From Prauserella salsuginis (GTDB lineage Bacteria; Actinomycetota; Actinomycetes; Mycobacteriales; Pseudonocardiaceae): 64,000 bases of DNA. The stretch covers positions 744,001 to 808,000 of the forward strand of contig NZ_JANBBF010000008.1 in the NCBI RefSeq assembly GCF_024648885.1, in the 5' to 3' direction. Below the pieces are notes generated by a model, which worked only from the letters and a program-made list of their open reading frames with translations, searched no databases and had not been told where the DNA came from. Each line of letters begins with the position of its first letter. The first letter of the stretch is position 1. Shown here piece after piece: positions 1 to 64,000 of the stretch. The position numbers and the translations under genes were made by a program.

Positions 1-423
1 TCCCGGTGGCGGCACAGGTACGGCCAGCTCCCAGCGATCCCAGGACACGCCGCGAGGCGGTGATTCGTCGAACCACAGGACGGCGGCGCCGCCGTCGGGC
101 GGCTGCAATGCGGACTCGGGGCCCTCGAGCACAGCCGCCGTCCACGCCTGGTCGCGGACGAGGAATACGGCCTCGTCGGGTGTCACTACGTCGCGGTAGT
201 ACGCGGATGCGTAGGCTCGCCGTTCGGATTCGCGGTCGGCGAACCATGTCTCGGAGCAGAAGCGGGCCGTGCCACGGGCCCACTGCTCGGCCACCGGTCG
301 GTTCTGCCGGTAGCCGAGCAGTCCGGGAGTCCGGACGAACAGGTCACCGTGGCGATGCTCCCAGTGCCGTCGCCCGCGGTCGGCGTCGCCACTCGGCGGC
401 ACGAGGAAGATGCGATGCTGCAC
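1..423 (-). CDS. EthD-like protein, partial (runs off left edge)
   Basis: The 141 codons in the window encode the N-terminal part of an EthD-like dimeric alpha/beta-barrel protein; the C-terminal end lies beyond the left edge. Seen: short family-like blocks HRHGDLF, PGLLGYRQN, ETWFADRESER and YYRDVVTPDE in order. The GTG start at 423 follows a GGGAG box and lies 22 bp after the alcohol dehydrogenase stop, so it is the last visible gene of the ALDH-ADH operon. EthD proteins accompany P450 systems that open ethers (established for ethRABCD) and also occur with other oxygenase pathways as small accessory proteins of unclear chemistry. The role here is inferred from context only. Confidence 0.72.
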   Translation of the reverse strand, partial: MQHRIFLVPPSGDADRGRRHWEHRHGDLFVRTPGLLGYRQNRPVAEQWARGTARFCSETWFADRESERRAYASAYYRDVVTPDEAVFLVRDQAWTAAVLEGPESALQPPDGGAAVLWFDESPPRGVSWDRWELAVPVPPPG

Positions 424-445
424 CGGACGCTCCCGGTAAACCGGT

Positions 446-1576
446 TCAGTCGTCGTAGAGGATGACGCCCCGAATGTTGCGGGCGGCCTCCATATCCGCG
501 TACGCCTCGTTGATCTGATCGAGCGAGTAGGTGCGCGTGATCATCTCGTCGATCATCAGCTGCCCGCGCCGGTAGCGGTCGAGAAGCCGCGGAATGTCGA
601 CGTGCGGCTGGAGGCCACCGTACAGACCGCCCTTGATTGTCTGCTGCATCATCACGAAGCCGAAGACGTTGAAAGCGGCTTCGGTGTCCCACATGGACGA
701 CACGCCGGCGATCGCCATCGTGCCGCCTTTCGCCAGCATTCCCAGCATCGGCTGGATCATCGTGCCTTCGACCACTCCGATGGTGACGATCACCTTGTCG
801 GCCATCCGGCCATGGGTCAGGTCCGTCAGCAGCGGCATCGCCTCCTCGATCGAGCCCGCCACGTGCGTCGCTCCGAACCTCGGCGCCTCTTGCCGCTTGA
901 ACTCCACCGGGTCGATGACGATGATCTCCCGGGCTCCGGCGTGTTTGGCGCCCTGCACCGCGCTCATGCCGACACCGCCGACGCCGAGGACCACGACGAC
1001 GTCGTCGATCTCGACGTCCGCGATCCGCACGGCCGTCCCCCAGCCGGTCGGTACGGCACACCCGGCCACGGCCGCAGCCGGGAACGGGATGTCGTCGTCG
1101 ATCTTGATGACCGAATCGACGGGGGTGACGATGCGCTCGCTGAACGTGCCGAGATAGGTCATCGGGCCGACGGGCTCGCCCGCCGCCGTGTGGATGCGGT
1201 TGGTGCCGTCGAGCATGACGCCCTGCAGCAGACCCGCTCCCCGGTCGCACAACTGTCCGACGCCGCGCACGCACGGCACGCACTTTCCGCAGGAGGGCAT
1301 GAAGGTGCACGTGACGTGGTCGCCGACGGACAGCTCCGTGACGTCCTCGCCGACCTGCTCGACGATGCCGGCTCCCTCGTGGCCGCCGAGGAACGGCGCG
1401 AAGTCCACCGCCTGGTCACCGGCCGCGGCGTGGTTGTCGGAGTGGCACAGGCCGGCCGCCTTGAGTTTCACCATGACCTCACCGCGTTTCGGCGGCGAGA
1501 CCTCCAGCTCCTCGACGTGCCAGTCGTTACGCACGTTCTGCTGGGTCTTCAGAAGGACCGCACCGTGAGACTTCAT
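446..1576 (-). CDS. NDMA-dependent (mycofactocin-type) zinc alcohol dehydrogenase
   Basis: A 376-residue medium-chain dehydrogenase. Seen: catalytic zinc Cys in AGLCHSDNH, GHEGAG, structural zinc cysteines in SCGKCVPC plus a fourth Cys, and a Rossmann motif LGVGGVGMSAV. The N-terminus MKSHGAVLLKTQQN and overall pattern match the actinobacterial family in which NADH is not released and the artificial acceptor NDMA or mycofactocin recycles the cofactor (family knowledge). The ATG at 1576 is preceded by GGGAGAGATCC. An open frame continues upstream without a stop, but that part is only a shadow of the ALDH gene. It lies 14 bp after the ALDH stop, suggesting alcohol to aldehyde to acid in one operon. 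No mycofactocin biosynthesis genes are visible here. Confidence 0.88.
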   Translation of the reverse strand: MKSHGAVLLKTQQNVRNDWHVEELEVSPPKRGEVMVKLKAAGLCHSDNHAAAGDQAVDFAPFLGGHEGAGIVEQVGEDVTELSVGDHVTCTFMPSCGKCVPCVRGVGQLCDRGAGLLQGVMLDGTNRIHTAAGEPVGPMTYLGTFSERIVTPVDSVIKIDDDIPFPAAAVAGCAVPTGWGTAVRIADVEIDDVVVVLGVGGVGMSAVQGAKHAGAREIIVIDPVEFKRQEAPRFGATHVAGSIEEAMPLLTDLTHGRMADKVIVTIGVVEGTMIQPMLGMLAKGGTMAIAGVSSMWDTEAAFNVFGFVMMQQTIKGGLYGGLQPHVDIPRLLDRYRRGQLMIDEMITRTYSLDQINEAYADMEAARNIRGVILYDD

Positions 1577-1590
1577 CGGATCTCTCCCGC

Positions 1591-3045
1591 TCACTTCACC
1601 TTGACGGACTTGTACTGGAGGAACTCCCCGAGCCCTTCGAGACCGAACTCGCGGCCGAAACCGGACTGTTTGAATCCGCCGAACGGCGCGAACATCGACA
1701 CACCGGCCGTGTTGACCGCGACGGTGCCCGCCCTGATCCGGCCCGCGACCGTGCGGGCCAGTTCCTCGTCGGCCGCGTACACCGAGGCAGCCAGGCCGTA
1801 CGCCGTGCCGTTGGCAATAGCGACGGCTTCGTCGACGCTGTCGTAGGGAATGACACTGAGCACCGGCCCGAAGATCTCCTCCTGGGCGATGGTCGCGTCT
1901 GGTGCGACGTTCGCGAAGACCGTCGGCGCGACGTAGAAGCCCTGGTCGAGTCCGTCCGGCCGGCCGCCGCCGAGGACGAGATCGCCGCCCTCGGCCTTCC
2001 CGGTGGCGATATAGTCCATGACCCGCTCGAACTGCCGCGCACTGGCCAGCGGTCCGAGATCCGACGAGTCGTCGGCAGGGTCTCCGACCCGCATCGCCTC
2101 CAGCCGCGCCACCAGTGCGGCAACCACCTCGTCGTGCCGCGCACGGGGAACCAGAACACGTGTCAGGGCAGCACAGATCTGCCCGTTGAACGCGATGAAC
2201 CCCGGAACCAGGGACGGCAGGACGTCCTCGAGTGGGACGTCGCCGAGGAGGATGGCGGGTGACTTGCCGCCGAGTTCGAGCGTCACGTTGGCCAGCCGGC
2301 CCGCGCACGCGCTCATGACTGCCTTCCCTGCACCGATGGAGCCGGTGAGGCTGACCTTGTCGATGCCTGGATGCTCGACGAGGTGGGCACTGACCTCTGC
2401 CGAGGCCGGCAGCACGCTCAACACTCCGGGCGGCAGCCCGGCGGCGTCGGCCATCTCGCCGACGAGGGCGGCGGTGAGTTGCGATTCCTGCGCCATCTTC
2501 AGCACCACCGGACAACCGGCGAGGAGGGCCGGGACCAGTTTCATCGCAAGGTAGAGCCCGGGACCGTTCCACGCGGTGATGACGAGGGCCGGGCCGATCG
2601 GCTCCCGAACGACGTCCACGACCCCGTCGGGCACCTCGCGACGCTCGGACAGCGCCACAGACCTGGCGCGTTCGAGCAGATCCCGCCACATGAGCACGAC
2701 GCCACCGTTGAGCGCGGCGGAGTGCGCCAGCGTGGGCCCGGACTCGGTGACCCACGCCAGGTCGAACTCCTCCTTGCGCTCCTCGAAACGATCGCAGAAC
2801 CGGCTCAGCGCCTCGATCCGCTCGGCGAGCGGCAACGTCGGCCACGGGCCGTGGTCGAACGCGTCGCGTGCCGCGGCCACGGCGCGGTCGGCGTCGTCAA
2901 TCGTTGGGTCCGGGGCCGTGGCGACCACCGCCCCGGTCGCGGGTGAGACGACCTCGTAGGTCGGGGCATCTCGCTGCTTGTGCACCCATTCGCCGCCGAT
3001 GTAGAGGCGGCCGATGTGAACGGTCGGGTCGGCGCTCAGTGTCAC
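1591..3045 (-). CDS. NAD(P)-dependent aldehyde dehydrogenase
   Basis: A 484-residue ALDH-superfamily enzyme that oxidises an aldehyde to the acid. Seen: general-base Glu in TLELGGKSPAI, catalytic Cys in FNGQICAALTR, and the C-terminal NTAGVSMFAPFGGFKQSG block, all in the usual order and at full family length. It is the first gene of the ALDH-ADH-EthD operon; an operator-like palindrome (3137-3150) lies 91 bp upstream of its ATG. Pairing with the downstream alcohol dehydrogenase suggests the alcohol's aldehyde product is its substrate; specificity is unknown. Confidence 0.92.
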   Translation of the reverse strand: MTLSADPTVHIGRLYIGGEWVHKQRDAPTYEVVSPATGAVVATAPDPTIDDADRAVAAARDAFDHGPWPTLPLAERIEALSRFCDRFEERKEEFDLAWVTESGPTLAHSAALNGGVVLMWRDLLERARSVALSERREVPDGVVDVVREPIGPALVITAWNGPGLYLAMKLVPALLAGCPVVLKMAQESQLTAALVGEMADAAGLPPGVLSVLPASAEVSAHLVEHPGIDKVSLTGSIGAGKAVMSACAGRLANVTLELGGKSPAILLGDVPLEDVLPSLVPGFIAFNGQICAALTRVLVPRARHDEVVAALVARLEAMRVGDPADDSSDLGPLASARQFERVMDYIATGKAEGGDLVLGGGRPDGLDQGFYVAPTVFANVAPDATIAQEEIFGPVLSVIPYDSVDEAVAIANGTAYGLAASVYAADEELARTVAGRIRAGTVAVNTAGVSMFAPFGGFKQSGFGREFGLEGLGEFLQYKSVKVK

Positions 3046-3133
3046 GGTGTCCTCCGGGTTTGCTCAGCCACTCTGCTCAGCCACGGAACGTCTGCGCGTG
3101 ATCCACGACACTTCCAGATCGACACGCAACTAG

Positions 3134-3997
3134 TCAAGCAATCGTTTGGTAGAAATTATGGAGAAGCTCGGTCAGCGCCGTCGCCGCAGCGGTTGCCCGC
3201 GCCTCCGGCGACATCGCCGCGCTGCCCGCAGTGGGCGCCTCCACCACGAGCGGCCTGCCGGGCAACGCCGCGAGGAGGCCCATCAGATCGAGGTCGCCGT
3301 GCCCGGGCAGCAACCGCCGTCCGATCGCCTCCCGTCGAAGCGCGTCGTTCTCCCCGCCGGACTCATGTCCCGGCGGTTCCCACGACGCGTCACACAGCTG
3401 CACGTAGGGCATGCAGGCATCGCCGCAGGCCGTGACGGCGGCCGCCACGTCAGCGGGCGTCCCGCCCGAACGGTGCAGGTGCAGCGCGTCGACCAGCACC
3501 CCCGCCCCGGCCGGCACGGCCGTCGCGAGCGCGTCGGAGAGCGTGCGACACGCCGTGAACGCCATCGGCTCCAGGCACGGCAGCACCCCGACCGCAGAGG
3601 CCTCATCGACGATCCCGGCGAGCAGGTCGCGTGCGCGATCGGTCCCGAGCTCGCTGTCGACGACCAGTACACGTGGCGCGCCCAGTTCGGCGGCACCGTC
3701 GATCACGGACCTGATCTCGCCTGCCGTGAGATCGCAGCGCAGCCGGAGCACCTCCACGTCGAGCACGTGCATCCCCGTAGACCGCAGCGCGGCCAGCACC
3801 CGCGCGCGCCGGCCGGGGTCCCGGCCGACGTCACCGGCGACCGAGGTGCGGCTGCCTGCCACACGGAGAGTGACCCCGTCGAACCCTGCCGCCGCAGCGG
3901 CAGCGATGAACACCTCGGGCTCGGTGTCCAGGAAGTCCAGACAAGCCAGCGCCCGCAGGCAGTCCGTGTCCGCCCGCTCCGGCGGCGGTCCGGTCAT
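3134..3997 (-). CDS. Sugar phosphate isomerase/epimerase-type TIM-barrel protein
   Basis: A 287-residue protein resembling the xylose-isomerase-like TIM-barrel family. Seen: FIAAAAAAGFDGVTLRV, metal-ligand-type acidic residues in LVVDSELG, LPCLEPM, GVLVDALHLHRSGG, and VQLCDAS. Start ATG at 3997 overlaps the stop of the upstream VOC gene (ATGA), implying translational coupling. Family members isomerise or cleave hydroxyketo compounds or sugars; with an acyl-CoA ligase and VOC proteins here, a role on a small hydroxyacid intermediate is possible but unproven. Its last codons contain an operator-like palindrome that probably serves the next operon. Confidence 0.7.
   Translation of the reverse strand: MTGPPPERADTDCLRALACLDFLDTEPEVFIAAAAAAGFDGVTLRVAGSRTSVAGDVGRDPGRRARVLAALRSTGMHVLDVEVLRLRCDLTAGEIRSVIDGAAELGAPRVLVVDSELGTDRARDLLAGIVDEASAVGVLPCLEPMAFTACRTLSDALATAVPAGAGVLVDALHLHRSGGTPADVAAAVTACGDACMPYVQLCDASWEPPGHESGGENDALRREAIGRRLLPGHGDLDLMGLLAALPGRPLVVEAPTAGSAAMSPEARATAAATALTELLHNFYQTIA
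3137..3150. promoter_or_regulatory. Operator-like palindrome, site 1 (ALDH operon)
   Basis: AGCAATCGTTTGGT, one mismatch from the window consensus ACCAATCGTTTGGT. It lies 91 bp upstream of the ALDH ATG and overlaps the final codons (Tyr-Gln-Thr-Ile-Ala-stop) of the upstream isomerase gene. Its reverse complement is identical to the site at 8266-8279. Confidence 0.6.
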
Positions 3998-4530
3998 CGC
4001 TCGCGGAACAGGTCGGTGCCGTCCCACCCCTCGGCGGCGCGCGCCACGCGCCCGTACAGCTCGGACAGATAGGGGGTTCGCTCGTACAGTTCGACCAGAT
4101 GCCCCATGGCCGGTCCCACATCGAGGAAGACGAATCGCACCTCGGGCGTCTCGGCGTCCACCACCACCCGCGCCCCGCCCTCCACCATCCGCTCGCACGC
4201 CTGCTCGAGGTCGTCGACGAAGCACGCGACATGGTGGACGCCGATACCGTGCCTGCGCATGTCCCGCTCCAGCGGAGCCGGTTCGAGCGCGTGATGGTGG
4301 ACGAACTCGACCATCACCGGGCCCCACTGTCCCAGCGCGCAGGTGTGGTCGAAGACGCCGTCCAGCACGGTCCCGCCCTCCCCCGGCACCCGGACCCGCG
4401 GAGCCGGCACGTGTTCGCGCACGTAGAACGGCCCTGCCCCGTAGAGCTCGTACCAACGGCGGGCGCTGGTACGCACGTCCGTGGTCGCGTACGCGACCTG
4501 CACCATGCTTGCCCCGTGCGGAAGCCCCAT
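3994..4530 (-). CDS. VOC (glyoxalase/bleomycin-resistance fold) protein
   Basis: A 178-residue vicinal-oxygen-chelate protein with two beta-alpha-beta-beta-beta modules. Seen: MVQVAYATTDVRTSARRW in the first module and GVHHVACFVDDLEQA, then HLVELYE in the second, giving a plausible His and Glu metal site. The ATG at 4530 is chosen because GGAGAA precedes it; an upstream GTG in frame has no good ribosome site. Its stop overlaps the next gene's ATG. VOC enzymes include epimerases, extradiol dioxygenases and lyases; the reaction is not deducible here. Confidence 0.78.
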   Translation of the reverse strand: MGLPHGASMVQVAYATTDVRTSARRWYELYGAGPFYVREHVPAPRVRVPGEGGTVLDGVFDHTCALGQWGPVMVEFVHHHALEPAPLERDMRRHGIGVHHVACFVDDLEQACERMVEGGARVVVDAETPEVRFVFLDVGPAMGHLVELYERTPYLSELYGRVARAAEGWDGTDLFRER

Positions 4531-4585
4531 CGCGTTCTCCTCCGCTTCCCTCCCGCTTTCTCCGGCCGGCCCGCGCACCGGGGTC

Positions 4586-5176
4586 TCATTCCGGGTGCGT
4601 GGTGGCCTTCCAACGTGGCCGCGCCTCGTTCCACTCGATCCGACCCGCCAGCACGTCCGCGATCCCGGCCCCGTCGGGCATGACCGGCTCCGACCACGAC
4701 AGCGGGGAATCGGTGAGCTGGACCAACGTGCCGAATCCGGAGGAAGGGCGGATGAAGGTCTCGTCCCACCATCCGGTTCCGGTACGCGTGTCGACGGTGC
4801 GGAAACCGGCCTCCTCCAGTCGCCTCGCCGCCTCGGTGACGTCCCGGACGAAACAGGTCATGTGGTGGAAACCGGGGCCGTGGCGGTCGAGATAGGCCGC
4901 GAGGTACGACTCAGGGTGCAGCGGCGACAGCAGCTCGACTTTCACGCCCGGCGGGAAGCGCAGCTGCACCGTCCGGAGCCCGAGCCGGTCGTCGTCCCCG
5001 CCCGCGATCAACGTGCCGCCGAGCAGATCGGCGTAGAGCGCGGCCGCCGGGGCAAGGTCGGGCACCGCGACGGCGATGTGATCGAACCGCGTCACCAGCC
5101 CCGCCACGGCGCTCGCAGTGCCCGCGGCGCCGACACCGCCCGCCGTGCCTGCCGCGGACGCCGGCTCGGCGCTCAC
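4586..5176 (-). CDS. VOC family protein, methylmalonyl-CoA epimerase-like
   Basis: A 196-residue VOC protein. Seen: FDHIAVAVPDLAPAAALYAD, VKVELLSPLHPES, HGPGFHHMTCFVRDV and GTLVQLTDSP, close to the methylmalonyl-CoA epimerase pattern with His and Glu ligands. The GTG at 5176 overlaps the stop of the acyl-CoA synthetase gene (GTGA), so translation is probably coupled; the first ~25 residues are Ala/Gly-rich and a later GTG start is possible. Location directly after a CoA ligase fits work on a CoA thioester, but this is inference. Confidence 0.75.
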   Translation of the reverse strand: MSAEPASAAGTAGGVGAAGTASAVAGLVTRFDHIAVAVPDLAPAAALYADLLGGTLIAGGDDDRLGLRTVQLRFPPGVKVELLSPLHPESYLAAYLDRHGPGFHHMTCFVRDVTEAARRLEEAGFRTVDTRTGTGWWDETFIRPSSGFGTLVQLTDSPLSWSEPVMPDGAGIADVLAGRIEWNEARPRWKATTHPE

Positions 5177-6885
5177 GGCAGGTCGATTCCCAGCTCGGCG
5201 CACAGTGCCTCGCGCAGGCGGAACTTCTGGATCTTCGTCGCGGCCATCGGCCACTCGTCGACCACACGCACGTACCGGGGCAGTTTGAAGCTGGCGATCC
5301 GCCCGTGCAGCCACTCCCGCAGTTCCTCGCCGGTGATCTCGTGCCCGTCCCGCAGCTCGACCGCCGCGACGGGGACCTCCACGAGCCGGTCGTCGGGAAT
5401 GCCGACCACCTGTGCGATACCGACCGCGGGATGTCGCTGCAGCGCCTCCTCGATCTCGACGGCGGCCACGTTCTCCCCGCCGACCTTCAGCATGTCCTTC
5501 AGCCGCCCCAGGTACGAGATCCGCCCGTCCGCGTCGACCGTGCCGATGTCGCCGGTGTGGAACCAGCCCTCGTCATCGATCACCGCCGCGGTGGCCTCGG
5601 GGTCGTTCCGATAGCCCTCGAACATCGAATAGCCGCGGACACATATCTCGCCGCGCTCACCGGTCGGCACCGGCACGCCGGTCTCGGCGTCGACAACGCG
5701 TACCTGAATTCCGGGGAACGGCGGCCCGCTCGTGTTGGTGCGCTGCTCGAGCGTGTCGGTGGGGACCGAGAACGAGACGCACCCACCGGTCTCCGTGGAA
5801 CCGTACGCGGTCACCACGGCGGCGTGCGGCCACAGCTTCTGCAGTTCGCGCAGCGTCGCGGGCGGCGCCACACCGTTGATCACGCGCACAGCGCTCCAGT
5901 CCACGGCAGAGAACTCCGGATGGTCGGCCAGAGCCTGGGTGATCGTCGGGAACGTCGGGTAGAAATGCGTGAGCCGCGCGGAGCGGAGCATCGCGATGGC
6001 TCCGTCGGGCTCGAAATGCTCCATCGACAGGAACGTCGCGCCCGTGTAGAAGCAGCCGTTCATCGGCAGCACCGACGACATATGGAACATCGGCAGCGGA
6101 TCCCAGAAGCGGTCCCCACCATGAACGTCCAGGCGGTCGGCCACCGCGATGGCGTTGCGTACCACCATCTCGTGGCTGAGCGCGCAGCCCTTGGGCTGGG
6201 CCGTGGTTCCGGAGGTGTACATCATCATGCCGACCTCGCGCAGCGACACCTGTCTGCGCAGCGCGTGCACCTCTTCCGGCGTGATGTGCTCGGCACCCGT
6301 GTAGAACCCCTCCCGGCGCAGGTACGCCGGTCCGCACTCACCGTCGCCGAGGACGACCACGGCCTCCAGCGTGGGCACCGACGGCACCGGGAACGCGTCG
6401 CGACGGCGCGGGTCGAGTTCCGGCATCGCGGCCTCGATGCGGTCGGTGAGCCCGAACGGCTGCCCCGCGTGGCAAGCCGACACGAGCACCTTGACGTCGG
6501 CGTCGCCGAGCACGTGCGCCAGGTCGTCGCCCTGGTAACGCGCGTTGATCAGCACCGCCACGGCGCCGAGCATCGTCGCGCCGTAGGACACGCGCGCGAA
6601 GTCGGCACAGTTCGCCATGAGGATGCCGACGTGGTCCCCCGGCCCTACGCCCATCGCGCGAAGCGCGCGTGCGGCCAGCTCCGCGTCGGCGGCGAGCTCG
6701 GCGAAGGTGAGTCGTTCTCCCGGGAAGACCAGCGCCTCGGAGTCGGGCCACAGTGCGGCCGCCCGCACGACCACGTCGCCGATCGGAACCGCCTCGGCCC
6801 ACCCGGGCGACCCGGCCGCGCCGCGACCGGCTGGCACGGTTCTCGGTACCGGAACCTGCTGCGAGGACGTCTCCATTGTCGTCAC
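5173..6885 (-). CDS. Acyl-CoA synthetase (AMP-forming ligase, FadD-like)
   Basis: A 570-residue ANL-superfamily ligase that activates a carboxylic acid to its CoA thioester through an acyl-AMP. Seen: P-loop MMMYTSGTTAQPKG, adenylate motif AYGSTETGG, the hinge/ATP motif GWFHTGDIG followed by YLGRLKDMLKVGGENV, and a C-terminal catalytic Lys region (MAATKIQKFRLRE). The GTG start at 6885 has GGAGG eight bases upstream; an in-frame ATG lies three codons later. It is 159 bp downstream of the acyl-CoA dehydrogenase gene and is followed directly by two VOC genes, which suggests activation of the pathway acid before beta-oxidation-like steps. Confidence 0.9.
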   Translation of the reverse strand: MTTMETSSQQVPVPRTVPAGRGAAGSPGWAEAVPIGDVVVRAAALWPDSEALVFPGERLTFAELAADAELAARALRAMGVGPGDHVGILMANCADFARVSYGATMLGAVAVLINARYQGDDLAHVLGDADVKVLVSACHAGQPFGLTDRIEAAMPELDPRRRDAFPVPSVPTLEAVVVLGDGECGPAYLRREGFYTGAEHITPEEVHALRRQVSLREVGMMMYTSGTTAQPKGCALSHEMVVRNAIAVADRLDVHGGDRFWDPLPMFHMSSVLPMNGCFYTGATFLSMEHFEPDGAIAMLRSARLTHFYPTFPTITQALADHPEFSAVDWSAVRVINGVAPPATLRELQKLWPHAAVVTAYGSTETGGCVSFSVPTDTLEQRTNTSGPPFPGIQVRVVDAETGVPVPTGERGEICVRGYSMFEGYRNDPEATAAVIDDEGWFHTGDIGTVDADGRISYLGRLKDMLKVGGENVAAVEIEEALQRHPAVGIAQVVGIPDDRLVEVPVAAVELRDGHEITGEELREWLHGRIASFKLPRYVRVVDEWPMAATKIQKFRLREALCAELGIDLP

Positions 6886-7044
6886 CGCGGTGTCCTCCCT
6901 GCTGCTCGTGTGCGTGCGCTGATTGCCGACAGCCGAGACTCGACCCGCCGGGCGCACATCAGAGGACGACAGTGCACCACCGGCACCGCCGGTGACACCA
7001 GGTCCTCGCCACCCCCACGGATTCCGACGTCCGGCGGGGCCGGC

Positions 7045-8208
7045 TCAGAACGACCGGGGCAGCCCGGCCATCTCGGCGATCGAGTTGCGGGCCATCTCGT
7101 TGGCGATCGGCCCGATCCGGTACAGGCGCGCGTCCCGCCAGTACCGTTGCATCTGGGTTTCGAGCGCGTAGCCCATGCCGCCGAAGATCTGGATACCGCG
7201 GTCGGCGGCCGTGACCGCGCCCTCGGACGCGACGATCTTGGCCATGTTGGCCTGCATGCCGCAGTCCAACCCTTCGGCCTGGCGCCACGCGGCCTCGTAG
7301 ATCAGCAGCTCCGCCGACTTCTGGGCGATGAGCATATCGGCGTAGTAGTGCTGCAGCACCTGCATCCGGCCGAGCTTCTTGCCGAACACGTCGCGCTCGT
7401 CGAGATAACGCTTGGCCTCCTCGATGACACCGTCGAGAATGCCCAACGCGAGCGCGGACATCACGATCCGCTCGTTGTTGAGGGTCTTGAGCAGCATGTA
7501 CCACGCCTGCCCCGGATCGCCGAGCACGAGTTCGTCCGGCACGAACACGTCATCGAGGAACACCTCGCAGGATCCCACGTTCTTCATGCCTAGCTTGGGG
7601 ATCTGCCTGCATTCGACGCCCTCGGCCTCGCGTGGGACGAGGAACAGTGTGGTACCACCGGTCTTCTTGGCCGGGTTCTTCTCCGTACGGGCCAGCAGGA
7701 GGAGGTAGTCGGCGACGTGGGCCTGCGTGGACCAGATCTTCTGGCCGTTGATGACCCAGCCACCCTCGGAACGGGTGGCTGTAGTCGCGAGCACGCCGAG
7801 TAGGTCGGTCCCCCCGGCCGGCTCGGTCACCGAGATCGCGAACTTCTTCGAGCCGTCGGCAACCTGTGGCAGCAGCCGACGCTTCTGCTCCTCCGTGCCG
7901 TAGTAGCCGACGGATTTCGCTCCGGCGAAGGCGTTGATGCCCCAGATCCACGCGATACCCCCCAGGGAACGGGCGAGTTCGCGGATCAGGATGACCTGAT
8001 CGAGCTCGGTGCCACCGGAACCGCCGTAGGCCTCGTCGATCCCGATGCCGTGGAATCCCACCTCGGCCATCCTCGCGAAGAGTTCGTGGGGGTATTCGAA
8101 CTCCTGCTTCTCCAGTTCGAGTGCCGCCTCCTTCGGGCACTCCTTCTCGACCCACTCCCGGACGGTCTTCCGGAACGCCTCCTGCTCGTCTGTGAGCGCG
8201 AAGTCCAC
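7045..8208 (-). CDS. Acyl-CoA dehydrogenase
   Basis: A 387-residue FAD-dependent acyl-CoA dehydrogenase. Seen: N-terminal helical domain (DFALTDEQEAFRKTVREW), FAD-binding ISVTEPAGGTDL and GWVINGQKIWST, and the C-terminal block with a candidate catalytic Glu in GGMGYALETQMQRYWRDARL. The start is GTG at 8208 with AGGAGGAACC immediately upstream. It heads the left-going operon, and an operator-like palindrome lies 57 bp upstream. The enzyme would introduce a 2,3-double bond into the CoA ester made by the following synthetase; electron acceptor (ETF) genes are not in the window. Confidence 0.92.
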   Translation of the reverse strand: MDFALTDEQEAFRKTVREWVEKECPKEAALELEKQEFEYPHELFARMAEVGFHGIGIDEAYGGSGGTELDQVILIRELARSLGGIAWIWGINAFAGAKSVGYYGTEEQKRRLLPQVADGSKKFAISVTEPAGGTDLLGVLATTATRSEGGWVINGQKIWSTQAHVADYLLLLARTEKNPAKKTGGTTLFLVPREAEGVECRQIPKLGMKNVGSCEVFLDDVFVPDELVLGDPGQAWYMLLKTLNNERIVMSALALGILDGVIEEAKRYLDERDVFGKKLGRMQVLQHYYADMLIAQKSAELLIYEAAWRQAEGLDCGMQANMAKIVASEGAVTAADRGIQIFGGMGYALETQMQRYWRDARLYRIGPIANEMARNSIAEMAGLPRSF

Positions 8209-8265
8209 GGTTCCTCCTGGTGGGCGGCTCGGCGCAGCGGCACCTCGACAGCCCTCGTGATTTCC

Positions 8266-8279
8266 ACCAAACGATTGCT
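8266..8279. promoter_or_regulatory. Operator-like palindrome, site 2 (acyl-CoA dehydrogenase operon)
   Basis: ACCAAACGATTGCT, one arm perfect and one with a single mismatch; 57 bp upstream of the GTG of the acyl-CoA dehydrogenase in a 179-bp divergent intergenic region. Confidence 0.6.
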
Positions 8280-8335
8280 CGATTTATGGAACACCGACCC
8301 CCGGGCGATGTCAAGCACGACGAGGACTTTCATCA

Positions 8336-8349
8336 ACCAATCGTTTGGT
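8336..8349. promoter_or_regulatory. Operator-like palindrome, site 3 (VOC-ferredoxin operon)
   Basis: ACCAATCGTTTGGT with perfect 5-bp arms, 38 bp upstream of the rightward VOC gene. It is identical to the site at 30582-30595 and 57 bp from site 2, so the divergent region carries one box per promoter. Confidence 0.68.
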
Positions 8350-8387
8350 GTAATAGTGGAGCGATCAGGGCCAACGAAAGGACCTCC

Positions 8388-8948
8388 ATGACCCGCGTGC
8401 ACATCGACCACGTCGCGCTCTGCGTGAAGGATCTCGACCAGGCCATCGAGGACTGGACGGACATCCTCGGCGTGCTCACCCCCGAGCTGACAGAGACGAT
8501 CACCTACTCCCGCGGCAGCTCGGACGGCACCGAGATGGTGTGGGCCACCTTCCAGAACCCCGATCCGACCGGTGTCTCCATCCAGATGTGGGCACCCGGC
8601 TCGCCCGACAGCTGGGTGCACAAGGTGCTCGCCAAACGCGGTGAGTTCGTCCACCACATCGCGTTCCTGAGCGACAACTTCGGGCACACCATGCAGCAGT
8701 GCCGCGAGGCAGGCCTGCCCGTACTGCTCGACGAAGACAGCCACCCCGACACCATGCCGTGGCTCAAGTGGAACTTCCTGCCCGAGTCCAAGGCGCACGG
8801 TGTGCTGATCGAACTCGCCACGCGTTACCAGGTCGGAGGCGACCGGTGGCTGCCCCACCCGGGCAATGCCGAGAACGACGACCTGCAGAAGGAACTCACC
8901 GACCGGTTCTACACCGACCCGGGACTCAAGGGCGGAGGCAAGCCGTGA
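8388..8948 (+). CDS. VOC family protein
   Basis: A 186-residue VOC protein. Seen: VHIDHVALCVKDLDQAIEDW, FVHHIAFLSDNFGHT and GVLIELATRY, the usual His/His/Glu metal-ligand layout. ATG at 8388 is preceded by GAAAGGA. It is first in the rightward operon VOC-ferredoxin-reductase-ferredoxin-ADH, and its stop overlaps the ferredoxin start (GTGA). It is one of four VOC proteins in the putative regulon; the reaction is unknown. Confidence 0.8.
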   Translation: MTRVHIDHVALCVKDLDQAIEDWTDILGVLTPELTETITYSRGSSDGTEMVWATFQNPDPTGVSIQMWAPGSPDSWVHKVLAKRGEFVHHIAFLSDNFGHTMQQCREAGLPVLLDEDSHPDTMPWLKWNFLPESKAHGVLIELATRYQVGGDRWLPHPGNAENDDLQKELTDRFYTDPGLKGGGKP

Positions 8949-9133
8949 AGATCAGCGTCGACATGAACGTCTGCCAGAACTACGGGCAGTGCGTGTTCGC
9001 CGCGCCGGAGGTGTTCGATCTCGACGACGCCGGTGGCCTCGTCTACCAGCCGACGGTGGGCGACACCGCACGGGGCGAGGTCGAGGCCGCTGCGATGGCG
9101 TGCCCGGTGCAGGCCATCACGATCGAGGGATGA
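8945..9133 (+). CDS. 3Fe-4S ferredoxin, P450 redox partner type
   Basis: A 62-residue ferredoxin. Seen: VCQNYGQCVFAAPEVFDLDD and a C-terminal Cys-Pro (MACPVQAI), giving the three cysteines of the single [3Fe-4S] type that feeds electrons to bacterial P450s. The GTG start at 8945 overlaps the VOC stop. The partner reductase follows with an ATGA overlap; the likely P450 is in the convergent operon (13.3-14.6 kb). Confidence 0.92.
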   Translation: MKISVDMNVCQNYGQCVFAAPEVFDLDDAGGLVYQPTVGDTARGEVEAAAMACPVQAITIEG

Positions 9134-10368
9134 GCATGGCGTCCACCCGGGACCGACGCATCGTCGTCGTCGGCGGCTCCCTCGGCGGACTCCGCGTCAC
9201 CGAGGCGATCGCGACCGGCGGCTGGGAGGGCGAGATCGTCGTCGTCTCCGCTGAGACACACGCGCCCTACACCCGCCCGCCGCTGTCCAAGACGGCGTTG
9301 GTGACGGGACCGGACCCCGACGCGCTGGCGTTCAAACACGGGCTCGAGGCCGGACGGGCACAGTGGCGGTTCGGCGCCCGGGCCGTGGCCGCGGACCTCG
9401 CCGGCCGCACCGTGACCCTCGCCGACGGCAGCACCCTCGGATACGACGGTCTGGTCGCCGCCACCGGGGTGCGGCCGCGACAGCTGCCCGCCGGTGTGGA
9501 CCGCACCGGCGGCGCGACGCACGTCATCCGCACGGTGGAGGACTGCCGCGCGTTGCACGGCGCGCTGCGGTCGCACCCGCGAGTGGTCGTGCTCGGGGCG
9601 GGGTTCATCGGCTGTGAGGTCGCCGCGACGGCGGCCGGACTGGGCTGCCGGGTCACCGTGGTCGCCCTCGACGAGGCGCCGATGCTGCGACCGCTCGGCC
9701 GTGCGGTCGGCGACGCGGTGCGGACCCGGCACGAGCAGGAGGGCGTGGAGTTCCGGCTCGGCTCTGCGGTGTCGTCCGTGCGAACCGAGGGCCGGGTGCA
9801 CATCGTGGAGCTCGACGACGGCACGTCCGTGGCGGGCGACGTCGTGGTGCAGTCCGTGGGCTCGTCGCCCTGTGTCGAATGGCTCGCAGACAACGGCCTC
9901 GACCTCACCGACGGTATCGAGACCGACAACCGGATGCGGGCCGGATCCGTCCCCGGCGTGGTCGCCGTCGGTGACGTGGCTCGGTTCCCGAACCCGCTCT
10001 TCGACGACGTCCCACGTCGGGTCGAGCACTGGCAGATGCCCCTGGACACCGCGCGACGGGCGGCGTCGACCCTGCTCGGCGATCTGGCCGGCGCGGACAC
10101 CGATCCGGCGCCGTTCACTCCCCTTCCCTCCTTCTGGTCCGATCAGTACGAGCTGCGCCTGCAGTCCTTCGGCGCACCGGGTCTTGCCGACCGGATCGAC
10201 GTTCTCGAGGGCGACCTCGCCGAACACGCCGCCGTGGTCGGCTACTTCCGGGACAACCGCCTGGTCGGCGCACTCGCCCTCGGACTGCCCCGACGGGCCG
10301 TGGCGGTCCGCAGGAAGCTGCTCGCGTCCTTGTCCGATCCCGCACCGATGTGCCCCTCCCTGACCTGA
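9130..10368 (+). CDS. FAD-dependent ferredoxin reductase
   Basis: A 412-residue NAD(P)H:ferredoxin reductase of the putidaredoxin-reductase type. Seen: FAD Rossmann VVVGGSLGGLRVTEAI, second dinucleotide motif VVVLGAGFIGCEVAATAA, and the FAD-contacting VAVGDVARFPN, followed by a C-terminal reductase domain. The ATG at 9130 overlaps the ferredoxin stop, so the two are translationally coupled. It would pass electrons from NAD(P)H to the 3Fe-4S ferredoxin and on to the P450. Confidence 0.9.
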   Translation: MSMASTRDRRIVVVGGSLGGLRVTEAIATGGWEGEIVVVSAETHAPYTRPPLSKTALVTGPDPDALAFKHGLEAGRAQWRFGARAVAADLAGRTVTLADGSTLGYDGLVAATGVRPRQLPAGVDRTGGATHVIRTVEDCRALHGALRSHPRVVVLGAGFIGCEVAATAAGLGCRVTVVALDEAPMLRPLGRAVGDAVRTRHEQEGVEFRLGSAVSSVRTEGRVHIVELDDGTSVAGDVVVQSVGSSPCVEWLADNGLDLTDGIETDNRMRAGSVPGVVAVGDVARFPNPLFDDVPRRVEHWQMPLDTARRAASTLLGDLAGADTDPAPFTPLPSFWSDQYELRLQSFGAPGLADRIDVLEGDLAEHAAVVGYFRDNRLVGALALGLPRRAVAVRRKLLASLSDPAPMCPSLT

Positions 10369-10392
10369 ACACCCGGCAACAGAGGAGACCCG

Positions 10393-10713
10393 ATGACCTA
10401 CGTGATCGCCGAGTCCTGTGTGGACCTCAAGGACAAGGCCTGTATGGATGAATGCCCCGTCGACTGCATCTACGAGGGCGACCGGATGCTCTACATCCAC
10501 CCCGACGAGTGTGTCGACTGCGGAGCCTGTGAGCCGGTGTGCCCGGTGGAAGCGATCTACTACGAGGACGACGTGCCCACGGAACTGTCCGTCTACACCG
10601 CCGTCAACGCCGAGTTCTTCGGCGCACTCGGCAGCCCTGGAGGCGCCACCGGGCACGGCGCCGAGGAACGAGACCATCCGCATGTCGCGGCGCTGCCGAA
10701 GGTGATGTCGTGA
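10393..10713 (+). CDS. 7Fe (3Fe-4S/4Fe-4S) ferredoxin FdxA-type
   Basis: A 106-residue ferredoxin. Seen: N-terminal MTYVIAESCVDLKDKACMDECPVDC and CVDCGACEPVCPVEAIYYEDD, the standard seven-iron pattern of actinobacterial FdxA. A GGAGACCCG box precedes the ATG. Its place after the P450 ferredoxin and reductase suggests a second electron carrier for pathway enzymes, possibly a low-potential partner; which enzyme it serves is not known. Confidence 0.9.
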   Translation: MTYVIAESCVDLKDKACMDECPVDCIYEGDRMLYIHPDECVDCGACEPVCPVEAIYYEDDVPTELSVYTAVNAEFFGALGSPGGATGHGAEERDHPHVAALPKVMS

Positions 10714-11735
10714 GCGGCGGAGCCATGCCGCTCGCGGCCACCACCACGGCACTGCGCACAGTCACGGTAGCTCCGGCCTCACCTCCACGCGCCGGCCCGG
10801 ACGAGGCCCTGCTGGAGGTCGACCGCGTCGGTATCTGCGGCACCGACCTGCACATCTGGGACGGCAGTTATGCCACCACGCTGCCGGTCGTGCAGGGCCA
10901 CGAGATCAGCGGCACCGTTGCCGCACTGCCCGACGCCTACGCCGGGATGCTCTCGGTCGGCGATCGCGTGGCGGTCGAACCGGTGGTGGCCTGCGGTTCC
11001 TGCTATCCGTGTCGGATCGGCCGTCGCAACACGTGCCGCTCGATGGACGCGGTCGGGGTCCATCGGCCCGGCGGGTTCCAGGAACGGGTGGCAGTGCCCG
11101 TGGGTAACTGTCACGCCGCGACCGGGCTCGACGCCGATGTCGCAGCACTCGCCGAGACGCTGTCGGTGAGTCTGCGGGCGGTCACGCGCCCGGACGTGCG
11201 CTCCGGCGAGCAGGTCGTCGTCCTCGGTGCCGGTCCGATCGGACTCGGTGTCGTCGTGGCGGCCAGGGATGCCGGCGCCCGAATCCTGATCGCTGACCTA
11301 CACGAGTCCAGATTGGACCTCGCCCGTGCGCTCGGTGCGGAGGAGACCGTTCGGGGCGTCGACGAGCTACCCGAGCGGGTCGACGCGTGGACCGACGGGG
11401 AGGGGGCGCCCGTGGTCGTGGAGGCCACAGGTGCAGCGCCCGTCGTCGAGCGTGCGTTCGACGTCGTCGCAACGGCCGGACGGATCTCCCTGGTCGGTGT
11501 CTCGGAACAGGCCGTAGGCCTGAACATGCGCACGTTCACGGCAAAGGAGCTGGACGTCTACGGCAGCCGGTCCACACTGGACTTCCCAGGCGCTGTCGCA
11601 CTTGCCGAGCGACGACAGGCCGACGTGCGAAGCCTGATCAGCCACACCTTCGGCCTCGACGAGGTCGGCGACGCACTCGCGTTCGCCCACGACAATCCGC
11701 AGTCGGTGGTCAAGGCGGTCATCGCGATCCGCTGA
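10710..11735 (+). CDS. Zinc-dependent medium-chain alcohol dehydrogenase (threonine/sorbitol dehydrogenase-like)
   Basis: A 341-residue MDR enzyme. Seen: catalytic zinc Cys in GICGTDLH, GHEISG, structural zinc set CGSCYPCRIGRRNTC, and Rossmann motif VVLGAGPIGLGVVV. The GTG at 10710 overlaps the ferredoxin stop (GTGA); an in-frame ATG at 10725 with GGCGGAG upstream is an alternative. It is last in its operon and converges on the SDR gene. Likely oxidises a secondary alcohol intermediate with NAD(P); substrate unknown. Confidence 0.87.
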   Translation: MSGGAMPLAATTTALRTVTVAPASPPRAGPDEALLEVDRVGICGTDLHIWDGSYATTLPVVQGHEISGTVAALPDAYAGMLSVGDRVAVEPVVACGSCYPCRIGRRNTCRSMDAVGVHRPGGFQERVAVPVGNCHAATGLDADVAALAETLSVSLRAVTRPDVRSGEQVVVLGAGPIGLGVVVAARDAGARILIADLHESRLDLARALGAEETVRGVDELPERVDAWTDGEGAPVVVEATGAAPVVERAFDVVATAGRISLVGVSEQAVGLNMRTFTAKELDVYGSRSTLDFPGAVALAERRQADVRSLISHTFGLDEVGDALAFAHDNPQSVVKAVIAIR

Positions 11736-11812
11736 CGCCGGCGGCACAGGGAACGAACGTCCGGCGCGCCTCGTCTGCGCGCCTCGTGTGCCGGCCTCGG
11801 CGTACCGGCGTC

Positions 11813-12532
11813 TCAGTAGGCGATGAACCCGCCGTCGACCGGCAGTGCCGTGCCGTTGATCCGGGATGCCTGCGGCGAGGCAAGGTAGACGATCGCGTCG
11901 ACGATCTCGTCGGCCTCCGCGGGCGGCGGCTTGCGGCGGTCCCGCTGCAGGCCCTCGGCGGCGGCCGGGAAGACGTGGTCGACGACCTGCATCCCGGTGC
12001 GGATCGAGCCGGGGCACACGACGTTGCTGCGGATCCCCTGGTCGCCGAGTGTGGCGGCGATGTTCAGCGTGAGCCCGACCAGACCGTGTTTCGACGCCGT
12101 GTACGCCGCTCCGGCGCGGCCACCACGCAGTCCCGCGACGGACGCGACGTTGACGATCACGCCGCCGCCGCGCTCCAGCATCCCCGGCAACACCTCGTGG
12201 CAGAACAGGTACGGGCCGGTGAGATTCACCGCGAGCAGCCGGTTCCACTCGTCGAGCCCGGCTTCGTGTGCCCGTCCGAGACGGTCGATCACACCCGCGT
12301 TGTTGACCAGGACGTGGACCTCCCCCGCCGCGGCGATCACGCGGGCGACGTCGTCGGGATCGGTGACGTCGGCGGCGACACCGGTCACGCTGTCGTACCG
12401 GTCGGCCAGCGTCCGCACGCCCTCCGCATCCCGGTCCACCGCGACCACCCGGTCGCCCGCGCCGGCGAAACGCGCCACCGCGGCCCGTCCCACACCACCG
12501 GCCGCGCCGGTGACGATCACGGTTCTGGTCAT
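11813..12532 (-). CDS. Short-chain dehydrogenase/reductase (SDR)
   Basis: A 239-residue classical SDR. Seen: cofactor motif VTGAAGGVG, VNNAG, active-site Ser in VNVASVAGL and catalytic YTASK, and C-terminal INGTALPVDGGF. ATG at 12532. It is the last gene of the left-going operon that begins with the MaoC pair at 20 kb, 32 bp after the preceding SDR. It probably oxidises a hydroxyacyl or cyclic alcohol intermediate with NAD(P). Confidence 0.9.
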   Translation of the reverse strand: MTRTVIVTGAAGGVGRAAVARFAGAGDRVVAVDRDAEGVRTLADRYDSVTGVAADVTDPDDVARVIAAAGEVHVLVNNAGVIDRLGRAHEAGLDEWNRLLAVNLTGPYLFCHEVLPGMLERGGGVIVNVASVAGLRGGRAGAAYTASKHGLVGLTLNIAATLGDQGIRSNVVCPGSIRTGMQVVDHVFPAAAEGLQRDRRKPPPAEADEIVDAIVYLASPQASRINGTALPVDGGFIAY

Positions 12533-12564
12533 GTTCCGCCCTTCCCCATGAATCTGCGGTCCGG

Positions 12565-13329
12565 TCAGCTGGTCTGCCCGCCGTCGACCACGAGAGTCCC
12601 GCCTGTCACGTACGAGGCCGCATCGGAGGCGAGGAACACGACGGGCGCCGCGATCTCCTCCGGCGTGGCCCAGCGCCCGAGCGGGATCTCGGCCGAGTAG
12701 AGCCGGCCCATGTTGGTGTCACTCTCGTAGTGCTCGTGTGCGCCGGAGTCGACGAGACCCGGTACGACGACGTTGCTGCGTATCCCGTGCCGCCCCCATT
12801 CCCGGGCCATGGCGCGGCTGAGCATCGTCAGCCCCGCCTTGCTCGTGCCGTAATGGGCCATGCCGTGCTGCGCCGACTCACCGACGATCGACCCAACGTG
12901 CACGACGGATCCGCCGCCGGCGCGGATCATGCCCGGCAGAGCCGCGTGCGCACAGATCAACGGAGCATCGAGGTTGAGGGCGACCGTCTTCTGCCACCCC
13001 GACAGCCGCATCTCGGCCAGCGGTGCCAGGAACCGCGCGCCGCCGGCGTTGTTCACCACGACGGTCGGGTCGCCCAGCTCGGCGGCCACACCGGCCACGG
13101 CCTCGGCCACCTGGTCCTCATCGGTCACGTCCGCGGTGGCCACAACGGTCCGCCGCCCGGTGGGTTCCACCATGGCGGCGGTCTCCTCCAGCGCCTCGCG
13201 GCGCCGGGCGAGCAGTCCCACGTCCGCACCCGCACGGGCCAGCGCGCAGGCGACCGCGCGCCCGATCCCACCGCTCGCACCCGTGACCACGGCGACCTTC
13301 CCGGCAAGCACGCCCGCCCGCTCGCTCAT
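12565..13329 (-). CDS. Short-chain dehydrogenase/reductase (SDR)
   Basis: A 254-residue classical SDR. Seen: VTGASGGIGRAVA, VVNNAGG, active-site Ser in VHVGSIVGESA, YGTSKAG, and C-terminal YVTGGTLVVDGG. Its ATG at 13329 overlaps the P450 stop (ATGA), so the two are coupled, which makes a role on the P450 product (alcohol to ketone) plausible but unproven. Confidence 0.9.
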   Translation of the reverse strand: MSERAGVLAGKVAVVTGASGGIGRAVACALARAGADVGLLARRREALEETAAMVEPTGRRTVVATADVTDEDQVAEAVAGVAAELGDPTVVVNNAGGARFLAPLAEMRLSGWQKTVALNLDAPLICAHAALPGMIRAGGGSVVHVGSIVGESAQHGMAHYGTSKAGLTMLSRAMAREWGRHGIRSNVVVPGLVDSGAHEHYESDTNMGRLYSAEIPLGRWATPEEIAAPVVFLASDAASYVTGGTLVVDGGQTS

Positions 13330-14552
13330 ACCGCAGCCCCACGCCGTACCGGCATCGTCTTCATGCCACGGCTCATCATCGTGGTGTGCCATTCCTCGGT
13401 GCCGTCCGGTTCCAGGTCCGGCATCGCCCCGATCACCGCGGGGAATGCCACCTGTGCCTCCAACCTCGCCAGGAAGTTGCCGAGGCAATGATGCACGCCG
13501 AACCCGAAGCCGACGTGGTTGTTGCGGACGCGAGTGATGTCGAGCTCGTGCGGACGGTCGAACACATCGGGATCGCGATTAGCCGCGCTCTGCACGAGGA
13601 AGACGCTGTCTCCCTTGCGCAGCGTCGCGCCGCGAAGCTCCACGTCCTCAGCCATGAGCCGCTGTTCCAGCCTTGAGGGCCCGTCGAATCGCAGCAGTTC
13701 CTCCACCGCCGTGTTCACCCGTTCCGGCTCGTCCCGCAGCAGCTGCCACTGGCGCGGATGGCGCATCAGCTGGCGAGTGCCGTTGGCGATCAGGTTGGTG
13801 GTCGTCTCGTGGCCGCCGAACACCAGCAGCGCGCACGTGGAGATGATCTCCCGGTCGTCGAGGGGCGGATCGACCTCGTCGGCGGTGACGAGGCTGGAGA
13901 TGACGTCGTCACCCGGCTCGCGGCGGATGCGGGTGATCAGATCGGCGAGGTAGTCGGTCAGCTCGATGAGTCCCTGCTGGGCCTTCTCCCGCCGGCCGGG
14001 CTCACCCTGTGCGCCGAACACGAGCGTGAGGATGTCGTCGGACCACTTCTTGAACATGTCGCGGTCCGCAGCCGGCACACCGATCAGTTCGGCGACCACG
14101 ATCGCCGGAATCGGATAGGCGAAATCCGCGATGAAGTCGAACCGCGTCCTGCCCTCCAGCGCCGCCAGGGTCTCCTTCACCACCTGCTCGACCCGCGGTC
14201 GCCAGGCCGCCACCCGCTTCGGACTGAACGCGGGCGTCACGAGCTTGCGCAGGCGGGTGTGTTCGGGCGGGTCGAGGAACACCATCCAATGCCGCAGCAC
14301 GTCGAACGTCGGCTCCCGCTCCGCGCGCTTCTCCGGCGAGAGGTGCGTCTCGTAGACCGGTCGCACGCGGTCGGACGAGAACCCCGGATGCCGCAGTGCC
14401 CACAGCACGTCCTCGTGCTTGTGCAGAAACCATGCCCGGTACCGCTGGTTCCAGTACACCGGATGCTCCTCGAGCATCCGGGCGAAATAGGGATAGGGAT
14501 CGGCGAGCCGCTCCCCGCCGAGCACGTCGTCGAGCTCCACCGTCTCAGCCAC
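13326..14552 (-). CDS. Cytochrome P450 monooxygenase
   Basis: A 408-residue soluble bacterial P450. Seen: I-helix oxygen-binding motif FGGHETTTN at about residues 245-253, ExxR motif in EELLR near 284-288, and heme-binding FGFGVHHCLG near 349-358 with axial Cys about 356. The GTG at 14552 overlaps the thiolase stop by eight bases. Redox partners are in the convergent operon at 8.9-10.4 kb. It would hydroxylate the growth substrate or an intermediate; together with the EthD-like protein the set recalls ether-degrading P450 systems, but no AraC-type EthR is present. Confidence 0.93.
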   Translation of the reverse strand: MAETVELDDVLGGERLADPYPYFARMLEEHPVYWNQRYRAWFLHKHEDVLWALRHPGFSSDRVRPVYETHLSPEKRAEREPTFDVLRHWMVFLDPPEHTRLRKLVTPAFSPKRVAAWRPRVEQVVKETLAALEGRTRFDFIADFAYPIPAIVVAELIGVPAADRDMFKKWSDDILTLVFGAQGEPGRREKAQQGLIELTDYLADLITRIRREPGDDVISSLVTADEVDPPLDDREIISTCALLVFGGHETTTNLIANGTRQLMRHPRQWQLLRDEPERVNTAVEELLRFDGPSRLEQRLMAEDVELRGATLRKGDSVFLVQSAANRDPDVFDRPHELDITRVRNNHVGFGFGVHHCLGNFLARLEAQVAFPAVIGAMPDLEPDGTEEWHTTMMSRGMKTMPVRRGAAV

Positions 14553-15681
14553 CGAGCACCACCACCACACACCCGTTTCCGTCGATTCCCGCCGTACCGC
14601 CGCCCATCGTCTCGACGGCGGCGATTCTGGCGCCTTCCACCTGCCGCTGCCCGGCCTCTCCCCGCAGCTGCCACACGGCCTCGGCGATCTGCGCCAGCCC
14701 GGTGGCGCCCAGCGGGTGCCCGCGGCTGAGCAGGCCGCCGGAGGGGTTCACGGGCTGCCGTCCGCCGAGCGCGGTGTGCCCCGAGAGCACCAGATCGCCA
14801 CCACCACCCGGTTCCGCGATGCCGAGTGCCTCGGTGGCCGTGATCTCACCGATGGTGAAGGCGTCGTGCACCTCGAACAGGTCGACGTCACCGGGACCGA
14901 TCCCCGCCTCGTGCCAGGCCTCTCCCGCAACCCTCGCCATCAGCTCGTAACCCCACGGATGAGTGCTGCGGTGGTCCCACAGTTCTCCCGAACGCAGCGC
15001 CGACGCGGCGATCGGCACGTCGCGGTCGACGCCACGCCCACGGCCGATCACCGCGGCGGTCGCGGCATCGGAGATGTCGCAGCACTGCAGCAACGTCAGG
15101 GGGTCGGCGACCATGCGCGAGGCCAGCACCTGTTCGGCGGTGACCTCCGCGCCGTGCTGGGCCCGTGGATTGAGCGCACCGTGCCGGCGGTTCTTCACCG
15201 CGACCGCCGCCAACGCCTTCGGTTCGAGTCCGTACAAGTGCTCGTACCTGCTGGCGACCATCGCGTAGACACCCGGCAACGCGAGGCCGGCGCGCCCTTC
15301 GGCATCGGTGTGCTCCGGTGTGATCGGCCCGGCGAAGTGCAGCGTCATCGTCTCCACGCCGAGGCACAGCACACGCTCGAAACGGCCGGACAGCACCGAC
15401 TGCCGAGCCTCGTGCAGCGCGGTCGTCGACGTCGCACAGGCGTTCTCGAAGGTCAGCACCGGCACCCCGGTCACGCCGAGCAGTTGCAGCATGCGCTGCG
15501 CCGTGCCGGGTGCGCCGAACACCGTGCCGGCGAAGACCGCGTCGATGTCCCGCACGTCGTCGACACCGGCGTCGGCCAGCGCCTCGCCCACGGCCTGCTG
15601 CGCCAGCAGCGGCGCGCCGACACCCGGTTGGCGGCCGAAGCTCGAGGTGCCGACGCCCTGGACGAAGGCGGTCCCGATCAT
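14545..15681 (-). CDS. SCP2-type thiolase (thiolase II superfamily)
   Basis: A 378-residue thiolase-fold protein of the SCP2/acetyl-CoA acetyltransferase-like group. Seen: nucleophile Cys in ENACATSTTALHEA, EVHDAFTIGE and SRGHPLGATG; the end (GIDGNGCVVVVLGG) lacks the classical second-Cys CxG context. The ATG at 15681 overlaps the DUF35 stop. In this family a DUF35 partner is typical, and some pairs act as retro-aldolases rather than thiolases (established for steroid side-chain Ltp2/ChsH2). Which reaction occurs here is open. Confidence 0.85.
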   Translation of the reverse strand: MIGTAFVQGVGTSSFGRQPGVGAPLLAQQAVGEALADAGVDDVRDIDAVFAGTVFGAPGTAQRMLQLLGVTGVPVLTFENACATSTTALHEARQSVLSGRFERVLCLGVETMTLHFAGPITPEHTDAEGRAGLALPGVYAMVASRYEHLYGLEPKALAAVAVKNRRHGALNPRAQHGAEVTAEQVLASRMVADPLTLLQCCDISDAATAAVIGRGRGVDRDVPIAASALRSGELWDHRSTHPWGYELMARVAGEAWHEAGIGPGDVDLFEVHDAFTIGEITATEALGIAEPGGGGDLVLSGHTALGGRQPVNPSGGLLSRGHPLGATGLAQIAEAVWQLRGEAGQRQVEGARIAAVETMGGGTAGIDGNGCVVVVLGG

Positions 15682-16073
15682 GAGAGTTCCTCCTGTTCGG
15701 GTTCCGCGACGAGATCGCCGGTGTCGGCGACCCCGGTGACCCGCGCCCGGCTTCCCGGCGGCTGTGGGTGATCGCCCTGCGTGTGCACGAGCACTCGCGG
15801 CCCGTCGTCGAGTACGAGGTAGGCCACCGCGAACGGCGGGGTCCGGCCCGGCACACGCACCCGCAGACACGTCGACGCCCAGACCTCGCCGGTGGGGGCG
15901 AACGCACTCTCGGCGACCGGCGACCGGCAGACCGGGCAGTACAGCACCAGCTGTGCGACAGGGTGTCGGCATGCGGTGCACCGCCAGCCGGTGACGCTGC
16001 CACCGTCCGGGCCGTCAGTGAACCCCGGTCGCGGATCGTCCACGGGCTCGGTGGTCTGGTCGGTCGTACTCAT
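15678..16073 (-). CDS. DUF35 OB-fold protein with zinc ribbon (thiolase partner)
   Basis: A 131-residue protein. Seen: zinc-ribbon cysteines in WRCTACRHP and YCPVCRSP, then an OB-fold region (VRVPGRTPPFAVAYLVLDDG). The ATG at 16073 is preceded by GGGAGGAACACG. DUF35 proteins bind acyl-CoA and form complexes with SCP2 thiolases; the ATGA overlap with the thiolase gene supports that pairing. It sits between the two thiolase genes. Confidence 0.87.
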   Translation of the reverse strand: MSTTDQTTEPVDDPRPGFTDGPDGGSVTGWRCTACRHPVAQLVLYCPVCRSPVAESAFAPTGEVWASTCLRVRVPGRTPPFAVAYLVLDDGPRVLVHTQGDHPQPPGSRARVTGVADTGDLVAEPEQEELS

Positions 16074-16127
16074 CGTGTTCCTCCCTGGCACACGCCCCTC
16101 GGCTCGGACCGACGGCGCGGCGCATCG

Positions 16128-17282
16128 CTACACCCGCTCCAGCACGGTTGCGTTGGACAGGCCGCCGCCCTCGCACATCGTCTGCAGGCCGTACCGCGCG
16201 CCGCTGCGCCGCATCTCGTGCACGAGCGTGGTCATCAGCCGCGCACCCGAGGCGCCGAGCGGGTGGCCGATCGCCATGGCCCCGCCGTTGACGTTGACCC
16301 TGTCCAGGTCCACGCCCACGTCCTTCGCCCAGGCCAGTACGACGGCGGCGAACGCCTCGTTGCATTCGTAGAGGTCGACGTCGTCGGCGGACAGTCCGGC
16401 CCTGTCGAGGACCTTGCGGGTCGCGGGAATCGGTCCGGACAGGATCAGCACCGGGTCGCTGCCGACGACCGTGGTCGTATGCACGCGAGCAAGGGGTGTC
16501 AGTCCCAGTTCGTTCACCGCGCGCTCGGAGGCCACCAGGAGTCCGGCGGCGCCGTCGGCGATCTGACTGGCGAGCGGGGCGTTGTGGAAGCCCCCGTCCC
16601 TGATCGGCGGAATGCCGCGCATCTTGTCGCGGTCGGCCGTGCGCCGCACGCCCTCGTCAGCCGTCACGTCCGCGACGGGCAGCAGCTGATCGTCGAAACG
16701 CCCCTCCTCCTGCGCTCTGGCGGCGTTGGCGTGACTGGCGATGGCGAGGTCGAACATGGCCTCGCGGTCGATCCCCCAGCGCTCAGCGATGAGGTCGCCG
16801 CCGCGGAACTGATGGATCTCCTCGGCACCGAAGTGTTCGGCCCAGCCCTCGCCTGCGAACGGGTACCCGTAGCCGAGGCCCGGGTCCCCGGAGCTGTTGA
16901 GCGGGACCCGGCTCATCGACTCGACGCCCCCGGCGACCACGATGTCCTGCTCGCCGGCCTTGATCGCCTGCGCCGCGAAATGCACCGCCTGCTGGGAGGA
17001 TCCGCACTGCCGATCGATCGTGACCGCGGGGACCTCGACGGGCAGTCCCGCGGAGAGCCACGCGTTCCGTCCGACGTTGAACGCCTGGTCTCCCAGCTGG
17101 GCGACGCATCCGGTGATCACGTCATCCACTGTGGACGGATCGACACCGGTACGGTCGAGCAGAGCGGTGAACACCTCGCCCAGCAGGTCCGCGGGGTGCA
17201 AGGCGCTGAGGCCCCCGCCCTTCTTCCCTGTCGGAGTCCGGACGGCGTCCACGATGTACGCCTCGGGCCGTGTTTCGGTCAT
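16128..17282 (-). CDS. Acetyl-CoA acyltransferase (thiolase, FadA-like)
   Basis: A 384-residue classical thiolase. Seen: nucleophilic Cys in TIDRQCGSSQQAVH, CNEAFAA, GHPLGASG and the C-terminal Cys motif CEGGGLSNA, the complete catalytic set. The ATG at 17282 has AGAGG seven bases upstream; an alternative ATG at 17297 overlaps the upstream stop. It would cleave a 3-ketoacyl-CoA, the last beta-oxidation step, in the same operon as the MaoC hydratase-like genes. Confidence 0.92.
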   Translation of the reverse strand: MTETRPEAYIVDAVRTPTGKKGGGLSALHPADLLGEVFTALLDRTGVDPSTVDDVITGCVAQLGDQAFNVGRNAWLSAGLPVEVPAVTIDRQCGSSQQAVHFAAQAIKAGEQDIVVAGGVESMSRVPLNSSGDPGLGYGYPFAGEGWAEHFGAEEIHQFRGGDLIAERWGIDREAMFDLAIASHANAARAQEEGRFDDQLLPVADVTADEGVRRTADRDKMRGIPPIRDGGFHNAPLASQIADGAAGLLVASERAVNELGLTPLARVHTTTVVGSDPVLILSGPIPATRKVLDRAGLSADDVDLYECNEAFAAVVLAWAKDVGVDLDRVNVNGGAMAIGHPLGASGARLMTTLVHEMRRSGARYGLQTMCEGGGLSNATVLERV

Positions 17283-17293
17283 GTCGTTGCCTC

Positions 17294-18154
17294 TCATTCC
17301 ACTCGCGGGCAAGGATGTGCGCGGCGTTCGGCATCCCAGAGTTCCTCCAGGCCCGCCGGAAGCCGGTCCTGCTGAAGCCGTGGGCGGACCACGGAGGCCA
17401 GGTCGGCCACTGCTGCGCGCCATGCCGCCGATCCCGTAGCCGGGTCAAGCCGTAACAGCGCGGTGTCGAGGCCCCAGTCGTCGCGCTCGGCCCTCAGCCG
17501 GGTGGCGAGGGCGGCGGCGTCCTCCCGGCCGGGATCCCACGCGCGAAATGCCGGACGGCGCAACCGCCGGGCCGCCGACCCGAGCCGGTCGGCCACCCGG
17601 CGCCATACAGCGGAACCGTCCCGCTCCACCACGGGGCTGAGCGCATACTGCGCTGCCACCGGCGTGGCTGCGTCACCGAGCAGCCACAGCGGGGGTTCGA
17701 GTGACTGCGGCGCGGGCATCACCCGCACCCGCTGCTCCGGATTCACCGTATGCTGCGGCAGCCCGGCCGGGACGGCGTGTTCGGCGCCCCGATGGAAGAA
17801 CGGGACGTTCGCCGCGGCCGAGAGCAGGAACCCGGTCCATTCGCTGAGCCGGTCGTAGTCGTCGCCACGCAGTCCCAGCACCAGCCGACCGCCGAGCAGC
17901 TGATCGGCCACATGCCGTTCCTCGGCCAGATAGAGCGGGTTGTGACCGGTCACCGAGGTGCCTGCACCGACGAGCAGAGTCCGCGTGCCCTCGGCGCACG
18001 AGGCGGCAGCCACCAGCGCCGCCTCGGGACTCTCCTGCCCGTCCGCCGCGTCGAGCCACACCAGGTCGAGCGCCGCCGCCTCCACGGCCGCGGCCACTCC
18101 CGCGACCTCGGCCGGGGGGACGGTGCCGAGCGGCACGGTCACGCCGATCCTCAT
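17294..18154 (-). CDS. Luciferase-like (LLM class) flavin-dependent oxidoreductase, divergent
   Basis: A 286-residue luciferase-fold protein. Seen: N-terminal MRIGVTVPLG strand, DLVWLDAADGQESPEA, LLVGAGTSVTGHNPLYLAEERHVADQLLGGRLVLGLRG, typical of this barrel. It is shorter than most family members and its C-terminal third is Arg/Ala-rich. ATG at 18154 overlaps the stop of the second LLM gene. Partners may use FMN or F420; with the neighbour it may form a heteromer. Substrate unknown. Confidence 0.72.
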   Translation of the reverse strand: MRIGVTVPLGTVPPAEVAGVAAAVEAAALDLVWLDAADGQESPEAALVAAASCAEGTRTLLVGAGTSVTGHNPLYLAEERHVADQLLGGRLVLGLRGDDYDRLSEWTGFLLSAAANVPFFHRGAEHAVPAGLPQHTVNPEQRVRVMPAPQSLEPPLWLLGDAATPVAAQYALSPVVERDGSAVWRRVADRLGSAARRLRRPAFRAWDPGREDAAALATRLRAERDDWGLDTALLRLDPATGSAAWRAAVADLASVVRPRLQQDRLPAGLEELWDAERRAHPCPRVE

Positions 18155-19107
18155 GCCGTCACCTCCTTGAGCACGGTCGAGGCCAGCAGTTCGAGCTGCC
18201 GGTCCAGCTCGTGGTCGGCGACGAAATCGAAGTTGATCCTGGCCACGATCGTGTCGACCCCGGCCTCCTCGGCCTCCGCGACGCTCGCGGCGACCTCGGC
18301 GGGAGTACCCACCGCGGCGCTGCGCACGGCCCGGTCGACCTGCTTGTCGAGCCGTTCGGGCCGTGCGAAGCCGTGGGAGCCGTCCAGCACCCACCACGCA
18401 CCGGCCTCCTCCACGTAGTGCCGTCGCAGTCGGGGCAGGAACCAGGAACGTGCGTGGTCTCCGTCCGGGTCGACCCACACGTCCTTGACCATGCCGATGC
18501 GCCCGGGTTCGCGTCCTGCCGCCCGGGCGGCCGCGTACACCGTGTCGACCGCCCTGCGGATGCCGGCAGCGTCGAGGGTCTGGGGCAGCAGCGCCGACAT
18601 CCCGTGCCGTCCGATCCGCTCCAATGCGGCGGTCGCCATCCCGCCGACCCACACCGCGTTCGACCGGCCACACGGCGGCTCGCGGTCGAGCACCTCCAGT
18701 CCGGCGTCCATGCGGCGGCCGCGGCCGGTGCGCGCCAGGCCCACACCGTCGAACTCGGCATCGCGGTGCCCCAGACCGACACCGAGTTCGAGGCGTCCCC
18801 GCGCCGCGGCGTCAACCGCCGCCGCGACCGAGCGCAGCCGCCGGGGGTCGTGCTGCGGCAGCAGCAGCACGGCCGTGCCGAAGCGCAGCGTGCTGGTCGC
18901 GCCCGCGGCCGCGGCCACCGGGATCAGGGGCGCGGGGCACCAGCCGTCGTACCAGAGTCGGTGCTCGGCGAGCCACAGGTGCGCGTAACCGAGTTCCTCC
19001 ACACGTCGCGCGACGGCGGGGAAATCCCGGTACAGGCCGGGAAGCGAACGCGGCATGGACACAGTGGACTGGAAGCTCCACAGCCCGACGCCCAGGTCGA
19101 CACCCAT
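18151..19107 (-). CDS. LLM class flavin/F420-dependent oxidoreductase
   Basis: A 318-residue luciferase-like barrel protein. Seen: RRVEELGYAHLWLAEHRLWYD, ATSTLRFGTAVLLLPQHDPRRL, RLELGVGLGHRDAEFDG and the C-terminal TPAEVAASVAEAEEAGVDTIVARINFD, the usual strand order. ATG at 19107, 16 bp after the MaoC stop. Such proteins in actinobacteria often use F420 to reduce or oxidise C-C or C-O bonds; coupling with the MaoC genes suggests an acyl-CoA-type intermediate, as an inference. Confidence 0.82.
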   Translation of the reverse strand: MGVDLGVGLWSFQSTVSMPRSLPGLYRDFPAVARRVEELGYAHLWLAEHRLWYDGWCPAPLIPVAAAAGATSTLRFGTAVLLLPQHDPRRLRSVAAAVDAAARGRLELGVGLGHRDAEFDGVGLARTGRGRRMDAGLEVLDREPPCGRSNAVWVGGMATAALERIGRHGMSALLPQTLDAAGIRRAVDTVYAAARAAGREPGRIGMVKDVWVDPDGDHARSWFLPRLRRHYVEEAGAWWVLDGSHGFARPERLDKQVDRAVRSAAVGTPAEVAASVAEAEEAGVDTIVARINFDFVADHELDRQLELLASTVLKEVTA

Positions 19108-19123
19108 CAGCAGCCGCCCGTCG

Positions 19124-19570
19124 TCACTGCGCCGAACCGGTCAGGTGCGTGACGTCGACGGTCGCCGTGCCGGCCAGCACGACCTTCTCGTCGACGACCA
19201 GCTCGACGTCGCAGTCGGCCAGTACACACTCGGCTTCGTCGCGCAGGCCCGAGACGGTTCCCCGCGCGACGACCCGGTCGCCGCCGAGGACGTTGCCACG
19301 GAAGCGCACCCGGATGCCCCGCAGGTGCTCGTGACCACCGGACCAGACCGCGAGCATGTTCATGACGTAGGCGAGGTTGTTCGGCCCCTGGTTGACCGGA
19401 CGATCGCCCATACCCAGCTCGCGCACCGAGTCCAGGTCGAAATGAATCGGATTGGGGTCGGCGAGCACCAACGCCATCGTCTTCATCTTCTCGGCACTCA
19501 CCGCGGGCAGCTCCCATTCGGGCAGTACCGTTCCGGCGTCCACGGCGGGTCGTCCGTTCGTCACGGTCAT
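19124..19570 (-). CDS. MaoC-like hot-dog dehydratase/hydratase subunit
   Basis: A 148-residue single hot-dog protein. Seen: the hydratase signature ADPNPIHFD near residues 38-46, with Asp and His as expected catalytic residues, followed by QGPNNLAYVMNML. ATG at 19570 overlaps the stop of the neighbouring MaoC gene. In such gene pairs one subunit carries the catalytic residues and the other binds substrate; this is the catalytic-looking one. Likely hydrates an enoyl-CoA. Confidence 0.87.
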   Translation of the reverse strand: MTVTNGRPAVDAGTVLPEWELPAVSAEKMKTMALVLADPNPIHFDLDSVRELGMGDRPVNQGPNNLAYVMNMLAVWSGGHEHLRGIRVRFRGNVLGGDRVVARGTVSGLRDEAECVLADCDVELVVDEKVVLAGTATVDVTHLTGSAQ

Positions 19571-20007
19571 GCACCCCTCCTCGGGAAGACGATCGAGTTG
19601 TAGGTGGAGGCGACGGTCGCGCCGTCGACGTCGGTGAGCGAGAGCCGAAAGCCCACGATGTCGAAGACCCCGGTCCGCTGACCCCGTTTGCGTTCGGCGG
19701 AGATGAACTCCCCGCCGACGGTGAAGGTCTCGCCGACCAGCAGCGGCCGTTCGAGCACCGTCTCGTGTTCGCCGAACATCGGCCCGTCGTCGGCGGTCGC
19801 ACCGCAGATCTCGAACAGCCCGTCCCAGCTCACAGTCTTGCCGACGGCGACGGCGACGTAGGCGAACAGCGGGTGTGCGACCCGCCCGTCCCGCGGGGAC
19901 TCGACGACATCGTTGAGCAGCCAGTCCACGTACGGCTCGACGGTGTACGACCCGCCCGGGATCGGCGTGCCGACGATCGCCGCCAGCTCGCTCTCGGTCA
20001 TCGCCAT
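19567..20007 (-). CDS. MaoC N-terminal-like hot-dog protein
   Basis: A 146-residue hot-dog protein. Seen: VEPYVDWLLNDVVES, PLFAYVAVAVG, GPMFGEHETVLERPLLVGETFTVGGEFISAERKRGQRTG, a pattern of the MaoC-N half without the Asp-His hydratase signature. ATG at 20007 with GGAGGTCTCG upstream. It is first in the long left-going operon, and an operator-like palindrome ends 21 bp before its start. It probably forms a heterodimer with the following MaoC protein. Confidence 0.83.
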   Translation of the reverse strand: MAMTESELAAIVGTPIPGGSYTVEPYVDWLLNDVVESPRDGRVAHPLFAYVAVAVGKTVSWDGLFEICGATADDGPMFGEHETVLERPLLVGETFTVGGEFISAERKRGQRTGVFDIVGFRLSLTDVDGATVASTYNSIVFPRRGA

Positions 20008-20027
20008 CGAGACCTCCGATTTAATCA

Positions 20028-20041
20028 ACCGACTGATTGGT
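20028..20041. promoter_or_regulatory. Operator-like palindrome, site 4 (MaoC-thiolase-P450 operon)
   Basis: ACCGACTGATTGGT, right arm TTGGT perfect and left arm with one mismatch, 20 bp upstream of the MaoC ATG in an AT-richer patch. The position is suited to blocking RNA polymerase. Confidence 0.52.
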
Positions 20042-20084
20042 AGAAGTCTGCCAGACGGCGCGGGCCGTGCCAAGAAGCGGCAAC

Positions 20085-20137
20085 GAAAAACCCCGAGCCA
20101 CCACCGGGTCGGCGGGGAACCGGAACGGGGCTCGGGG
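20085..20137 (-). terminator. Rho-independent terminator after tetR
   Basis: On the minus strand, GGCTCGGGG/CCCCGAGCC arms (20129-20137 and 20091-20099) are followed by a T run (20086-20090). It is 40-90 bp after the TetR stop and separates that operon from the MaoC operon, which has its own operator. Confidence 0.6.
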
Positions 20138-20176
20138 CTGGGGGCTTGGGGCCGGGACTGGACGGGCTGCGACGCG

Positions 20177-20860
20177 TCAGGCCTGCACGAACGCGGCGCG
20201 CAACACCTCGATTCCGCCGGCCGAGGAGACCGCGGCCTCGGACGCGACCGAAGAGACGATCATCCCGGAGTAGACGTCGGCGAGCTGTTCGGCGCTCTTG
20301 GCCCCGTCGGGCCGGTACCACCGCGTCATCGAATTCAGCTCACCGGTGATCATGATGCTCGCCAGCCGCGGGTCGATCGCCCCGTCGATGACACCCTCAC
20401 GCTGCCCTTCCTCGAGGATCCGCTGGAGCACCACGACGTAGGTGTCGCCACCCTCGCGAATCTCGGCGCGCCGCGCCTCGCTCAGCCGGTCGAACTCGCG
20501 CAGCTGGATCGTGTAGGCGACGAGGTGCTTGGCGGCGAACAGTACGTGCGCACGCACGAAGGCGGCCAGCTGCTCCAGGGGCGCACGCTCGGCCTCGGTC
20601 ACCGACCGCATATCGGCGATCGCCTCGTCGTACACGTCCTTGATGATCTTGTAGAGGAAGTCTTCCTTGGATCGGACATAGTGGTACAGACTTCCCTTCA
20701 GGATCCCGATTCGGTCGGCGATGTCCTGAATACTGGTGGCGCTGTACCCCTTCTCGAGGATCACCGCTGCGGCGGCCTCGACGATCTCGGCGAAGCGCTC
20801 GGGGTCCGGTCCACGACGCGGTCGCCCGCGCTTGGCCGGCTCGGTGCCCGTCTTCGACAT
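20177..20860 (-). CDS. TetR-family transcriptional regulator, likely pathway repressor
   Basis: A 227-residue TetR protein. Seen: basic N-terminus (KRGRPRRG), HTH block TSIQDIADRIGILKGSLYHYVRSKEDFL, and a helical C-terminal ligand domain. ATG at 20860 follows a purine-rich GGGGGA. It is the last gene of the operon moaA-VOC-SnoaL-tetR, whose promoter region has an operator-like box (23025-23038), so it may regulate itself. It is the only TetR gene in the window and lies at the centre of operons sharing the 14-bp palindrome, making it the candidate binder; the ligand is probably a CoA ester or the substrate (inference). Confidence 0.92.
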   Translation of the reverse strand: MSKTGTEPAKRGRPRRGPDPERFAEIVEAAAAVILEKGYSATSIQDIADRIGILKGSLYHYVRSKEDFLYKIIKDVYDEAIADMRSVTEAERAPLEQLAAFVRAHVLFAAKHLVAYTIQLREFDRLSEARRAEIREGGDTYVVVLQRILEEGQREGVIDGAIDPRLASIMITGELNSMTRWYRPDGAKSAEQLADVYSGMIVSSVASEAAVSSAGGIEVLRAAFVQA

Positions 20861-20864
20861 GTGG

Positions 20865-21386
20865 TCACGTCCCCCTTGTGCTAGATGTACCCGCGGCGCC
20901 TGCACTCCGCCACGCGCGGCCGAACCACGGCAGAATAGTCCGGTCCCCGGCGATCCACCGGCCATCGACCGTACGCTCGGCGATGCGCCAGCCCCGTTCG
21001 GCGCGGCGCAGCAGATCACGATAGGACGCGGCAACCTCGACCCGCGCCGAGCCCGCACCCTCGCGGCGCCCCACCAGAGTGGCACGGACGTGGCTGCGGA
21101 CCCGCACCCCGCCCACCTCCCCGGCTGCGGCGTGCACGCTGCCGAGCAGATGCTGGGTGGTGCGCAGATGCCGGTGGAGGCCGGCCATCACGTCCGCGAG
21201 TTCGTCGCCCCGGCACCGGAACGCACCGTAGTCGGCGCGGGCATCCGGGAGGAAAAGCTCGTGCAGCTCGTCGTACGCCCCGTCATCGATCGCCCAACAG
21301 TAACGGCTGAGCACCTCACCGGCGACCGCGGTCGCTGCGACGGCGTCGAGCGGATGCGACGCCCATGCCCGCGGATCAGCCGGCAT
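20865..21386 (-). CDS. SnoaL/NTF2-like protein
   Basis: A 173-residue cone-fold protein. Seen: YCWAIDDGAYDELHELFLPDA, then GGVRVRSHVRATLVGRR, ASYRDLLRRAERGWRIAERTVDGRW, the standard NTF2-like layout. ATG at 21386 overlaps the VOC stop by 11 bases. Members include dehydratases, cyclases and non-catalytic binding proteins; no catalytic assignment can be made. Its conserved linkage here with VOC and MoaA is the only clue. Confidence 0.82.
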   Translation of the reverse strand: MPADPRAWASHPLDAVAATAVAGEVLSRYCWAIDDGAYDELHELFLPDARADYGAFRCRGDELADVMAGLHRHLRTTQHLLGSVHAAAGEVGGVRVRSHVRATLVGRREGAGSARVEVAASYRDLLRRAERGWRIAERTVDGRWIAGDRTILPWFGRAWRSAGAAGTSSTRGT

Positions 21387-21891
21387 CAGAGGACCCGAAG
21401 GTGCTCGAGTCCGGCGCCGGATACTCGGCGCCCTCGAACCACGCCTCGAGTTCGGCACGCCGCGTACCGTCCACGAGCTCCACGAACGGCCCACTGGGCA
21501 GCCGGTGGTAGGCGAACCGGACGGCGGCGCCACTACCGTCGTCGAAGGTCAACACCCGCGGCAGACCCGCGGCCTCGAGCTTTGCGGACGTCTCGGCGAA
21601 ATCGTCGGCCCACACTCCGATGTGGTGCGCACCGCCGGGGCCGAAGGCGTTCACGGGTGATTCCCAGGCCGTCCCGGGAACCGGCTCGAGCAGCTCCAGC
21701 CGCGGCGATCCGCCTCGCGAGTACACGAAGCGCATGTGCGCGTCGACATGCCCGTCCGGTGTCAGCACCGGCATGTCCCGCTCCTCGACGGCATTCCAGG
21801 TCACGCCGAAGACGGTGGCCAACTCGGCCATCGCCGCGTCGAGATCCGGCACGACGAAGCCAGTGTGGTAGATGTCGGTGATGTCGAGCAT
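21376..21891 (-). CDS. VOC family protein
   Basis: A 171-residue VOC protein. Seen: IYHTGFVVPDLDAAMAELA, PRLELLEPVPG, AHHIGVWADDFAETSAKL and GPFVELVDG, giving His/Glu ligands in the expected places. ATG at 21891 with AGAAGGAGAACGCG upstream. Second gene of the moaA operon. One of four VOC proteins in the shared regulon; function unknown. Confidence 0.8.
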   Translation of the reverse strand: MLDITDIYHTGFVVPDLDAAMAELATVFGVTWNAVEERDMPVLTPDGHVDAHMRFVYSRGGSPRLELLEPVPGTAWESPVNAFGPGGAHHIGVWADDFAETSAKLEAAGLPRVLTFDDGSGAAVRFAYHRLPSGPFVELVDGTRRAELEAWFEGAEYPAPDSSTFGSSDAG

Positions 21892-21931
21892 CGCGTTCTC
21901 CTTCTGATCGATGGGCTCGCCGATGATGCGG

Positions 21932-22963
21932 TCAACCGCCGATGTAGGACATCTCCACCCGCGGCCCGCTCAGACCGCCGGCACCGCGCAGCTCGGACGC
22001 GCGATCGGCACGGCCGCCCCAGACGTCGGCGACGGCGTCGTGGAGCTCCCGGTCACTGCACCCACCGCGTAGCAGCGTGCGCAGATCGAACCCGGTCGCC
22101 GCGAACAGGCACGTGTAGAGCTCGCCCACCGCGGAGATCCGGCCGCGGGTGCACGTACGGCAGAACGGCTTGGTCACCGAGGCGATGATGCCGACCTCTC
22201 CCCCGCCGTCGCGATAACGGAAACGGGTCGCGACCTCGCCGGCTGCCTCAGAGGCGACCTCCTCCAGCGGCCACAGCGCATCGATGCGGGCACGTACCTC
22301 CTCCGCGGGCACCACCTTGTCGCGCACCCAGCCGTTGGTCGTACCGACGTCCATGTACTCGATGAACCGCACGCACACACCCTGTTCGCGGGCCCACGCG
22401 GCGAGATCCTCGATCTGGTGGTCGTTGACACCGCGCTGGACCACGGTGTTGACCTTGACCCCCAGACCGGCCTGCTGCGCGGCGGCGATCCCGTCCAGCA
22501 CCGCCGAGAGCGGTACCAGGGTGTCGGCCATGACACGGAAGGTCGGCTCGTCCAGCGCGTCCAGGCTCACCGTGACACGGTGCAGCCCCGCACTCGCGAG
22601 CGCGTCGGCGAACTTCGGCAACAGCACGCCGTTCGACGTCATCGCGAGATCGTCGAACCCGCAACCATCCACTTCGGACAGCTGTGCCACGAGCTCGGGC
22701 AACCCACTGCGGAGCAGCGGCTCACCTCCGGTCAGTCGGATCTTGCGAATCCCGCCGCGCCGCAGAACCCCGAGCAGTCGGGCGATCTCCTCGAAACCGA
22801 GCAGCTCGGAACGCTCGAGGAACGCGTGATCGGCACCGAACAGCTCACGGGGCATGCAGTAGCGGCACCGGAAGTTGCACCGGTCGGTCACCGACAACCG
22901 CAGATCGGTCAGCGGCCGGCCGAGTCGGTCGACCAGCTGCCGCGGAACAACGTGTTGTGTCAT
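21932..22963 (-). CDS. moaA: GTP 3',8-cyclase MoaA (molybdenum cofactor biosynthesis)
   Basis: A 343-residue radical-SAM enzyme for the first step of molybdopterin synthesis. Seen: CNFRCRYCMP (SAM cluster CxxxCxxC), TGGEPLLR, a second cluster KPFCRTCTRGRISAVGELYTC, and a C-terminal Gly-Gly. ATG at 22963 with GAAGGGGC upstream. It stands alone, without other moa/moe genes, in an operon with VOC, SnoaL and TetR genes. Local supply of cofactor for the molybdopterin oxidoreductase at 28.3 kb is the natural inference. Confidence 0.93.
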   Translation of the reverse strand: MTQHVVPRQLVDRLGRPLTDLRLSVTDRCNFRCRYCMPRELFGADHAFLERSELLGFEEIARLLGVLRRGGIRKIRLTGGEPLLRSGLPELVAQLSEVDGCGFDDLAMTSNGVLLPKFADALASAGLHRVTVSLDALDEPTFRVMADTLVPLSAVLDGIAAAQQAGLGVKVNTVVQRGVNDHQIEDLAAWAREQGVCVRFIEYMDVGTTNGWVRDKVVPAEEVRARIDALWPLEEVASEAAGEVATRFRYRDGGGEVGIIASVTKPFCRTCTRGRISAVGELYTCLFAATGFDLRTLLRGGCSDRELHDAVADVWGGRADRASELRGAGGLSGPRVEMSYIGG

Positions 22964-23024
22964 CAACGCCCCTTCCGACGCGGGACGTCGTCGCCGAAAC
23001 GCCCACCTGCTCGAGTTTTTGACA

Positions 23025-23038
23025 ACCGTTCGTTTGGT
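23025..23038. promoter_or_regulatory. Operator-like palindrome, site 5 (moaA / hydrolase divergent promoters)
   Basis: ACCGTTCGTTTGGT: the right part CGTTTGGT is identical to the consensus and the left arm is diverged. It lies 61 bp upstream of moaA and 56 bp upstream of the alpha/beta hydrolase start, so it could serve both directions and autoregulate tetR. Confidence 0.52.
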
Positions 23039-23094
23039 AGTTTAATTGTCAGAGCGATCCAGGATCAAGTACCCATACCGGAGGGGACGTGTGC

Positions 23095-24051
23095 ATGGCC
23101 GCCACGGAACGCATCGGACGCGCCGACACTGCGGACTACCGCACACCACCGACATCTGCCGGGGTCGCCGAACCGCCCGACTGGGCGTCCCACGCACTCG
23201 GACGCGAGCGACGGATGGGCCGGGTCGTGTGCGACGGCGTGACGATCCGCTACCTCAGCTGGGGTGACCCCGCTGCACCCGCGACGGTGCTGGTCCACGG
23301 CGGCGCGGCGCACGCCATGTGGTGGGCTCCCCTGGCCGCACTGCTCGACCACGGCGGACACGTCGTCGCACTCGACCTGTCCGGGCACGGACTCAGCGAC
23401 CACCGGCCGGTCTACTCAGTGGGAACGTGGGCACGCGAGGTCGTGGCGGTGGCGGAGGCCGTATCGCCCGACCCGGCGACCATCGTCGCGCACTCGCTCG
23501 GAGGGATCGCGAGTTCCGTCGTCCTGACCGATCCCGCCCTGGCCGAACACGTCCGGCGCGTGGTGCTGGTGGACACACCTGCCTGGCCGGACGCACCTGC
23601 CCCCGAGCAGCCGCTGGCCGAACGGGAGGTGCGCCCGCACCGGATCTACGCTGCGGCCGCCGAAGGAGTCGCCCGCTTTCGCCTCGTCCCTCCGCAGCCG
23701 TGCGACAACGACTGGTACGTCGACCACATCGCCTGGCACGGCCTGCGACCGGTCGACGAGCCGCACGCGCCCGCTGCGGGCGTGCAGTGGCGGTTCGACC
23801 CGCGGATCTTCGCCAACCCGACCGGCAACCACCAGATCGTCCGGTTCGGCGGCGACCTCGACGAGGCGTGTCGGCCGTTCGCCGTGGTCATGGGTGAACG
23901 TTCGTATCTCGCCGAGGGCGCGCGGCGGGCACTGGCCGGGCGGCCCGACACACCGCTGCTCTTCGTTCCGGATGCCGCGCATCACGTGATGCTCGACCAG
24001 CCGCTGAGCCTGCTCTCGACCCTGCGTTCCCTGCTCACAACCTGGCCGTGA
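23095..24051 (+). CDS. Alpha/beta hydrolase
   Basis: A 318-residue alpha/beta hydrolase. Seen: oxyanion strand VLVHGGAAHAMWW, nucleophile elbow VAHSLGG, and a C-terminal catalytic His in PDAAHHVM. ATG at 23095 is chosen over GTG at 23089 because GGAGGGG lies 8 bases before it. It is transcribed alone, divergent from the moaA operon, and converges on the TRAP operon. It may hydrolyse an ester, lactone or ring-cleavage product of the pathway. Confidence 0.87.
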   Translation: MAATERIGRADTADYRTPPTSAGVAEPPDWASHALGRERRMGRVVCDGVTIRYLSWGDPAAPATVLVHGGAAHAMWWAPLAALLDHGGHVVALDLSGHGLSDHRPVYSVGTWAREVVAVAEAVSPDPATIVAHSLGGIASSVVLTDPALAEHVRRVVLVDTPAWPDAPAPEQPLAEREVRPHRIYAAAAEGVARFRLVPPQPCDNDWYVDHIAWHGLRPVDEPHAPAAGVQWRFDPRIFANPTGNHQIVRFGGDLDEACRPFAVVMGERSYLAEGARRALAGRPDTPLLFVPDAAHHVMLDQPLSLLSTLRSLLTTWP

Positions 24052-24066
24052 CCGACAGGCCCGCGC

Positions 24067-24627
24067 TCACAGACCGTGGACCCGGGTACCGCCTTCCGGC
24101 CCACGTCGCACATCCTCGACAGCCGTCACGATCTGTTCCAGCGCAAGGATGAGGAAACCGGCGAACACGGCGACCCGTGCCGGCCACATCGGCAGTCGTA
24201 CGAGACCCAGCTTGTATTCACCCGTCTCCAGTGCGGCAGCCAGCACGTCCCAGGACGCCCATGCCAGCAGCACGGCGACCGATGCGGCACCCAACCCGCC
24301 CACGAACCGCACGACCCGGTACGTGCGCCCCGACAGCCGGTCCACAACGGACGACATCGAGACGTGCTGTCGGCGTCGTTCCGCCTCGCCCAGGGCGAAG
24401 AAGGCCAGTACCGCCATCGCCAACTCGACGTACTCGACGATGCCGCGTACCTCCGGTTGCCCGGACAGGCGCAGCACGACGTTGTAGGTCACGAGCAGCA
24501 TCACGAACAACATGCCGACGACCGACACGACTGACATCGCCCGCGCCAGGGCGTGCACGGCGGCGGCGAACCCTCGGCCGGTCGCACCCGCGATCCTGCC
24601 GATTCCTGTGGCGGCGCGCTCGGTCAT
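24067..24627 (-). CDS. TRAP transporter small membrane subunit (DctQ)
   Basis: A 186-residue membrane protein with four hydrophobic segments, for example VVSVVGMLFVMLLVTYNVVL and AVLLAWASWDVLAAAL, and the family-like VEYVELAMAVLAFFALGEAERR. The ATG at 24627 overlaps the DctM stop. It is the small integral subunit of a Na+-driven TRAP importer. Here the gene order is P-M-Q rather than the more common P-Q-M. Confidence 0.85.
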   Translation of the reverse strand: MTERAATGIGRIAGATGRGFAAAVHALARAMSVVSVVGMLFVMLLVTYNVVLRLSGQPEVRGIVEYVELAMAVLAFFALGEAERRRQHVSMSSVVDRLSGRTYRVVRFVGGLGAASVAVLLAWASWDVLAAALETGEYKLGLVRLPMWPARVAVFAGFLILALEQIVTAVEDVRRGPEGGTRVHGL

Positions 24628-25961
24628 GAGCTCAGTCCCATCTGGCTCGGGATGAAGGTGACGATCGCGGGAAAGGTGAACATCAGGACCACGACGATGA
24701 TGTCCAGTCGCACGTACCACAGCACCCCGCGGAAGGCGGTGCTGATCTCGATGTCCTTCCGAATTCCCGCGACGACGAAGGCGTTGAGCCCGAGCGGCGG
24801 CGTGAGCAGGCCGATCTCGATCAACTTGACGAACAGCAGCCCGAACCAGATCCCGTTCATACCCAGCTCGCTGACGACCGGGTAGGTCAGCGGAACCATG
24901 ATCAGCAGGATCGACGTCGGGTCGAGGAACATTCCCATCGGGACGAGCACGATCAACAGCAGGGCGACGATCAGCCACGCCGGCAGCGACAGACCTGTCA
25001 GCCCGTCGGTGAGCAGCTGCGGAGCGCCGGCCGCCACCATGAACGAGGAGAAGATCGCCCCGCCGATGAGTAGCGAGAAGACCATTCCGTTGAGACTGAC
25101 CGCGGCGGTGAGCGCACCCCACAGGTTGCGCCGCAGTTCCCGTGGCTTTCGGAGGTGTTCGATGATCACCATGAGCACCGCGACGAACGCACCGACCGCC
25201 GCGGCCTCCACGGCCGTGAACAGGCCGGAATACATTCCGCCGATGACGATCACGAACAGCAGACCGATCCGGAACAGGCTGTAGACACCCGCCAGCAGTG
25301 CGGGCCGGTCGCTGAGCGGAAGGACCTCCTCTGCTCCCTTGCCGAACAGCTCCGGTTTGCGCTTGGCCCGGATCATGATGCTGACGCCGTACACGGTCGC
25401 AGTGACCACACCCGGCCCGATGCCGGCCATGAGCAGCGCGCCGATGGGTTCACCGGTCAGTACGCCGTAGATGACCAGCGGCACGCTCGGCGGAATGAGG
25501 ACACCGAGCGTGCCGGCCGCGCCGACCACACCGGCGGCGACATGCATCGCGTAGCCGGCCTTGCGCATCTCCGTGATGGCGAGATTGCCGATCGAGATCA
25601 CCGTGGCGATGCTGGAGCCACTGACGGCGGCGAAACACGCGCACGCCGTCAGAGTCGCCACCGCCAGACCGCCGGGCAGGCCACGAAGAAACCACCCGAG
25701 TACGCGATAGGCACCCTCCGCGAGGTTCGCACGCTCGGCGGCATTGCCGAGCAGCACGAACATGGGGATCACCAGCAGCGTGAACTTGGAGGCGCTCTCG
25801 ATCGGCAGCGCACCCAACGTCGACATGCCGACGTCCCAGCCGTCGAGCAGGTAATAGCCGACGAACCCTGCGAAGGTCAGCGCCAGCGCGATGCGCATGC
25901 CCACGAGCAGACACCCCGCCAGGATCCCGACGACCACGAGGAAGAGCTCCACCGTGCTCAT
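24624..25961 (-). CDS. TRAP transporter large permease (DctM)
   Basis: A 445-residue polytopic membrane protein with about a dozen hydrophobic segments. Seen: VVATLTACACFAAVSGSS-type block (ACACFAAVSGSSIATVISIG), GVLIPPSVPLVIYGVLTGEPIGALL, and LTPPLGLNAFVVAGI, hallmark DctM regions. ATG at 25961. It forms the translocation channel with DctQ. Its placement in the operator-linked regulon suggests that the pathway substrate is an anionic carboxylate taken up by it. Confidence 0.92.
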   Translation of the reverse strand: MSTVELFLVVVGILAGCLLVGMRIALALTFAGFVGYYLLDGWDVGMSTLGALPIESASKFTLLVIPMFVLLGNAAERANLAEGAYRVLGWFLRGLPGGLAVATLTACACFAAVSGSSIATVISIGNLAITEMRKAGYAMHVAAGVVGAAGTLGVLIPPSVPLVIYGVLTGEPIGALLMAGIGPGVVTATVYGVSIMIRAKRKPELFGKGAEEVLPLSDRPALLAGVYSLFRIGLLFVIVIGGMYSGLFTAVEAAAVGAFVAVLMVIIEHLRKPRELRRNLWGALTAAVSLNGMVFSLLIGGAIFSSFMVAAGAPQLLTDGLTGLSLPAWLIVALLLIVLVPMGMFLDPTSILLIMVPLTYPVVSELGMNGIWFGLLFVKLIEIGLLTPPLGLNAFVVAGIRKDIEISTAFRGVLWYVRLDIIVVVLMFTFPAIVTFIPSQMGLSS

Positions 25962-26037
25962 CGGCGACCCCTCCGCTCCGCATCAGCGGCATTTCCTGAC
26001 CACATCACGGTGATCCCGGCCGTGCCGCACCACGTCG

Positions 26038-27141
26038 CTAGTTCCGACCACATGTACTCAGCCCGTTCACATAGCCCGTCTCGCCGGAGTGACGGGCCAG
26101 GGAATCGGTGTACTGCTGCCACAACTCGTCCGCCACGGACCGGTCGACGGACTTGGCCGCCTCGGCCTTCCACACCGGCGGTGCCAGGCGTTCGACCGCT
26201 TCCTTCATCGTTTCGCGGTCCGCGTTGCGCCAGCGCACGATGGTTCCGCCCGACTCGAGGAAATCACGACACGCCTGTCGGTCGTACTTGGTCATCAACT
26301 CGTCGGCCTTGGCGGGCCATTCCTTCTTCAGTTGCTCCACGACCTCCTTGGCATCCTCGGGCAGTCGCTCGTAAGTGCGACTACTGAAGGCGAAGACCGA
26401 ACCACCACTCTCGCCGACATCCGAGGCCATGTACTTCGCGACATCGGTGATGCCGTTGGCGACCTGGGTGTCCATCGGGTACGTGACACCGTCGACGATC
26501 CCGCGTTCGACCGACTCGTACACCTCTTCGGATGCCTGAAACGTCGCCTTGGCGCCGAGTTCCTCCCACACCACCGATGACGGCTGCGCCGGGATGCGGA
26601 TCTTGAGCCCCTCCACGTCGGCCAGCGAGGTGACCTCCGGACCAAAGGTCACAGCGGACGCGTTGTTGGGCAGGAAACCGATGAGTTCGATCTGCTGTTG
26701 CTCGAACTCTCGCTCGAACTGCTCCACTCCGTCGGCGAGGTCCTGCAACGCCCGCAGTCGAGCCGACTGGTCCGCATCCGAGATCGGCACCATGTTGATG
26801 TTGTTCAGTGGCAACTCGGCGGGAAAGTACGCGGGTACGACGTTGCCCGCCTCGGCGCGCCCCTGCTGCAGCCCAGGAAGCGTGTCGGTGCCCGCCAGAA
26901 GTCCGCCGCCGTACGTGACGTCCGTCTTGACCTGACCGTCGGTGCGCTTCTCCAGTTCCGACATGAACCATGCGATGAGGTCCGACTGCGAGCCGCCCGG
27001 CGGAAGCACCTGGGCTGCACGGATCTCCACCGGACCGCCCGCGTTGGATGCGGCACCTCCGCAGCCACTGATCGCCAGGGCGACAACCGAGAGTATCGCG
27101 AGGAACCGGGACGCCCGGCCTCTCGTGGTGGTGCGCGTCAT
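26038..27141 (-). CDS. TRAP transporter solute-binding lipoprotein (DctP)
   Basis: A 367-residue binding protein. Seen: N-terminal positively charged region, hydrophobic core and lipobox ISGC with Cys near residue 27, so it is probably lipid-anchored outside the membrane. Mature part: AQVLPPGGSQSDLI, GLKIRIPAQPSSVVWEELGA, VDGVTYPMDTQVANGITDVA, the usual TRAP P-subunit blocks, including an Arg that typically pairs with substrate carboxylate. ATG at 27141 with GGAGGCGCA. First gene of the TRAP operon; 76 bp separate it from dctM. Confidence 0.9.
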   Translation of the reverse strand: MTRTTTRGRASRFLAILSVVALAISGCGGAASNAGGPVEIRAAQVLPPGGSQSDLIAWFMSELEKRTDGQVKTDVTYGGGLLAGTDTLPGLQQGRAEAGNVVPAYFPAELPLNNINMVPISDADQSARLRALQDLADGVEQFEREFEQQQIELIGFLPNNASAVTFGPEVTSLADVEGLKIRIPAQPSSVVWEELGAKATFQASEEVYESVERGIVDGVTYPMDTQVANGITDVAKYMASDVGESGGSVFAFSSRTYERLPEDAKEVVEQLKKEWPAKADELMTKYDRQACRDFLESGGTIVRWRNADRETMKEAVERLAPPVWKAEAAKSVDRSVADELWQQYTDSLARHSGETGYVNGLSTCGRN

Positions 27142-27162
27142 TGCGCCTCCTCATATTGTTCC

Positions 27163-27176
27163 ACCAACCGATTGGT
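27163..27176. promoter_or_regulatory. Operator-like palindrome, site 6 (TRAP operon)
   Basis: ACCAACCGATTGGT with perfect ACCAA/TTGGT arms, 21 bp upstream of the dctP start codon. Confidence 0.68.
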
Positions 27177-27492
27177 CAATTAATCTCGACGAGGGGGTGT
27201 GGTGTCAAGCACACACGAACGTGGAGATAGTGACGTGGGTCACGTGATCGGGTTTGCGTTGGTCGCTCGCCGAACACCTTCGGCCGACCCGGTCACGCGC
27301 GGGAGACCAACACCAGCGGGCACGGATCACATGGTCGAGAACAGAGCCGGAGTCGCGGCAGCTCCCCGCGTCAACGAGGGGCCCGACACCTCACGGATCA
27401 TGTGAAGCGTTCGCGAAGAACCAGGTCTCCGACCGGTTGACGACGTCGTCGGCGTCAATACCGAACCGGGAGTCCCGGATCAGCAGCAGCCG
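27177..27492. other. Intergenic region upstream of dctP
   Basis: Holds the dctP promoter region with the CRP-like palindrome at 27230-27243. No convincing gene is visible; short open frames here lack ribosome sites or family features. Confidence 0.55.
27230..27243. promoter_or_regulatory. CRP/GlxR-like palindrome upstream of dctP
   Basis: GTGACGTGGGTCAC is a perfect GTGAC-N4-GTCAC inverted repeat about 90 bp upstream of the dctP start. It resembles the TGTGA-N6-TCACA site of CRP-family activators such as actinobacterial GlxR. Assignment is by pattern only. Confidence 0.4.
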
Positions 27493-28278
27493 TCACAGCG
27501 AATAACCTCCGTCCACGTCGATCCACTGGCCGGTCACATAACGGGCCTCATCGGAGACCAGGAAGCCAACCGTGGCCGCGATGTCGCGCGCCTTGCCGAA
27601 TGTGCCCAGCGGAATCCGCCCACGCGCCACCTCGAGGCTTTCGGGCCGAATGTCGCCGTGGTCGATCAGGACCTGCGTCATACCCTCATCGAGAATGCCG
27701 ACACCCACGGCGTTCGCACGCACGCCGTAGCGTCCCTCTTCCGCCGCCACCGCCCGCACGACCGCTTCGTTCGCCGCCTTTGGACCGCTCGAGAGGACGT
27801 CCCGCAGCACGAAACGTCGGTTGGCAACCGTGGACACGACCACCACCGAGCCGCGACTCTCCCGCAAGGAAGGCAGAGCCGCCGAGATCACCGTGTAGGT
27901 GCCGCCGGAGTCCACGCGCAACTGCTCGAGGTACTGCTCCGGCGGAATCGTGCTGGTCCAGCCCTGGAAGTTCGTCGGGGACGCGGCCAGCACCACCGTG
28001 TGCAGCCCGCCGTGCCGCGCGACCGCTTCTCCGACGACCTCACGCACCCGGAAGGCGTCGCCGAGGTCCAGGTGGACCGCGACACCGTCCCGGCCCACCT
28101 CCTTCACGGCCAGGGCGGTCTCCTCGGCCGCGGCGCTGTTGCCGGCGTAGGTCACGGTCACGTCGCCGCCGAGTTCCGCAAGCCGAACCGCGACGGACCG
28201 CCCGATCGCGCCGCTGCCGCCGATCACGAGGCATCCGCCGGCCCGACCGCCGAAAGCGCCCTGATCCCGCGTAGTCAT
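27493..28278 (-). CDS. SDR-fold protein lacking the catalytic tyrosine
   Basis: A 261-residue Rossmann SDR. Seen: cofactor loop VIGGSGAIGRSVA, TYAGNSAAAEE, Ser in VVVVSTVANRR, and C-terminal YVTGQWIDVDGGYSL. The YxxxK motif is replaced: Lys at about 167 is in SSGPKAANE and residue 163 is Ser, not Tyr, and NNAG is replaced by LAASP. It therefore may be a non-classical reductase, isomerase or binding protein. Its ATG overlaps the molybdopterin oxidoreductase stop by one base, so the two probably act together. Confidence 0.82.
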   Translation of the reverse strand: MTTRDQGAFGGRAGGCLVIGGSGAIGRSVAVRLAELGGDVTVTYAGNSAAAEETALAVKEVGRDGVAVHLDLGDAFRVREVVGEAVARHGGLHTVVLAASPTNFQGWTSTIPPEQYLEQLRVDSGGTYTVISAALPSLRESRGSVVVVSTVANRRFVLRDVLSSGPKAANEAVVRAVAAEEGRYGVRANAVGVGILDEGMTQVLIDHGDIRPESLEVARGRIPLGTFGKARDIAATVGFLVSDEARYVTGQWIDVDGGYSL

Positions 28279-30560
28279 CAGTCCTCCGTCGTCGTCCCGG
28301 TCAGGACTCGCTCCCTCGGCGGCGCTACCGGTTCCTCACCGGCGCGGATACGGCACCGCGCACCGCGCAGCGGCTGGTCGCCCGCGAAGCTCGACAGTTC
28401 CGGCGCGCCCGGGGTGATGGCGTTCGCGTTCGACACCCACACACCCGAAAGGTGCGGCTCGTACTGCGCCTCGTCGGGGTTCCACCAGTAACCGTCGGGA
28501 TTGACGGTGTCCAGCCGCAACGAGGGGTCCAGTCGCGCCCGCTGCCTGATTGCCCCCTCCGGCCGTTCGATGATCATCCATTCCCCGTCGGAGATTCCGT
28601 ACTGCGTGGCGGTGTCAGGATGGACATCGCAGATCGGCTCGGGATGAATCCGCTTCAGGCGCTCACTCTGCCGGAGGTTGGAGGCCGTGAGCTCACGGAC
28701 CCTGCTGCCCGGGATCATCTGCAGCGGGTACTCCCCCTCCGGGGCGTCGGGCACCGAGTACGGCGGTCCGGTGTAGACGGGACGGGCCTCGACCCCGAAT
28801 CGTTCGAACAGGCTGGGCACCAGTTCCACCTTGCCGGAGGGAGTGGCGAAGCCGCGTTCCTTGTACTTGTAGAACACCGGCTTGATGAATCGGTGGTTCA
28901 CCTCTCCGTCGGCCCACTCGCGGTAGCTCTTGCCCGAGGGAGCCAGGAAACGGTCGAACATGCCCTCGACGGTCTCCGGCCAGTAGTCCGGATCGTCGGA
29001 GAGCCTGCGCCCCAACTCGGCCCACAGGTCGTAGTCGTTGCGGCGCTCCCCCACCGGTTCGGCGCTCTGCTGGCCGACGACGAAGAAGTTGCCGATGCCC
29101 CAGTGAGCACTGAGGTCCGCGCGCTCCATGAAATCCGCGGCCGGCAGGACGTAATCCGACAGCTGCGCGGTCGGGGTCATCCACATGTCCATGGTCACCA
29201 GGAGTTCCAGCTTCTCACTGGTGAACGCATCGTAAGCGGCTTTGCCCGCACCCATCGACAGCAACGGCTCGCCGCACTGCACGAGTACCGCCTTGACCGG
29301 GTACGGGTCCTGCTCGGTGATGGCGCGGTAGATGGCGGGCTGGCTGGCGAACAGGACGTAGGCGGTGCCCGTGTGACCCTCCGGGTAGATCTTCGCCGTG
29401 GCCTCCCGGAAAGCCTTGTATCCGGAGATCGAGGTGATGGGCGTTTCGTGTGCGTTCACGCTCTCCCGCGTGCGCAGCGGGTGGTCGACCAGCTTCTCGA
29501 AGTTGATGTTGGGCAACCACGAGAAGGTGTTCTCGTCGTAGGGGTTGCCGAGCGGTTCGCCGCCAGGACGGTCGAGGTTGCCGGAGATGGCGCGCAGAAT
29601 CGATCTGCCGAGCACCGCCGACCGCGAAGCGCCCTCCCCGAGCTGCGTCGCGGCGACACCGAACGACAGCCGCGCGGGACCGAGCGTGGCGTACATGTGT
29701 GCGGCGGTCACGATGTCGTCCGCCGGGACTCCGGTGATCTCTTCGGTGCGTTCGGGAGTCCACTGCGCGGCCTCCTTCTCCACCTCGTCGAAGCCGGTGC
29801 ACCAGTTCTCGACGAACTCCTTGTCGTAGATCCCGTCGCGGATCATCACGTGGATCAGGCCGAGCGCGAGAGCGCCGTCGGTACGCGGACGAACCGGCAG
29901 GTGCAGATCAGCGCGCGCCGCGGTCTTGGTCCTGCGCGGGTCGACCACGATCAGCTTGGCCCCCTGGGCCTGACACTGGCGCAGCCGCTCGAACGAGGGC
30001 GGCGACGACTCCGCGGGATTGGATCCCCAGATCACGATGCACTTGGTCTTACCGGGGTAGAAACTCTGGTACACGGTGTCCCAGCCGTACATCGAGATCT
30101 CGGCAATGTACTCGCTGACGCCGCAATTGCGTCCCTGGCTGACGAAGTTCGGGGTACCGAAATCCGCCGCCCAACGCCAACTCGCCCAATCGCCCGGCGT
30201 CTTGTGCGTACCGCCGAGCGTCGCGACCGACTCGGGACCGTCCTGCTCACGCAGATCACGCAGTTTCGCCGCGATCTCGTCCATGGCCTGCTGCCAGGAG
30301 ATCCGCTCCCATTTGCCCTCGCCTCGCTTGCCCACTCGCTTCAGCGGGAAGTTGAGGCGGTCATCGTGCCGGTGGATCTCGAGCGCGGTCGTCCCCTTGA
30401 TGCACAGCTTGCCGTTGGCAACCGGATTGTTGCGATCACCGTCGAACGCCTGCGGCTCCCCCTCGCCGTCCACCCGGAAGAGCATCCCGCAGTGCTGTGG
30501 GCACAGAGTGCAGAACGTCCGACGGACCTCGGAACCGTCGGTGTAGTTGAGCTTGGCCAA
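28278..30560 (-). CDS. Molybdopterin oxidoreductase of the DMSO-reductase superfamily
   Basis: A 760-residue bis-MGD enzyme. Seen: N-terminal [4Fe-4S] cysteines at about 17, 20, 24 and 53 (CTLCPQHCG and KLCIKG), GRNCGVSEY with Cys near 146 as candidate Mo/W ligand, VIWGSNPAESSPP, and a C-terminal dinucleotide-binding domain. Length and cysteine layout recall thiosulfate/polysulfide reductases, acetylene hydratase and similar soluble members. No electron-transfer subunit genes flank it, so it may use the pathway ferredoxins or perform a non-redox hydration or hydroxylation. ATG at 30560; an operator-like box ends 22 bp upstream. No twin-arginine signal, so cytoplasmic. Confidence 0.9.
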   Translation of the reverse strand: MAKLNYTDGSEVRRTFCTLCPQHCGMLFRVDGEGEPQAFDGDRNNPVANGKLCIKGTTALEIHRHDDRLNFPLKRVGKRGEGKWERISWQQAMDEIAAKLRDLREQDGPESVATLGGTHKTPGDWASWRWAADFGTPNFVSQGRNCGVSEYIAEISMYGWDTVYQSFYPGKTKCIVIWGSNPAESSPPSFERLRQCQAQGAKLIVVDPRRTKTAARADLHLPVRPRTDGALALGLIHVMIRDGIYDKEFVENWCTGFDEVEKEAAQWTPERTEEITGVPADDIVTAAHMYATLGPARLSFGVAATQLGEGASRSAVLGRSILRAISGNLDRPGGEPLGNPYDENTFSWLPNINFEKLVDHPLRTRESVNAHETPITSISGYKAFREATAKIYPEGHTGTAYVLFASQPAIYRAITEQDPYPVKAVLVQCGEPLLSMGAGKAAYDAFTSEKLELLVTMDMWMTPTAQLSDYVLPAADFMERADLSAHWGIGNFFVVGQQSAEPVGERRNDYDLWAELGRRLSDDPDYWPETVEGMFDRFLAPSGKSYREWADGEVNHRFIKPVFYKYKERGFATPSGKVELVPSLFERFGVEARPVYTGPPYSVPDAPEGEYPLQMIPGSRVRELTASNLRQSERLKRIHPEPICDVHPDTATQYGISDGEWMIIERPEGAIRQRARLDPSLRLDTVNPDGYWWNPDEAQYEPHLSGVWVSNANAITPGAPELSSFAGDQPLRGARCRIRAGEEPVAPPRERVLTGTTTED

Positions 30561-30581
30561 GGCAGCACTCCAATCCGACCT

Positions 30582-30595
30582 ACCAATCGTTTGGT
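30582..30595. promoter_or_regulatory. Operator-like palindrome, site 7 (molybdoenzyme operon)
   Basis: ACCAATCGTTTGGT, identical to site 3 and placed 21 bp upstream of the molybdopterin oxidoreductase ATG, followed by an AT-rich stretch (GAATTTAA). Confidence 0.68.
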
Positions 30596-30789
30596 GAATT
30601 TAAGCTACCTTGTGCGGAACTCGCCCACAAGGGATGTCGGCGCGAACACGTCGCGTAGATCAGGCTCCGATGCACCGGCCATGGCTGCCGCCGGCCACCG
30701 GGCCGAGCCTCGCACCCGCAGGCAGTGGCGACAGTCGCTGTTTCGAGGGCGCCGGCGGACGGTGAGCCGAGACCTTCTTGTTCTCCAGG

Positions 30790-31172
30790 ATGAGCAGCAA
30801 GGCAACCGATGAGGCGCAGTTCCTCGTCGGCGATCTGGCCGAGCGCCTACAGCGATCGGTGGTGGTCGCCGACTCGCGACTTGAGCTTCTATGCAACAGT
30901 GCCCACTTCGGCGACGAGGACTCCGTGCGCGTGTATGCGTTGCGCAACCGAGCGACCCTCAGCAAAGCCATCGTGCATACCCTCGCGCAAGGTGCCGCCA
31001 CCTGGCCCCCGGCATCATTCCGCGCAATGCTGAACGTGGATTGCAGGCGAGGTTCTGCGCTCCGATCAGATGGCGCGGCGACCCTCAGATCCCGATGCTG
31101 GCATCCGGACTCACCCATGATCGACGCCGCTCCGTGAGGCATATGTCGACATCACCGCCGGGTGCCACATGA
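30790..31172 (+). pseudogene. PucR/CdaR-type regulator fragment, frameshifted
   Basis: Residues after ATG 30790 (EAQFLVGDLAERLQRSVVV, then DSRLELLCNSAHFGDEDSVR and a few more) look like the N-terminal domain of PucR-type regulators. Near 31008 the similarity moves to another reading frame, which reads PGIIPRNAERGLQARFCAPI followed by RWRGD, then ends at 31172. A PucR regulator is normally about 400 residues, so this is a frameshifted and C-terminally truncated remnant. It lies between the region 1 and region 2 operons and may once have controlled one of them. Confidence 0.6.
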
Positions 31173-31480
31173 AAAAGCGGCGCTGAGTCACCCTCGCTCC
31201 CGGCGGCTCGATCGACACGCAGTCGGCCGAGGAACGGGTTTCCGATCCTGTCAGCTCGTGCTGAACACACTGCCGGACTGACAGCGACCAGTGAGCCCAT
31301 CAAAGGTGCGTTGATTGCGGGTGCGTGCCCGCCGATGGGCGGGTGGCCACTGGTACACGACACCGAGTTACCAGTGCCAACGCACAATCAAGGTCACCGA
31401 TCCACGCCGCCACCGCATGCGACACTCGATGAACGCCGACCGAGTCGTTGGCACCGACCGGGACTACCATCGAATCTGGC
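31173..31480. other. Intergenic region after the regulator remnant
   Basis: No gene, RNA or clear hairpin was recognised. It may contain further decayed regulator sequence. Confidence 0.4.
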
Positions 31481-34324
31481 CTACCTGCCCGCCCGTAGCG
31501 CAGCTGCCAACACTTCCGCCAGGTGCCAGCTTTCGACGTCTGTGCCTTGGTGGATCTGCGTCCGGCACGAGAACCCGTCCGCAAGGACGATGTCGTTCTC
31601 CCCTGCCGCCCGCACCTTCGGATACAGCTCCCGCTCGCCGAGGTCCTGAGACATCTCGAAGTGGCCGGGCTCGAATCCCCAGTTGCCGGCCAGTCCACAA
31701 CACCCGCCGCCGACCACATCGACATCGACGCCCAGGCTGGCAAGGATCTCCAGCTCTGCGTCGTAGCCGGTAGTGGCTTTCTGGTGGCAGTGGACCTGGC
31801 ACAACACCCGCGACGGCTCATTGCCCCGAACAGAATCGAACGGCCAGCAACCACCTTCGGCCTTGTGCCGGGAGATGAACTCGCCGAAGGATGACGCGAG
31901 TTCGGTGACCCTGTGGGCCCTCGAATCGTCAGGGACGAGCTCGGTAATCTCGTGTTTGAGCACTGCCGCGCACGAGGGTTCCAGACCGATGACGGGATAG
32001 CCGCCCGCGATGAGCGGGTCCATGACATCCAATGCCCGGCCGAGCACCTTTCGCGCCGTGTCGAGCTGCCCCGTGGAGTGCCACGTCAACCCACAGCAGA
32101 CATCGTCAGCCGGCATGAGCACCCGGTAACCCAGGGTCTCCAGCACTTCGACGGCCGCCTTGCCTGGGCCGGCGGAGGCGAAGTTGGTGAAGGTGTCTGG
32201 CCACAGCACCACAGCCGGCCTTTCAACCTCCTCGAATGTGCTCTTCCGACGGCTGTGCCAACGACCCAACGGGACAGGGTTGAACCGGATCATCCGGCGT
32301 CGCGGTTCGATACCGCCGAGCCGCTTGGTGAACTCTTCGACAAGACGGAACGATTCGACAAAGTTGACCAGTCGCAACGCGCCTGGGACCTTCGCCAACC
32401 AGCGCAGCACGCGCGGCATCCAACCCATGGTGAAGTGCGCGCGCGGCCGCCGATTCTTTCCGAAGAACCCCTTGACTCCGCGGCGGTAGTGATGATGAAG
32501 GAACTCGGACTTGTAAGTCGCCATGTCCACGTTGACCGGGCATTCCGAAACACACGCCTTGCAGGACAGGCACATGTCCAGCGCCTCGCGGACCTCTGCG
32601 GACTTCCATCCTTCGCTGACGCTCTCGCCCCGCAGCATCTCCGCCAGCACGCGAGCTCGCCCGCGAGTGGAGTGGACCTCGTCACCGCTGGCCTGGAACG
32701 ACGGACACATGGCTCCGACGTCGGAGCGGCACGCTCCCACACCCACACACCGGTTGACGGCACTGGTGAATGATCCTCCGTCACGAGAGAAGGCGTGCAC
32801 CGGCGTCAGCTCAAGTTGGTCCCGTTCCGGCCCCGGGCGTACTCCTTGATCGATGGGTTCGGGAGCAACGAGCACGCCCGGATTGAACACTCCGTCAGGG
32901 TCGAAGGTTTCCTTGAATGCCCGGAACGCTCTCAGCGCTGCTGGTGAGTAGATCGCCGGAAGAAGTTCCGAACGAGCCCGCCCGTCGCCGTGCTCCCCCG
33001 ACACCGAGCCTCCGTAGGAACGGACGAGCTCCGCAGCATGTTCGACGAACCGGCGGTACCGGGCCAGGCCCTGTTCGGTCTCGAGGTCGAAGGAGATCCG
33101 GAGATGGATGCAGCCCTCTCCGAAGTGGCCGAACGGAATCCCCTCCAGTCCGAGTTCATCGAGCAATACGTAGAGCTTGCGCAGGTAGTCGCTGAGGTAC
33201 TCCGCGGGGACGGCCGAGTCCTCCCAGCCTGGCCACGCCTCGCCGCCGTCCGGGAGTCTGGTGACGATGCCCGCGCCTGCTTCACGGATCGACCACAGCT
33301 TCCGGACATGACCTGGGTCGGTGACGACCAGCGAATCGCTCACGAGGTCTGAGACGTATCCAGGCAGCTCGGCAGCCAACCGCTCGGCTTCGTCCTGCGT
33401 ATCGGCACCTACTTCGCAGTAGAGCCACCCGCCCCCACGGGGAAGCGCCGATCCGGCCTGCTCTCTCCCGGGCCTGGAACGCAGGGCAGTGAGCAGATCA
33501 GCGCCCATGCCCTCAATGGTCTGCACTCCCGCAAGCTTCAGCCGCGGTGCAGCTGCCGCGGCATCGAAGACGTCGTCGAATCCCATGACGCTCAACGCGG
33601 TCGCGGCGGGTTTCCGGACCAGTCTCACGGTGAGTGAGGTCATGATCCCGCACGTCCCCTCGCTCCCGGCGAAGGATTTGGCGACATCGAATCCGTGCTC
33701 GGGGAGCAGATGGTGCAACCCGTATCCCGACACCTGCCGGGGGAACTGTCCGAGCTCCGTACGCAGTGTCGACAGGTTCTGATCTCGGATCGCAGCCAAC
33801 GCACTCTCGATCGCCGGATCAGAGGTTCCGCCCCTGTGCAGCTGCACCGTTCTGCCGTCGGCAAGCATCACAGTCACGGCGACCAGGTTCTCGGCGCTGG
33901 TACCCCAGACCACTGAATGCGACCCGCAGGCGTTGTTGCCGACCATCCCACCGATCGTGCAGCGAGCATGCGTCGAAGGGTCGGGCCCGTAGGTCAGACC
34001 GTACGCCGCGGCCGCATTACGCAGCTGGTCACATACAACCCCGGGTTGAACCACGGCGGTCATCTCGTCCGGATCGATGGACAGGATGCGGTTGAAGTGC
34101 CGTGAGGTGTCGATCAGCATGCCAGTGCTGATCGTGTTGCCGGCCACCGACGTACCTCCACCGCGAGAGACCACGGGCCAGCCCTTCTGGGCCGCCAGAG
34201 CGAGTGCTTGCCGGATGTCCTCCTCGGTGCGGGGCTCGACGACGACCTCGGGCACACGCCGGTAGATCGACGCGTCCGAGGCATAGGCGGCCCGTGTCGT
34301 CAGGTCGCTGCGAAGCGCCACCAT
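31481..34324 (-). CDS. FAD- and Fe-S-dependent 2-hydroxyacid dehydrogenase (GlcD-GlcF-type fusion)
   Basis: A 947-residue fusion. Seen: N-terminal PP-loop FAD domain (VEPRTEEDIRQAL, VSRGGGTSVAGNT, TIGGMVGNNACGSH), FAD-oxidase C domain with SGEHGDGRAR, then ferredoxin-like cysteines CVGVGACRS and CLSCKACVSECPVN, and two CCG-type domains (DVCCGLTWHSTGQ, GGGCCGLAGNWGF). Such proteins oxidise D-lactate, glycolate or D-2-hydroxyglutarate-type acids and pass electrons to the quinone pool. ATG at 34324 with GGGAGAACTG. Last gene of the operon headed by the ESS transporter, so the transported acid or its hydrolysis product may be the substrate. Confidence 0.9.
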   Translation of the reverse strand: MVALRSDLTTRAAYASDASIYRRVPEVVVEPRTEEDIRQALALAAQKGWPVVSRGGGTSVAGNTISTGMLIDTSRHFNRILSIDPDEMTAVVQPGVVCDQLRNAAAAYGLTYGPDPSTHARCTIGGMVGNNACGSHSVVWGTSAENLVAVTVMLADGRTVQLHRGGTSDPAIESALAAIRDQNLSTLRTELGQFPRQVSGYGLHHLLPEHGFDVAKSFAGSEGTCGIMTSLTVRLVRKPAATALSVMGFDDVFDAAAAAPRLKLAGVQTIEGMGADLLTALRSRPGREQAGSALPRGGGWLYCEVGADTQDEAERLAAELPGYVSDLVSDSLVVTDPGHVRKLWSIREAGAGIVTRLPDGGEAWPGWEDSAVPAEYLSDYLRKLYVLLDELGLEGIPFGHFGEGCIHLRISFDLETEQGLARYRRFVEHAAELVRSYGGSVSGEHGDGRARSELLPAIYSPAALRAFRAFKETFDPDGVFNPGVLVAPEPIDQGVRPGPERDQLELTPVHAFSRDGGSFTSAVNRCVGVGACRSDVGAMCPSFQASGDEVHSTRGRARVLAEMLRGESVSEGWKSAEVREALDMCLSCKACVSECPVNVDMATYKSEFLHHHYRRGVKGFFGKNRRPRAHFTMGWMPRVLRWLAKVPGALRLVNFVESFRLVEEFTKRLGGIEPRRRMIRFNPVPLGRWHSRRKSTFEEVERPAVVLWPDTFTNFASAGPGKAAVEVLETLGYRVLMPADDVCCGLTWHSTGQLDTARKVLGRALDVMDPLIAGGYPVIGLEPSCAAVLKHEITELVPDDSRAHRVTELASSFGEFISRHKAEGGCWPFDSVRGNEPSRVLCQVHCHQKATTGYDAELEILASLGVDVDVVGGGCCGLAGNWGFEPGHFEMSQDLGERELYPKVRAAGENDIVLADGFSCRTQIHQGTDVESWHLAEVLAAALRAGR

Positions 34325-34341
34325 CAGTTCTCCCGACGTGT

Positions 34342-35262
34342 TCAGGCCCGAACGAGACGCGCGGGCTCTACGCTGTCACGAAAGGCGTCGGTCATGAACT
34401 CTTCCACGTGCTCACAGAGCCGGATGAACTCCGGATGGTCTCCGTACATGAAGTCGTTGTGGCGACCGTCGATCGTGTAGAAACTCTTCGGCGACGGAGC
34501 CGCGGCGAACAGCGACTCCGCTTCGGTCATGGGATGCAGCGTGTTGTGCACGCCGTGCCCGATGAACAACGGAGTTCCAGCCAGGTGCTGGACGACTCGT
34601 TCGACCTTGGTGGAGATGACGGACTCGGTGAACTGCAGCCGAGTCGGATGCCCGAACCCGTAGACCTGCTCGAGCTCCTTACCGACGTACTCCTTGGTCG
34701 CCGGGTCCAACGGGTAATGCTCGAATGTATCGGCCAGTGCGGATTCACCGCAAAGGACGCGTTGGGTCCGGTCTTGGCGGACGGTTTCGAGGATGGCGGT
34801 CCACTCGTCGTACGTGTGCACCGACCTCAGCCAGCGTTCGCCGTCGTAGAAACCGTTGAGCGCCGCAACGGCAGCGACCCTCGGTCCTTGTTGCGCGGCG
34901 AGGACGACGTTGGCTGCCCCCATGCCCCAGCCGATGAGGCCGACCTGGCGGGAGTCGACGTCGTCGCGGGATTGAACGAAGGTTACAGCGTTACGAACGT
35001 CCTCGACTTGCTGCTCGATGAGCACGGTTCCTTTCTCACCCTCACTGTCAGCCATGCCTCGGTAGTCGAATCCGAAACAGCTGAACCCTTGCGAGGTGAG
35101 CCGCTTGGCGAACATCTTCGGGTAGAATTCATTGAAACCCTGATAACCGGAATTGATGATGACCACCGGCTTGGAAACATTGACGGGCACATTCTCGGGG
35201 TAATAAAAACTTGCCTGAAGGCGCGCACCTTCACTGTAGAAGGCAGTCTTGTTCTCGATCAC
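34342..35262 (-). CDS. Alpha/beta-hydrolase-fold protein with Gly in place of the nucleophilic Ser
   Basis: A 306-residue alpha/beta-hydrolase fold. Seen: VVIINSGYQGFNEFYPKMF, FDYRGMADSEGEKG, the nucleophile elbow as LIGWGMGAANVV where the Ser position (about residue 113) is Gly, and IDGRHNDFMYGDH near the C-terminus with a catalytic-type His. GTG at 35262 with AAAGGACAGAACC. The missing Ser suggests a lyase, decarboxylase-like or binding role instead of ester hydrolysis. It lies between the DUF6282 and FAD-dehydrogenase genes. Confidence 0.8.
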   Translation of the reverse strand: MIENKTAFYSEGARLQASFYYPENVPVNVSKPVVIINSGYQGFNEFYPKMFAKRLTSQGFSCFGFDYRGMADSEGEKGTVLIEQQVEDVRNAVTFVQSRDDVDSRQVGLIGWGMGAANVVLAAQQGPRVAAVAALNGFYDGERWLRSVHTYDEWTAILETVRQDRTQRVLCGESALADTFEHYPLDPATKEYVGKELEQVYGFGHPTRLQFTESVISTKVERVVQHLAGTPLFIGHGVHNTLHPMTEAESLFAAAPSPKSFYTIDGRHNDFMYGDHPEFIRLCEHVEEFMTDAFRDSVEPARLVRA

Positions 35263-35316
35263 GGTTCTGTCCTTTTCTTTCGTAGGAATCTTTCCGCGGC
35301 ACAGAGGTGAGGATCT

Positions 35317-36147
35317 TTAGGCTGGAGCGAAAAGCCCCTGCGGCACACGTGAGGCCGCGTCCTCGAGCCAGTTTCGGTCCAGACCTTCGCCTGTCAGGGC
35401 GTCGATGAGCATCTCCAGGGCATCGGGTGGCGCCGGAGAGTCGATCTGGCCGGCATCCGATGCCAGCACCAGCCGGCGACCGGCCGCCTCGGCGACCCTG
35501 GCCAACATTGCGGGAGTACACCCCGGCTGGTGGAGCAGTTGAAACGTGGTGATCTCCGCGTACCCTCCGGCAGCCACGAGCTCTCCGGTCGCCGCTGGGC
35601 TCAGCCCGGGGACGGTGTAGGAGGGATGCGTGAACAGCACCCGGTTGATGCCGTAATAGCGGGACCTCTCGGCGAGCCAGCGGCATTCTTCGCCGCTGAG
35701 GTGTCCCGTCGCCAGGACGGCATCGTGATCGGCGATGAGCGCCATAACCTGTTCGACATCGTCGGCCGCCGTCTCGTCCAATGGGGGTATGGCGTAGGTG
35801 TGTGTCCCGAGACGGGGCTCTTGTCGGCACAGCCGGGGCAGATCGGCTGCGTGCTGGGTGTGCGCGTCCGCAGTGGGCATCCACACCACCCGACCCCCTG
35901 CGGCCAGAGCCGCCGCGACGGCACTCGGGTTGATTCCGCCGCAGTGCTGATTGAGGGCGATACCGCCGTAGACCGACTTTCCGACCGCGCGCGAAGCCGC
36001 ATGTGCGCGGCCAACGGTCGACTCGTAGTGGGCCTTCAGTACGAAACCGTCGAAGTCCGAGTTGGTATAGGTCTCGGCAATGACCGTGTCGTCCCCGAAT
36101 CTGTCGATGACATCGGGGCCCGCGTGTACATGGCTGTCGAACATCAT
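35317..36147 (-). CDS. DUF6282 family amidohydrolase-like protein
   Basis: A 276-residue metal-dependent hydrolase-like barrel. Seen: N-terminal DSHVHAGPD (HxH metal motif), GGIALNQHCGGINPSA, VVWMPTADAHTQ, ATGHLSGEE, RVLFTHPSYTVPG and LASDAG, a complete set of His/Asp ligands of the amidohydrolase superfamily. ATGATG at 36147 overlaps the IclR stop. Family members are uncharacterised; it probably hydrolyses an ester, amide or lactone of the transported compound. Confidence 0.83.
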   Translation of the reverse strand: MMFDSHVHAGPDVIDRFGDDTVIAETYTNSDFDGFVLKAHYESTVGRAHAASRAVGKSVYGGIALNQHCGGINPSAVAAALAAGGRVVWMPTADAHTQHAADLPRLCRQEPRLGTHTYAIPPLDETAADDVEQVMALIADHDAVLATGHLSGEECRWLAERSRYYGINRVLFTHPSYTVPGLSPAATGELVAAGGYAEITTFQLLHQPGCTPAMLARVAEAAGRRLVLASDAGQIDSPAPPDALEMLIDALTGEGLDRNWLEDAASRVPQGLFAPA

Positions 36148-37001
36148 TGGTCCTTGGGCGGATACGTCGGGCCGGCCTCCGGTGAGGCCAGGGTCGTGCT
36201 GACGTAGTCGGCTGCATGACGGATGCGCCGCCCCAGGTCGGGCAGGCCACCGCCCAGGCGGTACGAGGGCACGGAGATGTTCAGCGCCGCAGCGATGCGG
36301 CCGTGGACATCACGCACCGGCGCAGCGACCGCCGAGAGACCCTCTTCGAACTCGTCGACCACGGCGACGTAGCCCAGCGAACGGCCAGCCTGAATGCTGT
36401 CCAACGTGCCTTTGACCTGCGACAAATCACCGACAGGAGATTCCCCCTCCGCGCTGCGTTCGGAACTGAGGGCGACCACACTGCGAACCTCGTCGGCTGA
36501 GTCATCGAGCATCAGGGCCCGCCCCGTCGAGGTGCTTGTCATCGGAACGGTTTTACCCACCCAGTTCACCGCCTCCACTGCACGCTGCGGCCCTTCGGTG
36601 AGGATCGTCAGAACCTGATCATGGCGACGGATACTCAGATGAGTGCGTTCACCGACAGTACGACTGAGTTGCCGCATCACCGGTGGCGCAAGCAGCAGCA
36701 GCCGCTGGTCTCCCGCCTGAGCCGCCACAGCGAACAGGCGCCACCCGAGGCGGTGAACGCCGTCGGGGTCCTTCTCCACCAGACCAAGGGCCACCAGAGG
36801 CTTGAGCTGGCGCGACACGCTGGACTTGTCCCGGTCCATAACCCTCGCCAGAGACGAGGTCGTCATGCCGGCCCGCCCGGTTCGATTGGCCTCTGCGAGA
36901 GCTTCCAGTACCGCCAGAACCCGCCCCGCCGCCGTGTCGCCGATGCCGTCCATGGAACCACTGTCTGTCGCCGGTGCGACCGGTGCAACTACGTGTTGCA
37001 T
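36144..37001 (-). CDS. IclR-family transcriptional regulator
   Basis: A 285-residue IclR regulator. Seen: winged HTH AGRVLAVLEALAEANR...LARVMDRDKSSVSRQLKPLVALGLV and the IclR effector domain (NWVGKTVPMTSTSTGRAL, AVAAPVRDVHGRIAAALNISVPS). ATG at 37001, nine bases after the ESS transporter stop. It is inside the operon it probably controls. Effectors of this family are usually the substrate or an aromatic or carboxylic intermediate. Confidence 0.9.
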   Translation of the reverse strand: MQHVVAPVAPATDSGSMDGIGDTAAGRVLAVLEALAEANRTGRAGMTTSSLARVMDRDKSSVSRQLKPLVALGLVEKDPDGVHRLGWRLFAVAAQAGDQRLLLLAPPVMRQLSRTVGERTHLSIRRHDQVLTILTEGPQRAVEAVNWVGKTVPMTSTSTGRALMLDDSADEVRSVVALSSERSAEGESPVGDLSQVKGTLDSIQAGRSLGYVAVVDEFEEGLSAVAAPVRDVHGRIAAALNISVPSYRLGGGLPDLGRRIRHAADYVSTTLASPEAGPTYPPKDQ

Positions 37002-37010
37002 GACTTGCAA

Positions 37011-38360
37011 CTACACCTTCTCCGTCTGCGCGGCAGCCGGAGTGCGGGCGAAGGTCAGCTTGGCGAGCGTGATGATGGCGATCCCGACAGCGGTCAGCAC
37101 CAGCGCAGTTGTCCACGCCCATCCTGCGATGACCAACACGGGCAACACAGCGATGATCGCGATGTCGACGAAGCCGATCGGCACATAGGCCACCCCGTAG
37201 TAGTCGAGCGTCTTCGACTTCATCTCCGGGTCGACGATGCGCAACACGGCGATCCCCATCGCCACCGTGCCCGTGTGTACTCCCCAGAGGAACAGGGACT
37301 GTTCGACGGGGTGGTCCGTAAAGGTCCTCTTGGCGACCAGGAAGTAGTAGGAGGCGATGAACACCACACCGAAGGTCAACAGCAGGGCCAACGGCCCGGC
37401 ATAGGAAACCACGATGTCGGGGCTGATGCTGGCAACACCGAACGCCACCAACAGATCGCTGGCGGAGCTGGAGGTGCGCTCGAAGAGCTGCACGTCGAAA
37501 TGCCTGCTCGCCTTGGTGGCCCGCATCACGAGAACCACGAGGATCGCAAGCAGGAACGCAACAGAGAAGGTGGGCACGCTGAGACCGCCCGCCGCCTGCG
37601 AGATCCATTCGGCGATGAGGTAAGCCACGGCCGATACCGCCAGGATCACCCCCGCGTGGTAGACCAGCGGATCGATGGACATGGTCGAGACCGGACTTTT
37701 CCCGACCGACTGCCGACGGTCAGGGTGGACCATCCCGGTGCGCAGCTCCTGGGGAAGATCGCTGAATTTCTGAAGATACGACGTCCGACCCCGCTGAGAC
37801 TCGTACTTGATCAGCAGAATCCCACCGACGATGGCTACCACGATCCCGACCGTGGCAGCCGTCATCCCCAGCGCTTGAGCCTCTACCCACCTGTCACCGT
37901 AGACATCGGCAATGGCCGCAGCGGTGCCGTGTCCTCCCATGAAGCCTGCGGCCAGCATCAGACCGAACCCGTCAGGTATATCCATCATCGGGAACAACAT
38001 GGTGATGATTCCCAGAGAGAAGAGAAGTCCGACTCCCCAGTACAGAATGACAACCGATTGGAACGTCGCCCAGGTCGCAGCGACGTTTCTGACCGCTTGG
38101 GAGAAAGATCCCAGCCGGGAAGTGAAGGGCATGGCCGCAAACACCACCGCAATGAGAATCCCCGAATAGTCGGCGAGGGACTCCGAGAATGGAACAACGC
38201 CAAAGCCGTTGGGACCCAAGACGAGCCCCAGCATTCCCGCAATAAGACTGGCCGGCAGGAAAAGAGCCTGGAGAACCCTGACCCGCGCTCGCAGCCATGT
38301 TCCTACCAGCAGTAGGAGGCACATAAACCCCAGATCAGTGAAAAGCTCCCACGCCGTCAC
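37011..38360 (-). CDS. ESS-family sodium/glutamate symporter-like transporter (GltS-like)
   Basis: A 449-residue membrane protein with ten or more hydrophobic segments. Seen: AGMLGLVLGPNG, AAGFMGGHGTAAAI (the reentrant-loop GGHGTA signature of the GltS family), and in the second half VLVIAGWAWTTALVLTAVG. The start is GTG at 38360 with GGGAGATTGAT. First gene of the operon. GltS relatives carry small dicarboxylates or amino acids with Na+; substrate specificity is not inferable. Confidence 0.85.
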   Translation of the reverse strand: MTAWELFTDLGFMCLLLLVGTWLRARVRVLQALFLPASLIAGMLGLVLGPNGFGVVPFSESLADYSGILIAVVFAAMPFTSRLGSFSQAVRNVAATWATFQSVVILYWGVGLLFSLGIITMLFPMMDIPDGFGLMLAAGFMGGHGTAAAIADVYGDRWVEAQALGMTAATVGIVVAIVGGILLIKYESQRGRTSYLQKFSDLPQELRTGMVHPDRRQSVGKSPVSTMSIDPLVYHAGVILAVSAVAYLIAEWISQAAGGLSVPTFSVAFLLAILVVLVMRATKASRHFDVQLFERTSSSASDLLVAFGVASISPDIVVSYAGPLALLLTFGVVFIASYYFLVAKRTFTDHPVEQSLFLWGVHTGTVAMGIAVLRIVDPEMKSKTLDYYGVAYVPIGFVDIAIIAVLPVLVIAGWAWTTALVLTAVGIAIITLAKLTFARTPAAAQTEKV

Positions 38361-38376
38361 ATCAATCTCCCTTGCC

Positions 38377-38400
38377 TCAGCGGCCAGCCTTCGCCGCTGA
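38377..38400. promoter_or_regulatory. Inverted repeat before the ESS transporter operon
   Basis: TCAGCGGC (38377-38384) and GCCGCTGA (38393-38400) form perfect 8-bp arms with an 8-bp spacer, 16 bp upstream of the GTG start. It could be the IclR operator or an RNA hairpin. Confidence 0.4.
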
Positions 38401-39058
38401 CCACATCGAAGACGCAGCCATGGGAACTCTTGCCCTACGCGTCATTGCCGGCGCCCAAGCGTGAGGCTGACGAGAACCTGGGGCAACTTCCTGTTGCGCT
38501 TATTGCAACCCGAAGCCAGTCGGCGCTGCCTCACCGGGCGGAGCGTTATCGCCGATGCCGTGGATCACGCCGAACCCTGATGCGCCCGAACATGCCGATG
38601 ATGCGCCATGCACCGGTGTTTGCACGTGAGTGCCTGAAGTCCTTACGCACCACGTCACGACAGGGATCGGCGACTTCTCGGCCCATACTTGCCGGTGTCG
38701 CACAGTGACGCATCACGCTAAGAAACGTCGCATCACCGCGCCATATCGAACCACGGCTCACATGGACTTGAGTGACGAGCCTCGTTGATGCCGGCCGCCG
38801 ACGTCACCCGAGCCAAGCACGTGGTGGTGCGCTGCGGCTTGATCGCACCGCGTTTCCGGCAGCTATACGCGCTCACGGACGGCTCCGTCGCCGCGTACGT
38901 GGGGGACACCGGCGAGGCCACACAGCCGTCTCCGACGCACCGAGACTCGACCCGCATACACGAGGACCAGCTCCCGCACGACTCACCTGCAACGGCACCC
39001 TGCTCCGTCCGACCCGGGTAGCAGCCTTACCCGCGGGAAGTCCGTAAACGACATCGTC
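38401..39058. other. Gene-poor stretch left of the integration scar
   Basis: Contains only short open frames on both strands without family-like blocks or ribosome sites. Nothing recognised. Confidence 0.45.
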
Positions 39059-39151
39059 GTTGGTGGCACGCAGGTGCCTCTGCCATTCCGGCAGCAGGTC
39101 ACGCAGGTCGTCTAGCGAGACGGAAGCCCGCCTCGTTCCGCTACGGCTCAT
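39059..39151 (-). pseudogene. Tyrosine-integrase N-terminal fragment
   Basis: From ATG 39151 the frame reads SLDDLRDLLPEWQRHLRATN, similar to the N-terminal SAM-like start of phage/ICE tyrosine recombinases, then similarity is lost. No catalytic domain is present. It lies about 70 bp from the tRNA 3' remnant, as expected of an integrase next to its att site. Short, so the assignment is tentative. Confidence 0.4.
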
Positions 39152-39222
39152 GGTGCAAACGTCGACGGGCGAGTCCTTGGCCGTACGAGCACCGAACGAG
39201 TTCGCATCCGCCGCGTTTCCGC

Positions 39223-39269
39223 TGGTGTGGGCCGGGTCGGACTTGAACCGACGGCCGAAGGATGATGAG
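39223..39269 (-). pseudogene. 3' half of a CAT-anticodon tRNA (attachment-site scar)
   Basis: On the minus strand, reading 39269 to 39223: CTCATCA anticodon loop, TCCTT, 5-nt variable loop CGGCC, a perfect T-arm GTCGG-TTCAAGT-CCGAC, acceptor strand CCGGCCC and then A, CACCA (an extra CA before CCA). The 5' half is absent: the upstream sequence cannot pair with TCCTT. A fragment from anticodon loop to 3' end is the classic integrase att core. Confidence 0.6.
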
Positions 39270-39330
39270 ACGTCCGGCAGTCGTCGCACAGCCCGTTCAC
39301 AGGTGGAAAACACTCGCGCAAGACGTCACC

Positions 39331-39373
39331 GTGGGTGCGAACCAGGCCGCATAAGCAACCTTTTCGCACCCAC
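39331..39373. repeat. 11-bp inverted repeat beside the tRNA scar
   Basis: GTGGGTGCGAA (39331-39341) and TTCGCACCCAC (39363-39373), perfect arms with 21-bp spacer. Possibly an element end or a hairpin. Confidence 0.5.
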
Positions 39374-39463
39374 ACTCGCACCCGGGCATCCATCAGCGCT
39401 GAAACCGACGCGTGGGACGCCGGTGGTGCGCCTGACTAAACGTGGCATCGCCGCGTTCGGCGG

Positions 39464-40114
39464 TTATCGGCGACCGGCTTCGGCCGTCTCCGCGATCGGC
39501 GCGTCGGTACGGTTCCGGACCTCGTCTTCGGTGACGCCGGGGGCGAGCGCGACCAGGCGGAGGCCGGTGTCGGTCACGTCGAGCACCGCGAGGTCGGTGA
39601 TGATCCGGTTGACGACGCCCGAGCCGGTCAGCGGCAGGGTGCATTCCTCGACGATCTTCGGGGTACCGTCCTTGGCCACGTGGTCGGTGAGCACGACGAC
39701 CCGGCGTGCTCCGACGACCAGGTCCATCGCACCGCCCATACCTTTGACGAGCGCCCCCGGGATCGTCCAGTTGGCCAGGTCGCCGGCTTTGCTGACCTGC
39801 AACGCCCCCAGGACGGCGATGTCGATGTGCCCGCCGCGCATCATGCCGAACGATGCGGCCGAGTCGAAGTAGCTGGCGCCGGGGTTGACCGTGACGGTCT
39901 GTTTCCCGGCGTTGATCAGGTCGGCGTCGTCCTCCCCCTCGACCGGGAACGGCCCGACACCCAGAATGCCGTTCTCGCTCTGCAGCGTCACCTGCACCCC
40001 GTCCGGCACATAATTGGCGACCAGGGTCGGGATGCCGATCCCGAGGTTGACGTAGTCGCCGTCGCGCAGCTCGGCGGCGGCGACGGCTGCCATGTCGTCA
40101 CGTGTCCAGGCCAT
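39464..40114 (-). CDS. 3-oxoacid CoA-transferase subunit B
   Basis: A 216-residue subunit. Seen: [16 protein letters not shown], catalytic Glu in [32 protein letters not shown] and GMGGAMDLV, the complete beta-subunit pattern. ATG at 40114, nine bases after the A-subunit stop. With subunit A it transfers CoA between succinyl-CoA or acetyl-CoA and a 3-oxoacid, feeding thiolysis. Controlled in all likelihood by the divergent IclR protein. Confidence 0.92.
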
Positions 40115-40123
40115 GGGTAGCTC

Positions 40124-40837
40124 CTAGTCGGTCGGCACGTCGGCGCGAGCGCGCACCGTACGCTTCTCGATGTCCTTGACGCGCGGCGCCGCTTGAACCA
40201 TGCGGTCCACGTAGATGCCCGGTGTCACGACCCGTTCCGGGTCGAGGAACTCGCCGGTGAGGTGTTCGGCTTCCACCACCGTCACCCGGCCGCAGGTCGC
40301 CACCACCGGGTTGAAGTTGCGCGCGCTGGCCCGATAGACGAGGTTGCCCGCCGGGTCCGCGGTGTGCGCGTGCACCAGCGCCACGTCGGCGACGATCCCC
40401 CGTTCCTGTACATGCAAATGCCCGTCGAACTCGGCCAGCGGCTTACCCTCGGCCACCGGAGTTCCCACCCCGGCACGCGTGTAGAACGCCGCGATACCCG
40501 CGCCGCCGGCACGGAGCCGCTCCGACAGGGTGCCCTGCGGCGCGAACTCCACCTCCAGGGTCTCGTCGAGGAACTGCTGGGCGAACAGCTTGTTCTCCCC
40601 CACATACGAGGCGATGACCTTGGCGACCTGCTTGTTCTCCAGCAGAATCCCGAGACCCTTGCCATCGACACCCATGTTGTTCGACACCACCGTCAACCCG
40701 GTCACCCCGCTGTCCCGAACCGCCTCGATCAGGTCGTTCGGGATCCCGCACAGGCCGAACCCGCCGACGGCGAGCGTCATCCCGTCCACGAGCACATCGG
40801 CCAACGCCTCCTGCGCCCCGGCACGCAGCTTCGACAC
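40124..40837 (-). CDS. 3-oxoacid CoA-transferase subunit A
   Basis: A 237-residue subunit. Seen: GGFGLCGIPNDLIEAV, VSNNMGVDGKGLG, VEFAPQGTLSERLRAGG, DVALVHAHTADPAGNLVYR. The GTG at 40837 is preceded by GGAGGTGACGAG; the open frame extends further upstream without support. Divergent from the IclR gene across a 155-bp region with a strong palindrome. Confidence 0.92.
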   Translation of the reverse strand: MSKLRAGAQEALADVLVDGMTLAVGGFGLCGIPNDLIEAVRDSGVTGLTVVSNNMGVDGKGLGILLENKQVAKVIASYVGENKLFAQQFLDETLEVEFAPQGTLSERLRAGGAGIAAFYTRAGVGTPVAEGKPLAEFDGHLHVQERGIVADVALVHAHTADPAGNLVYRASARNFNPVVATCGRVTVVEAEHLTGEFLDPERVVTPGIYVDRMVQAAPRVKDIEKRTVRARADVPTD

Positions 40838-40955
40838 CTCGTCACCTCCCACCGTCCGACTACCGAACGGCGAGAAGTACAACGACTCGCTCGCTGTTTG
40901 GCAATATATCCAGGCATATCCACCGAAAGGTGATCGCACACCGAGCGCACACCTT

Positions 40956-40984
40956 CCTAGGCGTTCACTGAATGAACGCCTAGG
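40956..40984. promoter_or_regulatory. Perfect palindrome between CoA-transferase and iclR genes
   Basis: CCTAGGCGTTCA (40956-40967) and TGAACGCCTAGG (40973-40984): 12-bp perfect arms with a 5-bp spacer, 8 bp upstream of the IclR ATG. Best read as the operator of the divergent IclR regulator. Confidence 0.6.
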
Positions 40985-40992
40985 CTCGAGCC

Positions 40993-41784
40993 ATGCGCGA
41001 GGTATCGAACGCACACCTGGTCGGCAGAGTCGGAGGCGTGTTGCGCGCGCTGTCCGCGAGAAACGACAGCGGCGCCCTCACCGCCGAGCTGGCCCGTGAC
41101 ACCGACCTCCCACGACCCACGGTGCACCGCCTCCTCACCTCGCTGGCCGAGGAAGGCTTCGTCGACCGCGACCAGTCGACCGGCCGCTGGTTCCTCGGCC
41201 CGGAGCTCTACCTACTGGGCCAGACCGCGGGCAGTCGCTACGACGTCACCCACCACGCCCGCGCCAGCGTGCACCGGCTGGCCGAAGCAACCGGCGAGAG
41301 CGCCTTCTTCTCCGCGCTACGCGGCGAGGAAACCGTGTGCCTGATCCGCGAGGACGGCGATTTCCCCATCCGCTCGTTCGTGCTCTACCAAGGCGCCCGA
41401 TTCCCCCTCGGCGTCGTCTCGGCAGGACTTGTCACCCTTGCCTTCCTCGACGACGCGGAGATCGACTCCTACCTCGACCGCACCGACCTGACCCGCCGAT
41501 GGGGGCAGGCCCACTCCCCCGACGACATCCGTGCCCGCATCGAACGCACCCGCCGCGACGGATACGCCGTCAACCCCGGCCTCGTCGTCGAAGGCAGCTG
41601 GGGCATGGCAGCAGCCGTCTTCGACCCCACCGGACGCCCCTCCTGGGCCCTCACACTCACCGGCATCGAAACCCGCTTCACACCCGAGCGGCAACCCGAA
41701 CTCGGCGCACTACTCCTCCACGAGGCACACGTCCTCAGCCAACACCTCAACACCCCGAACGCGAAGCCCGCACAAGGGCGATGA
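40993..41784 (+). CDS. IclR-family transcriptional regulator
   Basis: A 263-residue IclR protein. Seen: HTH ELARDTDLPRPTVHRLLTSLAEEGFV and the effector domain SGESAFFSALRGEETVCLIREDGDFP, YQGARFPLGVVSAGLV, VVEGSWGMAAAVFDPTG. Starts at ATG 40993. Divergent from the CoA-transferase genes; it probably controls them and itself through the palindrome at 40956-40984. The IclR fold in 3-oxoacid clusters usually senses an aromatic or ketoacid intermediate. Confidence 0.9.
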   Translation: MREVSNAHLVGRVGGVLRALSARNDSGALTAELARDTDLPRPTVHRLLTSLAEEGFVDRDQSTGRWFLGPELYLLGQTAGSRYDVTHHARASVHRLAEATGESAFFSALRGEETVCLIREDGDFPIRSFVLYQGARFPLGVVSAGLVTLAFLDDAEIDSYLDRTDLTRRWGQAHSPDDIRARIERTRRDGYAVNPGLVVEGSWGMAAAVFDPTGRPSWALTLTGIETRFTPERQPELGALLLHEAHVLSQHLNTPNAKPAQGR

Positions 41785-41985
41785 CACACCGCCGCACGAC
41801 CTTTGGCAGCTGACCGAGCGCAATCACGGGCAGTGCCAGCACCCGCCCCGCCGCGCCTACGGTCGTGAATTCGACACTCTCGATCGACCGGCACCCGGCA
41901 CCGGCGCAAATCGGCGTACCGGTTCTCCAACTGTCGGGCACCGAGCCGCGGCGGAAACTGCCGAGCACGCTGCGCGAGCAGCGCC

Positions 41986-41991
41986 TAACCT
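41986..41991 (+). promoter_or_regulatory. Likely -10 element of a leaderless O-methyltransferase mRNA
   Basis: TAACCT ends 7 bases before ATG 41999, with no ribosome site in between. Such spacing places transcription start at the initiation codon, so the transcript is probably leaderless. Confidence 0.45.
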
Positions 41992-41998
41992 ACCGGGC

Positions 41999-42661
41999 AT
42001 GGATCCTCGGACATGGGCCACGGTGGACGACTACCTGACCGACAACCTGCTCGGTTCCGACGAGGCGCTCGACGGCGCGGCCCGCGCGGCCGCGGAGGCC
42101 GGCCTCCCGGACATCGCCGTCAGCGCGCCACAGGGCCGGTTCCTCACGCTGCTGGCCGGCATGGTCGGTGCGCGGTCGATCCTCGAGGTCGGCACGCTCG
42201 GCGGCTACAGCGCCATCTGTCTCGCGCGCGCGCTGCCACCGGAGGGCACGCTGATCACGCTCGAGGCCGACCCGCGGTTCGCCGACGTGGCACGCGGCAA
42301 CGTCGACCGCGCCGGAGTCGGCGACCGGATCGACATCCGTGTCGGCACCGCACTCGACACCCTGCCCACCCTCCACGACGAAGCCCCGTTCGACCTCGTC
42401 TTCCTCGACGCGGACAAGGGCAACAACGCCAACTACTTCCGCTGGGCACTCGAGCTGAGCCGGCCCGGGACGGTGATCGTCGTGGACAACGTCGTCCGGG
42501 GCGGCGCCGTCGCCGACGCCGCCTCCGACGACCCCGGGGTGCGCGGCACCCGGCACATGTTCGAGCTGATGGCGACCGAGCCGCGCGTGGACGCCACGGC
42601 ACTGCAGACCGTCGCAGACAAGGGCTACGACGGCTTCGCACTGGCCCTCGTCACCGGCTGA
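41999..42661 (+). CDS. SAM-dependent O-methyltransferase (class I, caffeoyl-CoA OMT-like)
   Basis: A 220-residue methyltransferase. Seen: SAM motif ILEVGTLGGYSAICLA, acidic LITLEADPRFADVA, DLVFLDADKGNNANYFRWAL and VIVVDNVVRGGAV, the catechol/caffeoyl-CoA O-methyltransferase pattern with metal-binding Asp residues. ATG at 41999 with no ribosome site, probably leaderless. Its last codons and stop lie in a 19-bp tandem repeat. Acceptor is unknown; it may also be a general housekeeping gene. Confidence 0.88.
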   Translation: MDPRTWATVDDYLTDNLLGSDEALDGAARAAAEAGLPDIAVSAPQGRFLTLLAGMVGARSILEVGTLGGYSAICLARALPPEGTLITLEADPRFADVARGNVDRAGVGDRIDIRVGTALDTLPTLHDEAPFDLVFLDADKGNNANYFRWALELSRPGTVIVVDNVVRGGAVADAASDDPGVRGTRHMFELMATEPRVDATALQTVADKGYDGFALALVTG

Positions 42662-42706
42662 GCACTCTGTCACCGGCTGAGCACTCTGTCACCGGCTGAG
42701 CACTCT
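42650..42706. repeat. 19-bp unit in three tandem copies over the methyltransferase stop
   Basis: GTCACCGGCTGAGCACTCT repeated at 42650, 42669 and 42688. Each copy carries the in-frame-type TGA; the first one is the gene's real stop. Confidence 0.85.
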
Positions 42707-42718
42707 TCTGGCAAACAC

Positions 42719-42759
42719 GGCAACGGCCCGCCGCGCCGAGGCGCGATCGGGCCGTTGCC
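42719..42759. terminator. Bidirectional hairpin between O-methyltransferase and glyA
   Basis: GGCAACGGCCCG (42719-42730) and CGGGCCGTTGCC (42748-42759) form 12-bp perfect arms between two converging genes. There is no T run, so it is a probable but untested terminator. Confidence 0.6.
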
Positions 42760-42779
42760 GATCGGTGCTGGTACCGCCG

Positions 42780-44051
42780 TCAGGAAAGACCGGGATACAG
42801 CGGGTGCTTCTTGGCGAGCAGCTCGACGCGCCCGCGCAGCTCACCGAGCGCGGCATCGCCGGTGCTCGGCTGCAGCGCACGGACGATGATGTCGGCTACC
42901 TCGGTGAAGTCCTCGGCACCGAAACCGCGCGTGGCCAGTGCCGGCGCGCCGACGCGCAGCCCCGACGTCACCATCGGCGGCCGCGGGTCGAACGGCACGG
43001 CGTTGCGGTTCACCGTGATGCCGATCTCGTGCAGCCGGTCCTCGGCCTGCTGTCCGTCCAACGTGGAGTTGACCAGGTCGACGAGCACCAGGTGGACGTC
43101 CGTACCGCCGGTCAGCACGCGCACTCCAGCCTCGGCCGCGTCGGACTCGGACAGCCGGTTCGCGAGGATCTTCGCGCCCTCGATCACGCGCTGCTGCCGC
43201 TCCTTGAACTCGTCGCTGGCAGCGATCTTCAGCGCGACGGCCTTGCCTGCGATGACGTGTTCGAGCGGACCGCCCTGCTGCCCGGGGAAGACCGCCGAGT
43301 TGATCTTCTTGGCGTACTCCTGCTTCGACAGCACGATGCCGCCGCGCGGACCGCCGAGCGTCTTGTGCGTCGTGGTGGTGACGACGTCGGCGTACGGCAC
43401 CGGGTTCGGGTGCAGGCCGGCGGCGACCAGACCGGCGAAGTGCGCCATGTCGACCATGAGCTTGGCGCCCACGGAATCGGCGATCCGGCGGAACTCGGCG
43501 AAGTCGAGCTGCCGCGGGTAGGCCGACCAGCCGGCGATGATCAACTGCGGCTTGTGCTCGCCGGCCAGCCGCTCGACCTCGGCCATGTCGATCAGACCGG
43601 TCTCCTTGTCGACATGGTAGGCCGCGACGTTGTAGAGCTTGCCGGAGAAGTTCAGCTTCATGCCGTGCGTCAGGTGGCCGCCGTGCGCGAGGTCCAGCCC
43701 GAGGATCGTGTCACCCGGGTTGAGCAGCGACACCATGGCGGCCGCGTTGGCCTGCGCGCCCGAGTGCGGCTGCACGTTGGCGTGCTCGGCGCCGAAGAGC
43801 GACTTGGCACGCTCGATCGCGAGGTCCTCGATGACGTCGACGTGCTCGCAGCCACCGTAGTACCGCTTGCCCGGGTAACCCTCGGCGTACTTGTTCGTCA
43901 GCACCGAGCCCTGCGCCTCGAGAACCGATACGGGCGCGAAGTTCTCGGAGGCGATCATCTCCAACGTCGACTGCTGGCGGCGCAGCTCGTCGCTGACGGC
44001 CGCCGCGACCTCAGGGTCTACAGTGGACAGATCGGCTTCGAACGAACTCAA
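42780..44051 (-). CDS. glyA: Serine hydroxymethyltransferase
   Basis: A 423-residue PLP enzyme. Seen: [15 protein letters not shown] with the PLP Lys, [25 protein letters not shown]. The start is TTG at 44051 with GGAGGG seven bases upstream; no better ATG fits the family N-terminus. It interconverts serine and glycine with tetrahydrofolate. It is the last gene of the glycine cleavage operon, 3 bp after gcvH, so it is presumably under the glycine riboswitch. Confidence 0.96.
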
Positions 44052-44054
44052 TGG

Positions 44055-44429
44055 TCAGCCCTCCTGGGTGAGCGCGGTATAGGCAGCGGCGTCCATCAGC
44101 TCCGGCATGCTCTCGACGCGGACCTTGAACAGCCAGCCTTGTTCATACGGATCGGAGTTCACGGACTCCGGGGTGTCGATGACGGCCTGGTTGACCTCCG
44201 TGATCTCGCCGTCGACCGGGGCGTAGATCTCACTGACCGACTTGGTCGACTCGATCTCGCCGCACGGCGTGCCCGCGCTCACCTCCGAACCGGCCTCCGG
44301 CAGTTCGACGAAGACGACGTCGCCGAGGGCCTCGGCCGCGAATGCGGTGATACCCACGGTGGCGACGTCACCGTCGACGGAGATCCACTCGTGTTCCTTG
44401 GTGTAGCGCAGGTTCTGGGGAATCGTCAT
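44055..44429 (-). CDS. gcvH: Glycine cleavage system H protein
   Basis: A 124-residue lipoyl carrier. Seen: lipoylation Lys in [17 protein letters not shown], with the standard start [15 protein letters not shown]. Shuttles the aminomethyl group between P, T and L proteins. ATG at 44429; an upstream open frame is only a shadow of gcvT. Confidence 0.96.
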
Positions 44430-44439
44430 GTCAGGCCTT

Positions 44440-45519
44440 TCAGCGACGCTGGTAGAACGGCAGGGCGACCACCTCGACGGGTTCGAGGCGACCGCGGATG
44501 TCGGCGGACAGGGTGGTCCCGGGCTCCGAGCACCGGACGGGCACGTACGCCATGGCGATCGGATGCCCGAGAGTCGGCGAGAGTGCACCGCTGGTGATCT
44601 CCCCGACCTCGTCGTCGCCCTGCAGCACACGGTAGCCGTGCCGCGGCGCGCGCCGACCACTGCCGGTGAGCCCGACCAGGACCGTCTCCGGTGCGGGCCG
44701 GCCCTCGAGGGCCGCACGGCCGACGAAATCACCCTCCTTGTCGAACCGAACCACCCGGCCGAGGTTCGCCGCGAAGGGGGACCCGTCCGCGGAAAGCTCG
44801 TTGCCGTACAGCGGCATGCCCGCCTCGAGGCGAAGCGTGTCCCGACAGGCCAGACCGCACGGCACGATCCCGTGGCCCTGGCCCGCCTCGGTCAGCACCT
44901 GCCACACGGCGGCCGCGTCGTCGGCCGCGACGAACAGCTCGAAGCCGTCCTCGCCGGTGTATCCGGTGCGTGCGAGCAGCACGTCCCGCCCAGCGACAGT
45001 GGTCGGCACGCTCGCGTAGTACTTCAGCGTGGACAGGTCCGCGTCGCTGACGGCGCCGACGATGGCCGCAGAGGTCGGACCCTGCACCGCGATCAGAGCG
45101 GTCTCGGCGGAACGGTCGGTGACCGTCGTGTCGAACCCCTCGGCGCGGCGCACCAGTTCGGCCGACACCTCGGCGGCGTTGCCCGCGTTGGCGACCACCA
45201 GGTAGCGCTCCTCGGCGAGGCGGTAGACGACCAGGTCGTCGACCACACCGCCGCGCTCGTTGCACATCATGGTGTACCGGGCGCGGCCCACGGCCACGGC
45301 CGACAGCTTTCCGCTGAACGCGTAGTCGAGCGCATCGGCGGCCTGCGGACCGGCCAGTTCGATCTCGCCCATGTGCGAGAGGTCGAACAGCCCGGACGCC
45401 TCGCGCACCGCCCGGTGTTCGGCGAGGTCGCTGGAGTACCGCACCGGCATGTCCCAGCCGGCGAAGTCGGTGAACGACGCGCCCAGTCCACTGTGGACGT
45501 CGTGTAGCGGAGTCTTCAT
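44440..45519 (-). CDS. gcvT: Glycine cleavage system T protein (aminomethyltransferase)
   Basis: A 359-residue folate-dependent aminomethyltransferase. Seen: [53 protein letters not shown]. It makes methylenetetrahydrofolate and ammonia from the H-bound aminomethyl group. ATG at 45519, four bases after the gcvP stop. Confidence 0.96.
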
Positions 45520-45523
45520 CGTC

Positions 45524-48367
<2,844 letters not shown>

Positions 48368-48414
48368 CGAGGAGCTCCTTTCAAGCGCATGACAGGGATA
48401 CCCGCCACGCTGGG

Positions 48415-48600
48415 AACTCCCCCTCTGTCATGACACCTGAGAGTTTCACCGTGCGTACACGGCTTTCACCTTGGGTGAGGCTCACCTGAGCCCACTTTCC
48501 AGAGTGGCCTCACCATGGCGGTAACGGTACCTGAGAGATTGTGGGGTCTTTGCTCCTTCGGCGCCTCGTGCTACCAGCGCACGAGGTCTCTCCCGCTCAT
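48415..48600 (-). ncRNA. Tandem glycine riboswitch
   Basis: On the minus strand, GCGGGAGAG, CGCCGAAGGAGCAA and CTCTCAGGTACCGTTACCGCC form the first aptamer; the second has AAGGTGAAAGCCGTG, AAACTCTCAGGT and GACAGAGGGGGA. This matches the conserved glycine aptamer elements in order, tandem with a short linker, and ends about 50 bases before gcvP. Glycine binding would switch on expression of the operon. Confidence 0.93.
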
Positions 48601-48829
48601 GGTTCGAGCAGCCTCGATCTTCGGTTATCAGGGGGTTAAACGTACGCGTCGGGATTGACCGAGTCCACCCTGTGCGCCTCGGCAGTGACGTATACCGCCA
48701 CGGCGTCGACCCGCCGAAGGACCTCCGGCTACTCTCGGTATCCGGAGGTCTCTGCGCGCTGCCGCGCCCCGGCACAGCGACGCCGAGTCCACCACCGCCC
48801 GGTGCTCGCGGTCTCGACGCCCGCCCTGG

Positions 48830-49912
48830 TCAGCGCGCGAGTGTGGCGCACAGTCCCCGGACGGCCGCACGACCCGCCCGGCTGGCGCCGACCGTGCTCG
48901 CCGACGGACCGTAGCCGACGAGATGCACGCGCGGTTCCGCCACGACCTCCGTTCCGTTCATCCGGATGCCGCCTCCCCGTTCTCGCAGCCCCAGCGGCGC
49001 CAGGTGGTCGAGGGCCGCGCGGAACCCGGTGGCCCACAGAATGACGTCGGCACGCTGCTCGGTGCCGTCCGCCCAGACGACGCCGTGCGGGGTGATGCGC
49101 TCGAACATCGGCCTGCGGTCGAGAACACCGGCCTCTCTCGCGGCGCGGACCTCCGGCGTCAGCATCAACCCGGTCACGCTGACGACACTGCGCGGCGGCC
49201 TGCCCTCCCGAACCCGCGCGTCGACCGCAGCGACGACCTCGCGGCCGTACTCGGGCGTGAACTCCTCGTCGCGGAACACGGGCGGCGTGCGCGTGACCCA
49301 CGTCGTTTCCGCAGCGATCGGGGCGATCTCCAACAGCTGCTGGACGGCCGAACTGCCCCCGCCGACGACCACGACACGCCGATCCCGGAACTCGTGGGCG
49401 CCGGTGTAGTCGGCGGTGTGTAGCTGGCGGCCCGCGAAGGTCTCCCGGCCCGGGTAATACGGCCGGAACGGGCGATCCCATGTGCCGGTCGCGTTGACGA
49501 TCCCCCTGGCCAGCCACGACTCGGTGGGCGTCTCAACGAGGAAACCGTCCCGGTCGTCGCCGGAATAGCGGACGGTGCGGACATCGGCGGGCCGGTGCAC
49601 CGGAAGGTCGAAGGTGTGTTCGTAGCGGGCGAAGTACTCGCTGACCACCTCGGACGCAGGCCTGTCCTGGTCGGCCTCGCCCAACGCGAGCCCTGGCAGA
49701 TCGTGCAATCCGTGCACTCCGCCGAGCCGCAACGACGGCCACCGGTACTGCCAGGCACCGCCCGCTCGTTTGGCGTGGTCGAGGACCACGAATTCGGAGG
49801 CCGGTGCGAGCCCGGCGCGGCGGAGGAAATACGCGGCGGACAACCCGGCTTGCCCCGCGCCGATGACGACGACTTCCGCAGTGTGGTCGGCCCGCATGCC
49901 CGGTTCAACCAC
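48830..49912 (-). CDS. Flavin-dependent monooxygenase (FMO/BVMO-like)
   Basis: A 360-residue FAD/NADPH enzyme. Seen: FAD motif VVVIGAGQAGLSAAYFLRR, FRPYYPGRETFAGRQLHT (FMO-type FxGxxxHT region), NADP motif VVVVGGGSSAVQQL and ILWATGF. Start GTG 49912; ATG at 49897 is an alternative. It is shorter than most Baeyer-Villiger enzymes. It adds one oxygen to an S-, N- or keto-group; substrate unknown. Its direction matches gcvP but it is separated by about 220 bp. Confidence 0.85.
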   Translation of the reverse strand: MVEPGMRADHTAEVVVIGAGQAGLSAAYFLRRAGLAPASEFVVLDHAKRAGGAWQYRWPSLRLGGVHGLHDLPGLALGEADQDRPASEVVSEYFARYEHTFDLPVHRPADVRTVRYSGDDRDGFLVETPTESWLARGIVNATGTWDRPFRPYYPGRETFAGRQLHTADYTGAHEFRDRRVVVVGGGSSAVQQLLEIAPIAAETTWVTRTPPVFRDEEFTPEYGREVVAAVDARVREGRPPRSVVSVTGLMLTPEVRAAREAGVLDRRPMFERITPHGVVWADGTEQRADVILWATGFRAALDHLAPLGLRERGGGIRMNGTEVVAEPRVHLVGYGPSASTVGASRAGRAAVRGLCATLAR

Positions 49913-49937
49913 ACGCTCGTGCCGCTCATTCCGCAGG

Positions 49938-49966
49938 CCCGGCCCGGCCGGTAGAGCCGGACCGGG
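49938..49966 (-). terminator. GC-rich hairpin after the coxG-like gene
   Basis: CCCGGCCCGGC (49938-49948) and GCCGGACCGGG (49956-49966) pair with one mismatch, directly after the stop at 49974. No T run. Confidence 0.45.
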
Positions 49967-49973
49967 CTCGTAC

Positions 49974-50813
49974 TCAGCTCCCGCCGGTGTCGCCGCCCTG
50001 CTTCTTGCCGCACAGCATCCGGATGATCGCGATCACGCCGATCAGCGCGACGAGGCCGCCGATCACCGGGGCGGCACGTTTGGCGACCGATGCGCCCGCG
50101 TAGTCGAACAGGTCGATGGCCTCCGCTTCCTGTCCGCCGCCGGGTTTGACCGACTCGAGCTGCGGCTTCTCCGGCTGCGGGGGCGGCGAGGCAGCGGCCG
50201 CACCGCTGGCGAGCCCCGGGCCCGTCCCGGCACCCGGAGTGGTGTCCCGGCCCGCCGATTCCGCGGCACCCGACGAACCGCCGGCAGAACCCGCGGCCGT
50301 TGACCCCGCTGCTCCCGCCGACGCTGCCGTGCCCGCAGAACCCGCGTCCGCCGAACCCGCGCCCGCCGAGTCCGTGCCCAGTTCGGCCGACAGGTTGCCG
50401 GCGAAGCTGTCGAGGATCTTGCCGCCGACCTCGGAGATCATGCCGCGGCCGAACTGCGCGGGCTTGCCGGTCACGTTCAGGTCGGTCGCGACCTCACCCT
50501 TCGTGGTCTCACCCTCGGCGGTCAGAGTGACGGTGACCGTCGCCGCTGCCGTCCCCGCGCCGCGAGAGTCCTTGCCCGAGGCCTTGATCGTGATCTGCCG
50601 GGACGCCTCGTTCTTGTCGAGAAACTCGCCACTGCCCTTGTAGAGCAGGGAGACCGGGCCCAGCTTGACCTTCACCGTGCCCTTGAACGTGTCGCCCTCG
50701 ACGGCCGTCAGCGTTGCCCCGGGCATGCACGGTGCCACGCGCTCCGGGTCGATGATCGCCTTCCACACCTCGTCGATGGGTGCCGGGACGGTGAATTCGT
50801 GGTCCAGCCGCAC
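49974..50813 (-). CDS. CoxG-like SRPBCC membrane-anchored protein
   Basis: A 279-residue protein. Seen: N-terminal CoxG/SRPBCC domain (FTVPAPIDEVWKAIIDPERVAPCMPGATL, GRGMISEVGGKILDSFAGNL), then a ~90-residue Ala/Gly/Ser/Pro-rich linker and a C-terminal hydrophobic anchor (VIGGLVALIGVIAIIRML). GTG at 50813 with GGAGGTC upstream. CoxG in carboxydotrophs is implicated in anchoring the Cox dehydrogenase to the membrane. The long linker is notable. It is last in the coxSLM-coxG direction. Confidence 0.85.
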   Translation of the reverse strand: MRLDHEFTVPAPIDEVWKAIIDPERVAPCMPGATLTAVEGDTFKGTVKVKLGPVSLLYKGSGEFLDKNEASRQITIKASGKDSRGAGTAAATVTVTLTAEGETTKGEVATDLNVTGKPAQFGRGMISEVGGKILDSFAGNLSAELGTDSAGAGSADAGSAGTAASAGAAGSTAAGSAGGSSGAAESAGRDTTPGAGTGPGLASGAAAASPPPQPEKPQLESVKPGGGQEAEAIDLFDYAGASVAKRAAPVIGGLVALIGVIAIIRMLCGKKQGGDTGGS

Positions 50814-50916
50814 GGGCCGACCTCCTTCCTCGATGCCTGCGCTCGGTGGCGCACTCGTCTCGTGCTCCGGCGGCGGTCGGAGCCCGTTCTCCTTCCGGAG
50901 GGGTTACCGTCGCCGC

Positions 50917-50975
50917 CCTGTGTCATGCGGGCCTGTGTCATGCGGGCTTGGTCATGCGGGCCTGTGTCGTGCAGG
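50917..50975. repeat. Four imperfect 15-bp direct repeats upstream of coxG
   Basis: CCTGTGTCATGCGGG at 50917 and 50932, a 14-bp variant at 50947, and CCTGTGTCGTGCAGG at 50961. Located in the 283-bp gap between coxM and coxG; may be a slippage repeat or a regulatory array. Confidence 0.7.
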
Positions 50976-51096
50976 CTCGGGTCCTGCGGCCCAAGCCGTG
51001 CGGACCCGAGCAGTCGGTGCGCCGCTCCCGCCCCGCGGACGTACCGCGAGGGCACCGCGGACAGGCCGCCCGCGGTGCCCTCGTCGGTCACGGCGT

Positions 51097-51951
51097 TCAG
51101 CCCGCCATCGCCGCCTCAACGGCACGTCCCGTAAGCACCTTCGCCAGGTGCTGGCGGTACTCCACGTCGGCGTTGCCGTCGACGGTCGGGCTCGTGCCCT
51201 CGGCAGCGTGTTCGGCTGCCGCGCGGATCGTCTCGGCGTCGGCGGACCTGCCCACGAGAGCCTGTTCCACCGCGGTCGCCCGGACCGGGATGGAGGCCAT
51301 GTTGGTCAGTCCGATCCGCGCCTCGGCGACCGTGCCGCCCTCGGCGCGCACGGTGGCGGCCACTGCGACCATCGACCACGCCTGGGCCACCCGGTTGAAC
51401 TTCTCGTAGTGCGCCGTCCAGCCCGTGTGCTTCGGCACGCGAACCTCCACGAGGATGTCCTCGGGAGCCAGCGACGTCGTGAAGAAGTCCTGGAAGAACT
51501 CGGCGGCCGACACGGTGCGCCGGCCCCCGGTTCCCTGGATGACCATCTCGGCGTCCAGCGCCAGCGCCGGGGCGAGCAGATCACCCGCGGGGTCGGCGTG
51601 TGCGAGCGAACCACCGAACGTGCCGCGGTGCCGCACCTGCGGGTCCGCCACCGTGTCCGTGGCCCTGGCCAGCAGCAGCGCATGGTCGTGCACGAGCGGA
51701 TCACGCTGCACGTCGTAGTGCGTGGTCATCGCACCGATCACGACGGCATCGCCCTCGTCACGCACGCCCTTCAGCTCGCCGATCTTGCCCAGGTCCACGA
51801 CCGTGGTCGGTGCGGCGAGGCGCATCCGCAGCACGGGCAGCAGACTCTGCCCGCCTGCCAGCACCTTGGCGTCCTCGCCCGCGTCGGCGAGCGCACGCAC
51901 CGCTTCATCCACAGTGGACGGTGCTACGTAGTCGAACGGAGCGGGGATCAC
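51097..51951 (-). CDS. coxM: Molybdenum hydroxylase FAD subunit (CoxM)
   Basis: A 284-residue FAD-binding subunit. Seen: VLAGGQSLLPVLRMRLA, GAMTTHYDV, RHRGTFGGSLAHADPAGDL (the conserved FAD-binding TxGG block). GTG start at 51951 overlaps the coxL stop. Passes electrons from the Fe-S subunit to the acceptor. Confidence 0.93.
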   Translation of the reverse strand: MIPAPFDYVAPSTVDEAVRALADAGEDAKVLAGGQSLLPVLRMRLAAPTTVVDLGKIGELKGVRDEGDAVVIGAMTTHYDVQRDPLVHDHALLLARATDTVADPQVRHRGTFGGSLAHADPAGDLLAPALALDAEMVIQGTGGRRTVSAAEFFQDFFTTSLAPEDILVEVRVPKHTGWTAHYEKFNRVAQAWSMVAVAATVRAEGGTVAEARIGLTNMASIPVRATAVEQALVGRSADAETIRAAAEHAAEGTSPTVDGNADVEYRQHLAKVLTGRAVEAAMAG

Positions 51952-54389
51952 TGCGCACCTCCGTGTGCTGAGTCGATCGAGCCGAGTCCGCCGCCGGCCT
52001 CGGCGCCGGGGCCACCTGCTGCCGTGTCACCCTTGTGCACGGCACGCCACACGCGCATCGGACTGAGCGGCATCTCAATGTCGTTGACACCGCGATGCCG
52101 CACCGCGTCCACGACCGCGTTGACCACGGCCGGCGTCGAGGCGATGGTGCCCGCCTCACCGACGCCCTTGACGCCGAGCGGATTCGACGTCGCGGCCGTC
52201 TCGGTGCGGTCGGTGGTGAACGAAGGCAGGTCCATCGCCGACGGCACCAGGTAATCGGCGAACGTGCCCGAGGTGAGCGTGCCGAACTCGTCGTACACCG
52301 CTTCCTCGTACAGCGCCTGGGCGATGCCCTGCGCCAGCCCGCCGTGCATCTGGCCTTCGACGATCAGCGGGTTGATGACCTTGCCGATGTCGTCGACGCA
52401 GACGTACGAGCGCAGCCGCACCTGACCGGTCTCGGTGTCGACCTCCGTGGCGCACAGGTGTGTGCCGTGCGGGAACGAGAAGTTCTCGGGGTCGAACACC
52501 GCCTCGGAGTCCAGCGTGGGCTCCACGCCGTCCGGCAGGTCGTGTGCCGCGAACACCGCGAGGGCGATGTCCTGGATCGCCGTCGAGGTGTCGGTGCCCC
52601 GGACGGTGAACTTGCCGTCGGCGAATTCGAGGTCGTCCTCGGAGGCCTCCATCAGATGCGCGGCGACCTTGCGGGCCTTGGCGATCACCTTCTCCGCGGC
52701 CTTGACCACGGCGATACCACCGACGGTCAGCGACCGCGAACCGTAGGTGTCGAGTCCCTTGTGCGAGGACTGCGTGTCGCCGTGCAGGATCTCGATGTCG
52801 TCGAATCCCACTCCGAGCTGGTCGGCGACGATCTGGCTCCAGGCCGTCTCGTGGCCCTGACCGTGCGGGGAGGCACCCGTCACCACCTCGACCTTGCCGG
52901 TCGGCAGCATGCGGATCGCCGCGTGCTCCCAGCCGCCTGCGCCGTAGTCGAGCGAGCCGAGCACGCGCGACGGCGCGAGGCCGCACATCTCGGTGAACGT
53001 CGAGATGCCGATGCCGAGCTGCACCCGGTCGCCCCGGTCGCGACGTTCGGCCTGCTCGCGGCGTAGGCCGTCGTAGTCGAACAGCTGCATCGCCTTCGCG
53101 GTGGCGGCCTCGTAGTTGCCCGAGTCGTAGGTCAACGTCGAGACCGTGGTGTACGGGAACTCGTCGTGAGCGATCCAGTTCTTCTCGCGCAGCTGCATCG
53201 GGTCCATGCCGAGCTCGGCCGCGAGCTCGTCCATGATCCGCTCGATGGCGAACGTCGCCTCGGGCCGCCCCGCCCCGCGATAGGCGTCGGTCAGGGTGGT
53301 GTTGGTGAACACGGTGGTGCAGGAGAAGCGGTACGCCGGGATCTTGTAGATCGCGTTGAACATGAACGCGCCCAGCACCGGAACACCGCCGCCGACGATG
53401 CCCAGGTAGGCACCCATGTCGGCCAGCAGGTCCACCTTCAGCCCCGTGATGGTGCCGTCCCGCGAGGCCGAGATCGTGATGTCCTGCATCTGGTCACGGC
53501 CGTGGTGGGCGGAGACCATGGTCTCGGAGCGCGACTCGGTCCATTTCACGGGCTTGCCGAGCTTCTGCGCCACGACCACGGCGGCGCATTCCTCCGGCGT
53601 CACCGCGAGCTTGCCGCCGAAGCCGCCGCCGACGTCGGGCGCGATCACCCGCACGTGGTGCTCAGGCAGGCCGAGCGTCATGGCCACCATGGTCTTGAGG
53701 ATGTGCGGCACCTGGGTGGCCGACCACATGGTCAGCTGCGGCGCCGTCGGGTCCACGACCACCGACCGCGGCTCCATGAACGCAGGCACCAGCCGCTGCT
53801 GCCGGAATCGCCGCGTCACCACGACGTCCGAGCTGCTGATCGCCTGCTGCACGTCGCCGCCCGAACCGGCCTGGGACGAGTCGAAGATCCACTCCGCGCT
53901 CTTGTTCGTGCCCATGTCCTCGTGCACCAGCGGCGCGCCGTCGGCCACCGCGTTGTCGAGGCCCAGCACCACGGGCAGATCCTCGTAGTCGACGTCGATC
54001 TCCGCGAGCGCGTCCTCCGCCTCGGCGGCACTGCGCGCGATGACCGCGGCGACCGCCTCACCCGCGAAGTTCACGGTCCCCTGGGCGAGCATCGGCCTGC
54101 GCGGGGTCTTCTGGTCCGGGGTGATCGGCCAGGCATTGGGCATGCCGACCTCCCCGCCGGGGTCGAGGTCGTCGCCGGTGTACACGGCGATCACACCCGG
54201 CATCTCCTTGGCCGCCGACGTGTCCATGGCGGTGATCCGCGCGTGGGCCGTCGGGCTGCGCAGCAGTGCCATGTGCACCATGCCGGGCAGCGTGATGTTG
54301 TCGGTCCAGCGAGTGCGGCCGGTGATGAGGCGCTCGTCCTCCTTCCGGACACGCGCCCGCCCGACCTCGGGCTCGGCCATGGCGGTCAT
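51948..54389 (-). CDS. coxL: Molybdenum hydroxylase large subunit, form II CoxL type
   Basis: An 813-residue MCD-binding catalytic subunit. Seen: [12 protein letters not shown] start, [16 protein letters not shown], the active-site loop [13 protein letters not shown], and [10 protein letters not shown] with the Glu base. The loop AYRGAGR marks form II (putative CODH); form I (true CO dehydrogenase) has AYxCSFR. Function as CO dehydrogenase is therefore uncertain; aldehyde, purine or aromatic substrates are possible. Overlaps coxS (ATGA). Confidence 0.93.
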
Positions 54390-54919
54390 GCGTCACCTCC
54401 GACGCCTGTCGTGGTCCGCTCGCCGCCGGCGACCTGCTCGGCCTCCGGGCCGGCGCCCGGCCGCATATGACCGGCCGCATCGCGTACGGCGCGGACGATG
54501 TTCTGGTAGCCGGTGCAGCGGCAGAGGTTGCCTTCGAGTCCTTCGCGGACGGCCTCCTCGTCGGGGTTCGGATTGTCGGCCAGCAGATCGATCGACTGCA
54601 TGATCATGCCGGGCGTGCAGAACCCGCACTGCAGCGCGTGGTTGTCGCGGAAGGCCTGCTGCACCGGGTGGAGCTGCCCGTCGCGGGCGAGCCCTTCCAC
54701 GGTGGTGACCTCGCCCTCGTCCGCCTGGACGGCCAGCACCGAACAGGACTTCACACTCTGCCCGTTCAGGTGCACCGTGCAGGCGCCGCAGTTACTGGTG
54801 TCGCAACCAACCACGGTTCCGGTCTTGCCGAGCTTCTCCCGCAGGTGATGTACGAGCAGGGTTCGTGGTTCGACGTCGTCCGTGTAGCTGGTCCCGTCGA
54901 CGGTGACGGTGATGCGCAT
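54386..54919 (-). CDS. coxS: Molybdenum hydroxylase [2Fe-2S] subunit (CoxS)
   Basis: A 177-residue iron-sulfur subunit. Seen: plant-type cluster [11 protein letters not shown] and the second cluster CGFCTPGMI plus [15 protein letters not shown] at 54919 with AGGAGGCCCC upstream; the open frame extends further without support. The tail is Gly-rich and longer than usual. Confidence 0.94.
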
Positions 54920-55223
54920 GGGGCCTCCTGTGGTGGCTCGGTCCGCCGGATGTGGACGGGCCGCGTGGAACGGCCGGAACCGACCGCCGCCTACGGTGAT
55001 CGGCTTCACACTCGAGCCTGCTACGTCTGCGGTCAGTCGACAACCCCGATCATGGGTGCGCGTCCGGGTGATTTCGGCATTCGCGGAGTTCAGCTAGGGA
55101 GACCGCATTCCGGTCGCGCCGCTTATCCCCCGATCGGTGGTACGAACGGTCCGTTCACGCCACCGTCGTTGCGCCACACCCCGTAGCCGGACGTGTACCG
55201 CCGGCACGCCCGAGCGCGCACCG
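54920..55223. other. Intergenic region upstream of coxS
   Basis: 304 bp between xdhC and coxS. It holds GAACGGTCCGTTC at 55144-55156, a perfect palindrome about 225 bp from the coxS start that could be an operator. No gene recognised. Confidence 0.5.
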
Positions 55224-56348
55224 TCAACGCTGCTGTTCGGCGTGGATGCGGCCGTCGACGTCGGTCAGCCTGCGGCCACCACCGCCCCACTTCAGCGCGA
55301 TGATCTCCGCGGCGATGGACACCGCGGTCTCCTCCGGCGTCCGCGCACCGAGATCCAATCCGATCGGTGAGGCGAGCCGTTTGAGCTCGGCGTCGGTCAG
55401 CCCGGCCTCGCGGAGCCGCGCCAGCCGGTCGTCGTGGGTACGCCGCGACCCCATCGCCCCGACGTAGCCGACGTCGAGCCGCAACGCGACCTCCAGCACC
55501 GGCACGTCGAACTTCGGATCGTGTGTGAGCACGGCGACCACGGTGCGGCGGTCGATCCGCCCCGCATCGGCCTCGGCCTTCAAGTACCGGTGCGGCCAGT
55601 CGACGACCACCTCGTCGGCCTCGGGGAACCGGGTCGTCGTCGCGAACACCGGGCGCGCGTCGCACACCGTCACCTCGTAGCCGAGATACGCACCCATGCG
55701 GGCCATGGCCGCGGCGAAGTCGATCGCACCGAACACCAGCATCCGCGGCGGCGGTTCGAAGGTGTTGACGAACACCGACATCCCCTCGCCGCGCCGCTGC
55801 CCGTCCGGTCCGTAGTGCAGGGTGCCGGAGCGACCACCGGCGAGCATGCCGCGGGCGTCGTCGAGCACCGCGTCGTCGATGCGCTCCGAGCCCAGCCCGC
55901 CGCGGGCGTCCTCGGGCCACACGAGCATCCGCCTGCCCCGCAGCTCGGCGTCGGGGTGCTCGATCGTGGTCACCAGGGCGACCGGAGTGCCGTCCCGCAC
56001 CGACGAGACGAGCTCCGGCAGGTCCGGCATGGACTCCCGGTCGATGCGCTCGACGAAGATGTCGATGATGCCGCCGCAGGTGAGACCGACGGCGAACGCG
56101 TCGTCGTCGCTGACGCCGTACCGCTGCAGCACCGGGGCGCCGTCGGAGATCACCTGTTGCGCGAGTTCGTAGACGGCTCCTTCGACGCAGCCACCGGACA
56201 CGCTGCCGACCGCTTCCCCGTCGGCGCCCACCAGCATCGCCGCCCCGGGTGCGCGCGGTGCCGACGAGAAGGTCGCGACGACCGTGCCGACGCCGACCGT
56301 CTCCCCCGCCTCCCACCGGCGGTACACCTCGTCCAGCACGTCATGCAT
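55224..56348 (-). CDS. XdhC-family molybdenum cofactor insertion/maturation protein
   Basis: A 374-residue XdhC/CoxF-like protein. Seen: VVATFSSAPRAPGAAMLVGADG, GSVSGGCVEGAVYE, LTCGGIIDIFVE, and the C-terminal Rossmann domain FGAIDFAAAMARMGAYLGY ... YVGAMGSRRTH. ATG at 56348 has GGAGGTCCGAG and overlaps the VWA gene's stop by eight bases. It sulfurates or delivers MCD cofactor for the molybdenum hydroxylase. Confidence 0.9.
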   Translation of the reverse strand: MHDVLDEVYRRWEAGETVGVGTVVATFSSAPRAPGAAMLVGADGEAVGSVSGGCVEGAVYELAQQVISDGAPVLQRYGVSDDDAFAVGLTCGGIIDIFVERIDRESMPDLPELVSSVRDGTPVALVTTIEHPDAELRGRRMLVWPEDARGGLGSERIDDAVLDDARGMLAGGRSGTLHYGPDGQRRGEGMSVFVNTFEPPPRMLVFGAIDFAAAMARMGAYLGYEVTVCDARPVFATTTRFPEADEVVVDWPHRYLKAEADAGRIDRRTVVAVLTHDPKFDVPVLEVALRLDVGYVGAMGSRRTHDDRLARLREAGLTDAELKRLASPIGLDLGARTPEETAVSIAAEIIALKWGGGGRRLTDVDGRIHAEQQR

Positions 56349-57456
56349 CTCGGACCTCCCGCAACAGTCGTTCCAACGTGGCCAGGCTGTGCCCCGCCAG
56401 TAACCGGTCCACATGCGGCAGCGCGGCGGCGATGCCGGACTGCACCGGCTCGTACCCGTCGTGGCCTGCGTGCGGATTCACCCACAGCACGGTGTGCGCC
56501 AGCCGCCGCAGCCGCGCCATCTGCTCGCCGAGCAGTGCCGTGTCGCCGCGTTCCCAGCCGTCGGAGAACACCACGACCACGGCCCGCCGGGCGAGTCCCC
56601 GCTGGCCCCACCGGTCGAGGAACGCCCGGAGGGTCTCGCCGAGCCGGGTACCGCCGGCGAAATCGGCGACGGCCTCCCCTGCGGCGAGCATCGCGCGCTC
56701 CGGATCCCGCTGCCGCAGGGCTCGCGAGACCCTGGTGAGCCGCGTGCCGAGGGTGAACGCTTCGACGTCGGCGGGTGAGCTGCGGACGACGACGTGAGCG
56801 AACCGCAGCAGCGAGTCCGCGTACGGCTTCATCGAGCCGGACACGTCCACCAGCAGCACGATCCGGCGCGGCCGGGTGCGCCTGCGCGCGTAGACCAGCC
56901 GTGCCGGCTCGCCGCCCCCGGCGAGCATCGCGCGGAACGTGCGGCGCGGGTCCAGCTTGCCCCGGTGTGCCGGGCGCAGGCGCGAGGACCATCGCCGCGG
57001 CGCGACCGGACGCAATGTCTGGAACAGCTCACGGAGGTGGCGGCGTTCGGCGTCCGACAACTCCCCGAGGTCGCGGTCACGCAGCAGTTCGACATCGCTG
57101 GCGGCAACGCTGAGCTGTTCGGACTCCTCGCCGTCGCCGTCACCTTCGCCGTCTCCGGACAGCGGCGCGATGCGAGCCCGCTGCTGCCGGTGCACCGGCA
57201 GGCCGCCCGCCTCCGGTTCCCCACCGCCGAACCAGCTCGCGAACGCCTGGTCGTAGCGCGGCAGGTCGTCCGGATCGGCGCACAGCGTCAGCCTGCCCGC
57301 CCAGTACAGCTGGGTCGCGTCACCGACGTCGACCCGCTCGACCGCGTCGAGATACGTCCGCACGCGATGCCGGTCGCAGGGCAGTCCCGCCTCACGCAGT
57401 GCGGTCGTGAAACCGACCAGACCCGGCAGCGGATCGGTCACGTCCGTTTCGGCCAT
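56341..57456 (-). CDS. VWA-domain protein CoxE-like
   Basis: A 371-residue protein. Seen: N-terminal helical region, then RRTRPRRIVLLVDVSGSM with a MIDAS motif DVSGSM, GGTRLGETL, VVVVFSDGWERGD. In the cox system CoxE works with the AAA ATPase CoxD in assembly of the active site. ATG at 57456, 56 bp after the coxD-like gene. Confidence 0.9.
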   Translation of the reverse strand: MAETDVTDPLPGLVGFTTALREAGLPCDRHRVRTYLDAVERVDVGDATQLYWAGRLTLCADPDDLPRYDQAFASWFGGGEPEAGGLPVHRQQRARIAPLSGDGEGDGDGEESEQLSVAASDVELLRDRDLGELSDAERRHLRELFQTLRPVAPRRWSSRLRPAHRGKLDPRRTFRAMLAGGGEPARLVYARRRTRPRRIVLLVDVSGSMKPYADSLLRFAHVVVRSSPADVEAFTLGTRLTRVSRALRQRDPERAMLAAGEAVADFAGGTRLGETLRAFLDRWGQRGLARRAVVVVFSDGWERGDTALLGEQMARLRRLAHTVLWVNPHAGHDGYEPVQSGIAAALPHVDRLLAGHSLATLERLLREVRDA

Positions 57457-57512
57457 GGTTCCATCATGCACCGCCGGGGCCGATGGTCCGAGCACGAAGA
57501 ATCGGCATCGCC

Positions 57513-58445
57513 TCAGCCGAGGACCGCGTCCAGCCGCGCGCGGACGCGGTCGAGGTCCTCACTGAACTTCAGCACCGCGCCCAGAGTGGAGGCCGCCGAG
57601 GCCGCGTCGAGCTCGTCGCGGCCCAGCGCACGCAGTGCGTTGGCCCAGTCGAGTGCCTCCGCGACGCCGGGCGGCTTGAGCAGTTCCATCGTGCGCAGCC
57701 GCTGCAACGTCTCGGCGATCTGCTCGGCCAGCCGCTGTCCGATCCCGGGCACGCGTGCCCGGAGGATCGCGATCTCCCGTGACAGGTCGGGGTGCTCGAG
57801 CCAGTGGTAAAGGCAGCGGCGTTTGAGGGCGTCGTGCACCTCGCGGGTGCGATTGGAGGTGAGCACCACGAGTGGCGGCTGCTCGGCCCGCACCTCGCCG
57901 AACTCGGGGATCGTCACGGTGTTCTCGTCGAGCAGTTGGAGCAGGAACGCCTCGAACTCGTCGTCGGCACGGTCGATCTCGTCGACGAGCAGCACGCACG
58001 GCGACGAGCGCAGCGCCGTCAGCAGCGGCCTGGCAAGCAGGAACCGCTCGGTGTACAGCGACTGCTCGGCGTCGTTGACGTTCAGCCTGCCGCCCTCGGC
58101 GGCCTCGAGCGCGCGCAGATGCAAAAGCTGCCGGGGGAAATCCCATTCGTACAGCGCCTGCGCGGCGTCGATGCCCTCGTGGCACTGCAACCGCACCAGC
58201 GGCAGGCCCAGGCTCTCCGACAGCGCCACGGCGAGCGACGTCTTGCCCGTGCCGGGCTCGCCTTCGCAGAACAGCGGCTTGCCCATGCGCAGGGACAGGA
58301 ACGCGGCGGTGGCGACCCCGTCGTCGGCGAGGTACCCAATGTCTTCGAGCAGCGCCGCCAGTTTGGCCGGCGACGCCACGTGAGGCACGGACGTCTCGGC
58401 CTCGGCAGGCGAGGTGGAGCGGGCTGCGGCGGGTTCGCGTGTCAC
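57513..58445 (-). CDS. MoxR/CoxD-like AAA+ ATPase
   Basis: A 310-residue AAA ATPase. Seen: Walker A GEPGTGKTS, Walker B VLLVDEIDRAD, sensor-like VVLTSNRTREVH and RRCLYHWLEHPD. GTG at 58445. With the VWA protein it forms a MoxR-VWA chaperone pair for Mo-enzyme maturation. 42 bp after the nucleotidyltransferase. Confidence 0.92.
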   Translation of the reverse strand: MTREPAAARSTSPAEAETSVPHVASPAKLAALLEDIGYLADDGVATAAFLSLRMGKPLFCEGEPGTGKTSLAVALSESLGLPLVRLQCHEGIDAAQALYEWDFPRQLLHLRALEAAEGGRLNVNDAEQSLYTERFLLARPLLTALRSSPCVLLVDEIDRADDEFEAFLLQLLDENTVTIPEFGEVRAEQPPLVVLTSNRTREVHDALKRRCLYHWLEHPDLSREIAILRARVPGIGQRLAEQIAETLQRLRTMELLKPPGVAEALDWANALRALGRDELDAASAASTLGAVLKFSEDLDRVRARLDAVLG

Positions 58446-58487
58446 GTCTTCACCCTAGGCACTGTCAGGGTGCGAGCGGCAACCTTC

Positions 58488-59057
58488 TTACGGGTCAAGC
58501 AGCTCGGGCGTGTCGGCGTCGCGCCCGCCGCCGATGTCCCCGCAGTCGACGAGCTGCACGTCGTCGCGGGCGCGCAGCCAGTCCCGCGCACCCCGGTCGC
58601 CCGCCGCCTGCGTGGCGATCTCCGCCCACCAGCGGCGCCCGAACAGCACGGGATGTCCGGGGATCCCGGCGTACGCGGCGCGCGCGACCACGTCCGTGCC
58701 GGCGTACCCGCACATCCGCGCGACGACCTCCGCATCGACGTCGGGCAGGTCGACGAGGTGGACGAGCGCCGCCACCGGCGGTGGATCGGCGTCGGCGAGC
58801 GCACGCAACCCCGTCCGCAGCGATGCGCCCATGCCCTCGGCCCAGTCGCCGGCAACCACCGCCCGTGCCCCGGCGGGGACCAGCGGGCGGGCCTCGTCGG
58901 CGCAGGCACCGAGGACGACGACCACCGGATCGCAGCCGCCCTCGAGCAGGGCGTCGGCGGCACGGGTCACGAGCGCGTGGCCGCGATGCGCCGCGAGGGC
59001 CTTGGGCATGCCGAAACGCCTGCCCTCCCCCGCGGCGAGCAGTAACCCGGCGGTCAT
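58488..59057 (-). CDS. MobA/MocA-like nucleotidyltransferase
   Basis: A 189-residue NTP-transferase. Seen: LLLAAGEGRRFGMPKALA (nucleotide-binding signature), EGMGASLRTGLRAL, HLVDLPDVD, and PGHPVLFGRRWW. In cox/xdh clusters such proteins (MocA) attach CMP to the molybdenum cofactor, giving the MCD form used by molybdenum hydroxylases; this fits the neighbours. ATG at 59057 overlaps the IclR stop. Confidence 0.88.
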   Translation of the reverse strand: MTAGLLLAAGEGRRFGMPKALAAHRGHALVTRAADALLEGGCDPVVVVLGACADEARPLVPAGARAVVAGDWAEGMGASLRTGLRALADADPPPVAALVHLVDLPDVDAEVVARMCGYAGTDVVARAAYAGIPGHPVLFGRRWWAEIATQAAGDRGARDWLRARDDVQLVDCGDIGGGRDADTPELLDP

Positions 59058-59878
59058 GCGCGTGGCGGGGCGACGGCGGCCAGGTCGGCTTCGATACGGG
59101 CGGCCGCGTCGCGCAACGGCGGCAGCAATTCGGCCCGCATCGCCTCCGGGCTGCGGCGGGAGGCGTGCGTGGACAGATTCACCGCCGCCGCGACCGCGCC
59201 GTCGGCACCGTGCACGGGCACCGCGATCGACCGCAGGCCGTCCTCCAGCTCCTGGTCGACGAGCGCGTATCCCGCCTCGCGCACGGAGACGAGCTCGCTG
59301 CGCAGTGCCTCGGCCGAACCGGTGGTGCGATCGGTGAACCGGTCGAAACTGGCCGCGGTCAGGTAGGACTCCAACACGTCATCGGACAGCCCGGACAGCA
59401 GCACGTGCCCCATCGACGTGGCGTGAGCCGGGAAGCGCGTGCCGACACTGATGGTCACGGCCATGATCCGCGACACCGCCACGCGTGCGACGTACACGAT
59501 GTCCGTGCCGTCGAGCACCGACATGGAGCTGGATTCACTCACCTCGGCCGACAGCCGTTCCAGGTGGGGCTGTGCCAGCCCGGGCAGCGACAGCGAGGAC
59601 AGGAACGAGTAGCCGAGTTCGAGGACCTTGGCGGTGAGCGAGAACTGCCGGCCGTCGCTGCGCACGTACCCGAGGTCGACGAGCGTGAGCAGGAACCGGC
59701 GCGCGGCGGCGCGGGTCAGGCCCGTGGCCTTCGCGACCTCGCTGAGCGTCAGCTGCGGTGTCGCCGGGCCGAACGCGGTGATGACGGCCAGCCCGCGTTC
59801 CAGCGACTGCACGTGGTGCGTGCCCCTGCCCCCGTCGGCCGCGTCCGGCGTGCCGTCGGCACCTGCTGCTCCATCCAT
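59054..59878 (-). CDS. pcaR: IclR-family regulator, PcaR/PobR-like
   Basis: A 274-residue IclR regulator. Seen: HTH LSEVAKATGLTRAAARRFLLTLVDLGYV and effector domain FPAHATSMGHVLLSGL, ALVDQELEDGLRSIAVPV, AVAAAVNLSTH, the pattern of pca/pob regulators that sense protocatechuate, 3-oxoadipate or 4-hydroxybenzoate. ATG at 59878. It is followed by the molybdenum gene set and preceded by pcaD in the same direction. Confidence 0.85.
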   Translation of the reverse strand: MDGAAGADGTPDAADGGRGTHHVQSLERGLAVITAFGPATPQLTLSEVAKATGLTRAAARRFLLTLVDLGYVRSDGRQFSLTAKVLELGYSFLSSLSLPGLAQPHLERLSAEVSESSSMSVLDGTDIVYVARVAVSRIMAVTISVGTRFPAHATSMGHVLLSGLSDDVLESYLTAASFDRFTDRTTGSAEALRSELVSVREAGYALVDQELEDGLRSIAVPVHGADGAVAAAVNLSTHASRRSPEAMRAELLPPLRDAAARIEADLAAVAPPRA

Positions 59879-59904
59879 AGAGGCCCCAACCTAGCCGGAG
59901 CGCC

Positions 59905-60672
59905 TCACGCCTTCGCGAGGTGCGTGGTGATCAGCTCGGTGAACCGTTCCGGCTGCTCGACGTTACCCAGGTGCGCGGCGTCCGGGACGACCTCGAGCCG
60001 CGCGTCCGGAACGGCGTCGGCGATGACCCTGCCGTGACCGTCGGGCGGGGTCGCCGGGTCGTCGGCACCGGCGACCACCAGGGTCGGCACCGGGATCGAC
60101 GGCAGTCCGTCGAGCAGATCCATGGTGCCGATGGCGTGGCAGCACGCGGCGTACCCGGCCGCGGGCGTCGCGGCGGTCATGTGATGGTACTCGCGGCGAG
60201 CCTGCGGATGGGCGGCCAGCCAGCCGGGGGTGAACCACCGTTCGACGCTGCCGTCGGCGATCGCCGTCATACCCTGCTCGCGCGCGACCCGGCCGCGTTC
60301 GGCCCACGACTCCGGGGTGCCGAGCTTCGCCGACGTGCAGCACAGCACGAGGCTGCGCAGCCGCTCGGGTGCGTGGATGCCGAGCCACATCCCCGTCATG
60401 CCGCCGAGTGACAGTCCGACGAAGTGCGCGCGGTCCACCCCGAGACCGTCGAGCAGTTCGACCACGTCGCCACCGAGATCGGCCATGGTCACGTCCCCGT
60501 CCGGGACGCCGGTGCGGCCGTGACCGCGCTGGTCGTACCGGACGACCCGGTAGCCCGCTCGCACCAACGGCTCGACCTGCGGCTGCCACATCGTCAGGTT
60601 GGACCCGATCGACCCGGACAGAACCACGACGTCCCCGTCGGCGGGTCCCTCGACCTCGCTGTGCACCTGCAT
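59905..60672 (-). CDS. pcaD: 3-oxoadipate enol-lactonase
   Basis: A 255-residue alpha/beta hydrolase. Seen: VVLSGSIGSNLTMWQPQ, YDQRGHGRTGVPDG, nucleophile FVGLSLGGMTGMW, and His in PDAAHLGNVEQP. ATG at 60672 with GAGGGAGAACGC. It opens the enol-lactone to 3-oxoadipate. Placement after pcaF in a pcaIJF cluster supports the symbol; there is no PcaC fusion here. Confidence 0.9.
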   Translation of the reverse strand: MQVHSEVEGPADGDVVVLSGSIGSNLTMWQPQVEPLVRAGYRVVRYDQRGHGRTGVPDGDVTMADLGGDVVELLDGLGVDRAHFVGLSLGGMTGMWLGIHAPERLRSLVLCCTSAKLGTPESWAERGRVAREQGMTAIADGSVERWFTPGWLAAHPQARREYHHMTAATPAAGYAACCHAIGTMDLLDGLPSIPVPTLVVAGADDPATPPDGHGRVIADAVPDARLEVVPDAAHLGNVEQPERFTELITTHLAKA

Positions 60673-60697
60673 GCGTTCTCCCTCGCTGTCCACTTCG

Positions 60698-60726
60698 GCC
60701 CGGCCCGCTCCCGGAGCGGGCCGGGC
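60698..60726. terminator. Strong hairpin between pcaF and pcaD
   Basis: GCCCGGCCCGCTCC (60698-60711) and GGAGCGGGCCGGGC (60713-60726) are 14-bp perfect complements. It lies inside the operon gap (61 bp) without a T run; a processing or attenuation site is possible. Confidence 0.5.
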
Positions 60727-60733
60727 GCCGGTC

Positions 60734-61909
60734 TCAGGCGTCGAGCACGACCGCCAGGCCCTGCCCGACCCCGATGCAGATCGCGGCCAGACCGTACCCA
60801 CCGCCGCGGCGCCGCAGTTCGTGGGCGAGGGTGCCGAGGATCCTGCCGCCGGAGGCGCCGAGCGGATGGCCGATCGCGATGGCCCCACCGTTGACGTTGA
60901 CGATGTCCGGGTCGAGCTCGGGCCAGTCGGCCAGACATGCCAGGGATTGTGCGGCGAACGCCTCGTTCAGCTCCACCGCGGCCAGGTCTCCCCAGCCGAT
61001 GCCGGCACGCTGGAGTGCGATCTCGGCGGCACGCACCGGGCCGATGCCGAACACGTCCGGGTCGACCCCGGCGGCACCACGGCCTGCGATGCGGGCCAGC
61101 GGGGTGGCGCCGATCCGGTCGGCGCCCGCCCGGTCACCGAGCAGCAGCGCCGACGCACCGTCGTTGAGCGGCGAGGCGTTGCCCGCGGTGATCGTGCCTT
61201 CCGGACGGAACGCCGGCTTGAGCTTCGCCAGCTTGTCCACAGTGGATTCCGGCCGGATTCCCTCGTCCCGCGTCAACTCGGTGCCGGGAACCGGAACGAC
61301 ATGGGTGTCGTAGAACCCGTTGTCCCACGCCTTCGCCGCGTTCACGTGACTGCGGACGGCGAACTCGTCCTGCGCCTCCCGCGAGATCGCGTACTGCTCG
61401 GCGACGCGTTCGGTCGACTCGCCGAGCGACACCGTCCACCGCTCCGGCATCCGCGGGTTCACCATCCGCCAGCCGAGCGTGGTCGAGTGCAGCTGTTGAT
61501 TCGTCGCGGGGAAGGCCTTCTCCGGTTTCTGCAGGACCCATGGGGCGCGGCTCATCGATTCGACACCGCCCGCCACGGCCAGGGACGCGTCGCCGACGGC
61601 GATGGTCCGGCTCACCTGCATCGCAGCGTCGAGGCCGGACCCGCACAGCCGATTGACGGTGCCGCCGGGGACGGACGTCGGCCACCCGGCGAGCAGCGAG
61701 GCCATGCGCGCCACGTTGCGGTTGTCCTCGCCTGCCTGGTTGGCGTCACCGAGCAGCACTTCATCCACTGTGGCCGGATCGAGGCCGCTGCGCTCCTGCA
61801 GCGCCGACAGCACGTGAGCGGCCAGGTCGTCGGGCCGAACCCCCGACAGCGAGCCGGAGTACTTGCCGAACGGCGTACGGACGGCGTCGAGCACGAAGAC
61901 GTCGGTCAC
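60734..61909 (-). CDS. pcaF: 3-oxoadipyl-CoA thiolase
   Basis: A 391-residue thiolase. Seen: VNRLCGSGLDAAMQ nucleophile Cys, ELNEAFAAQ, GHPLGASGGR, CIGVGQGLA second Cys. The GTG at 61909 overlaps the pcaJ stop. It cleaves 3-oxoadipyl-CoA to succinyl-CoA and acetyl-CoA. Confidence 0.94.
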   Translation of the reverse strand: MTDVFVLDAVRTPFGKYSGSLSGVRPDDLAAHVLSALQERSGLDPATVDEVLLGDANQAGEDNRNVARMASLLAGWPTSVPGGTVNRLCGSGLDAAMQVSRTIAVGDASLAVAGGVESMSRAPWVLQKPEKAFPATNQQLHSTTLGWRMVNPRMPERWTVSLGESTERVAEQYAISREAQDEFAVRSHVNAAKAWDNGFYDTHVVPVPGTELTRDEGIRPESTVDKLAKLKPAFRPEGTITAGNASPLNDGASALLLGDRAGADRIGATPLARIAGRGAAGVDPDVFGIGPVRAAEIALQRAGIGWGDLAAVELNEAFAAQSLACLADWPELDPDIVNVNGGAIAIGHPLGASGGRILGTLAHELRRRGGGYGLAAICIGVGQGLAVVLDA

Positions 61910-62700
61910 CGCGAAGCCTCCTTCAGTGTGCGCAATGTGGACAGTTCGGCCGCGGTCGGTGCCTCGGTCCGCGTCAGATCCGGCGAGATCTGCAGGTCCC
62001 ACCCGGTCGCGGCACGCACGTCCTCGACCTCCACACCGGGGTGCAGTTGAGTGAGAACCAGCTCGGCCGTCTCCGGATCGGGCCGCAGCACGCCGAGGTC
62101 GGTGATCACCAGGGTCGGACCGGCTCCCGGCAGGCCGAGCCGCTCCCGGTCACCCTTGCCCGAACCGTGACCGACGGACGTCACGAAGTCGACCTTGTCG
62201 ACGAAACTGCGCGCGCTCTGGCGCACCACCACGAAGACCTCGCGGCACGATGCGGCGATCTCCGGCGCACCGCCCGCACCGGGCAGCCGCACCTTCGGGT
62301 CGGTGTAGTCGTCGCCGATGACCGTCGTGTTGATGTTGCCGAACCTGTCCAGCTGCGCGGCACCGAGGAACCCGACGTCGATGCGCCCCGGCTGCAGCCA
62401 GTAGTTGAACACCTCGGGCACGCCGATCACGGCGTCGGCCGTTTCGGCCAGCACACCGTCACCGATCGACGACGGCAGGACGTCCGGTTTGGATCCGAGC
62501 GTGCCGGACTCGTAGATCAGCACCAGGTCCGGCGCGTGGGTCCGCCGTGCGACGTTCGCCGCCGTCGACGGCAGCCCGATACCGACGAAACACCGCTTGC
62601 CGTTCTCCAGCGCACGGGCCGCGGCGATCGACATCATCTCGTCGGACGTGTACTCCGGCTGCGCGCCGGACACAGCGGTCGTGGATGCGGCCCCGGTCAT
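61906..62700 (-). CDS. pcaJ: 3-oxoadipate CoA-transferase subunit B
   Basis: A 264-residue glutaconate-CoA-transferase-like beta subunit. Seen: catalytic-type Glu in LIYESGTLGSKPD, VGIGLPSTAANVARR, GAAQLDRFGNINTT. ATG at 62700 overlaps the pcaI stop (ATGA). Forms the CoA-transferase with PcaI. Confidence 0.92.
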   Translation of the reverse strand: MTGAASTTAVSGAQPEYTSDEMMSIAAARALENGKRCFVGIGLPSTAANVARRTHAPDLVLIYESGTLGSKPDVLPSSIGDGVLAETADAVIGVPEVFNYWLQPGRIDVGFLGAAQLDRFGNINTTVIGDDYTDPKVRLPGAGGAPEIAASCREVFVVVRQSARSFVDKVDFVTSVGHGSGKGDRERLGLPGAGPTLVITDLGVLRPDPETAELVLTQLHPGVEVEDVRAATGWDLQISPDLTRTEAPTAAELSTLRTLKEASR

Positions 62701-63545
62701 CGCACACCCTCCTTGTCGCCGGTCGTCTCGGTCGCGGACCGTCCCGCGAGCACCTCGTCGCGGACCCAGGTCCGGAAGGTGTCGCGGTCGCGGCCGATGG
62801 AGTCCCAGTACTTGTAGTAGGCGTTGTCGCGTTCGGAGTAGCCCTGCGCGTACGACGGGTGAGCGCCGCCGGGAACCTCGGCCACGGCGGTGACGGCCCA
62901 GTGCGGCAGGACGACCTGGCCGGCGACGGGCTCGAGCTCGTCGACGACCTCCTCAACCGTCACGAGACTGCGCTCGGCGGCCAGCACGGCCTCCTTCTGC
63001 ACGCCGACCAGACCCCACATCTGCACGTTGCCGGCGCGGTCGGCACGCTGCGCGTGGATGATCGACACGTCGGGGTTGATCGCGGGCACCGCTGCGAGCT
63101 CCTCGCCGGTGAACGGGCAGGTGATCCACTTGATCGTGGCCGTGTGCTCCGGCAGATCCGTGCCGCGATATCCGCGCAGCACGGCGAACGGCAGGCCGGA
63201 CGCACCCGCGACGTACCTGTTGGCCATGCCCGCGTGGCTGTGTTCCTCGATCTCCAGCGGCACCGGCCACGCGTGCTGCACCGCATCGCGGAACCGGTGC
63301 AGCGAGCCGACGCCCGGGTTACCTCCCCACGAGAAGATCAGCTTCCGCGCGCAGCCCGCACCGATGAGCTGGTCGTACACGATGTCCGGCGTCATGCGGA
63401 CCAGCGTCAGGTCCTTGCGCCCCTGCCGGATGATCTCCTGCCCCGCCGCGTGCGGGATCAGGTGCGTGAATCCTTCGAGCGCGACGACGTCACCGTCGCG
63501 CACCAGTTCGCCGACCCCGTCGGCCAGCGACACGATGTCCGCCAC
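62697..63545 (-). CDS. pcaI: 3-oxoadipate CoA-transferase subunit A
   Basis: A 282-residue alpha subunit. Seen: VALEGFTHLIPHAAGQEIIR, IFSWGGNPGVGSLHRFR, and PDVSIIHAQRADRAGNVQMWG. The start is GTG at 63545. It is first in pcaI-pcaJ-pcaF-pcaD; PcaR-like boxes are 129-162 bp upstream. Gives 3-oxoadipyl-CoA from succinyl-CoA. Confidence 0.92.
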   Translation of the reverse strand: MADIVSLADGVGELVRDGDVVALEGFTHLIPHAAGQEIIRQGRKDLTLVRMTPDIVYDQLIGAGCARKLIFSWGGNPGVGSLHRFRDAVQHAWPVPLEIEEHSHAGMANRYVAGASGLPFAVLRGYRGTDLPEHTATIKWITCPFTGEELAAVPAINPDVSIIHAQRADRAGNVQMWGLVGVQKEAVLAAERSLVTVEEVVDELEPVAGQVVLPHWAVTAVAEVPGGAHPSYAQGYSERDNAYYKYWDSIGRDRDTFRTWVRDEVLAGRSATETTGDKEGVR

Positions 63546-63673
63546 CTTCTGCCACCTCGTTCACCCGATACCGGCGGCACCGTCACCGCCGTGGTCGTCG
63601 CACGCGCACGCCCGGTCGGCGCACGGGAGCGTGCACGCAGCCAACGCGCGCGGCCCTGCTTCGCCTCACCGGT

Positions 63674-63688
63674 GTTCGTATAACGCAC
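63674..63688. promoter_or_regulatory. PcaR-like operator box 1
   Basis: GTTCGTATAACGCAC closely resembles the IclR-type pca/pob operator GTTCGATAATCGCAC; upstream of pcaI. Confidence 0.6.
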
Positions 63689-63692
63689 GAGT

Positions 63693-63707
63693 GTTCTTTA
63701 TATGAAC
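63693..63707. promoter_or_regulatory. PcaR-like operator box 2
   Basis: GTTCTTTATATGAAC, a perfect GTTC-N7-GAAC palindrome 4 bp from box 1; could be a second half-site or overlap the promoter. Confidence 0.5.
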
Positions 63708-63777
63708 ATACGCCGTGGCGGAACATCCCGTCAACACACGGCGCTGCCGAGCCCTGCACGTCCGTGCCGCACACGAC

Positions 63778-63815
63778 AGCGCCCCCGCGGCCACAGAGTG
63801 GGCCGCGGGGGCGCT
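63778..63815. terminator. Strong 15-bp-arm hairpin
   Basis: AGCGCCCCCGCGGCC (63778-63792) and GGCCGCGGGGGCGCT (63801-63815) are perfect complements with an 8-base loop, 20 bp after the stop of the last gene in the window. Likely its terminator. Confidence 0.65.
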
Positions 63816-63835
63816 GCTGACGAACCGTCGTGGGA

Positions 63836-64000
63836 TCAGGTACTGCCACCGGATTTCTCGGACGAGTCCCCGCCGCCGGGGTCGCCCGCACCGGACGCCG
63901 ACTCGGCGGTGTTCTCCGCGGGCCTGGTGTTCTCCGCGGGCCTGGTGGTCTCCGAGTGCGCGGCGGTCTCGGTCGCGGGCCCATCGCCGGAGTCGTCGAC
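63836..64000 (-). CDS. C-terminal tail of an unidentified protein (partial)
   Basis: 55 codons ending in TGA at 63836 read as a hydrophilic, low-complexity tail with the tandem TRPAEN-TRPAEN unit and Gly/Asp/Ser-rich end (GDPGGGDSSEKSGGST). The folded part lies right of the window; no family can be named. Frame is supported by a downstream hairpin. Confidence 0.5.
   Translation of the reverse strand, partial: VDDSGDGPATETAAHSETTRPAENTRPAENTAESASGAGDPGGGDSSEKSGGST

Follow-up and report, generated by a model that had tools for sequence, protein, structure and literature searches.

Local control of a catabolic gene block by a TetR repressor is already well known, and KstR2 of mycobacteria and rhodococci, which controls steroid ring C/D genes (ipdAB, fadD3, fadE30 and others), is among the systems closest to the locus described here. 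In the available text on KstR2, its operator is a 14-bp palindrome, AnCAAGnnCTTGnT, with gel-shift support, and the operators lie mostly 22-82 bp from gene starts, that of its own operon included, with three motif instances per genome (PMC3068626). PfmR (TTHB023) of Thermus thermophilus has the operator TACCGACCGNTNGGTN, and its sites often span start sites (PMC7022988). A third relative, AibR (entries 5k7h and 5k7z, with isovaleryl-CoA and operator DNA), resembles the regulator discussed below in having a TetR fold and, in what is described of it, an acyl-CoA effector.

The window analysed here is a stretch of 64,000 nucleotides from Prauserella salsuginis, and positions are counted from its first letter. 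The sequence-only reading had proposed that seven related palindromes stand in front of eight transcription units, and all seven boxes are present, 20-91 bp (box end to start codon) from the first genes. On the minus strand, AGCAATCGTTTGGT (3137-3150, plus-strand letters) lies 91 bp upstream of the aldehyde dehydrogenase (ALDH) start, ACCAAACGATTGCT (8266-8279) 57 bp upstream of an acyl-CoA dehydrogenase gene, ACCGACTGATTGGT (20028-20041) 20 bp upstream of the first gene of a thiolase-P450 operon, ACCAACCGATTGGT (27163-27176) 21 bp upstream of the TRAP transporter gene dctP and ACCAATCGTTTGGT (30582-30595) 21 bp upstream of a molybdoenzyme gene. On the plus strand, ACCAATCGTTTGGT at 8336-8349 precedes a VOC-ferredoxin-reductase operon by 38 bp, and ACCGTTCGTTTGGT (23025-23038) is common to a hydrolase gene on the plus strand (56 bp) and to the moaA-VOC-SnoaL-tetR row on the minus strand (61 bp). 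The internal relations claimed for the set hold as well: the arms ACCAA/TTGGT are perfect in the 8336, 27163 and 30582 boxes, those at 8336 and 30582 are identical, and those at 3137 and 8266 are reverse complements of each other. The consensus is roughly ACCAANCGNTTGGT, and weaker sites have G or T at positions 4-5. Six of the seven boxes lie outside accepted ORFs, in a region where these ORFs leave just 2732 of 30255 bases uncovered; the 3137 box falls within the last codons (3' end) of ORF 3134-3997, which codes for a TIM-barrel protein.

How far such boxes single out this block depends on the stringency of the search. With up to 3 mismatches allowed, the window holds 24 matches against 15.6 expected, a count that 4 of 100 shuffles reach, and bare arms with at most 1 mismatch are not enriched genome-wide (35 places vs 55 for the reversed control). 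The tight motif ACCAANNNNTTGGT, on the other hand, has 4 copies in 5.64 Mb, of which 3 are within the cluster and the fourth is inside an ORF. An IUPAC pattern covering all seven boxes, ASCRWNYGWTTGST, has 7 matches in the whole genome of 5.64 Mb, each of them in the block, and its reversed control has 0 matches in the same genome; as the pattern was fitted to the seven sites, its absence elsewhere is the informative part. Allowing it 1 mismatch gave 94 strand hits genome-wide vs 37 for the control, with the excess scattered over the genome. Loose motif counts, either near background or in excess throughout the genome, were rejected as a means of isolating the regulon. Random density of the motif across the genome, which the sequence-only reading had named as counting against its proposal, was not found with the tight motif.

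A 14-column weight matrix points in the same direction: 7 window hits reach 15 bits, whereas 60 dinucleotide shuffles average 0.45 such hits and never give more than 2, and the seven boxes have leave-one-out scores of 14.3-24.4 bits. The matrix was then used to rank 111 places (112 rows, one occurring twice) that came from two mismatch searches rather than from a full-genome matrix scan. The top five (22.7-25.0 bits) are cluster boxes, and ten places in all reach 17.3 bits: the seven boxes plus three outside the cluster, which score 17.9-19.0 bits. The weight-matrix check thus upheld the seven boxes as high scorers but did not set all of them apart, since the two weakest, 23025 (18.3 bits) and 20028 (17.3 bits), overlap the scores of the three outside places; for this pair the score by itself does not decide the matter, and the case is made by conservation. 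Two of the high-scoring outside places, C2:720813 and C2:693529, are within long ORFs. The unlinked box-like sequence AGCAATCGATTGTT at G000:C7:71423 (L108:1500; 19.0 bits) precedes an ORF that by eye resembles an AraC-type regulator, and it also falls within a long opposite ORF; it is a possible extra target of the TetR protein.

Conservation could be followed in few genomes, that is G020 and G088, two Prauserella-type genomes, together with 20 kb of P. flavalba that was scanned. From the alcohol dehydrogenase to the molybdoenzyme the cluster is nearly all syntenic in G020 and G088, with no close counterpart in either for the SDR gene 11813-12532. In five intergenic alignments of the three genomes, with gaps counted as change, 14, 12, 14, 13 and 14 of the 14 box columns are invariant, against 97/171, 66/166, 39/121, 77/351 and 53/136 of the other columns of the same alignments (22-57%). 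The first alignment scored the 8336 box and not the 8266 box, which by eye is also unchanged in G020 and G088. The two are 70 bp apart here and in G020 and 71 bp apart in G088. The 23025 box, weak-looking by score, is identical at 14/14 positions in both genomes. A palindromic operator is thus kept at the cluster promoters of the orthologous loci except at 3137, where neither syntenic genome has a counterpart and the ALDH gene closely follows the TIM-barrel gene. The IUPAC pattern is found at 6 places in G088 and 10 in G020 (5 in the cluster in each) and at 0, 1 and 2 places in G001, G002 and G003, and the reversed control at 1, 4, 2, 0 and 1 places in G088, G020, G001, G002 and G003. A GTGCTTGACA-like element is also seen near the boxes at 8266-8349 and 27163-27230 and is, by eye, conserved in G020 and G088; it may be the -35 region of regulated promoters.

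The candidate regulator is encoded within the cluster, at 20177-20860 on the minus strand, and has TetR_N and TetR_C_24/TetR_C_4 domains above the Pfam cut-off. Its predicted model (mean pLDDT 85.5) matches PfmR (3vpr), KstR2, AibR with isovaleryl-CoA, an unnamed Thermobifida TetR protein, DarR and FadR with stearoyl-CoA, so that by Pfam and by fold it combines a helix-turn-helix with the ligand domain of the FadR/KstR2/PfmR subgroup. PfmR is the best fold match, at 34% identity; its operator shares the ACC..GGT frame and the CG step with the boxes, but the inner bases differ and 9-11 of 14 positions are identical (N counted as mismatch), and the genes described for PfmR lie at several genome places rather than in one block. 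As the sequence-only reading had it, tetR belongs behind the 23025 site: it is the fourth gene of a co-directional row (moaA, VOC, SnoaL, tetR) that is presumably co-transcribed. An operator-type box therefore stands at the regulator's own operon, which suggests autoregulation.

Regulator and box tend to be found together. A match to the TetR protein (222-227 aa) occurs in 10 of 150 genomes, its own included, and the orthologues in G020 and G088 are 87-89% identical; identity is 89% in P. flavalba and 52% in Amycolatopsis acididurans. All six same-genus genomes are without a TetR orthologue (E<=1e-30) and without a strict box. The strict pattern ACCAANCGNTTGGT is present in 35 of the 150 genomes, own included, as a single copy in 25 of the 35, and three copies are seen in 4 genomes, three of which are the cluster bearers (the present genome, G020 and G088), with all copies in the cluster. 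In G145, with a TetR homologue of 34% identity, there are two strict copies, both 1.6-2.0 kb from the homologue gene. The recognition-helix residues L49 K50 G51 S52 Y54 Y56 (L-K-G-S-x-Y-x-Y) are invariant in 11 aligned sequences, and G51 and S52 vary in three more distant homologues.

Eight loci with distant homologues were scanned with the window matrix, each against 200 shuffles. At 13 bits, A. acididurans has 4 hits, G145 4, G113 5 and G069 3, counts that 0 of 200 shuffles reach in each case, and G046 has 2 hits (6/200), G010 1 (15/200) and G042 1 (35/200). At 15 bits, A. acididurans has 2 hits, G145 3 and G113 3 (each 0/200), and G042 (4/200), G010 (5/200), G069 (13/200) and G046 (16/200) have 1 each; the G123 locus (35% identity) has no box at 13 or 15 bits. 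Boxes are hence in excess at 4 of the 8 loci at 13 bits and at 3 of 8 at 15 bits, where G069 drops out. Identity of the homologue to the TetR protein is 52% in A. acididurans, 34% in G145 and 39% in G113 (34-39% for these last two with G069), and the loci of A. acididurans, G145 and G113 are arranged differently from the cluster. Neighbouring control stretches in G145 gave 1 hit (42/200 at 13 bits, 10/200 at 15 bits) and 0. At a threshold of 12.5 bits, ten scanned stretches yielded 23 hits, with two stretches having none. Of these hits, 20 are immediately upstream of a called gene, with nearest distances of -20 to 81 bp, and two of the 20 are also inside another called ORF; in G145 one box precedes the longest tetR ORF by 11 bp. 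The other three hits are inside called ORFs only, one of them in A. acididurans between tetR and the start of the VOC similarity, where the ORF call seems over-extended. A pooled table of 14 of the 23 sites, selected by their scores, was set aside and does not enter the argument. Over whole genomes, the relaxed pattern is close to its control in G010 and G069, and in G113 and G145 it is about 2-4 times as frequent as the control. Two further features were seen at these loci: G046 has a second TetR homologue on contig C8, with a TGA inside, and in A. acididurans a pair of box-like palindromes overlap each other in the gap between divergent genes, about 5.4 kb beyond tetR (L029:16004-16030).

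The proposal of one regulon under the local TetR protein is supported by the specificity of the tight motif, the co-occurrence of box and TetR gene, the boxes at distant homologues and the similar operators of relatives. We consider it very likely, at about 0.88, that the seven boxes are operators through which the protein encoded at 20177-20860 would repress eight promoters, its own included. A competing idea on the identity of the binding protein is that the boxes are bound by a regulator encoded elsewhere, e.g. a TetR protein of the KstR2 or PaaR type, and that the local TetR protein acts only at its own promoter or recognises a different motif. TetR paralogues can have related palindromes, TTHB023 and SbtR are reported, in the text available, to have common sites in Thermus (PMC7022988), and 11 of the 14 positions of the KstR2 operator ACCAAGCACTTGCT agree with two boxes of the window. 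KstR2 itself is the second-best entry by fold, has a similar recognition helix, and is likewise a local repressor of a catabolic cluster with a 14-bp palindrome of common outer frame. The KstR2 motif, as published in the part available, has G6 and C9 in its core; none of the seven boxes has them, so in sequence the boxes are not KstR2 operators, and there are seven putative operators here rather than three motif instances per genome. The cluster is carried by three of the four genomes with three strict boxes, boxes recur near TetR homologues in differently arranged loci, and regulator families besides TetR are absent among the cluster proteins given to Pfam, a set without ORFs such as 11813-13329, 15678-16067 and 19107-19570. 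A binding protein from elsewhere is therefore improbable. Among 19 proteins given to NCBIfam (18 in the block and one beside it, with the best 25 families listed for some), none passes the cut-off of a steroid family; scores below cut-off are 330.7 of 657 bits for the FadD3-family ligase, 401 of 515 for the steroid thiolase and 66.9 of 450 for IpdE2.

That the palindromes are a repeat of another sort, left by a mobile element or arisen by chance in intergenic DNA rich in AT, has very little in its favour: most boxes do lie in AT-richer promoter DNA and loose matches are near background, yet 14 bp are selectively conserved amid diverged flanks, the fitted pattern is without a match elsewhere in the genome, and the boxes are in promoter position. 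A regulon smaller than proposed deserves more weight and still seems unlikely to us. Here the 3137 box would be a chance or decayed site, with the ALDH and alcohol dehydrogenase genes read through from the 8266 promoter, as its overlap with the upstream ORF, its lack of a counterpart in G020 and G088 and the close succession of the TIM-barrel and ALDH genes there would suggest. Against this, the score of the 3137 box is 22.7 bits (21.8 with leave-one-out), its letters are exactly those of the conserved 8266 box in reverse complement, and by eye a CATAAT-like hexamer adjoins it. Within the seven-site set first proposed, 3137 is the weakest claim.

The position of the boxes suits the preferred reading of local TetR repression. 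On the plus strand the 23025 box fills the spacer from TTGACA to TTAATT, and the 8336 and 20028 boxes are similarly placed; at 27163, 8266, 3137, 30582 and, on the minus strand, 23025, the box is directly 3' of a -10-like hexamer, with the 27163 box just 3' of a TTGACA/ATTAAT-like promoter. In the two stretches given to a promoter scanner no sigma-70-type site exceeded the threshold, and these elements are therefore assigned by eye. Both placements suit a repressor. A TetR dimer would bind the 14-bp palindrome and block the eight promoters, its own among them, in one of two ways: by occupying the spacer between -35 and -10 (8336, 20028 and 23025 on the plus strand) or the start-site region downstream of the -10-like element (3137, 8266, 27163, 30582 and 23025 on the minus strand). 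An acyl-CoA intermediate, arising from the ligase and the beta-oxidation enzymes of the cluster, would most likely release it, so that the genes for import, activation, oxidation and cofactor supply would be induced together. By analogy, the TetR protein is probably acyl-CoA-responsive, because its known relatives are and because a ligase, a dehydrogenase and thiolases are under its putative control; DarR, which binds c-di-AMP, is among the fold matches, so fold does not settle the class of effector.

The genes concerned suggest a degradative pathway. An NDMA-dependent alcohol dehydrogenase (TIGR03989) and the ALDH are encoded at 446-3045 (minus strand), followed at 3134-8208 (minus) by the TIM-barrel protein, two VOC proteins, an acyl-CoA ligase (5173-6876) and the acyl-CoA dehydrogenase. 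The plus-strand operon at 8388-10713 codes for a VOC protein, a small Fe-S ferredoxin (about 8945-9133, by eye), a ferredoxin reductase and a 4Fe-4S ferredoxin, and its ferredoxins and reductase are likely the electron chain of the P450. The latter is encoded within 11813-20007 (minus), together with two SDR-like proteins (by eye), an SCP2/BbsB-type thiolase, a DUF35-like protein (by eye), a FadA-like thiolase, two luciferase-like (LLM) proteins and two hot-dog-like ORFs. The label MaoC that had been given to 19567-20007 received no support from Pfam, which found no family over 19567-20073, where one of the hot-dog-like ORFs lies. Co-directional with tetR, genes for SnoaL-like, VOC (Glyoxalase_4) and MoaA proteins occupy 20865-22963 (minus), and moaA (21932-22963) is the second full-length copy in the genome, the other being at G000:C3:708474. 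The remaining units code for an alpha/beta hydrolase (23095-24051, plus), the TRAP transporter DctQ, DctM and DctP (24067-27141, minus), and an SDR with an acetylene-hydratase-like molybdopterin enzyme (27493-30560, minus). Relatives of the P450, thiolase and DctP gave generic matches only, and plasmid searches returned one distant record each. The 27-kb cluster probably breaks down an organic acid taken up by the TRAP transporter. Outside the regulon, at 51948-55009, a large ORF appears by eye to be a xanthine-dehydrogenase-type molybdoenzyme, beside a [2Fe-2S] protein (Fer2_2).

The molybdoenzyme (28278-30560) matches acetylene hydratase 2e7z over its full length (residues 15-712, E 4.6e-102), and the next structural hit is at E 9.4e-56 over residues 12-334. 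At E<=1e-120 it is found in 3 of 150 genomes, its own included, and these are the three cluster bearers. We take the Asp beside the Fe-S cluster of 2e7z to be its catalytic Asp; the protein encoded here has Pro at this place, after the second cluster Cys, and is therefore not called an acetylene hydratase. Exchange of Asp for Ala leaves acetylene hydratase nearly inactive, in the portion of the source available (PMC6013536). The likeness to acetylene hydratase and to catechol dehydroxylases, as far as the latter are described in the text available (PMC7028382), is full-length, with the Asp replaced by Pro here.

The pathway, with its TRAP importer, P450 chain, molybdoenzyme and dedicated MoaA, looks undescribed and is the more novel part of this locus than its control. 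The box in six spellings was not found in the literature searched, no publication was found for TRAP, TetR and acetylene hydratase in combination, and, for Prauserella clusters and actinobacterial TetR regulons, no title among the matches listed was recognisable as this cluster. It is a tentative suggestion, which we hold at less than even odds, that the cluster represents a so far undescribed route of aerobic catabolism in Pseudonocardiaceae. Its components would be an altered-site molybdoenzyme of the acetylene-hydratase/catechol-dehydroxylase group with its own MoaA, the TRAP importer, the P450 chain and a beta-oxidation branch of thiolase and LLM proteins, all governed by one acyl-CoA-sensing TetR protein through a distinct ACCAA-NCGN-TTGGT operator class. 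With these boxes about 30 loosely annotated genes become one testable functional unit, and whatever relieves the repressor points to the substrate of the pathway, that of the altered-site molybdoenzyme included. The results also suggest an operator class for this TetR subgroup, whose LKGSxYxY helix recurs in homologues across the order, and which may be useful for regulon prediction and for building biosensors.
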